DNA from: Chrysochromulina parva
Lineage: Eukaryota; Haptophyta; Prymnesiales; Chrysochromulinaceae
NCBI GenBank assembly: GCA_002887195.1
Contig: PJAB01000198.1
Location: 1 to 34,917 of the forward strand
DNA: 34,917 nucleotides
Direction: 5' to 3'
The first letter of the stretch is position 1, and each line of letters begins with the position of its first letter. The translations under genes and the position numbers were made by a program. Below are positions 1 to 34,917 of this stretch, piece after piece. The notes beneath the pieces were generated by a model. It had not been told where the DNA came from. It saw nothing but the letters and a program-made list of their open reading frames with translations, and did no database searches.

Positions 1-223
1 GGCGCTTGGCGCTCGTGGCCTCGCGCGTGCACGACATCTCCACAAGCGCGAGCATGCCGCCGCCGCTCGCCCTCGCGACCTGCACCTCCTCCACCTTGCC
101 GAGCGGCTCGAGAAGCGTCTTGAGCTCATCAGAGGAGCAGCCGTGCGGCAGGTTGGAGAAGCGCAGGTAGCGGCAGCGCGGCTCGTCGTCCGCCGCGCGC
201 GGTCGCTTGGCCTCGGACTCCAT
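1..223 (-). CDS. RRM RNA-binding protein, N-terminal part, cut by window edge
   Basis: The minus-strand frame opens with ATG at 223 and stays open for 74 codons to the window edge, so only the N-terminus is present. After an acidic/basic leader (MESEAKRPRAADDEPR) comes an RNA-recognition motif. RNP2 is YLRFSNLP (about residues 19-26), helix 1 is SSDELKTLLEPLGKVEEV, and RNP1 is the degenerate GGGMLALVEM. A weak RNP1 of this sort is typical of PTB/hnRNP-L-type RRMs, which bind pyrimidine-rich RNA in splicing control, so a PTB-like role is possible but not shown. The ATG lies only 61 bases downstream of the stop of the CDK20-like gene on the same strand. There is therefore almost no room for a separate promoter unless it lies inside the kinase gene. 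Confidence 0.75.
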   Translation of the reverse strand, partial: MESEAKRPRAADDEPRCRYLRFSNLPHGCSSDELKTLLEPLGKVEEVQVARASGGGMLALVEMSCTREATSAKR

Positions 224-284
224 CGATCGGCACGTCTTCGGATTGTGAACAAGTCTGTGAACACAGTAGATTGCTCGAAAAAAA

Positions 285-1463
285 CTACCTCGAAACTTCA
301 GCCGGAGGAGCAGCACGCCACCGTTCGAGCAGCACGCTCGCACTCTCGAGCATGCGACGCACGGCGACGGCGCCTTCTGGCGGCGCTGCGGCGCGCTGGC
401 AGATCGGGGCGGGGAAGTCTGTGTGACGTGGTGCTGGTGGCGCGGGCGGCTCCGCGCCCGCGCCGTCCTCTGTCATCGGGCGCGGGCGCCGCGGCGGCAC
501 GACGGGTGACGCGTCGAGGCCGATCAGTGCATGACCGAAGAGCGCGGCCAATGGAATGGGGGATCGAGGAGCACTTGCGAGCCATGCCTCCTCTTCCACA
601 GCAAGGCGAGCGCTCACGCGCCGGCACTCGTCGTAAATGAGAAGGCGGCCGAGCAGCTGTAGGGCCGCGTCCGACGCGAGCGGCACGAGCACGCGCAGCG
701 GCACGGGCGGCAGGCCCGCGGGCAACTCAATCTTGTGAAAGTCGGGCAGCGCTTCGACTCCGGGCCAGCTCTCTCTTGTGGGGCTACCTAGGAAGGCGAC
801 GACGCGGAATAGCTGGTCGATGTCCGACTCGCCGGGCAGAAGAGCGCAGAGCGTGTGCAGCTGCGCGAGCACGCATCCCGCCGCCCACAGGTCCACCCCC
901 ATGCCATAACGGCGCGATCCCAAGAGCAACTCGGGAGCACGGTACCAGCGCGACGCGACGGCATGCGAGAGCGAGGCGTCGTGCGCCGTCGGCAGCAGCC
1001 GTGCCTGCCCAAAGTCGGCGATGCGCAGCATGCCCGATGCGGAGAGCAGCAGGTTGTGTGGCTTGATGTCGCGGTGCAGCAAGCCGTCGGAATGGATGGC
1101 ACAAAGACCACAGAACAGCATACGGCCCAGCGTGCTCGCATGCTCGTCGCAGAGAGGTAAATCACGCTGTGCTAGGAGTGACGCCAGCGAGCTCGACTCG
1201 AACGGCATGACGAGCACGATGTTCGAGCCGTGCGTGTGCACGCCGAGAAGCGGCACCACGTTCGGGTGGCTCACGCGGCGGAGCGCGTTCATCTCACGCA
1301 CTGCATTGGTGGGAAGCTCGCGCACGTCACGTACGCGGATCCGCTTGAGCGCGACCTCAGTGCCCGTGCGGTCCCGCGCACGAAACACTGTTCCAAAGGC
1401 GCCCTCGCCCACCTTACCGAGGACCCGATAGTCGCCCGCGCAGGCAGATCCGCAATCCGCCAT
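285..1463 (-). CDS. CDK20: CDK20/CCRK-like cyclin-dependent kinase
   Basis: Intronless Ser/Thr kinase of 392 aa from ATG 1463. The frame also opens at ATG 1547, which would add 28 residues unlike the family. Visible landmarks are the Gly loop GEGAFGTV (19-26), VALK lysine K40, the PSTAIRE-equivalent PTNAVRE (51-57), HRD 130-132, DFG 150-152 and RAPELL (175-180). The stretches PGESDIDQLFRVVAFLGSP and LLIYDECRRVSA match cell-cycle-related kinase (CDK20) better than other CDKs. In the known family, CCRK activates ICK/MAK kinases and tunes cilium or flagellum length. All catalytic residues are present, so it should be active. The tail after about residue 310 is Pro/Ala-rich and lineage-specific. 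It is transcribed divergently from the small Lys-rich gene at 1665. Confidence 0.88.
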   Translation of the reverse strand: MADCGSACAGDYRVLGKVGEGAFGTVFRARDRTGTEVALKRIRVRDVRELPTNAVREMNALRRVSHPNVVPLLGVHTHGSNIVLVMPFESSSLASLLAQRDLPLCDEHASTLGRMLFCGLCAIHSDGLLHRDIKPHNLLLSASGMLRIADFGQARLLPTAHDASLSHAVASRWYRAPELLLGSRRYGMGVDLWAAGCVLAQLHTLCALLPGESDIDQLFRVVAFLGSPTRESWPGVEALPDFHKIELPAGLPPVPLRVLVPLASDAALQLLGRLLIYDECRRVSARLAVEEEAWLASAPRSPIPLAALFGHALIGLDASPVVPPRRPRPMTEDGAGAEPPAPPAPRHTDFPAPICQRAAAPPEGAVAVRRMLESASVLLERWRAAPPAEVSR

Positions 1464-1664
1464 ATCGGGTTTCGTCGCAAACTTCAGCAGGCCACACCGC
1501 ACGTTCGTCTCGAAGTAGATGTATCCGGATTCGACCAAGTGTAACATTTACAAGTCGAACCTCAGGTACGATTCCAAATGGCACTTTCCAAATTAGGCCA
1601 CTATCAGGCACCGCCCCGGCGGGTGTGACTCGTCAACGCTCGCGGGCCGCCCTTGTAGGCGGCG
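1464..1664. promoter_or_regulatory. Divergent intergenic region, CDK20-like / Lys-rich protein
   Basis: This 201-base gap lies between the start codons of two head-to-head genes and must hold both 5' regions. I see no convincing TATA box. The region is less GC-rich than the flanking coding DNA. Shared control of the two genes is an inference from the spacing alone. Confidence 0.35.
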
Positions 1665-2168
1665 ATGCCCAAGAAGGGCGGCAAGAAGGGCAAAAAGGGC
1701 CCAGCGCTGGTGACAGACGCAGCTTCCCTTGCCCCTTTCAACGTCAACGTGCGCGATATCATCGCGACACCCCTTGGTGTCGAGACTACGGTGGTCGGCG
1801 TCAAGGATGGCGCCCTCATGGTGATGTGGCCGGGTGGACTGGTCACCGCAGCGACCTGCGCACCGAGCAAGGCCTGCAACGCTCATGAGCTCAGCGTATT
1901 CGGGTACAACAAGCGGCCGGCGTCTGCCCACATCGAGCGATCCATCAACGAGCGTGAAAAGGCTCTTTACGAACACAGACGATATGACAAGCCGCTCCCA
2001 CTGACGGCGCGTATCAACCTGCCACTCGGCAAGAAGGGCCTAGCGCGTGGCAAGACTGGTCTCGATGGCACTGAGAAATACGAGGCCTTCCAAGCGTACC
2101 TCAGTAACCCGTCGGCTCCGCGTGCGGGGAGCGCGCCCGCGGGCAAGGACGCAAAAAAGAAGAAGTGA
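1665..2168 (+). CDS. Small Lys-tailed protein, function unknown
   Basis: A 167-aa protein from ATG 1665. It has Lys-rich ends (MPKKGGKKGKKGP at the N-terminus, GKDAKKKK at the C-terminus) and an ordered middle. Residues about 26-65 (VRDIIATPLGVETTVVGVKD, then GALMVMWPGG) look like a small beta-rich module. A second conserved-looking stretch is NKRPASAHIERSINEREKAL. Lys-rich starts of this style are common in algal axonemal proteins, and the divergent neighbour is a cilium-associated kinase type. A ciliary role is worth testing but is not shown. No membrane segment or targeting signal is seen. I do not recognise the family. Confidence 0.7.
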   Translation: MPKKGGKKGKKGPALVTDAASLAPFNVNVRDIIATPLGVETTVVGVKDGALMVMWPGGLVTAATCAPSKACNAHELSVFGYNKRPASAHIERSINEREKALYEHRRYDKPLPLTARINLPLGKKGLARGKTGLDGTEKYEAFQAYLSNPSAPRAGSAPAGKDAKKKK

Positions 2169-2946
2169 GCCCAGATGACTTGCGTTCGAGTGCTGCACTG
2201 CTGGAAGCTCGCTTCAGACCGGAGCATCACGGCTCCGAAATTCTACTGTACGGTCAATAGTCCCGTAGCATGCGATGATTAGGCCATGTGAGTACTACGC
2301 TGCGCCGAGCGCCGGTTTGCGGCGCCTGCGTGCTCTGCGGACATGAGTCGTATCAGGACCGCACCTGCAGGGGCCCCGCCCATTACTTGATCTGCCCAAG
2401 ACCTCCAGACCTCAATTACAAGGGTATAGTTAGTAAGAGTCCGAAAACGTGACTAAACTCACAAGCGTCGGATTACGTGGCACGCTCGGGAGTCGGGTCG
2501 TTGCGTCGTTCGACGATGCCGGCCCATTAGGATTCGCCGCGCGCGGCCCCCGACGGCGCCACGCGAGCCCGACGGTGTACCATGCGGTGAACCCACATGC
2601 GGCCATGCGCGACACATGCCGCGTTTACGAGTACGCGGTTCCATTACGTAACGTGTCTTTGTGCCCGCACTGTCCGCGGAGTACTCCGCGACGGGTGCCG
2701 GAACGCCCGCGCAGCAAGCGCCCAAGCGAAAATCCAACGCGCCTCTCGGACCGACGCGCGACAGCCGAGCTGGGGGGCGTGAGCCACCCGCAATAGCACG
2801 GTTCGCACCCACAGCCACTGGTGTATCTCGACCAAAGCGGCCCTGGGCGGCTATCGGGGCGACACACAAAAAGCCGCCTTGTACAGCTTGCGATTGGCTG
2901 TGCTCAGATCGATTCGCGCCTCCCAGTACCGGTAGCATCCCAGGAT
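2169..2946. other. Convergent intergenic region
   Basis: This gap of about 0.8 kb lies between the ends of the Lys-rich gene (+) and the transporter (-). No gene is supported. The long open frames on both strands have the Arg/Pro/Ala-heavy composition expected of GC-rich shadows. A 55-codon plus-strand frame at 2288-2452 holds a Cys/His cluster (CGACVLCGH, then a Cys, a His and a Cys-Pro) but has no ATG of its own. A perfect GTGAGT donor-like hexamer sits at its left edge. Confidence 0.4.
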
Positions 2947-4930
2947 CTACCCAGGATCGATTCGCGCACTGTACTCGGTCGTTGTGGCGTTCGTAGTGTA
3001 AACCAAGTCGGGCGAGCGCTCCTTGGCGCGTTCGATGCGCCAGCGCATCAAGCTGCCGATACAATGGCCAATGGCACCGATCGAGAGTACGACGACGAAG
3101 GCGACCGTGTTCTCCCATGAGGAGTAGAGATTCGTCAAAAGAGCGCTGACGGCAAAGCAGAACGGCAGCAAGCAGTAGCAGACGGCGGTCTGCACGCCGC
3201 CCGGCAGCTGGAAGGGACGCTCGACGTTCGGGCGCTGTACTCGCAGCGCGATGAAAGAGTACAGGAAGAGGCAGTGCGAGCATGCGAACAGCATCATCTC
3301 CACCTCGACGAGCGCCTCGAGGTGAAACTGATGAGGGAGGCAATCATGGGTCATCAGTGATCATCAGAGGTCATCAGAGCGCCTCAAGGTGCACCTGATG
3401 AGGGAGGCAATCCATCGCACTCAATGGCACTCGTTCATTCAATCGCAACGTGAGTCGCACAGCTGAGCGAAACAAGGAGCTATGCAGGAGCTATGCGTGG
3501 CCATCCGTGGCGATCTCCGGCACTCGAGATGAGCTCGGGATGATCTCCGGCATTCGAGGTCAGCTCGGGATAATCTCCGGCACTCGAGATCAGCTCGGGA
3601 TGCACCTGGGTCAGGCAGCCCGCAATCGTCGCGTTGAAGAGTACGTTGGCGCGCGACATGCCGCCGCCCTCTGGCTCGGTCTTCAGCCAGAGGGTGAGTG
3701 AAGCCAAGCAGCGTCGGTGCAGCATCGGGGTCTGCGCGGCCTGCAGCGGGGGCTCATTCATGCGGGGGGTGAGCCGCGTCGGCGGCGGGGCCTCTCGATT
3801 CAACGGCAGCAGGCACGTGAACCCAAGGTCACTCAAGTACGCTTGAACAAAGGCGCCGCACGAGCGCTCCGCCGCGATGACCTGCGAGTGGTACAGGCCG
3901 ACCTGCGCCATGTTCGCGCCAACCACGAAGAGCGTCTTGAGCCACAGGCCGGAGAGCTGGCCAGCGAGAGTTCCAAAGTAGCCCGCGTCGTAATGCTCAG
4001 TGTCGGGGTCGAGAGAGAGCGCGACGGCAAAGGGCATCACGTTGAGCGCGATGACGAGCGGCAGAAGGAATGCGACGACGGCTGGGTAGGTGTACTTGGG
4101 ATTTTCGACTTCACCCGCCATCGATCCGAGCGTCGAGAAGCCCGAGTAGAGCCACTGGAGTTCAACAAGGTGCCACAATGAGTCAGAGGGACAAGAGCAC
4201 TCAGAGGCACTCAGAAGCACTCATAGGTACTCAGAGGCACTCAGAGCTGCTCAGAGGCCCTCAGAAGCACTCAGAGGCACCCAGAAGCATTCAGAAGCAA
4301 TCGTACCAGCGCCCACGAGATGAGGAGAGCCCAGTCAGTCTCGCCTTCCATCGAGGTGAGCACCTCGGGCTCGAGCCGACCGAGACCGATGACGATGAAG
4401 ATGAGGCTCGGGGTGAGAGAGAGGAAGAAGACGACGCTTTGCGAGGCCGTCACCCAGTCGAGGCCCATGCAGTTGGTCACCGCCACGCAGACGACCATGG
4501 CCAAGCAGATCCCCTGCTCGCTGCCCAGCCCCAGTTGGAGTGCCTTGCTCACGTACTTAGCGGCGATCTGCGGGTACACCGCCGCGTCGAGCAGGTTGGT
4601 GAACCACACCCAAAAGCAGTTGTGGCCGCCGATGCGCGGCCCGCACGCCTCGGCCGTCCACACGACCTGACCGCCGTCCACCGGGAAGGCGGTGGCAAGC
4701 TCGGCCGTCATGAGTGCGTTCGGGAGCGCGAAGCAGAGTCCAGCGAGCACCGTCCAGAGGAAGACGATCAGCGGTGGCCCCGACGATACCATCGTCTCAT
4801 TGCCGTACAGGCCGCCCGAGACCCAGAAGAAGCCGATGACCACGAGCGTGCACACGCCCACTCGCTTTTTTGCCTCGCTCTCCGATGTCGGTAACAAAAC
4901 CTGCCGCTCGCCGCCAGGCGCGGGCATCAT
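2947..4930 (-). CDS. Polyamine/amino-acid transporter, APC superfamily, three exons
   Basis: Three phase-0 exons join into one transporter: 4930-4307, 4154-3606 and 3327-2947. The protein is 517 aa from ATG 4930. The frame is open up to 5059 without an ATG. The N-terminal half carries hallmarks of plant/algal polyamine-uptake (PUT-like) and LAT permeases: VSGGLYGNETMV in TM1, ALPNALMTAELATAFP, then DGGQVVW and ACGPRIGG. Exon 2 resumes with WLYSGFSTLGSMAGEVENP, a conserved APC segment. Exon 3 gives the last helices (EMMLFACSHCLFLYSFIAL and onward). Expected role: proton- or cation-coupled import of polyamines or amino acids across a membrane; substrate not predictable. Both introns carry short tandem repeats, and the second ends in the window-wide 3' module. 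A Pro-rich stretch in exon 2 (around 3700-3790) fits the family poorly and could be a further in-frame intron. Confidence 0.82.
3328..3605 (-). mobile_element. Introner-like intron, two stacked elements
   Basis: Transporter intron 2 (278 bases) is read on the minus strand from donor CAG/GTGCAT at 3606/3605 to acceptor CATCAG/TTT at 3328/3327. It holds two copies of the 3' module ATTGCCTCCCTCATCAG, ending at 3395 and at 3328. The 18 bases after the first module (3394-3377, coding VHLEAL) repeat at the start of exon 3 (FHLEAL) with 3 mismatches. Decamer-like TGATGACCTC units lie between them. The donor side also begins with a diverged version (VHPELI), extended into three 30-bp tandem copies. 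The layout suggests two successive insertions or duplications at one exon site. Confidence 0.75.
3512..3601. repeat. Three 30-bp tandem repeats inside transporter intron 2
   Basis: Three consecutive 30-base copies lie at 3512-3541, 3542-3571 and 3572-3601, each of the form (G/A)ATCTCCGGCA(C/T)TCGAG followed by a nearly constant half ending AGCTCGGGAT. They start within a few bases of the 5' splice site. On the minus strand the first copy still reads in the exon frame. Confidence 0.85.
4155..4306 (-). repeat. Transporter intron 1, made mostly of 10-bp repeats
   Basis: This 152-base intron runs from donor GCGCTG/GTACGA to acceptor CTCCAG/TGG. Read with the gene, most of it is about nine degenerate decamers of the form TG(C/T)CTCTGAG. 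This is close kin to the TGACCTCTGA units in the introns at 15509, 15804 and 19395. It lacks the TTGCCTCCCTCATCAG 3' module and shows no target duplication, so it may be an older or end-converted member of the family. Confidence 0.7.
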
Positions 4931-5052
4931 CGCGGATGCGGGTGCCGAGGCGGCGCCCGGGACGGCAGGCGCTCCCTCTGCTGTGGCGGCGACGCTCGCC
5001 GTGGCGTCCGCACCACCCGTGTGGTCAAGTTGGTCGACACTGACCCAAGACA

Positions 5053-5077
5053 AAGTCAAGTCAAGTCAAGTCAAGTC
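5053..5077. repeat. (AAGTC)5 microsatellite at the transporter 5' end
   Basis: There are five perfect pentamers. On the minus strand they lie between an ATG at 5083, which is in the transporter frame, and the open frame beginning at 5059. Five copies place a TGA at 5068-5066. A tract shorter by three units would leave the frame open from that ATG. Confidence 0.85.
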
Positions 5078-5083
5078 AGCCAT

Positions 5084-5435
5084 CAAGCTGGTAGTCCGGT
5101 AAAAAGACACCGGGGGGAGCCGGGACACACACGGTTGTACGGTACATGTAAAAAGACCCCCGGGGAGCCGGACACACATGGGACTTGGCACTTGGGGCGC
5201 TCACGGGCACCCGCGGATCTGACGGATCACACAGACGAAACTCACATCCCACAACCATATGCTCAAGACGCACGTGAACAGCGCGAAGACCGACTCCATG
5301 GGAGATTTCTGAGCAAGTTCGAGATCAAACAGAAAGAAGTCGACTTTTGACGATTTCGAGATTATTTGTGGTCCAATTGCGCGTTGTCTCTCCGATGTGT
5401 CTCCTAGTATTCTAATCAGATTACGCAGTCCAACT
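5084..5435. promoter_or_regulatory. Divergent intergenic region with a 30-bp direct repeat
   Basis: This region separates the transporter (-) from the homeodomain gene (+) and should contain both promoters. It carries an imperfect direct repeat: 5101-5132 and 5150-5179 both read AAAAAGAC, then a C/G run, then GGAGCCGG and GACACACA. AT-rich DNA follows at about 5310-5400, just ahead of the homeodomain ATG. Binding sites cannot be assigned from the sequence. Confidence 0.4.
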
Positions 5436-7380
5436 ATGGCGAGCGGCTTGGCTGCCCCGAACTATGGAATGGCCCCCTGCGGACGCGTGCGCGTGCAGCC
5501 CGCGAGCCCTCAGCTCCTGAGCGCCGTCGACAATCCCTCGTCCACCATCGGTGGGCGCTGGATCATCTCGTCGTCGGCGCTTTACTTGCTCGAGCAAGTG
5601 TACAAGATCGAGAACTACCCCTCACTGCACATGCGCCAGCGGCTCGCAACGGACTTGGAAGTATCGCAGCGGCAGGTATTTGCGCGCGCATGGCCGCCCG
5701 TGCGGCCGGGCTCCCTTCCCCCTCCCACTTGCAACCGGGAGATCTGCAACCGGGGCTCCGCAGATCTCTCCCTTACCGTTGCTGTCCGTGCTTGCCACCC
5801 CTTCGCTCGACGCGACGCAGATCCAGGTGTGGTTCCAGAACCGGCGCCAGCGCGACCGCAACCTCATCAAGGCGTCCGAGAAGCTCTCTCCCAAGATGGA
5901 GTCGTCGGGGCTGCGCCTCGGCGATGCGAGCCGCTCGGCCAAGGACGGCGATGAGTCCATGGAGAAGGACGAGGCGAGCGACCACTGTGATGCGGGCTCG
6001 GACGCGTCGGGGGCGTCGCACTCGCGGGCCAAGAAGGCACCGTGCGCCTCCGACAAGACTCCGACGAGCGGCCACTCGAGCACGCCTTCGTCATTGGCCT
6101 CCCCGTCGCAGGAGCTCTCGCCGCCTTCCAGCCCGGGCCATCTCACGGAGCACTCGCACTCCCGAAAGACCGTGCCGTCGTTGCAGATGGCGCCACCGAC
6201 GGCGCGACCGTGGCAGACCCTCGGGCTCTTGCCCCTGATGCCGCAGCCAATGGGCAATCGCTCCTCGGCTGCGCATGCAAGTGCTCACCACGGCGCCGGC
6301 CCGTCGTCTTCTTCCGCTGAGCGCGCGACCCACGCCGAAAGGGGGGTCGCGAGGGCGGGGGCCGGCCAGTCGTTCAGGCCGTCCCTGGCATCGATGCCCG
6401 CGCCCCCGCTCCCAGGCGTACCGTCGTGGGGCGCCCCCCCTCCGCAGGCCGGCATCGGCGGAAGCGCTCGCCCCAGCGCTCGCCCCTCCCTTCTCACCCA
6501 AGGGTTGGGACTTGAGCCCTCAGTGGCCGCCGCGCTGCCCAATGTGGCAGTCTATCTGCAGCACATTGAGCGGCTGCAATCGGCCTATCTGCGCCTCGGC
6601 AGCGGCGTGAACGCGCCTAGCCTTGAGGGCGCGGCGCCGCCACTGCCTCAGCCTTCGGAAGCGGCGCATTCCACACACCCGCTGCCTCGTCTCCCCTCTT
6701 CCTCCGTTGCCGCCTCGCCGATGCCGCTGCCGACCAACCCGCCCTTCTTTTCCACCGCCCTTGGCACGCCTCTGTTCGATCTGCCGCTGTCCCAAGGCAT
6801 CCCGGGCCTGTGGGGTGGCTACCCTCCTCCGGCGTTGAGTCTGGACCCGTCGGTCTTTTACAATTTGCACATGTCGGACCTCTCGGCGCACGTCCTGCGT
6901 GCTCACACTGCAGCGCTCTCGCAGGCCTTTTCGGCGCCCCCCCTTTCGATCCCCCCCCTTTCGATCCCCCCCCTTTCGAGCCTCCCCCTTTCGAGCCTTC
7001 CCCTCTCGAGCCCCCCAATGGCCACCGGCACCGCGATGCCCGCCCCGACCGCTTCCTCGAGTTTCCCGTTCCAACGGTCATCGTCCACGATGGACGACGC
7101 ACCGGAGCTGGGCAAATGCTTCAAGAAGCCGCGCAGCAACACGGACCCCTCCCCGCAAAACTATGCGCGGGCCACCTCCGTCGACGCGACCTCCGCGACC
7201 ACGTTCGAGCAGCCCTCGACAGAGACCTCGGCCATCGGCTCAGATTATGGGACCAACTCGAACGACCTGAACGTCGACCAGGCCTTCGACTGGCGCGGCG
7301 CCAACAGTATGATGGACCTGGACATGGACCTGATCATGGGCATGGCGGGCGTGGTCGACTCGAAGGTGGCCGTCGTCTGA
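5436..7380 (+). CDS. Homeodomain transcription factor, two exons
   Basis: Exon 1 is 5436-5675 and exon 2 is 5821-7380, both phase 0, giving 599 aa. The 145-base intron (CGGCAG/GTATTT to GACGCAG/ATCCAG) splits the homeodomain just before the recognition helix. Joined, residues about 40-99 form a full homeodomain. Helix 1 is SSSALYLLEQVYKIENYPSL, followed by MRQRLATDLEVSQRQ and the recognition helix IQVWFQNRRQRDRNL with invariant W84, F85, N87 and R89. It should bind DNA in the nucleus. The long remainder is Ser/Pro/Ala-rich and probably disordered, with an acidic segment at about residues 115-135. Near 6937-7016 a 15-bp repeat codes LSIPP/LSSLP units. The C-terminus is Asp/Met-rich (NSMMDLDMDLIMGMAG), which resembles an acidic activation region. 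No second domain is seen, so the homeobox class is left open. Confidence 0.9.
6937..7016. repeat. 15-bp tandem repeat in the homeodomain gene
   Basis: About five copies of a CCCCTTTCGATCCCC-like unit, drifting to CCCCTTTCGAGCCTT. In frame they code the LSIPP, LSSLP and LSSPP series, so copy-number change would be frame-neutral. Confidence 0.8.
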
Positions 7381-8392
7381 GCCGCAGGCTCGCGGGACTG
7401 AATGCCACAAGAGAAACGCCAAAGGCCCGCCGCCTTCACATGCATGCTGGCGGCAACGCGGCATCATGTCATAGACGTAAGACGAAAGTATAGCGCTGAG
7501 CCTAGAGGCCCTGAGCGGGCCCGGCGTGTGTAAGTTCTATTGAGATTCCGGAAATGACGGAAATGACCTGCTGTGTCCTGCTCTCGTGAATCGGTTTCGT
7601 TCAAGCTTCAACCCCGTGCGGTACCGGTCGACCATGCGGTCGTGCCGGGTCGAGGCAGCTGAGACCTGAGTGCCCTGACACCTGCGGACTGTGCACAGAG
7701 ATCAGAGTCTCACAGAGCTCTGACACTTTTCGTGTTTCGACGTGGATCTTGGTTCTATCTCGTCTTCTTGTTGGCTTGGTGTTGGTGGCTGGTGCCGCCG
7801 CTCCGCCTGTTTGCTGTTATCCGCCTGTCCCTGTGGGCTGTGGCTTTACTGTGGCTGTCGGCTGTCGCGCTGTGCGCTGCGCCTCGAGTCTGCCTCGTGT
7901 GGACCGGTCGGGGATCGTCGGTCCTGGACAGGAGCCTGCTGTGGGCCTGGTGTGTTTCGTTTCTCGCGCGTGTGCCAGTCCCCGCCCTCGCACGTGGGTC
8001 GCACCGCACACCAGCCCCGCCCTGGTGAGGGAGGTGAACACGAAACGTCAAATGAGGACAACCTCAGCCAGGGTACGGACAACTCCGCGCGGTCGAAACG
8101 GGTCTTACACGGGTCTCCGGGGAGGGTCGAGGGATTGAGCCCGCCCGTCGCCGGGGATTTGTTCGTCTGATTCGTCCGCGGCGCGTCAGAAACGAAGAAA
8201 ATGAAACCGCGAGCAGCCAGATCGCGAGTTTGGAAGTGAGAAGTGCACGAGCTGGACTGCCCTCTCCTTCCTTCGTTCATCCTGTGGACGTGTGCACGCA
8301 TCTCCGTGCCCACTCTCGAGCGACGTCCAAGACAGACGGTACAAAACGCGCCTACTACCGGCTCGTCCGTCCGCGCAAATTTATCCGTTTCG
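7381..8392. other. Intergenic region, no supported gene
   Basis: About 1 kb. A G/T-rich stretch at 7740-7900 gives hydrophobic open frames in two plus frames, but they lack an ATG and have low-complexity Leu/Trp/Val composition. The minus-strand frame through 7846-8409 also starts at a non-ATG codon. The right end presumably holds the promoter of the gene at 8393. Confidence 0.4.
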
Positions 8393-9493
8393 ATGCCCGC
8401 TTCGCTCACCGACTATCTGTGCTATGGGGCCGTCGACCTCATCGACGGGCTCTCTGCTGAGCAGGTCAAGGATGCGCTCGCAGTGTCCTGCACAGAGATG
8501 GAGGCGCAACGGCAAGCGGCCCTTGCGGCTCTACTCCCGGGCAAGCGCTTGGTGCTGCCAGGTTTGGCGATGCTACACGCATTTCAAGCAACCCACGGCA
8601 AAGGATGCGCCTTGTCCAAGCTGCAGCCAGGCCCACTGCCAAACAAGGTACGCGAGGATGTGATGCTCCAGCTTTACCGCAAGATCAGCGGCGACAAGGT
8701 AACAGACGATGCAACCCTCTTGGACCAGGCAATCAAGATCTATCGGCGGCGAGTCAGTGGTACAAGACCTCCGGATGGCACGCTCTGGAGAAACGTCGGT
8801 CCGTCGAGGCCCGAGATTGGCGTCGAGATCCGCAACGCTGCGCTGTCCGCGGCTCTGCAATGGAAGGTCACGTTTAGCTCTCAGGAGCTCCAGGCGCTGT
8901 GTGTCAAGCGTTTGCACCATAATAGCTTCATTAAGGCTGGAGAAGACTATTATGAGGCGCTTGAGAAGCCATCTCTCGGGATGCGCAACTGGTTTGCGAG
9001 CTTGTCATTCCAGAAGCGCGAGCCGCTCTCCGGTAGTGAAGGTGCCGAGAGGCTACAGATCGAAGTGGCAGAGAATGGCCTCACGGTGCTGAGAAAGTGC
9101 CCAGACATGGACGTGGACGGACTGAAGGTCGGCATGGAGTGCTGGGTCATGGACCCCGCGCAATTTCCCCTGCTTGAAGTGCCCAGAGCTATGAGCAAAG
9201 AGGACAAACGGTGGTACCGCGGCCGGATCACCGCGATCAATTATCGATGCATGGTCACTCCAAGTTCTCTTGTTCTTGACACTCCGCCACCGATCAGCAT
9301 CAGGATCTTGGCCACCGCCGATGGAGCCACAGATGCCGCTCTGCTGCCCGGGCAGAGAGACTTTGTTTGCCGCAAGAAGCACCTCAGGCCGCTCAGGGAG
9401 GGTGACCTGGTCGCTTCGAGCACACCGCGACGTAGTGCAGTCGTCGGACCGTCGTCCGCCCGTCGTCACGCCGGGCACGCCGTGCACATATGA
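8393..9493 (+). CDS. Unrecognised protein with a Tudor/SH3-like segment
   Basis: A 366-aa protein from ATG 8393. The open frame extends upstream without an ATG. The first 230 residues look ordered and mixed alpha (DLIDGLSAEQVKDALAVSCT, LLDQAIKIYRRRVSGTRPPDG) but match no family I know. From about residue 245 the pattern DGLKVGMECWVMDP, then RWYRGRITAINYR, then LREGDLVAS recalls Tudor/SH3-type beta-barrels. Those bind methylated or polar peptides, where WYRG with a later acidic loop is typical. The last 25 residues are Ser/Arg/His-rich and may be read-through beyond an unseen splice site. No membrane segment or signal is visible. The WD40 gene follows about 200 bases downstream on the same strand. 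Confidence 0.6.
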   Translation: MPASLTDYLCYGAVDLIDGLSAEQVKDALAVSCTEMEAQRQAALAALLPGKRLVLPGLAMLHAFQATHGKGCALSKLQPGPLPNKVREDVMLQLYRKISGDKVTDDATLLDQAIKIYRRRVSGTRPPDGTLWRNVGPSRPEIGVEIRNAALSAALQWKVTFSSQELQALCVKRLHHNSFIKAGEDYYEALEKPSLGMRNWFASLSFQKREPLSGSEGAERLQIEVAENGLTVLRKCPDMDVDGLKVGMECWVMDPAQFPLLEVPRAMSKEDKRWYRGRITAINYRCMVTPSSLVLDTPPPISIRILATADGATDAALLPGQRDFVCRKKHLRPLREGDLVASSTPRRSAVVGPSSARRHAGHAVHI

Positions 9494-9699
9494 TCCGCGA
9501 AAGGCGAGGGTGTTTTCATCACCCCCCCCGTCGTAGAAGACGATAGCTAGCGCCTCGTGAACAGATTCTTCGATGAAAGACAATTGTGTCTTCACAGCCA
9601 AACTCCAGTTTCACATCTACATGTGATTTCGCGCCATCCTCAGTCTCTGCCTCCTCGCGCGCCTTGGCTCGCGCGCTCGAAACCATCGCGACCAACGTC

Positions 9700-12040
9700 A
9701 TGTTGACCCAGCGAGCCATACCGCACGTGCAGCCGCTGCTGCCCTCTGGTGCCTCCACCAGCCCGGGCGCAACGCGGCTCGCCGTCTCGGAGAGCATGCA
9801 CGTCATCCTCGTCGCCAAAGGCCATGCCATCGACTGCTTTGACCTTCAGATGTCCTTCCTATGCACGGCCCGGTTGCCTTCGCCGGCTGTCGAGCTGAGG
9901 TTTTCGCCGCACGACTCTAGCCTCCTCGCTGTCGGGACGGCTGCCGGCGATCTGCTCCTGATGCGCCTCCGCCGGGCGCCAGCGGATGGGCAGCTCGTGC
10001 TCTTCCACATCTTGCAACAGTGGAGCATGCGACCCGACGCGGCTCCGCTGACGGCCGCCGCGCCGGCCGATGTCGTGCGCTTCCACCCGTCACGTGACGA
10101 CCTCCTCGCAGTCGTCTGCAGTGGCCAAGTGCGCCTCCTCAGCCACGGCCTTGGCAAGCTCGCGATCTCTTCGCCTTGCTGCCGTGTGGATGACGACGGC
10201 GCTCACGACGGCGCCAACGCCACGGCGATCACCTGGTGCGGCTCGCTGCTCGCTGTGGGCCGCGCGAGCGGCGCCGTGCACCTCTGGCGCGTCGACGTGC
10301 CGCAGCGCTCCGACACACGAGCGGGCCTCGCGCTCGAACTGCCCCCCGGGGCGCAAACTCTCGTGAGCGTGCTACCAGCGCCTCCCACACGTTCGTCAGG
10401 CTCGTCAGGCTCGTCAGGGGTGCGCTGCCTCCGCTGGATGCCCTCTGAGGTCGAGGGGGAGGCCGAGGGCTCCGCGGGCGTGCTTCTCGTCGGCGACGAA
10501 CCCAGCCGTCTGCGAGCCTTCCGGCTGCCCTCTGCATGGTCCACCTCGGCGCATGGAGCCAATGGCGCTCAGTTGCTGGCCAACTTGCCTACTGGTCCTC
10601 TGCCCGGCGCGAGCGCCTTGGCGCACGTGAGCGAGCCGCTCACGCTGGGTGCGCACGTCGGCGGCGAGCTGCGCGCGACGATGCGCGCGTGCGCGACGAG
10701 GCTCAATGAATTTGACGAACCTCGGCGGCCGGACGATGTGACGAAACTTCGCACCTTCGAGGTGAGCCACCCTCGCTGGCTTCTGCTATCCGGGCCGGGC
10801 TCGCCATGCCTCTTCGCGATGCCCTACGGCCAGCCGACGACGGCGGACGCGCATCCCGCCCAACACGACGCGCATCATCCCGCCGCCGCGGCGGTACGCT
10901 TTCCGACGCCGACGGAATTGCTGTGCGCGCCCAACGTCGTCCTCGAGCCGCCGCCGTGCCACGTGTACGGCCTGCACCGGATCGCCTCTCGCGACTGCCG
11001 TGCCCGGGTCCATGCACGGATGATGGCCTCGACAGAGAGCCTGGCGGAGCCCGACACGGCGCCCAAGATGCCCGACACGGCGTCCATGAAGCCCGACACG
11101 GCGCCGACCCATCTTGGAGAAGGCACGGAGCTGCTGCTCGTGTTGAGCGACGTCGCGCTCCACGTCGTCCAACTGCGCGCGGACCCGGCGGGCGTGCTCA
11201 CGACGGCGCGCCACGCGTCCGAGCCGACCGAAGGGCCCAAGCTGAAGCCCAAGATGCCCGGCACGGCGCCACCGCTGGGGCGCGCGCCGCCGCGGCCGCC
11301 GCCGCCCGCACGTCCAGAGAAGCCGTACCCACAGCCGCTGGTCGCCCACCTGCTACCCGCCGCGCCTCGTCGGCCAGAGGGGCCCACGACGGCGCCCGTA
11401 ACGGCCGGCCGTGAGGCGTCGGCGCGGCCAGTTGTGTCCACGACGGCGCCCGTAACGGCAAGCCGTGAGGCGTCGGCGGTCGTCGACACCCACGACGGGC
11501 TCGTCCCCGGGTCGAATGCTGCCCTGCTCGCTCAGGTGACGAGCTGCTTGCGCCCGATTGCATGCTGATTGCGCCCCGATTGCATGCTGATTGCGCCCTG
11601 ATTGCATGCTGATTGGGCCCAATTCGAATCTGCCCGCGTAGGTGGCGGCTCTGGAAGCGCGCGCGCGCGGTGCAGAGGCCCGCGTCGCCGAGCTCCAAAC
11701 CTCCTTCGATCTCTTCATGGCGCAGAGCCAGCAGCAGCAGCAGCTCCTGCTGGTGGCGCTCGAGACGGCGCTCGAGAAGATGGCGGCCGAGCGCCGTCTC
11801 GGGCGCATCTCCGCCGTCGGGGCGGCACAGGGAAGTGCACCCTACGACTCCGAAGCGTTTGCATTCACACCTCCCGGGTCCCGTCAGCGGCAGGGGCGCC
11901 CACCTGAGGCGTCGTCGTGGGCGGCCTTGGATTCGTCAGACGATTCAGAGCTGTCGCCATCGGAGGCGTCGAACGAATCGGAGCCGACGTCGGCGCCCAT
12001 CTCCCCCACGCCCGTCGCGCGCATGCAAAATGCACGCTAA
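9700..12040 (+). CDS. WD40-repeat protein with C-terminal coiled coil (EDC4/Ge-1-like?)
   Basis: Exon 1 is 9700-11535 and exon 2 is 11642-12040, phase 0, for 744 aa. The frame is open upstream to 9586 but without an ATG. The N-terminal part shows beta-propeller repeats: VELRFSPHDSSLLAVGTAAG, VVRFHPSRDDLLAVVCSGQV, ITWCGSLLAVGRASGAVHLW and VRCLRWMP. A low-complexity middle follows (PDTAPKMPDTASMKPDTAP, Pro-rich). The splice joins NAALLAQ to VAALEARARGAEARVAELQ, making a continuous coiled coil that ends in an acidic Ser-rich tail (SSDDSELSPSEASNESE). Propeller, linker and coiled coil is the layout of EDC4/Ge-1, a scaffold of mRNA decapping, but the match is architectural only. The 106-base intron holds 22-bp repeats. 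The stop codon lies in a diverged repeat copy, so the natural C-terminus is uncertain. Confidence 0.68.
11536..11641 (+). repeat. WD40-gene intron with 22-bp repeats
   Basis: The intron runs from CTCAG/GTGACG to CGCGTAG/GTGGCG. It contains three to four head-to-tail copies of a 21-22-base unit, TTGCGCCC(C/T)GATTGCATGCTGA. The piece TGCATGCTGATTG also occurs just upstream of the 3' module in the methyltransferase intron at 33063-33075, which links this intron to the same family. It does not end in the TCATCAG module. The donor-side bases (GTGACGAGCT) only weakly resemble the next exon (GTGGCGGCTCT). Confidence 0.75.
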
Positions 12041-12400
12041 TTGCACGGGTCTCCCCCACGGCCACGCCCGTCGCGCGCTTGCTAGTTGCCGTGCAAGCTA
12101 ATCACGGCGAGCACGGGTGCGTCGCCCCAACGCACCTAGCACACCTGTGACGCGTTGTGTGATTGTCGTCGCGCGGTTCCGAGGAGCGAGGTTTTAGTTT
12201 ATTCGTAAATTTGAAATATGATTTGCGAGCGGTATGCTAACGTAGCATGCAGAGCACCCACTATCGTGCACCGACGGGCTGTCTCCCGCACGCCCACGCA
12301 CCCGTCGCGCCGCGCGCGCAAGCTAATTGGAAATTGCACGGCCACTCGCGACTCGGCCACGGGTCTTCCCCACGAGCCACGACGCCTGTCGCGCGGGGCG
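12001..12400 (+). repeat. Four diverged copies of a roughly 50-70-bp dispersed repeat
   Basis: Copies at about 12001-12048, 12051-12118, 12282-12353 and 12363-12400 share CTCCC(C/G)CACG, then CGCCCGTCGCGCGC. The first three also keep a TAATTGCACGG-like end. The first two flank a 28-base insert and resemble the direct-repeat layout of the introner-like introns, but without GT-AG ends. The first copy carries the stop of the WD40 gene. Confidence 0.6.
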
Positions 12401-13426
12401 ACCGATCACTGCCTTATGTACATGTTTGGCCACGCCCAACAAGCAGCAAGCAGCTCGTAATATGTGTGTATATTCGTCGACAAGTGCCACACCGACCCAC
12501 AACCGGCTGTACGGGCAGCGGGAGGCCCTCGCTCGCGTGGAGCGCTAGAGCTCCCGCGCGCCGGAGCGCCGCGAGGAACGCTTCATGGATACAGCAAAAT
12601 GCGAGCGCTCCGAAACATCAATGTTCTCAAGACCACACATGTCGAGGAAATGCGGTACGGTGTTCTCAGCTCCTCGTGGAGTCTCAGACAGGTTTTGCCA
12701 GTCCCGATTTGTCCAACTTTGGCCTCCGCATCGATTAGCGAGAGTGGGACGCCGCCTCGGAAGGCCACGCAGCGAAAGGCCAGACCATCTCGACCCTCGC
12801 GCTACGGACATCGAGACGGTCGTCAAGAATGCGACCGGAACATGTACAAGAAGGTGAGATCATGATGGCGCCCGCCGCCGCAGCCCACTGCCACCGCCAT
12901 CGCTACCATCCACCGCCTTCGGTCGCGTGCATACTCGCCCTCGCCCCACTCCAATCTCATTCCAATCTCCAGCGCTCCAATGCCAACCGTTCCCGCCCAT
13001 GGGCGGTCGGTCAAAAGCGATACGTACTCTCTGGGACAGTGCCTTGCGGGGTAATGAGCGGGCGCCGCTCTCCTCCATGCGGCGCTACCTCTCCATCTCG
13101 CGCACAGCCACTCACCTGACAGCCTGGCCACACAACGGTCCACCCACTTCGCCCCCGCGCGTCCGCCGTGTCACCTTTCTTTTCGCCCTCTCGCCGCCGT
13201 GCTGCGCGCAGATGCGCGACTGCAAGCTCCTCCCCGCCAGCTTCAACTTCACAAGCTCTCAGCGCCAGCCTTCCTGAATAAGATGCGTCCTTTCATCGCG
13301 CGCCGAAGAACAAAGACCGAGACAACAGAGTTCACGAACCGTGCCTCCATGCGCTGTACTTGTATGCACGACAAAATTGCGGGTGTGAAAGTGAGCCCTT
13401 CTTGTGTGTCTGAGCGGGAAGTCCGA
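12041..13426. other. Intergenic region, about 1.4 kb
   Basis: Apart from the dispersed repeats before 12400, I see no supported gene. A minus-strand frame at 12545-12826 has an unusually balanced composition for this genome but no recognisable motif, and its neighbourhood is less GC-rich. The right end is the 5' region of the SFI1-like gene, whose frame is open from 13199 with an alternative ATG at 13283. Confidence 0.4.
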
Positions 13427-14566
13427 ATGTCAATCGAGGAACCCGACGCGACGGTAGCGCTGTCTTCCCTATGCCGGAACGTAGAACGTTGGTTGGAGCT
13501 GCAAGCCGACTCTGCAGCCGCACTCCTCAGCGCCGCGGAGCAGGAGCACCAGCAGTTGCTCACGGCTCTCGACACGGTCGAGAAGCAATGCGCAGACACT
13601 CAGTCGCTCGTGCAACTCCGCGCAGCAGCAGCAGCACAGTCAGATGCGGCCGCGCCGAGCACGCCACCGCGCTCGGCGGTCGCCACCGCCGCGAGCCTGT
13701 TATCCACTAGGAAGGTCAAAACTTCGTTCCCTGCGATCGAGACCGTGCTAGCAGCAAGGGCCCGACGCATCCCGCCGCTGCACGATTCACCTCCGCTTCC
13801 GTTTCCATCGCTTGATGTGGAGTCGCCACCTCGTCCGCGGCTCTCTCCTCCCACGCCGCTAACGATGCTCACCCTCGTCGGCGGCGACTCGCCGGCGGCG
13901 CGCCAGCTGCGCCTCGTCTTTGTGCGGCACGGCCTGCGGAAGTGGCGTGCGACGCGTCGGTGCACGGCTGCAGTCACCGAGCTGCTGCTCTCGCGAGGCG
14001 CCGCGGCCGCACCGGCGCTGACCAAGGCGGCTGCACTGCGCCGCCTCGCCCATCGCTCGCACGAAGCCCTCGCGATCGAAGTGAATGAGGCGTGGGCGCT
14101 ACGCGCGGCCCTCAAGGGTCACTGGCGTCGCCTGTGCACAGGCGGGGTGCGCGCGGCGAGCTCGCTCCGCTGCCTTAGGACGGCAGTGGAGCACTCACGA
14201 CCCGCGCTGCTGCGGCGTGCGGTGCGCGGCTGGGCCGCATGCTCTGCCGCGGCGCGAGCGTGCTGCCTCGCCTCGGCTCTCGGCGCTGTGAAGGCGCGCC
14301 GTGCCGAGCACGCCATGGCCCTCCGTCGCTGGAGAGGGTGGGTGCTGCGACGAGCGGCGTGGCGCCGACGCGTCGTGCGGCGCACGGAGGCCGCTGGCGG
14401 CTGGGCGGCGGTCCACTTGCCCGCCATGAAGGCCTTCGATGCGCGGGCCGTCTTCGTTGAGGAGGGTGCCTCCGCGATGGCGGACGCCTATCGGCGCAGG
14501 CGCACCGCAGCCGTGGTGCTGTGCCGGTGGCTTAGCGTCGTGGTGCGGACGGCGCCCGCGGTGTAA
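13427..14566 (+). CDS. SFI1-like Trp/Arg-repeat protein (putative centrin binder)
   Basis: 380 aa from ATG 13427. An in-frame ATG at 13283 would add 48 residues. Residues 1-65 look like a coiled coil (LCRNVERWLELQADSAAALL onward). After a Pro-rich linker comes a basic helical half with spaced hydrophobic-Trp-Arg units: FVRHGLRKWRATRR, ALKGHWRRLC, LLRRAVRGWAAC, ALRRWRGWVLRRAAWRRRVV and VVLCRWLSVVV. This spacing is like the SFI1 repeats that load centrin at basal bodies and spindle poles. Roughly five to six units are visible, far fewer than in yeast or human SFI1. Low-complexity Ala/Arg helices can mimic the pattern, so the call is moderate. No intron or signal peptide is seen. Confidence 0.55.
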   Translation: MSIEEPDATVALSSLCRNVERWLELQADSAAALLSAAEQEHQQLLTALDTVEKQCADTQSLVQLRAAAAAQSDAAAPSTPPRSAVATAASLLSTRKVKTSFPAIETVLAARARRIPPLHDSPPLPFPSLDVESPPRPRLSPPTPLTMLTLVGGDSPAARQLRLVFVRHGLRKWRATRRCTAAVTELLLSRGAAAAPALTKAAALRRLAHRSHEALAIEVNEAWALRAALKGHWRRLCTGGVRAASSLRCLRTAVEHSRPALLRRAVRGWAACSAAARACCLASALGAVKARRAEHAMALRRWRGWVLRRAAWRRRVVRRTEAAGGWAAVHLPAMKAFDARAVFVEEGASAMADAYRRRRTAAVVLCRWLSVVVRTAPAV

Positions 14567-14734
14567 ACATCAGCTGGTGCTCACGTCACGGGGTCCACCC
14601 AGAATTGGAAGTGTGAAATGATGCCAATTGTTAACACCACTCGGCGCTCTGAACGGCGCTCCGATCTGATTTTCATGAGGACGGAACTCTTATCGCTGAA
14701 CGTCGCGTCGACGTAAAGCACACCATAGCACCAC

Positions 14735-16002
14735 ATGGGCAGTAGTAGCAGCACGCCGAGTACTCCGGCAAAGGTGCTCCCGAGCCCACGGCAGTCGCTT
14801 CCGAGTCCACGGCAGGCTCCACCTCCGAGTCCAAGGCGGGCTCCACTACCCTCCGAAAGCAGCAGCAGCAGCAAGGCTGGAGCGCCGCCGCCGACGACGA
14901 CTCCGCGGCTGGCCCCGCAGGAACTGCTCCTGCGGCTCGAGGGGCCAAAACTCGAGGCCCCACTCGAGCGGCTCTCCATTGCCGAGCTCCGTATCTTCAT
15001 CGAGGTGGCCGAGCTCCCTATGCCCGAGGGCAAGCTCGAAAAGGCCGACTTGGTGACTCGCGCGAGGTGTCTCGGACCGCTAAGTGGCCTGCGGCCAGCG
15101 CAGCTCAAGCGGCTGATTGAGGCGACGGCGCACGAGCACTCCGGCTGCGTCGAGAAGGCCGAGCTGATCGCGTGCCTGCTCGCGGCCATCGAGGCCGGAG
15201 GCAAGGCAACGACGCGGGAGCGGCCCGTGACGGACGAGCACGGACTCGAGCCCGGCAAGAGTAACTTTCGTCTGGCGGCGCAGGAATGGAGCGAGCGCGA
15301 GCGCGAGCTGGCCGACGAGATGGCCGCGCGCGCGCGCACGGCGGCCGAGCGCTACCGTACCGAAGAGACGCTCAAGGCGCGCGCGATGCTCGCAGCTGCC
15401 GAGGTGGAAGAGCAAAAAGAGGCCGAGGAGCGCGAGGCGGCGGCGGCGGAGAGGCGCTGGCTGCAGGAGCGCAAGGTGCTGCTGCAAGTGGAGGCAGCTA
15501 ACCAACAGGTCAAGCTGCTCGAGAAGCGCCTCGCCCTCTAATGACCTCTAATGACCTCTGATGACCTCTGATGACGCCCTTGATTGCCTCCCTCATCAGG
15601 TCAAGCTGCTCGAGAAGCGCCTCGCCCTCGAGCATGAGCAGCAGAAGCGTCAGGCCGCCGAGCGCGATCATCTCGAGGCGAAGCTACGAGAGGCAACCCA
15701 GGCTACTGTGAGGGCGCACGCCTCGGAGGCAGCCCACGCGGCCGAGTCGCAGATTACGCGCCTGCAGCTCGAGGACAACCAGCGCCAGATGGAGCAGCTG
15801 CAGGTGCGGATCCGGCGCTCCAAGGGAGGGCCGCCTGATGACCTCTGATGACCTCTGATGACCTCTGATGACCTCTGATGACCTCTGATGACCTCTGATG
15901 ACCTCTGATGACCTCTGATGACCTCTGATGACCTCTGATGGCCTCCCTCATCAGGTACGAGCAGTCGCTGTGCCACCGCTCGCCGTTGGGCTTCCATGCT
16001 GA
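14735..16002 (+). CDS. Myristoylation-motif coiled-coil protein with SAP-like helices, three exons
   Basis: Exons are 14735-15508, 15600-15803 and probably 15955-16002, giving 341 aa. The protein begins MGSSSSTP, a good N-myristoylation motif (Gly2, Ser6), followed by a Pro/Ser spacer with LPSPRQ repeats. Two helical modules follow at about residues 78-160 (LSIAELRIFIEVAELP with EKADLV, and LRPAQLKRLIEAT with EKAELI). They resemble SAP or MANF C-terminal modules. From about residue 185 a long Glu/Ala/Arg coiled coil runs across the first intron (AANQQ/VKLLEKRLALEHEQQKR). It may be a membrane-tethered scaffold. After exon 2 the conserved acceptor puts translation in a frame that stops 15 codons later. 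The sulfotransferase frame downstream is reached only by using a poor acceptor at 15964. Confidence 0.68.
15509..15599 (+). mobile_element. Introner-like intron with a perfect 30-bp target duplication
   Basis: A 91-base intron (AACAG/GTCAAG to CATCAG/GTCAAG). Its first 30 bases (15509-15538, coding VKLLEKRLAL) are identical to the first 30 bases of exon 2 (15600-15629). The remaining 61 bases are about four TGACCTCTGA-like decamers followed by TTGATTGCCTCCCTCATCAG. If the intron is retained, translation stops at the TAATGA junction. This is the cleanest and apparently youngest member of the family. Confidence 0.85.
15804..15954 (+). mobile_element. Introner-like intron with ten perfect 10-bp repeats
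   Basis: A 151-base intron from CTGCAG/GTGCGG to CATCAG/GTACGA. Positions 15841-15940 are ten perfect copies of ACCTCTGATG, followed by GCCTCCCTCATCAG. Unlike its neighbour, the donor-side sequence (GTGCGGATCCGGCGC) does not match the start of the next exon (GTACGAGCAGTCGCT). The coding frames on the two sides also disagree in phase. Confidence 0.82.
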
Positions 16003-16621
16003 GTACTGCAACCGTTACTTTCTGCCCAAATATGGAGACGTGCAGAATCCAGCCTCGCACGTCGCGTTTGCGGCCGCGCACTGCACCGAGGTCACCTCGC
16101 GCTCCCTCACCGCGGCGAACGGCATCCCGGACGCCCGGCGCTTCCTCTTGCAGACGGTCAAGTTCGTGGGCATCACGGAGCACTTCCTCGAGTCCGTCTG
16201 CCTCTTCTTGTACCAGGTGGGGCGCTTCCGACGGGACCTTTGCACGTGCGATGGTACGAGCGGCCGGCCGCTGCGCGTGATGCGCGAGCTGCCATCTCCG
16301 CCCGAATTCGACCTTGAGATGCAGCGCCGCGGCGCGCAGGGCATTCCACAGCTGCGCCTGACCGATGCCGAGCTCGGGAGGCGCTCGCCTAATGACGAGG
16401 CCTTGTATGGGGAGCTGCTCCGAGCGTTCAAGCATCGTATTCACGCCCTCGAGCTTGCCGTCAATGCGAGCGTCTGGTCGTGCGGCCATCGGCGCAAGCA
16501 GTTGCAGATCCGACTGGCGGGGCTCTTGAGTGGCAGCAGCAAAGGTGGCGGCGGAGGTGGCGGCAAAGGCGGGGGCTTCAAAGGCGGCGGAGGCGGCGGA
16601 GGCATGAAAGGTGGCGGGTGA
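15955..16621 (+). pseudogene. C-terminal half of a carbohydrate sulfotransferase, 5' part missing
   Basis: The frame through this stretch (open from 15938) encodes the C-terminal half of a Golgi-type sulfotransferase. Visible pieces are FHAEYCNRYFLPKYGDV, the family signature VKFVGITEHFLESVCLFLY, and NDEALYGELLRAFKHRI. These enzymes move sulfate from PAPS to glycans. The PAPS-binding 5' loop (PKxGxT type) and the RDP-type 3' motif, which should lie upstream, are absent; the upstream exons belong to a coiled-coil gene. The fragment ends in a Gly/Lys tail (KGGG repeats). The conserved acceptor gives it phase 2, whereas the preceding exon ends in phase 0. It is either a broken or chimeric gene, or the tail of a fusion spliced at 15964/15965. 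An ATG at 15938, inside the intron module, could also open it. Confidence 0.6.
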
Positions 16622-16869
16622 GGTGGTGGGATGCATCGAATATTGAGTTAGACTCCAAACCAAGGCTTAGCCTTTGGTGTGTGTGCTCTGCCCTAATCGC
16701 CGAAGACAAGAGCGTTCTGAGCGTGTGTGCGTGTGCGGACTGTTAAAACCAAACGGGTCCTAGCGCTAGCCAATTGGTCCTAGCTTTCACACCTTTGGAC
16801 ACTTTTAATACTGGCTCAAATTTGCATGCAACGATTCGAGCGGCGGGCGGACGCGGGCACGTCCTAGAG

Positions 16870-18711
16870 ATGCGCACCCACAGGCGCTTGCAGCAAGATG
16901 AACTAGGCGCAGTCTCATCAAAACCTGATGCACCTTCTGCACTCGAGGATGAGGACTTCGTTGGACCGGCCAACAACTCCACGGCCACGAGATTGCTTAT
17001 GAAGGCCGGAGCGGCTCTTTGCTTCGTCGGCGCGTCTGCATTGGTGCTGCAGCTTGCACTCATGCTAGACCTCAACGCTGACGTTCCTCGACATCACGAA
17101 GCCGTGCCACCGGACTTCCCGCCGCAAATGCCGGTTGCCTCACCTATGGGAAGCCTGGATATGGACGCCGATGCGGACGGCTTCACGGACGATGGCAGGG
17201 CGGCCAAGTCGGACCAGCCCAAGCGTTCGGTGTGGCGCCCACAATGGAAGCCGCCGAACGGGCATCAGCTGTTGCCGCAAGACTCCTCGCCTCCTCCATC
17301 TCGTCCTCCAGCTCGACCTCCAGTAGTCCCGCCCTCGCCTACACCGGCACCACCGCCTCCACATCCCATGCTGCCCCCAACCTTGCCCCCCTCGATGCCA
17401 GTGCTGCCACCAGCCATGCCCGCGCCTCCGTACCACCGCTGCCGGATGCACTGCTCGGACCACGTGCCCATGCCCATCATATCCGCTGCAGCTCTGCCTG
17501 AGAGCCAAGCTGTCGACAGGAAGTTCGGCGAGTGGACTTCCGGAAGTGGCAACTGCGTCGATGGTAGCCGGATGACCTTCTGCCTCCTCGAGGGGCGCGA
17601 GGCGGCGGCGCAGGGTCAGAAGGCATGGCTCTCTGCTCATGTACAGTTACCGGTGGACAGCCCCGAGCGAGGAGGAGGAGTCCACTCCGTAGCTATCACC
17701 ATCTACAAGCCTTGGGACAGCGGGGACTTCTTTGCCCCGTTCGAGGTCTGGCTTGGTGACTCTATGGGGGACCAGAAGCACCGATGCAATACGTCACACG
17801 TGGAGCCGTCGCATACGGGCGCGCCTGCATTCGTCGGGTGCCGTCACATCACAACTGGAGTCCTGGCGATAGCGCAGCACAGATTCGTCACCGTGGTGCA
17901 AATCGGCCCACCCCGGCGGTGGCAAGTGAGTGAGCTCGAAGTCTTTGCACCTGCACCGCCGGCCATGCATCGGCCGTTGGCCCAACACTCTGACGCCGAC
18001 TCCGACGTCCCAGAGACGGTTGCCCCAGGCGAGGTCCTGCGGCGCATCGCATGGCGCTTCGAGCGCGGCGTGCCGAGTGACATTCTGGGCGAGGCGGGCG
18101 TGCTCGTGCACGTGCACGACGGGAACGAGGACGTGGCGCGCCCGTGGCTGCTATGCGAGACGTCTCTCGAATGCTCCACCGGCTCCGTCGACGCGTGGAG
18201 TGCCTCCGTCATTAGCCGCAAGGTGCCTTGGCTCTATGAGGAGACGAAGAACGGTGGCGGCTTCATCATCCACCCATCCGTAGAGATCCTGTGTGCGTAC
18301 CCATCAGACGTAGGCACGCTCGGATCAGCCCAAAGGCCCGGGGCTTGCTCAGGGCTCCTCTCGCATGGCTTTGTTTGGAGTACCCTCGGGGCAGCCCTCC
18401 GCCCGCAGTACGATGGCAGCTGGCGCCGCCAATGGCACGGCATGGCCCAGTACAATGAGGTTCTTGTCGGTGCCTCCTACTGGCGGGAACACATGCCCTG
18501 GGCTCTGGAGGCCTTCCTGTGCACCTTCCCGTGCCACGCCAGCAGCACCGTGCGCCAGCAGCACGCAGCCTTCTTGGCGTACTACCAGCTGACGCGCGAT
18601 GAGGTGCCGCTTCTGCAGTACCGCTGCGGGTCTCAAGACTCTTCATGGGACAGCGGCCGCGGTGGCTCCACGCGCGAGGCCGGCGCATGTTTTGAGGAGG
18701 TCGCGTGGTGA
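16870..18711 (+). CDS. Type II membrane protein with a discoidin-like domain
   Basis: 613 aa, no intron, from ATG 16870. The frame is open upstream to a TTG only. A short cytoplasmic head (MRTHRRLQQDELG) precedes one membrane segment at about residues 44-66, then a Pro-rich stalk at about 150-215. Residues about 245-375 look like an F5/8-type-C or fucolectin beta-sandwich. Evidence is ASVHSVAIT-type strand spacing around GVHSVAITIYKP, then FEVWLGDS, paired Cys (HRCNTS and VGCRHI), and a closing WQVSELEVF. Such domains bind glycans. The last 200 residues are ordered and Cys-containing (ILCAYPSDVG, AFLCTFPCHA, LLQYRCG) but of unknown family. The topology suits a Golgi or cell-surface glycan-handling protein, which agrees with the neighbouring sulfotransferase fragment and giant gene. 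Catalysis cannot be claimed. Confidence 0.72.
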   Translation: MRTHRRLQQDELGAVSSKPDAPSALEDEDFVGPANNSTATRLLMKAGAALCFVGASALVLQLALMLDLNADVPRHHEAVPPDFPPQMPVASPMGSLDMDADADGFTDDGRAAKSDQPKRSVWRPQWKPPNGHQLLPQDSSPPPSRPPARPPVVPPSPTPAPPPPHPMLPPTLPPSMPVLPPAMPAPPYHRCRMHCSDHVPMPIISAAALPESQAVDRKFGEWTSGSGNCVDGSRMTFCLLEGREAAAQGQKAWLSAHVQLPVDSPERGGGVHSVAITIYKPWDSGDFFAPFEVWLGDSMGDQKHRCNTSHVEPSHTGAPAFVGCRHITTGVLAIAQHRFVTVVQIGPPRRWQVSELEVFAPAPPAMHRPLAQHSDADSDVPETVAPGEVLRRIAWRFERGVPSDILGEAGVLVHVHDGNEDVARPWLLCETSLECSTGSVDAWSASVISRKVPWLYEETKNGGGFIIHPSVEILCAYPSDVGTLGSAQRPGACSGLLSHGFVWSTLGAALRPQYDGSWRRQWHGMAQYNEVLVGASYWREHMPWALEAFLCTFPCHASSTVRQQHAAFLAYYQLTRDEVPLLQYRCGSQDSSWDSGRGGSTREAGACFEEVAW

Positions 18712-19087
18712 GAGAGAAATAGAAAACAGACGCTGATGACAATGCTGTACGGGTAAGTAAGACTCTGTGCGAGTGGCGAGCAGACTAGAGGCTTTCAAGT
18801 CGCACTTTCATACCACACCCAGGACTGGGTACGGCCTCAAAAAGGAATCACAGCCCAGGCGTCCTCCAAACTTGCTGCATCGTGTGCTCTGAACTGGACG
18901 GCATAGGTGCCCAAGTTGCAGCCAGCAGAGCAAGGCGCCCCGCCTGTGTTTGTAAGCAACGGAGCCGAGGCAGGTGTGGGCATGCGTGGCATGCGGTCAC
19001 ACGATCCTTGCCTTGCCTTGCCTTGCCTTGCCTTGCCTTGCCTTGCCTTGCCTTGCCTTGCCTTGCCTTGCCTTGCCGTGGCGTCTC
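18712..19087. other. Convergent intergenic region
   Basis: 3' regions of the membrane-protein gene (+) and the aminopeptidase gene (-). The main content is the (CCTTG) array described separately. No gene is supported. The open frames across the array are repeat translations (ARQGK and LPCLA series). Confidence 0.5.
19006..19075. repeat. (CCTTG)14 microsatellite
   Basis: Fourteen perfect pentamers followed by one CCGTG variant. In the sense of the aminopeptidase gene it reads (CAAGG)14 and begins 12 bases after that gene's stop codon, so it should be in the 3' UTR. Perfect copies imply recent expansion and likely length polymorphism. Confidence 0.95.
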
Positions 19088-20517
19088 TCATTTCTTTGGC
19101 TTCTTCTTGGGCGCAGCCTGGGTGCTAAACCCCCTCGCGGCCGATTTCGTGGCCGACGGCGGGCGCGCAGGCGCGGCAGCGGAACCAGCAGCCTGGTCAG
19201 GCGCGGCGGATGAAACTGCAGCCGAAACGGTCGAGCTCACCGGCGCGCTGCCCTGGACGCCTGTGTAGCTGGGCTTGCCATCGAGCTCCCAAAAGAAGGG
19301 ATTGGACGTGGGCAAGCGGCCGGTGAAGGCCTCCACGCCCGTCTCCGTGATCAGGAGCGTATGCTCGAACTGTGCCGACCGTTTGCCGTCACGCCTGCCC
19401 ACCCACGCACGCGAACTCGGCACATGTTAGAGGAGTCGTAATCAGAGGTCATTAGAGGAGTCGTCCGGTCGCAATCGTATTTGCTTGCGCTCGCGTCGCG
19501 GGATGAGGCGGCGCGGCGTGCTCACGTGGTGGCCGTCCACTGATCGTTCCACATCACGTGCTGCGAGGTGCCCTCGCAGATCATCGGCTCGATCGTGAAC
19601 ACATTGCCGACCTGCATCCGACCTGGCTCGCTGTTGCGCACATGAAGGATGTTGGGGCTCGTGTGAAAGACTTTTCCAATGCCGTGTCCACAAAAGTCGC
19701 GATTGGATGAGTAACCGTACCTGCGGGCGGCGGCGGGCGATGTGGGGGACGATGAGGGTGGGGGGGCATCCTGCGCGTCCGCTGTGGGACACTCCGTGCG
19801 CGCGACGCACGGTTTGACGAAGTCCTCAATAATCTTGCCGATGCCGCTGAAGGGCTGGCCCGGCTTGCAGTACTCGATGGCTGCCTGCCAGCAGTCGTGT
19901 GTGACTTTGACGAGCTGCCGCCCCGCCTCGTCCACGTTGCCCACCAAGAACGTCTCCGAGCAGTCACCATGGTAGCCGCCAATGTAGCATGTGATGTCGA
20001 TGTTGACGATGTCGCCGTCCTTCAGAACGGTCGAATCCGGAATCCCATGGCAGATGACCTCGTTGATAGACGTGCAGCATGATTTGGGGAAATTATGGTA
20101 GTTGAGCGGGCTCGGATAGGCGCCACGCGCGATCGTCTCACGCGTCACAAGCTCGTCGATCGCGTCGGTCGTCATGCCTGGGGCCACCATCCGCCCGGCT
20201 GCATCCAGCACCTCACGAGCCACGCGGCCAGCGATACGCATGCCCGCAATGTCCTCGGCCGTCTTCACCTCCACCTGCCAGGGGAGCAAGGACCCCTTGG
20301 CTTTCGGGCGCCCGTCATCCGCATAGTCTGGTCGCAGAATCGTGCTCGGGATCTTCCGCATCGGCGATTGCTTCCCGGGTCGCACGCTGCCCGTATAGGG
20401 GAACGTATCAATCATGTAAGGAGCCACAGCGACCCGCAGCGAGCCCACCGACGGCAAGGCAGCCCGCCCGCCACGAGCAACGCTGCCAACCAGCGCGCTG
20501 AAAAGGGCCGTCATCAT
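19088..20517 (-). CDS. METAP1: Methionine aminopeptidase, type 1
   Basis: Exon 1 is 20517-19526 and exon 2 is 19394-19088 (phase 2), giving 432 aa. It removes the initiator Met from nascent proteins. All five metal ligands are present: D174 (NID), D185 (YHGD), H278 (CGHG), E310 (TIEP) and E341 (QFEH). H157 (CHGIP) is also kept. The stretches [20 protein letters not shown] and [15 protein letters not shown] fit eukaryotic MetAP1 closely, and the latter confirms the splice. The linker [10 protein letters not shown]...LRPDYAD is that of cytosolic MetAP1, but the usual Cys-rich zinc-finger N-terminus is absent. It is replaced by a hydrophobic/Arg leader ([20 protein letters not shown]) that looks like an organelle transit peptide. 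An Ala/Pro/Ser insertion of about 25 residues sits at 241-265. The tail is Ala-rich and ends KKKPKK. Confidence 0.92.
19395..19525 (-). repeat. Aminopeptidase intron with decamer remnant
   Basis: A 131-base intron from ACCAC/GTGAGC to GGGCAG/GCGTGA. Internally it contains CTCTAATGACCTCTGATTA, one to two of the 10-bp units seen in the introner-like introns. It has neither the TCATCAG module nor a target duplication. It may be an old member or a chance match. Confidence 0.6.
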
Positions 20518-21246
20518 CTATCTCGCTCCGTGCGGGCGACGCCCGTATTCACGTTCATGTGAATACCGGTACCAGTACACACAACTATGGGGTCATGTAA
20601 GGTGTGTGTATTCTGAGCGGGCAGTAACAGTGCCGTAGCACCGGTTGTCGCGTCTGTCGTGTTAACGTTCACACAACACGTACCGGTACGCAGCACAACA
20701 AAACGGCTCGCAGATCACCGGTTGCTCTAACCTTTACCCGCTTAACGCTTCCCAGAGCGTGTCTAAGATTCGGTTGCTGGTCTTCACTGTGTCCAGTTTC
20801 ACTGTTAACAAGTAAGCCCAAACGTTCACGCCGCATCCTCGCACCTCGGCAAGACGAACGCCCGGAATGGGGGGGTGGCGCTGATGGTTCGAGAATGTGC
20901 TAAGCCATGGTGCGGCCAGCCGGACACCCAGCCTTGCAACTTCCCCAGCACATCTGGTGGAATCGCAGTATCGCACCGCGCTGCTCCACGCCACTGCACC
21001 ACGTCGCACATTCGCACATTCGGTGTGCTCCTCATTGAAAGTGCCCGCACTGCTGGCCCGTGGCCGTTGTGCTGCTGCTGGCCCCGTTGCCACATGAAGA
21101 TGACGACCACGTTGCGAGTTTCGTCATGTCACTTCACTTGGTCGTGTATGAAATCAAATACATCCGGAATATGCATGAACGTCCATGAAAACGACTCAAA
21201 CAGCGCTGAGCGCACAACACACACAAGTTACAACAAAGTCTTGACG
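20518..21246. promoter_or_regulatory. Aminopeptidase 5' region and giant-gene 3' region
   Basis: About 0.73 kb. Next to the aminopeptidase start the DNA is AT-richer. It holds two TACCGGTA palindromes (20564-20571, and within the 12-base palindrome CGTACCGGTACG at 20679-20690), each near TTCAC/GTGAA-type sequence. These are plausible but untested regulator sites. The remainder is the 3' flank of the giant gene. The open frames there have no motif and no support. Confidence 0.35.
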
Positions 21247-24200
21247 CTACCTTCCCGCGCGGGCCTCGAGTTCGGTGGCGGCGACGGGTGCGTCGTCGCC
21301 ATCTGGCATGAGCGCATGTGATTGCTTCCACAGCCATGTCGACTTCCGCCGGCTAGGCCGTCTCGCGTGCGCCAACAGGCCTGCAGCGTCACCCGAGGAC
21401 GGCTTGACTGACAACGCTGTGATTGTCCTTGTCATCGTCGTTGTCGAAGTCGAGCGGACAGCGTCGGGGATGAGACCGTCAATAAAGGGTTCTTGCCAGC
21501 CGTCGCCACTGCCGGATTCTGGAGTTGGGTCCTCGACGGGCTCGGGGGAGGGCTCGGGGGAGGGTTCTAGGGCCATCTTGTGGTCAGGCGCAGTGCTGAT
21601 CAGACTCGAGCCGCGATCGAACTTGGGCGCTGGGCAGCCGCACGACGCAGCGCACTTGGCGTGCATGAACTCGATCAGTTTCTTGCACTCCCCTTGTTTG
21701 GCCCACTCCGCGCACGGCACGTCCGTGCTGTCGTGTCCCCAGTGGCATGGTGCACTGGTGGCGAGGATTGAAGGTGCGGGGGTCGCGGGAAGCACGTGGT
21801 GATCTTCAACGGCGAGCTGCACGGGGTCTACTAATGACTCGTCGTAACTCCCCTCCACCACTTCGAGGCTGTCAAAGAGCGTCGGCTTTTGAGCGCAGTC
21901 GGCAGCCGTCCAACTGACACATTGGCTCATGTCGCGCAGCCAAACGTCGGCACCGTTAGGCCCGCTACCGTCGCCGCGGGCGAACCGTCCGTCGTCGATA
22001 GGGAAGGTGAGCTCCCGCCAGCGCGATGTGCCTTTAGTGTCGACCACCCATCCTCGTGGGCCGTCCAACGAATCATAACCCACGTAAAACTGGCCGACGG
22101 CGTTATCGAGGAACACGAGGCGCAGAGTCAGGTGAACTCGTGGTGCGGTCAGCGGCAGCCCACCCCACAGCCCCTGGTCCAGCACTAGCTCGACAGTCGA
22201 TTGCGGGTTCGCAAAGCCGCGCGAGTAGCGGCCGTACATCTGGTCCTCGGGGCCCTGCCACCAGTAGCCTACGCTTCCAGTGGTGTCCCGGCGTTGCATG
22301 AACATGCCATAGTCGCTCCGCCAAACATCCAGGTTGACGTCGTTGGTGCCATTGCCATGCGCGAGCGCTATCTTGCCAGCGTCGGTTGACTCGTCGATCT
22401 CGATGCGGCAGCCGTTCGTTGCGAAGGAGTCGCAGATGGTACGTTGCCGACTCGCGAGCAACTCTTTGCTCTCCGGTGACTGGGATGCGCGTAAGGACAT
22501 TGTTCGCCAGTTTTCGGGTAGCGCGCCGAACTCTGGCTCGGGAAAGCGCTCATTGTCGAGCGTGTCTAGGCCATCCCGGAAGCCAACCCAGGCCCCCGGA
22601 GACTGCCAGCTCCAGCGGACACCACTGTAGCGGTTCAGAAACCTCCAGACGCCATCAAAGCCCGTTCCCGTCAGCTGCTGCTTTGCAACCGTGAGCGGAA
22701 TGTTCCAGTAGTCGATGCGAGTCGTGAGCGCCCACATGGCAACAGCATACAAATGCCAGTTCTGCATCAGGCAGCTTGGCGCGACCGGCTCCGCGCCAAG
22801 CTGTCCGCGGCTGCCCTCCTCGCCAGTCCAGCACCAGTACTTGTCAAGGTCAGCGCGGGCGCGCACTGGTCCATCCTCCGTCACCCGGTAGGTCTTGAGG
22901 ATTGAGTGGGCGACGCGCGTGCGCTCGCCTGACAGCCCGGCGCCTTCACCCTCTTTATTGCGCATCAGCCATGTGCCGGGCGCATTAGTATCAATCCATT
23001 CGTTGGTGAACATCTGCGCGTCTTCCATCCGCTTCGCTGTCTGACCTGCAGTATTAAATCCGTTTGCGAGGTTCACCCATGTTTTTACATCGTCACTCGT
23101 CACCATCAACCGCAGCCCGGCGTCTTCGCGATGCGACGCGTAGACGTCGTTAAAGAGACATGCGGTCACATCCTGAGCATACTTCTCGAACGCCGGCCGC
23201 CGCGACACGATCAGACCCCTGACGGTAGCACCGCTGGGGCACCAGAACTGATCCAAAGACGAATTGCGGGGCGGAGCGAACGCATCGAATTCGCAGCTGC
23301 CGCAACGATTCCAGCTCGCATCCACGGGCGTTGATCGACCCTGAGAATCCGTCCAGACATAGTCCGCCTCGGTTCGAATTGGGTGGAAGTAGACTGGCGT
23401 GTTCTGAACACCGGTGCCGATGGACGCTTGCAAGTAAAGAAGCCTCAGCTGGCTGTTGATGACGCGCATATCATCGAGCTTAGCCGCGAGCGCCATGTGC
23501 GCGCGCTTGTAGCGAGCCAGGTAAGTGACATCGTGGAAGTTGGGCACAGCAAACGCGGTTTCATTGCACGTGGCCTCGTCGACTCTACCGTCGGATACCA
23601 CATATCGCCGGTGTCCGCATACCTCGGCGTACTTGGTCACATTGAACGGCGACTCAAAGAGCCATTGAGGGTAGTAGTTTGGACCCGAGAGGAAGGTGAT
23701 CCCCACTGCGAACGGCACGCTCCTCTTCGTAATATCGAGCAGCAGCGAGTCGAAAGCGGCCCAGTTGAACTTGTCGGGACTCGGCTCAAACTCCGACCAT
23801 CTGACAACGAGGTTGACATTGCGCCACATCGAGCGGTTTTCCGCTGCCTTGACGGTACCGATAGGGTCCGTACCATACACTGAGAGCCCTGTGCCAAGCC
23901 CATCCAAGGACCAAACACTCGAGTCCTCTGCGTTGTTATGTTCTCCTAGGCATAGCGATCCGCAGCCCTGGCACTCGGGACGTGAGCCGCAGCCAGTCGA
24001 CATAACGAGGCACGACTCCGGATCGCACGTCGAGAGGAGAGCGACCTCCGCTTTGGCTTCTGCGCTGGTGACAGAGCTTTTCTCGCCGCACGTTGGTTTC
24101 GCTGTCTCCGCTGCCACCCGCTTCACAGCATATTCCGTGTGGTATTCCCACACCGCGGCCCCATCCCATGGCGGTATGATCGTTGACGGCGGCTCAACAG

Positions 24201-27200
24201 CGGGTGGCGGCGGCGGCGGGCCGCAATGGTAGATGGCCGCCTGCTCCATGAGCTTGGATTTGGTCATCGAGTTGAAGATGAGCTCACGAGATTCGCGTGA
24301 CAGAAGCTCGTTGGCCGAGGAGCTGTCGAAGCTGCTCTCGGCATCCATCGGCCGGAGCTTCTTGAAGCGCCAGTTCATTCCCTGGTGGGCGACTCCGTTC
24401 CACGGTACGGGCACGCCCAGCATGTGGTCGATCAGGCAGAGCGTCTCGCGCATAAGGCTCAGATGCCCGATGAGAGCGAGACCCACGTCTGCAGTGGCAT
24501 TTGGACAGTGACGGAAGAGCACCTCGTTCTCTTGCCCGTCGGTAGCTGCAAAGGGTGCGCACGATTCGAGAGGATGCTCAGCATGAAGCTGCTCATGAAC
24601 CTCCTGGATGGGGACATTCGCCCAGGCAAAGTTCAATTTGTAAAGGGGTCTGAGCTGGAAGCTGTCCATCTTCGGGTCGCGGCAGTTTTGGTCCTTTATG
24701 CACTCAGCTGTGGCAACTGGCGCAAAGTCCTCCGTCTCATGTGAATGGTTTGTCAACCAAGCCACTTGCGCCATCTCAGGGTCGATGTCCTTCGCAGCCC
24801 ACGTTGCGAAGTCCACATACGGGCGTGCGACAGTCTTTCCGGCATCGAGGTCAGCTTGGTCGTGGCCGTGCGCCTCTGGCCCGATCATCTCGTGGAAGAA
24901 CGACACGCGATGAGGGAGGATATCACGCATCATGAAGATGACTTCGATCTTCCTGTCTGCTAGTTTGGACCGACGAATGACGTCCATAAACGAGCGCACC
25001 TGCATGTGGCTGAATGCGATGAGACAGTTTCGTCGCATGGCCACCTCATCTTCTGCCCTCCTGAAGATGGATACGTTGAATGCGCCCGAGCGCTCCGACC
25101 CGGGCACCTTGTACTGTCGAGGGAGCTGCATGAGATAGTCGCTGAGCGTAGTCCCGCCAGTCTTCGGCACGTGGTGGAAGTAGTAGAGTGGATAGTCTGA
25201 AGGCGAGCTGCCGGTGAATGGTTTCCTTGGGAGCGCCACCGCCGTGGGCGTGGGGTTCTCAACCGTGTCTGAGATGTCATCGCCCGAAAACGTGTTGACC
25301 GAGGTCGCGCCGCCGATTGAATCTTTGACAATAGTGCTGCTCCTGTATGTGAGCGGTCCAGCACCGTATTTTGGTGTTAGCAGGGCCGCCTCTGTTGGCT
25401 CCTCCAAGCACCCATACTCCTCCGCAAAGGCTTCAAAGGTATCCAGAGCGCGAGCGACGTAGTAAAACTCTCTCGGCTCCATGGCAAGCATGGCGGCGGC
25501 AATGTCCTCGTCGACGTGCGCGAGGAGCTTTGACGGAACGGTGCTGCTCGCGCTATCCACGGCGGTCTCATACTGCAGCCACGGAATCGGCAGCGAGGTC
25601 GAGTGCGCAAACACGCACAAGCTCCGGCGTACATTCTGCGCGTCTCCAACGGGACCCACATACACTGAGGCAGCGGGGGCGATGTTATCAACATCTACAC
25701 CGGACGCAACAGCGGATGCGTTGCGAGCTTTCCAGACGTCGTCGATGGGGAGCTCGCGAAGAGTGGCATTCAAGCCGTACATGTACTCAAGCTGAGCATC
25801 GCGTGGGTACTCGCCGCTCTGCATCCACGAATGCAGCATCGCTTTCACGAACGTCGACGACGACCTTTCGGCCATGTGGCGACGTGCATCGTCGCTGTAG
25901 AAGAGCTGGACGCGATGAGCGAGGACGTCGCGCATGAGGCCCAGGAGCACCACAGGTCGGCTCGTAGCAGCGCGCACTTTGTGCACCCACGTGGCGTCAT
26001 CGACCTGACCAAACGCGATGAGCGCGTGGGTCCGAGCGTCGACTTCTTCGTCGAACTCGTCTTTGAAGACACGTGCGTTGAATGCCGTCGACGCGCTCGA
26101 GCCGGGAACAATGTACTGCTCAGGAAGCTTTGCGAGGTACTTGGCAATCTCGTTGCCGTCGGCATGCACCTCCCACGCGAAGCAGTAGATCGGCTGGATA
26201 AAGGTAGCGAACCCAGCGTGGATCAGACCGGCGGAAAGCTGTTCGGCGTTAGCAACACCCAGCCATCGAGAGGAGCGCGACGTGCGACCATGTTCTACAT
26301 CGGCAGCGGCCAGCTCGAGCACGGTGCCGCGGCGAATGGTACGGCGAGTGAATCCGTGGAAACCGTATCCAGCCCCGCTCGGAGCGCGGGGAGCGCGTGA
26401 ACCATCATCCGGAGATCCCTCTGATCCTGGCGATCCTGATGGCGGAGGCGATCGTCGCCTCGCACCATTCTCGTCTTCATCACCTTCTTCGCCTTCACCG
26501 CCGCCAGCGACAGGCTTTTTCCGTCCTCCATTCACGTCGCCTTCTTCGCCCGCTCCGCCTTCTCCAACGGGACAGGGCTTGCCTGGTTTGGGTATGCACT
26601 TTTTCCGGTTTCCATTCTCGTCGTAGGTATAGGTGTCGCCTTCTTCTCCGGCGCCGGCGGCGGGACAAGGAATGATTTTTCCTTTCTTGTCTTTGCACTT
26701 TTTCTTTCCGCCACCGTTCTCGTCGTAGGAATAGGTGTCGCCTTCTTCTCCTTCTCCGGCGGCGGGACAGGGAATGATTTTTCCTTTCTTGTCTCTGCAC
26801 TTTTTCTTTCCGCCACCACCTGCTTCATCGCCGTAAGAATAGGTGTCGCCTTCTTCTCCTTCTCCGGCGGCGGGGCAGGGAATGACTTTTCCTTTCTTGT
26901 CTCTGCACTTTTTCTTTCCACCACCACCACCTGCTTCGTCGCCGTAAGAATAGGTGTCGCCGTCTTCTCCGGCCTTACAGGGCTGACCTTTCTTACATTT
27001 CTTTCTTCCACCACCATTCTCGTCGTCGTCGTCATAAGAATAGGTTTTGCCTGCCGGGGGGGCTCTCCAGCCTGCAGGTGGAGGGCCGACTTTCGTAGGG
27101 TCATATTTGGGGTCAAAGTTCGGGCCAGGGACATACTTGCCAGTAACTGGATCGATACCGCCGCCGGCTTGCATCCTGAGGCACGCTTGATCCCAAGGTT

Positions 27201-30200
27201 TGCAGCAAACAGGAATGCCCTTCAGAAGACATTTCTGAAAAGTGGATAGACCCTCCAAGCAACATTGCCTCGAAGACGCAACTCGTTTGATAGGCGGCGG
27301 CGGCGGCGCTCTTATGTATCTCTGCAGTGCTGTGACGAAATGGTCACCGTCAGTTCGCTCCGCGTGCTCTTGCGCGAAGATGCGCTCCGGAACTCTGGCT
27401 GAGTGGAGACTATCTTCTTGGTATTTTGACAACCAGTCAGCGTCGATCGTCGGCATGGAACGTACCGAGTCGGGCTGTGTCTCGCCCCCGTCACCTTGCA
27501 CGCTCACGCGCCGGCGAGTTTCCAGCTGGTTTCCCTTCGATCGTCGCCAGCGTCGGCGCTTCAAATCTTCGACAAGAGCAGAGGTTGAAGTCATGTGGGC
27601 CTGCTCAGTCGCGGTTGCCACACTGTGGGGTCTCTCGACAATCCTGAAGGCTTGCTCGTTGACGTGGGCTGCCGCGGCGTCGACGCATCCCTGGATGTGG
27701 CTCGGCATGGAACACATCTCATAGGGGAGCGTCATCCAATCGGCGAGGCGCTCGCCAGAAAAGACATTGAGTCGCAGAAGGTCCGCGTCACGCTGTGCGC
27801 TCGAGTATCTCATGCAGCGCAGCAAGTCGTCCAAGTCGACGTCGCCCGTCTCGACGTTGGAAGACTGAGTGGTGAAAGTCGGGTCTTCGTTGATCCCGAT
27901 GGCGAATTCGGTCTGTGCGAGGCAACGATCGAGAAGGTTCCAGCGGATGAGCTCGACAATCTTGTATGCGTCCCAGTTGATCGTTGGCAAGTAGGACTCG
28001 CTGCCGTCGCAGCCTCCTCCCGGCAGGGCCTCGCCGTGACAGTGCTCGCCCGCAAAGTCGCCCACAAACATTTTGGGCGCATCGCCGTTGTCGCGCCACG
28101 AATAAGCGGGCTCGCTTCCGTTCATCATCGGCTGGGCCCAAGCGCGCATGAACTTGAGCATGCGGACGGGTTTGAACCCGCACGCCTGGGTGCACGGGAC
28201 GAGATCCGTCGCCATCGAGAAGACATTGTGCTCGTAGAGGTTCCAGAGCGTCTGGATCCCGCCCAGATCAGAGTAGCTGGTGCGATTGGGGTACATCGTC
28301 TGCAAGCGATCGGCCCAAGAGCAAAGCATCTGACCGTGCATGTCATGGATCTCGAACAAATCCAGTGTAGTGTCAAACAAATCCAAGGTACCAACCTCCC
28401 CTCCACCTCTTCTGGTATGCGGGCACCAGCTGTGACGCTGTTCCACGTACCGGGGCACGTTTTGTGCAATGAAGCTCCAGAGGCAGGCGCGCTTCTGAGC
28501 GCAGACTGGGATGGCGTTCTGGACGGCCTCAAAGTGGGGCGGGATGAAGCTCTCTCCTGCGAAGGCAACCGTCGGATTGCCGGTCGAGCCCGATGCACAG
28601 ACGTCAGGCGTCTCATCGAGCAGCTCCAAGAACCATTCGGCCCCCGAATAAGGGTCTGCATACAAGAGCGAGCGGGTGCTCTGCTTCGACGCATCGGGCG
28701 TCTGCCTGACGATGGCGTGGAGGCCACTCTCCGGCGCTACAATCTGCTGCGTCTTCAGCTCACTTCCCTTGGCGTACAACTTCTGCGACCTGCCCACATA
28801 GTATTCCTGTACGTCATCGAACGGCTTGTAGAGCTCAAGCTCCATCTCAGACTGTGGGTCAAACGGCTTGTTGCGGCCAGACCAGTGAAGCACGGTTGCC
28901 TGTCCAAGCACTTCCGACGCGTTCAGGTTGTTCAAGCTCAAGTCGGCCTTCGAGATGTACCCGAGGCCGTCCACGAAGGCCGGGTCGCCCACAACGTCGT
29001 TCCAGCACTTAATCTTGTCCGCAAATGCGAAGAACGGGATCCCGAGGCCAAAAGCGAGGGACGTCTCGGGGATAAGCTTGGCTTCATAGTTGGCGCGCAT
29101 GTAGCTATCGAAGACGTGCGTCATGTTCTGTTTTCTCCACTCGGTCAAGTTGACGCGCGACAAACCAAAGTTCCAGCGCGGCTGGTCGGCGGGGATGAGC
29201 TCTTTGCCGTTGAACTTCTTGCTCCAGCGCATTACCGTCTCCGCAAACTCGTCCTTCTGGCAAATGCGGTTTCCGCTCTCCGATGCCTTCTTCGTGCACC
29301 CACTATATCCGTGTGCCTTGTCCTTGCCCAGATACGTGGCCGGGTAGTCGAGCCAGCCCTTTCCATTGTAATACGGCTCGTTGCGCATGCAGTCCTCGGC
29401 CCACAGCCATCCGTTGCATGTCGCGGCGATGATGGGGCCATCGCCCATCGGTACCTCGAGCGTGGAAATGGACTTCTGAACGACGATGTCATCGTCACAT
29501 AAGAAGAGGGAATCGAGCTCTCTGAACGGCCCGAGGTACGGCAAGTAGAAGCGAATCAAGTTGAACGGGTCGTGGTGCATGTTGTCATAGTCCCACGGCT
29601 CTGGACGCAGCACGGTCTCTGGCTTATGATCCTGGTCCTGGTCAGCGCCCAGCGAGCCAAACTGTGGCCACTTCCAAACCGGAGTCACGCCATCCTCTTC
29701 GAGCAGTGCTGTTGCCTCGTCGATGCCCATCACGCTGATCGTCTGCTCCGGCGCTTGCGGCTGGAGCGCAGCGTTGAGCCGCTGGAGCAGAGACACGTTG
29801 CCTTTTGCTTCTCGCTGCATATCGCCGATGAGCCAGACGTCAATGTCGCTCTCTGGGCTGTTCATGAAGAGAGAGCCGATTGCAACCACGACAGCTTCGA
29901 AACGATCGGACATGATGACGACGGTCGTCCGCTGCTTGTTGGTCGGAGAGTTGAGGTCTGTCTTGTGTCCCGCGGTCGGCATGGCCAAGGTCGGCGCGTA
30001 GACCGCGGTCGGTGCGTGCAAGCCTGACTCGTTCCCTACGGTTGGCTTGGCCAAGGTCGGCGCGTAGGCCGTGGTTGAAGGTGCGTGAAAGCCCGACGCG
30101 TTCCCCACGGTTGGCTTGGCCAAGGTCGGCGCATGGACCGTGGTCGGAGCGTGCAAGTCTGACGCGTTCCCCACGGTTGGCTTGGAGCTCGGCGTCTGGA

Positions 30201-31584
30201 CCGTGGTCGGTGTCTCGGGATCACGCCGTAGGAGATCCATATTCATGAGTAGCTGCCTAGCGGCAGCGGGCGTGAGGCAGCCGCAAGACGATGCGCACAT
30301 GGAGAGCATGAAGACTGGAATGCGTTGGCACTCTCCCTTTTGGGCCCACGCGGCGCAAGGCATGTCCTTCGCGTCGGTGCATCCCTCTGTCTTCGGAGTG
30401 ATAGTGCTCGGCGCATCGACCGAGGTCGGCAAGTTGAGATCAGAAGGCTCTGCCTTGTCGCCTGAGGCTGGCTTGGTGGAGCTCGGCGCATGGACGGCGG
30501 TTGGTGAGTGCAAGTCCGACGCGTTCCCCACGGTTGGCTTGGCCATGGACGGCGCATAGACCGTGGTTGAAGGTGCGTGCAAGCCTGACGCGTTCCCCAC
30601 GGTTGGCTTGGCCAAGGTCGGCGCATGGACCGTGGTCGGTGCGTGCAAGTCTGACGCGTTCCCCACGGTTGGCTTGGAGCTCGGCGTCTGGACCACGGTC
30701 GGTGCGTGCAAGCCTGACGCGTTCCCCCCGGTTGGCTTGGCCGAGGACGGCGCGGCCGAGGACGGCGCATGGACCGTGGTCGGCGCGTGCAAGTCTGACG
30801 CGTTCCACACGGTTGGCTTGGTGACCATCTTCGCCGGTGCCAGCGTGGGTGCTTTCACGACCGTTGCCGTTTCCGGCGTGGGTGCTTTCACCACCGTTGC
30901 CAGTGCTGGTGTCGGTGCGGGGGCTATCGTGGTAGGTGCTTTGAGGTCCGTCTTGTCCTTCGACGTTGGTTTGGCCAAGACCGGCTTGGTCGCACTCGGT
31001 GCATGGGCCGTGGCTGCCGGTGTTTTAGAGACTGTCTTATGCCCCGAGGTTGGCCAAGCACCGACCCGAGGCTCATTGAATGAAGCGTCATTGTGCGACT
31101 CGCACTCTGCACACTTGCTGCACGGGATAAAGCTGCACTTGACCTCCAATGCCCCTGTGTGTTCCGCGCACCACGAGCTGCACCCGTCTTTCGACTCACC
31201 TGACGTCGGTCTGGTCGAGCTCAGGCTCGAGCTGGGAGCAGGAGCGGATACGCCGCACGACACAGGGCAATTTGAGTGCATGTAGACCGGAATGCGTTTG
31301 CACTCTCCTTGTTTGGCCCACATGGCGCATGGCACGTCCTTGTCATCGTGTCCGTACTCATCCTGCGAGGTCTTTTTGCGGAGGTCTATCGTGGTGTCGA
31401 AGATCACGGAGTCCGTCGTGGGCGTCACGGAGTATCCTGCTGCCGAGGAGACCATGCACGCCATGACGCAGGCCAAAGCGGACACATTAGCTCGCCCACG
31501 GGCAGTCTGGCGCGCTCGCGCTCGATACGGTCGATACGACGCGGTGGTCGTGACGGCGGTCGAGGACAGCGTTGCATTGGCCAT
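21247..31584 (-). CDS. Giant multidomain secretory protein: ShKT, GT8, three sulfotransferase-like domains, GH-A-like barrel
   Basis: A single 3445-codon exon from ATG 31584. Approximate residues follow. 33-52: hydrophobic segment after a basic head (signal peptide or anchor). 80-110: ShKT 1 (CAMWAKQGEC, CPVSCG). 200-540: Thr/Ala/Pro spacer of 22-residue repeats (KPTVGNASDLHAPTTVHAP) interrupted by ShKT 2 (about 400-438). 550-920: GT8-type glycosyltransferase (LFLCDDDIVV DXD site, WNFGLSRVNL, LHWSGRNKPF). 975-1330: sulfotransferase-like 1 (YSGAEWFLELLDETPDV, KIVELIRWNLLDRCL). 1432-1700: Cys/Gly/Lys repeats of about 36 residues. 1797-2070: sulfotransferase-like 2, degenerate. 2130-2450: sulfotransferase 3 with an intact HHVPKTGGTT loop and MRDILPHRVSF. 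2585-3170: GH-A-like barrel (VVRWSEFEPSPDKFNW). Then a jelly-roll-like module (FYVGYDSLDG, RWRELTFPID). 3283-3315: ShKT 3. It should act in the Golgi lumen or outside the cell on sulfated polysaccharide. Activity of each domain is unproven. Confidence 0.88.
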   Translation of the reverse strand: MANATLSSTAVTTTASYRPYRARARQTARGRANVSALACVMACMVSSAAGYSVTPTTDSVIFDTTIDLRKKTSQDEYGHDDKDVPCAMWAKQGECKRIPVYMHSNCPVSCGVSAPAPSSSLSSTRPTSGESKDGCSSWCAEHTGALEVKCSFIPCSKCAECESHNDASFNEPRVGAWPTSGHKTVSKTPAATAHAPSATKPVLAKPTSKDKTDLKAPTTIAPAPTPALATVVKAPTPETATVVKAPTLAPAKMVTKPTVWNASDLHAPTTVHAPSSAAPSSAKPTGGNASGLHAPTVVQTPSSKPTVGNASDLHAPTTVHAPTLAKPTVGNASGLHAPSTTVYAPSMAKPTVGNASDLHSPTAVHAPSSTKPASGDKAEPSDLNLPTSVDAPSTITPKTEGCTDAKDMPCAAWAQKGECQRIPVFMLSMCASSCGCLTPAAARQLLMNMDLLRRDPETPTTVQTPSSKPTVGNASDLHAPTTVHAPTLAKPTVGNASGFHAPSTTAYAPTLAKPTVGNESGLHAPTAVYAPTLAMPTAGHKTDLNSPTNKQRTTVVIMSDRFEAVVVAIGSLFMNSPESDIDVWLIGDMQREAKGNVSLLQRLNAALQPQAPEQTISVMGIDEATALLEEDGVTPVWKWPQFGSLGADQDQDHKPETVLRPEPWDYDNMHHDPFNLIRFYLPYLGPFRELDSLFLCDDDIVVQKSISTLEVPMGDGPIIAATCNGWLWAEDCMRNEPYYNGKGWLDYPATYLGKDKAHGYSGCTKKASESGNRICQKDEFAETVMRWSKKFNGKELIPADQPRWNFGLSRVNLTEWRKQNMTHVFDSYMRANYEAKLIPETSLAFGLGIPFFAFADKIKCWNDVVGDPAFVDGLGYISKADLSLNNLNASEVLGQATVLHWSGRNKPFDPQSEMELELYKPFDDVQEYYVGRSQKLYAKGSELKTQQIVAPESGLHAIVRQTPDASKQSTRSLLYADPYSGAEWFLELLDETPDVCASGSTGNPTVAFAGESFIPPHFEAVQNAIPVCAQKRACLWSFIAQNVPRYVEQRHSWCPHTRRGGGEVGTLDLFDTTLDLFEIHDMHGQMLCSWADRLQTMYPNRTSYSDLGGIQTLWNLYEHNVFSMATDLVPCTQACGFKPVRMLKFMRAWAQPMMNGSEPAYSWRDNGDAPKMFVGDFAGEHCHGEALPGGGCDGSESYLPTINWDAYKIVELIRWNLLDRCLAQTEFAIGINEDPTFTTQSSNVETGDVDLDDLLRCMRYSSAQRDADLLRLNVFSGERLADWMTLPYEMCSMPSHIQGCVDAAAAHVNEQAFRIVERPHSVATATEQAHMTSTSALVEDLKRRRWRRSKGNQLETRRRVSVQGDGGETQPDSVRSMPTIDADWLSKYQEDSLHSARVPERIFAQEHAERTDGDHFVTALQRYIRAPPPPPIKRVASSRQCCLEGLSTFQKCLLKGIPVCCKPWDQACLRMQAGGGIDPVTGKYVPGPNFDPKYDPTKVGPPPAGWRAPPAGKTYSYDDDDENGGGRKKCKKGQPCKAGEDGDTYSYGDEAGGGGGKKKCRDKKGKVIPCPAAGEGEEGDTYSYGDEAGGGGKKKCRDKKGKIIPCPAAGEGEEGDTYSYDENGGGKKKCKDKKGKIIPCPAAGAGEEGDTYTYDENGNRKKCIPKPGKPCPVGEGGAGEEGDVNGGRKKPVAGGGEGEEGDEDENGARRRSPPPSGSPGSEGSPDDGSRAPRAPSGAGYGFHGFTRRTIRRGTVLELAAADVEHGRTSRSSRWLGVANAEQLSAGLIHAGFATFIQPIYCFAWEVHADGNEIAKYLAKLPEQYIVPGSSASTAFNARVFKDEFDEEVDARTHALIAFGQVDDATWVHKVRAATSRPVVLLGLMRDVLAHRVQLFYSDDARRHMAERSSSTFVKAMLHSWMQSGEYPRDAQLEYMYGLNATLRELPIDDVWKARNASAVASGVDVDNIAPAASVYVGPVGDAQNVRRSLCVFAHSTSLPIPWLQYETAVDSASSTVPSKLLAHVDEDIAAAMLAMEPREFYYVARALDTFEAFAEEYGCLEEPTEAALLTPKYGAGPLTYRSSTIVKDSIGGATSVNTFSGDDISDTVENPTPTAVALPRKPFTGSSPSDYPLYYFHHVPKTGGTTLSDYLMQLPRQYKVPGSERSGAFNVSIFRRAEDEVAMRRNCLIAFSHMQVRSFMDVIRRSKLADRKIEVIFMMRDILPHRVSFFHEMIGPEAHGHDQADLDAGKTVARPYVDFATWAAKDIDPEMAQVAWLTNHSHETEDFAPVATAECIKDQNCRDPKMDSFQLRPLYKLNFAWANVPIQEVHEQLHAEHPLESCAPFAATDGQENEVLFRHCPNATADVGLALIGHLSLMRETLCLIDHMLGVPVPWNGVAHQGMNWRFKKLRPMDAESSFDSSSANELLSRESRELIFNSMTKSKLMEQAAIYHCGPPPPPPAVEPPSTIIPPWDGAAVWEYHTEYAVKRVAAETAKPTCGEKSSVTSAEAKAEVALLSTCDPESCLVMSTGCGSRPECQGCGSLCLGEHNNAEDSSVWSLDGLGTGLSVYGTDPIGTVKAAENRSMWRNVNLVVRWSEFEPSPDKFNWAAFDSLLLDITKRSVPFAVGITFLSGPNYYPQWLFESPFNVTKYAEVCGHRRYVVSDGRVDEATCNETAFAVPNFHDVTYLARYKRAHMALAAKLDDMRVINSQLRLLYLQASIGTGVQNTPVYFHPIRTEADYVWTDSQGRSTPVDASWNRCGSCEFDAFAPPRNSSLDQFWCPSGATVRGLIVSRRPAFEKYAQDVTACLFNDVYASHREDAGLRLMVTSDDVKTWVNLANGFNTAGQTAKRMEDAQMFTNEWIDTNAPGTWLMRNKEGEGAGLSGERTRVAHSILKTYRVTEDGPVRARADLDKYWCWTGEEGSRGQLGAEPVAPSCLMQNWHLYAVAMWALTTRIDYWNIPLTVAKQQLTGTGFDGVWRFLNRYSGVRWSWQSPGAWVGFRDGLDTLDNERFPEPEFGALPENWRTMSLRASQSPESKELLASRQRTICDSFATNGCRIEIDESTDAGKIALAHGNGTNDVNLDVWRSDYGMFMQRRDTTGSVGYWWQGPEDQMYGRYSRGFANPQSTVELVLDQGLWGGLPLTAPRVHLTLRLVFLDNAVGQFYVGYDSLDGPRGWVVDTKGTSRWRELTFPIDDGRFARGDGSGPNGADVWLRDMSQCVSWTAADCAQKPTLFDSLEVVEGSYDESLVDPVQLAVEDHHVLPATPAPSILATSAPCHWGHDSTDVPCAEWAKQGECKKLIEFMHAKCAASCGCPAPKFDRGSSLISTAPDHKMALEPSPEPSPEPVEDPTPESGSGDGWQEPFIDGLIPDAVRSTSTTTMTRTITALSVKPSSGDAAGLLAHARRPSRRKSTWLWKQSHALMPDGDDAPVAATELEARAGR
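26530..27020. repeat. Cys/Lys/Gly 36-residue repeats in the giant gene
   Basis: Four to five copies of a unit of about 108 bases. On the minus strand it codes GDTYSYGDEAGGGGKKKC followed by a charged DKKGKIIPCP and an acidic EGEE hinge. Each unit holds two Cys about 12 residues apart. Copies differ in Gly count and by Asp/Asn changes. The unit length is a multiple of three, so copy number can change without frame loss. Confidence 0.85.
29980..30835. repeat. Mucin-like 22-residue repeats in the giant gene, in two blocks
   Basis: Units of about 66 bases at about 29980-30235 and 30465-30835, either side of ShKT 2. They code KPTVGNASDLHAPTTVHAPTLA-like segments (22 residues). Each has an NAS N-glycosylation sequon and many Thr, Ala and Pro residues, as expected for an O-glycosylated rigid stalk. 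Adjacent copies are nearly identical at the DNA level, which suggests recent homogenisation. Confidence 0.85.
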
Positions 31585-31864
31585 TGCTTCCGAGCCCAGA
31601 AGGAATCGGCACGATCAGGCTGGCAGCGAGCGAGTGTGAGGCGCTCCGCCTGAAAAATGCGGGCCTTATTTGGGTCGTTTTCAGGTTGTCGTCCCGATAA
31701 GGAAAGACATCTGCATGCAGTAGAGACAAATTAGTGGCGCTGACGACTGACGACAAATCCCGTGCCTTACCATAGATTCCGAGTAGGCGTCCGAATATTA
31801 ACAGGCCAGATCACCATGGTTCACACATGGCCAGGAGAGACCCAAAACGCGACCCGAGAAGAGC
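31585..31864. promoter_or_regulatory. Divergent promoter region, giant gene / methyltransferase
   Basis: 280 bases separate the two ATGs of head-to-head genes. Both promoters must overlap or adjoin here. The middle (about 31660-31800) is AT-richer than the surroundings. No element can be assigned with confidence. Co-regulation of a glycan-modifying giant protein and a methyltransferase is a reasonable inference. Confidence 0.45.
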
Positions 31865-33552
31865 ATGGCGACAGAGGTACCTGTGTCGGCCCACGTGCTG
31901 TGGGCCGTGGTATCTGGCTGCGTCGGCTTTCTGCTTGGTCAGCACGTCATGCTATTCTCGCCTGAGGATGGGCATCGTCGTCTCGACCAAAAGCTGCCAT
32001 CCACATCAGAGTCGCTTGAAGTCCTGCAAGGCCGCCGCGCAATTGCCATCCTGAAACGTTGTCTGAATCTGCGGCCGACAATGTATCGGAACGTGGAGGC
32101 ATGGCTTGATGCACACAGGGCGGTTCCTTTTGATGCACCGTACTATGATAGAGGTCGAGCCTGGGTGCCGCCAAAGAACGTGACCATAAGAAACCATCCC
32201 GTGTTCATCGGGTCCGAGCAGCTGCAAGCTGCGTTTATTGCCATGCACAACTTCATGTGGGTTGGTGGCCTGCTGCCAATATCGCCATGGGGCCATCGCC
32301 GAGGGTCGTGGGAGCTCGACGAGAGCATCATTGGGCGTTGGGGCTTCACCCGCTACTTTGAGGACATGGCCAGGATCGTGCCGAGTGGTGCGAGGTGCTT
32401 GAGCTGGGACGAGAAGCACGCAAAGCTCGTACCCGCGTGTGACCCAGCCAAGATCTGGACGTTCTCGTACCACGGGACGAAGAACGCTAAAAAGTCCATC
32501 GTTCGGGTCAACGAGGCAAAGCGCATCTTGGGATCGGAGTGCGCTCCGCTCGCCACTCACGAGAGTGAAGCACATGCCGCCTTTGCAGCGCTCGAGCATT
32601 GCTGCCGGACGGCCTGGGGTGGCGCTGCGTTGGCCGCCGTATGCTGCGTTGGGGGGCTGGCCGCCGTGCAGCTGTGCAGCCCTGCTCACGTGCGTGTTCG
32701 GACTTGCGTGCAGTCTGGTGGCCATCTCGGAGCATCCTCGAGACTTGGCGAGATTTGGGGCGAGATTTCGAGACTTGGGGCCCTTCCTTTCATCCTTCGA
32801 CTTGGTCGTGTGCAATCAGGTGTGCAGACTGAGCACCTTCGCTGAGCTCATCCCCTCTGCGTGGCTGTGCTGCTTGGGCTCCGTCCTTCACCCTACTCCG
32901 CGTCCAACCTCTGCACCCGCCCTATCGACCCACCGCGTGCGATGTACAACCAATTGTCGACAGGTCTTTGAGCATGTGAAGGACCCGTTCGCAGCCGCGC
33001 GTGGCCTCTTCCAGCTGGTACGGCCGGGTGGTTTCGTCTGCTGGCCGGCCCCGTTCCTGAGTGCATGCTGATTGCCTCCCTCATCAGGTACGTCCGGGTG
33101 GTTTCGTCTTCTGGTCGGCCCCGTTCCTCGAGCGCTTCCACTTTTCGTACGAGGCGGGCGACTACTTCCGGTACACGTGCATGGGGGCGCAGGAAATCTT
33201 AACACAGGCCGGGTTCGAGATCGCCGATGTGAAAAAGGTGGGGGATTCGCATATGGCATCCGCCTATCTGCTGGGCTTGGGCGTAGGCGACATACACCAG
33301 GAGCACCTCCGCCATGCTCTAATTTCGAACTTCAGTGCGAAGCAGGACGACCACTCGGATAAGCAGTGGCTGTCCATCTCGTGCGTTCTCGTCGCGCGAA
33401 GGCCCGTTGATGGCATGGGCAATTGGAGCGACGTGCAGGACGACAATATCTTGCGGGCTGCGACAGCGAACGTGCAGCAGTTGCCGCGAGAGTGGAAGCC
33501 GCTCGTCAACCTGTCGAGTGCCAACCGCCGCGTTGGCACTGTTCTACGTTGA
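31865..33552 (+). CDS. Membrane-anchored class I SAM-dependent methyltransferase, four exons
   Basis: Likely exons are 31865-32564, 32773-32819, 32964-33017 and 33088-33552 (421 aa). The last two introns are firm. The first junction is my best fit (donor GAGA/GTGAAG, acceptor TCGAG/ACTTGG) and is uncertain. A membrane anchor lies at about residues 9-31 (HVLWAVVSGCVGFLLGQHVM). The core WGFTRYFEDMARIVPSGARC is followed across introns by SFDLVVCNQ/VFEHVKDPF and LFQL/VRPGGFVFWSAPFLERF. This is the motif II to III region of the Methyltransf_11 type. The classic GxGxG motif I is not obvious; GARCLSWDE may take its place. It probably methylates a small molecule or sugar in the endomembrane system. 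It is divergent from the giant glycan gene. Confidence 0.75.
33018..33087 (+). mobile_element. Minimal introner-like intron with 41-bp target duplication
   Basis: A 70-base intron (CAGCTG/GTACGG to CATCAG/GTACGT). Its first 41 bases (33018-33058) match the first 41 of the next exon (33088-33128) at 38 positions. Only 29 bases, ending TGATTGCCTCCCTCATCAG, are element. There is no decamer array. Retention would add a premature TGA. The exon copy keeps the family-like VFWSAPF, while the intron copy reads VCWPAPF, so decay is on the intron side. Confidence 0.85.
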
Positions 33553-33981
33553 GCGAGCACAGACACACCTGCGGCGTTCTGCCAGTGGGCCAGTGCCACC
33601 TGCGCGCACAGCCCGCGCAGCGACGAAGCCTAACACGTAACCGAGGATACTGACGGGCGGGGCCGGCGGTCGGTGCCGCGCCTCCCGGTGTGGGGACGCG
33701 GACCGGTCACGCCGCGGACACAATTTTTGCGCCACGTTTCAGAAGTGTTTTTCATGATCCAATTGATCCTTCTAGCCAAAAGTACTCGAAAGATTACATG
33801 TGGCACACTGGGCAGACAGACTACAGCTGATAGGTGATAGGTGATAGATGGGGAGGCACGAGCGCGTTGCGCGATTTGCGCCCGTTTCGAGCCGTGTCTA
33901 GGGTAAGCTTACATGATGCAAGGGCCATGCAACCCATGGCAGGATATGCGCTCTCTCTAATCATTTCGTTAATCATTCCGC
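33553..33981. other. Convergent intergenic region
   Basis: About 430 bases between the methyltransferase (+) and the gene at 33982 (-). It is AT-richer at 33720-33970, with a short GATAGGT repeat near 33830-33850. I see no gene or RNA in it. Confidence 0.45.
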
Positions 33982-34620
33982 CTATCCGCCTACCCGCTTC
34001 GTGAGCGCCGCCCGGAACGACGCGACGCGCTCCTTGGCCTCCTCCTCTGCCTTCTCGTTCTCGATCATCAGCTTGGCGACGGCCTTGCTACGCTGCTCCC
34101 AGTTCTCGATTGTGATGTCGTGCCCACCCTTGCGGTCAGTGAGCGGTGTTCGGAGAATGTCGTCTGATCCATTGACCCAGACAGCCGCCATCTCCTCGGG
34201 TCTGAGGTAGTCGTACTTGTTAAGCTCTGGTGGACCGGTACGAATCGCTTTCATTGAGTGCTGTAGCACGATGGCCGGGGCCCTGATGGTGTCCGGCAGA
34301 GGCGGACCCATGATTTTGGATTTTGACTCCGCGAAGGCTTCCTCATTGCGTGGAGTCACGCGGAATGACGACATGGATTCTGCTAGGAGCTTGGCAGCCT
34401 CCTCGCTGATTCCGTCATCACCTTTCAGAGCAGGAGCTCCTCCGACATCGGCGGAGATAGCCTCTTTTTCTTCCCTGCGCTCTTTCTCGCTCTTTTTCTT
34501 CCTTGCGCTATGCCCTTTCTTTTTGCCCGAGCCGCGCGACGAAGGCGAAGCATCCGACTTGTTGCTTCGGTTCGACGGTGCCGGACTGGACGGAGGATGG
34601 TCTGCGGCCGCTGGCGGCAT
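33982..34620 (-). CDS. Charged protein of unknown function
   Basis: 212 aa from ATG 34620, no intron. The N-terminal third is disordered and very basic (SSRGSGKKKGHSARKKKSEKE), with possible nuclear-localisation character. The rest looks conserved and helical: EEAAKLLAESMSSFRVTP, then PAIVLQHSMKAIRTGPPELN, YDYLRPEEMAAVWVNGSDD and a C-terminal coiled coil rich in Glu/Lys/Ala (AKLMIENEKAEEEAKERV). No enzyme motif, membrane segment or signal peptide is present. I do not recognise the family. The compact, well-ordered middle argues that it is a real gene. Confidence 0.65.
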   Translation of the reverse strand: MPPAAADHPPSSPAPSNRSNKSDASPSSRGSGKKKGHSARKKKSEKERREEKEAISADVGGAPALKGDDGISEEAAKLLAESMSSFRVTPRNEEAFAESKSKIMGPPLPDTIRAPAIVLQHSMKAIRTGPPELNKYDYLRPEEMAAVWVNGSDDILRTPLTDRKGGHDITIENWEQRSKAVAKLMIENEKAEEEAKERVASFRAALTKRVGG

Positions 34621-34917
34621 TCCTTTTGCCGAAGTCGTTTCGCAAAATTCAAACTTTCCGCGCGTTCACAGTTCCATGCACTGAGAATACCCCACGCACG
34701 CAAGCACTGTACAACGCAACGCCCATCCCCACTCAGACGTGTTTCCCAGAAAAGGAGCACATGTGACAGGGACTTGCTTGCCTCGACTTGAATTGTGAAG
34801 TAGCCGCCCGCTACTACGCCCTCTTCCACCTTCTCCCACGCATGCTCGTCACCGAGTCGTCCCTGCGACGAGCCAAGGCGTCAACCCCTCGACCTTTTTG
34901 GAGCCAAGGCAAGAAAA
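34621..34917. other. 5' region of the last gene and window edge
   Basis: About 300 bases. It should contain the promoter of the minus-strand gene ending at 34620. A plus-strand ATG at 34842 opens a 25-codon frame that runs off the window, too short to judge. Confidence 0.35.

Follow-up and report, generated by a model that had tools for sequence, protein, structure and literature searches.

How new spliceosomal introns originate is a long-standing question, and it is posed by the 34,917-nucleotide stretch of Chrysochromulina parva DNA analyzed here (contig PJAB01000198.1; the window), in which introns of unrelated genes end in the same short sequence. Where does this shared 3′ end come from, and how did it enter these genes? 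A preliminary description had proposed an introner-type mobile intron family and placed its 3′ module in introns of an amino-acid transporter gene (twice), a coiled-coil gene and a methyltransferase-like gene. A motif search bore out these positions: the window holds four exact copies (two on the minus and two on the plus strand) and one TGGCC form, the variant that had been noticed as the second module of the coiled-coil gene. At ≤3 mismatches it contains 8 matches versus a mean of 0.38 over 100 shuffles. The prediction of hundreds of copies genome-wide also held, with 867 exact copies of the 16-mer in the 45-Mb assembly to which the window belongs (reversed control, 0) and 3,366 sites within 3 mismatches of the 21-mer (control, 0). 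Chance was ruled out as the source of the module by the shuffles, the reversed controls and the mismatched pairs described below. A generic sequence was rejected as well, as a 19-mer of the module gave 3 matches, about the chance level, in 257 Gb of prokaryote genomes; searches of viral contigs returned 0, 1 and 0 matches, and an Rfam search of the window matched no family. The genes hosting module introns hold differing Pfam domains. The family therefore has the hallmark of introners, similar introns in many non-homologous genes, and we examined 122 clusters of its copies.

The module core, CTGATTGCCTCCCTCATCAG, reads as a branch site, a pyrimidine tract and CAG, in other words as a portable 3′ splice site. 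The element carries this splice site only (CTGAT, pyrimidine tract, CAG). Decamers repeating its CTGAT half often lie in front of it. That the element corresponds to just the 3′ half of an intron is a point absent from the preliminary description.

The layout is seen most plainly on the plus strand of the window. In the methyltransferase-like gene, the intron at 33018..33087 consists of a 41-bp copy of the next exon start (33018..33058; 3 mismatches, score 32) and a 29-nt element ending in the module TTGCCTCCCTCATCAG (33072..33087), and is followed by the duplicated exon start itself (33088..33128). Coiled-coil intron 1 (15509..15599) has the same organization: a 30-bp copy at 15509..15538, identical at 30/30 positions to the exon start at 15600..15629, provides the GT donor, and a decamer array (15535-15575) leads to the same module at 15584..15599. 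On the minus strand, the first transporter intron had to be redrawn as a composite at 3328..3605, with boundaries CAG|GTGCAT ... CATCAG|TTTCACC read from the sequence and two exact modules (3395-3410 and 3328-3343). Between them lies GTGCACCTTGAGGCGCTC (3377..3394), a diverged 18-bp copy (score 9, 3 mismatches) of the exon start TTTCACCTCGAGGCGCTC at 3310..3327.

Other introns in the window share only parts of this layout. The second transporter intron (4155..4306, minus strand, boundaries inferred by eye) contains about 10 decamers at 4197-4299, without a module or a clear exon-start copy. Coiled-coil intron 2 (15830..15954, plus strand) has 11 decamers (15835-15945) and the variant module (15939-15954), with no exon-start copy. 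The start first given for it, 15804, was rejected when the first spliced model had stops in exon 3; because the downstream frame must stay open, the start was placed by eye at about 15830 (GGAGG|GCCGCC), making this a GC-AG intron by frame. Decamers thus fill three of the introns for which they had been reported, while the fourth, a methionine aminopeptidase (MetAP) intron at 19395..19525 on the minus strand, showed only a few decamer-like words in a repeat scan; database protein P0002, 91% identical overall, contains its join. The remaining intron (11536..11641, plus strand) carries a GATTGCATGCT array, found by sequence reading and repeat scan, and ends in CGCGTAG, which is not the module; an exon-start copy is unconvincing by eye. 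Its 11/22-bp array at 11543-11620 contains TGCATGCTGATTG, which also occurs upstream of the methyltransferase module, as had been noted. The gene had been labeled WD40, but a Pfam search found no domain in its reading frame.

Is the duplicated exon start a general property of the family? The 122 clusters, drawn from the 867 exact copies, comprised a complete set of 77 from 100 listed places and 45 that were chosen for a non-G next base (13), a following GT (16) or the pattern CTGATT...GGTA (16, from 20 stretches). In 81 of the 122, the start of the next exon recurs upstream, so that the element lies between two copies of the downstream exon start, compared with 2.6% of 1,208 mismatched pairs; this duplication, too, had been predicted. 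The proportion was 49/77 in the complete set and 13/16 in a later set (B). No copy reached the threshold in the other 41 clusters, of which 4 have offset copies by eye (L077, L098, L099 and L123), and copies shorter than 9 bp fall below detection. The family carries one splice site and recruits the other from the target duplication: the 81 upstream copies begin with GT in 58 cases, GC in 11, GA in 2 and other bases in 10, and the bases directly after the 867 exact modules are GT in 559, GC in 121 and non-G in 135. As judged from the sequence, the upstream copy can act as a 5′ splice site, and excision of copy plus element would restore the exon.

Copy lengths, scored in 54 clean cases out of 78, took 24 distinct values between 10 and 45 bp; the element part spans 29–199 nt in 38 single-module cases. 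These figures bear on the idea that the family is a classical DNA-transposon introner, or MITE, with a fixed target duplication. Such an element would account for similar introns genome-wide that bring their 3′ site along and take the 5′ site from the duplication, as the available part of PMC9860276 describes for Symbiodinium, and the module does begin and end with a 5-bp inverted repeat (CTGAT/ATCAG). However, the duplications vary in length, some stacked copies at one site differ, and the element has no constant 5′ end. A fixed duplication of 3-9 bp, the length given for introners in the same part of PMC9860276, was not found here, where copies below 9 bp are undetectable, and instead of an inverted repeat terminating each end of the element there is only the 5-bp repeat within the 20-nt module. 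We therefore consider this origin very improbable. A hairpin formed by the module was also rejected, as the common form reaches only −1.3 kcal/mol.

About as improbable is that tandem genomic duplication across an intron-exon boundary accounts for all copies. The layout is that reported for the potato RdRp intron (PMC4974935, from the portion available), and units are equal in 7 of 45 stacked clusters, which may be of the tandem-duplication kind. In the 54 clean cases, however, no module-like intron end was found immediately upstream of the 5′ copy, and the 3′ module therefore came from elsewhere.

The preliminary description held that the module is always in the sense orientation of its host gene and that its copies are intronic. 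Reading-frame length hardly separated the two orientations (median 187 aa for sense and 167.5 aa for antisense, 54 introns), so codon scores were adopted instead. By these, 101 of the 115 clusters that could be used (out of 122) are sense, and confident calls number 21 sense and 0 antisense. The rule thus holds broadly, with an exception: one exact copy, L079, lies antisense within a kinase-like exon. As for intronic location, in 7 of 10 genes a Pfam match spans the predicted join, and predicted joins occur in database proteins of two genes (P0121 and P0123 for one, P0241 for the methyltransferase-like gene). Read-through forms are also present among the database proteins, P0242 being that of the methyltransferase-like gene. 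Besides the exonic L079, another exact copy, L072, sits past a stop codon. From the predicted joins and Pfam continuity, removal of the introner is predicted to leave the mRNA of these genes unchanged. One database protein appears to represent an empty allele and 36 of 74 exon-start copies are perfect, which together support recent activity of the family, in line with the proposal.

Sense orientation and insertion at AG|G sites would also be expected if intron RNA were reverse-spliced into mRNA and the product then reverse-transcribed and recombined. This route predicts a conserved intron 5′ end and no exon duplication; it fails in clusters with copies and is refuted for the 81 copy-bearing clusters by the duplication and the non-constant 5′ end. 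For the family as a whole we find it scarcely credible.

More can be learned from the junctions. Of 70 non-element-like matches, the duplication begins exactly where the module ends in 52 and no more than 2 bases away in 59; no tail separates module and exon in those 52. The element 5′ ends, by contrast with this exact 3′ end, differ among copies by eye, and 5′ junctions show microhomology (0.89 vs 0.38 bases, p=2.7e-6; 63 of 74 junctions). At the 3′ junction, 33 of 55 cases (out of 78) share 0-1 base, and 2 of the 55 match at position −4. Since copies were sought by their CATCAG ending, that shared end is built in. At coding sites, exact ends could arise from selection for working introns alone; the two copies that bear on this account are L072 and the stacked L074. 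The 15-bp copy of L072 begins with CC, and an ordinary donor therefore did not fix that end; the copy in L074 starts with AA.

The reading that we consider probable is that short mobile parts of introns make up an introner-type family and that they spread when primed copying inserts them at staggered nicks or breaks. Target DNA would be opened by two nicks roughly 10-45 bp apart, and the G|GY side of the target would meet the 3′ end of the element. Synthesis would then proceed into the element for a variable distance, the other end would be joined to the target through a few bases of microhomology, and gap filling would leave a duplication of variable length. Every insertion would regenerate an AG|G junction, and insertions can therefore stack. 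Stacked copies may be unequal (11 and 23 bp in L008, for example); 14 stacks were scored as different, several of which differ in unit length only and not in copy length. Identical stacked units are probably later tandem duplications.

What served as template? The exact 3′ end suggests one that ends at the intron AG, and excised intron RNA would be such a template; switching between DNA templates is about equally likely. In the DNA-only version, repair of the MMBIR or polymerase-theta-like type would let a strand that has broken or stalled copy part of the exon start, switch by microhomology into an existing introner elsewhere, copy to its end and return to the exon start, and selection would retain the splicing products alone. 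We hold this to be possible, though less likely than not. It is consistent with the 5′ microhomology, with the unequal stacks and with an excess of C at −3 of AG target sites (11/22 vs 123/469 exonic AG|G, p=0.025), which may mean that CAG microhomology also plays some part at the 3′ junction. Local patches point the same way: in 2 of 78 introns, against 0 of 780 controls, a stretch of at least 13 bp recurs in the same gene. In L110, intron 2 shares a 20-23-bp patch with the exon 153 bp upstream, and a 19-bp stretch of intron 3 recurs 501 bp downstream. Such patches are rare, and local templates were rejected as a general source. The near absence of shared bases at most 3′ junctions argues against template switching, as do the exact 3′ end outside coding sequence (L072) and the dominance of a single 3′ module though other introns also end in AG.

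Non-LTR retrotransposons and SINEs leave target duplications of variable length, with an exact 3′ end and a variable 5′ end showing microhomology. The present family has variable target duplications, an exact 3′ end and 5′ microhomology as well, but lacks an A-rich or LINE-like 3′ tail, a splice acceptor standing at its end instead. Were excised intron RNA copied by target-primed reverse transcription, with a host or LINE-type enzyme, this would explain the constant 3′ end with its variable 5′ extent, the variable duplication with 5′ microhomology, the sense orientation to the host gene and L072. Against it, a reverse-transcriptase search of the 45 Mb gave just 5 RVT_1 matches, barely above the cut-off, there is no RNA tail, and no donor 5′ end was recognized in new copies, the one 23-mer traced genome-wide (from the L072 insert, ≤3 mismatches) occurring only there. 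We regard this route as slightly less likely than the DNA-only one. Slightly less likely again is its fullest form, in which RNA of excised spliceosomal introns would pass straight into nuclear DNA through target-primed reverse transcription, only the 3′ half moving and the duplicated host exon making the 5′ half; the family would then be a retrotransposing spliceosomal half-intron.

The primed-copying reading favored above implies that a 3′ splice site of about 20 nt would suffice to found an intron if its insertion duplicates the exon start, and the lengths of the products give a direct reading of the minimum intron length. The shortest of 53 clean introns totals 67 nt; L072, left out as it lies past a stop codon, totals 60 nt and is the minimum of the full 54-case set. 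Shorter totals excluded beforehand were the module-to-module matches L066 (23) and L075 (21) and the stacks L074 and L105 (61 each). Copy and element lengths trade off in the 37 single-module introns (rho −0.52), for which random pairing kept the 67-nt minimum in 0 of 20,000 trials. The family opens a new way to study intron birth: copy length, the two junctions, stacked repeats and a probable empty allele keep the individual events legible at many sites of one genome.

Comparison with known systems places the family among introners, most of which spread by DNA transposition according to the part of PMC9860276 available to us. The Symbiodinium microadriaticum introners described there have 4-bp duplications and terminal inverted repeats, whereas here the duplication is 10-45 bp and variable and the 5′ end inconstant. 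Introners of a Chrysochromulina sp. (TARA MAG) in the same source are also from a haptophyte and also listed without terminal inverted repeats, but it is the 5′ splice site that they carry, and their duplications measure 4 bp; the 548 introner families of that survey may include the present one. Amoebophrya introner elements (PMC7789003, in part) likewise are repeated introns with boundary direct repeats, of only 3-5 nt, and have inverted repeats of 8-20 nt. Intron gain at staggered double-strand breaks in Daphnia pulex gave variable-length exon-end repeats on the far side of the gained intron; these are 4-12 bp, and the portion of PMC4202315 at hand describes sources for few inserts and no family with a constant 3′ end. 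For 213 introns of all classes, direct repeats that measure 4-30 bp (mean 11.4) and lie at the intron borders or close to them were read as insertion scars (PMC11782384), but those introns are of mixed class, their repeats agree at 71-100% and in some cases lie off the border, and no shared element appears in the accessible text. The potato RdRp intron (PMC4974935, in the part available) similarly combines an exon-start copy as donor with an intron 3′ end comprising branch site, pyrimidine tract and acceptor, yet arose by a single local tandem event, whereas the 3′ part here is a dispersed family. We conclude that the family is a variant of the known introner phenomenon, set apart by its variable 10-45 bp duplication.

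Pattern searching confirmed the positions given for the module TTGCCTCCCTCATCAG in the window in the preliminary description, and the genome-wide search that it had proposed recovered 867 exact copies in the 45.07-Mb assembly to which the window belongs (as contig 198), versus none for the same pattern read backwards. These copies were followed by GT 559 times, by GC 121 times, and by a base other than G 135 times. When the 21-mer form was searched with up to three mismatches, 3,366 sites were found genome-wide and none with the control, and a 30-base stretch of decamer array gave 617 genome matches, overlapping registers counted in. The decamers are themselves variants of the first half of the module (CTGATTGCCT, CTGATGACCT). 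Among viral contigs in IMG/VR, a lone 17-mer match was seen (contig L144, 4669–4685), perhaps by chance.

In the 102 clusters of the first set, conservation extends back to a CTGA at positions −20 to −17 (C in 72, T in 90, G in 96 and A in 100). The branch-site consensus is YUNAY. Because the conserved CTGAT agrees with it, and because the single match to U2 snRNA in the genome contains GTAGTA, the 20-nt module appears to be an entire 3' splice site. Its two ends, CTGAT and ATCAG, are also inverted repeats of each other; the corresponding hairpin is weak for the TTGCC form (−1.3 kcal/mol) and stronger for the TGGCC form (−6.1 kcal/mol).

Related modules no more than 150 bases apart were merged into clusters, of which 122 were scored (106 in set A and 16 in a later set B), and an upstream copy of the downstream exon's first bases was counted at a score of at least 9. 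Such a duplication, which the preliminary description had proposed to score, was found in 81 of the 122 clusters (68/106 in set A and 13/16 in set B), while mismatched pairs reached the same score in 2.6% of 1,208 cases. It was likewise present in 49 of the 77 clusters that make up the complete set from the 100 module places listed. An offset-free search of cases that were not element-like placed its start exactly at the module end in 52 of 70 and within two bases in 59. The upstream copy opens with GT in 58 of the 81 clusters, GC in 11, GA in 2 and some other dinucleotide in the remaining 10, and is directly preceded by G in 67. Over 74 introns the gapped duplicated length had a median of 24 (range 10–65), and ungapped copies were perfect in 36. 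No exon-start copy reached the threshold in 41 of the 122 clusters, although an offset exon copy was seen by eye in four of these.

Judged from sequence, the module-bearing segments are introns. By a codon score with 96% accuracy on its own training sequence, 101 of 115 clusters are sense to the host gene (confident calls: 21 sense, 0 antisense), as had been held for the window; a plain comparison of ORF lengths was uninformative for orientation. An exact antisense module was observed in frame (SDEGGNQ) on the minus strand near position 1500 of L079 (contig 442 of the window's assembly), within an apparent coding exon labeled kinase-like by eye, in a gene that also has a sense introner with a ∼33-bp exon-start copy. 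In another stretch (L030), a variant module lies in the opposite orientation upstream of the first cluster, flanked by an apparent duplicated stretch of its own. The best Pfam match spans the predicted join in 7 of 10 joined proteins (UCH, Aldedh, U-box, Chromo, TPR, RRM and class-III aminotransferase) and does not in the other three (Arm, trigger-factor and C2). For the aminotransferase (L111), the predicted join is present in database proteins P0121 (99% identical) and P0123 (98%), and P0122 is a read-through of the intron. P0124 has KVLDILERDGL here, in which the intron's exon-start copy is fused directly to the remaining exon, as an empty allele would give. The join predicted for the methyltransferase-like intron of the window is present in P0241 (93% identical overall), and P0242 continues through the module. 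The records for both genes may stem from DNA or RNA.

In 54 cases lacking a module-like end upstream, the copy was 10–45 bp long, with 24 distinct values, which is hard to square with a transposase of fixed duplication length. Reverse splicing would give no duplication at all, yet one is seen, and tandem duplication alone offers no source of the module where the site had no earlier intron. Primed copying into a staggered opening is the explanation left. In it, the target would be nicked at G|GY, with a second nick ∼10–45 bp away; the element's 3' end would be set at the first nick and its other end sealed at microhomology. At the 5' junction, microhomology with the element's expected preceding bases averaged 0.89 bases versus 0.38 in controls (63 junctions, p = 2.7e-6). 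At the 3' junction, 0 or 1 base was in common in 33 of 55, with position −4 matching in only 2. Where several units are stacked at one site, copies can be unequal (11 and 23 bp in L008; 27 and 8 in L096); among 45 such stacks, the units were equal in 7 and fewer than two exon copies were present in 24. In L072, a 45-bp insert lies between 15-bp duplicates ∼40 bp beyond a stop codon. The duplication starts right after CAG, but with CC as its first bases, and its end was therefore not picked by an ordinary donor; the insert includes a GTGAGT that might be used.

The template for primed copying may be excised intron RNA, which is favored by the exact ends and by the asymmetry between the two junctions. 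Alternatively, it may be another DNA copy of the element. Favoring DNA are the few reverse-transcriptase domains (5 matches barely above the cut-off), an excess of C at −3 of AG sites (11/22 versus 123/469, p = 0.025) that runs counter to the low 3' junction sharing, and local patches common to an intron and its own gene. In L110 (positions 1–1601), a single coiled-coil gene has three introners, two of them with patches found elsewhere in the gene: a patch in intron 2 is identical to an exon lying 153 bp upstream, and a 19-bp stretch of intron 3 recurs 501 bp downstream.

The shortest of 53 clean introns was 67 nt (L072, at 60 nt, excluded), and the copy traded off against the rest of the intron in 37 single-module introns (rho = −0.52, p = 0.001); none of 20,000 random copy/rest pairings kept the 67-nt minimum. 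A new intron seems to persist only once copy and element total ∼65 nt.

The best named relatives of the window's methionine aminopeptidase include those of Prymnesium parvum (67%), Calcidiscus leptoporus (65%) and Emiliania huxleyi (55%), and on this single gene the host is therefore probably an uncultured haptophyte. The window also holds three 30-bp tandem repeats in the composite transporter intron (3512–3602), pure pentamer arrays (AAGTC)5 at 5053–5078 and (CCTTG)14 at 19006–19077, and a single 3,445-aa open frame (21247–31584) that matches ShK and glycosyltransferase-8 and contains internal repeats of 66 bp and 102 bp. In a homeodomain gene (5551–7380), the ORF holds only the domain end (positions 38–57 of 57); the domain seems to be split near 5677–5820 by an intron whose end is not the module.

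Among the titles and abstract openings listed by a literature search, none described this introner form, a coverage that does not establish priority. In published accounts, repeats or duplications are given as 3–9 bp for introners (PMC9860276), 4–12 bp for Daphnia introns (PMC4202315), 3–5 nt for Amoebophrya (PMC7789003), and 4–30 bp close to the borders of 213 mixed introns (PMC11782384). A single tandem duplication event is reported to have given the same final layout as that of the introns here (PMC4974935). A Chrysochromulina introner family is described as of opposite design to a Symbiodinium type that brings its 3' site and recruits its 5' site (PMC9860276). The latter has the same carried and recruited layout as the present introns, but its duplication is 4 bp, versus 10–45 bp here.
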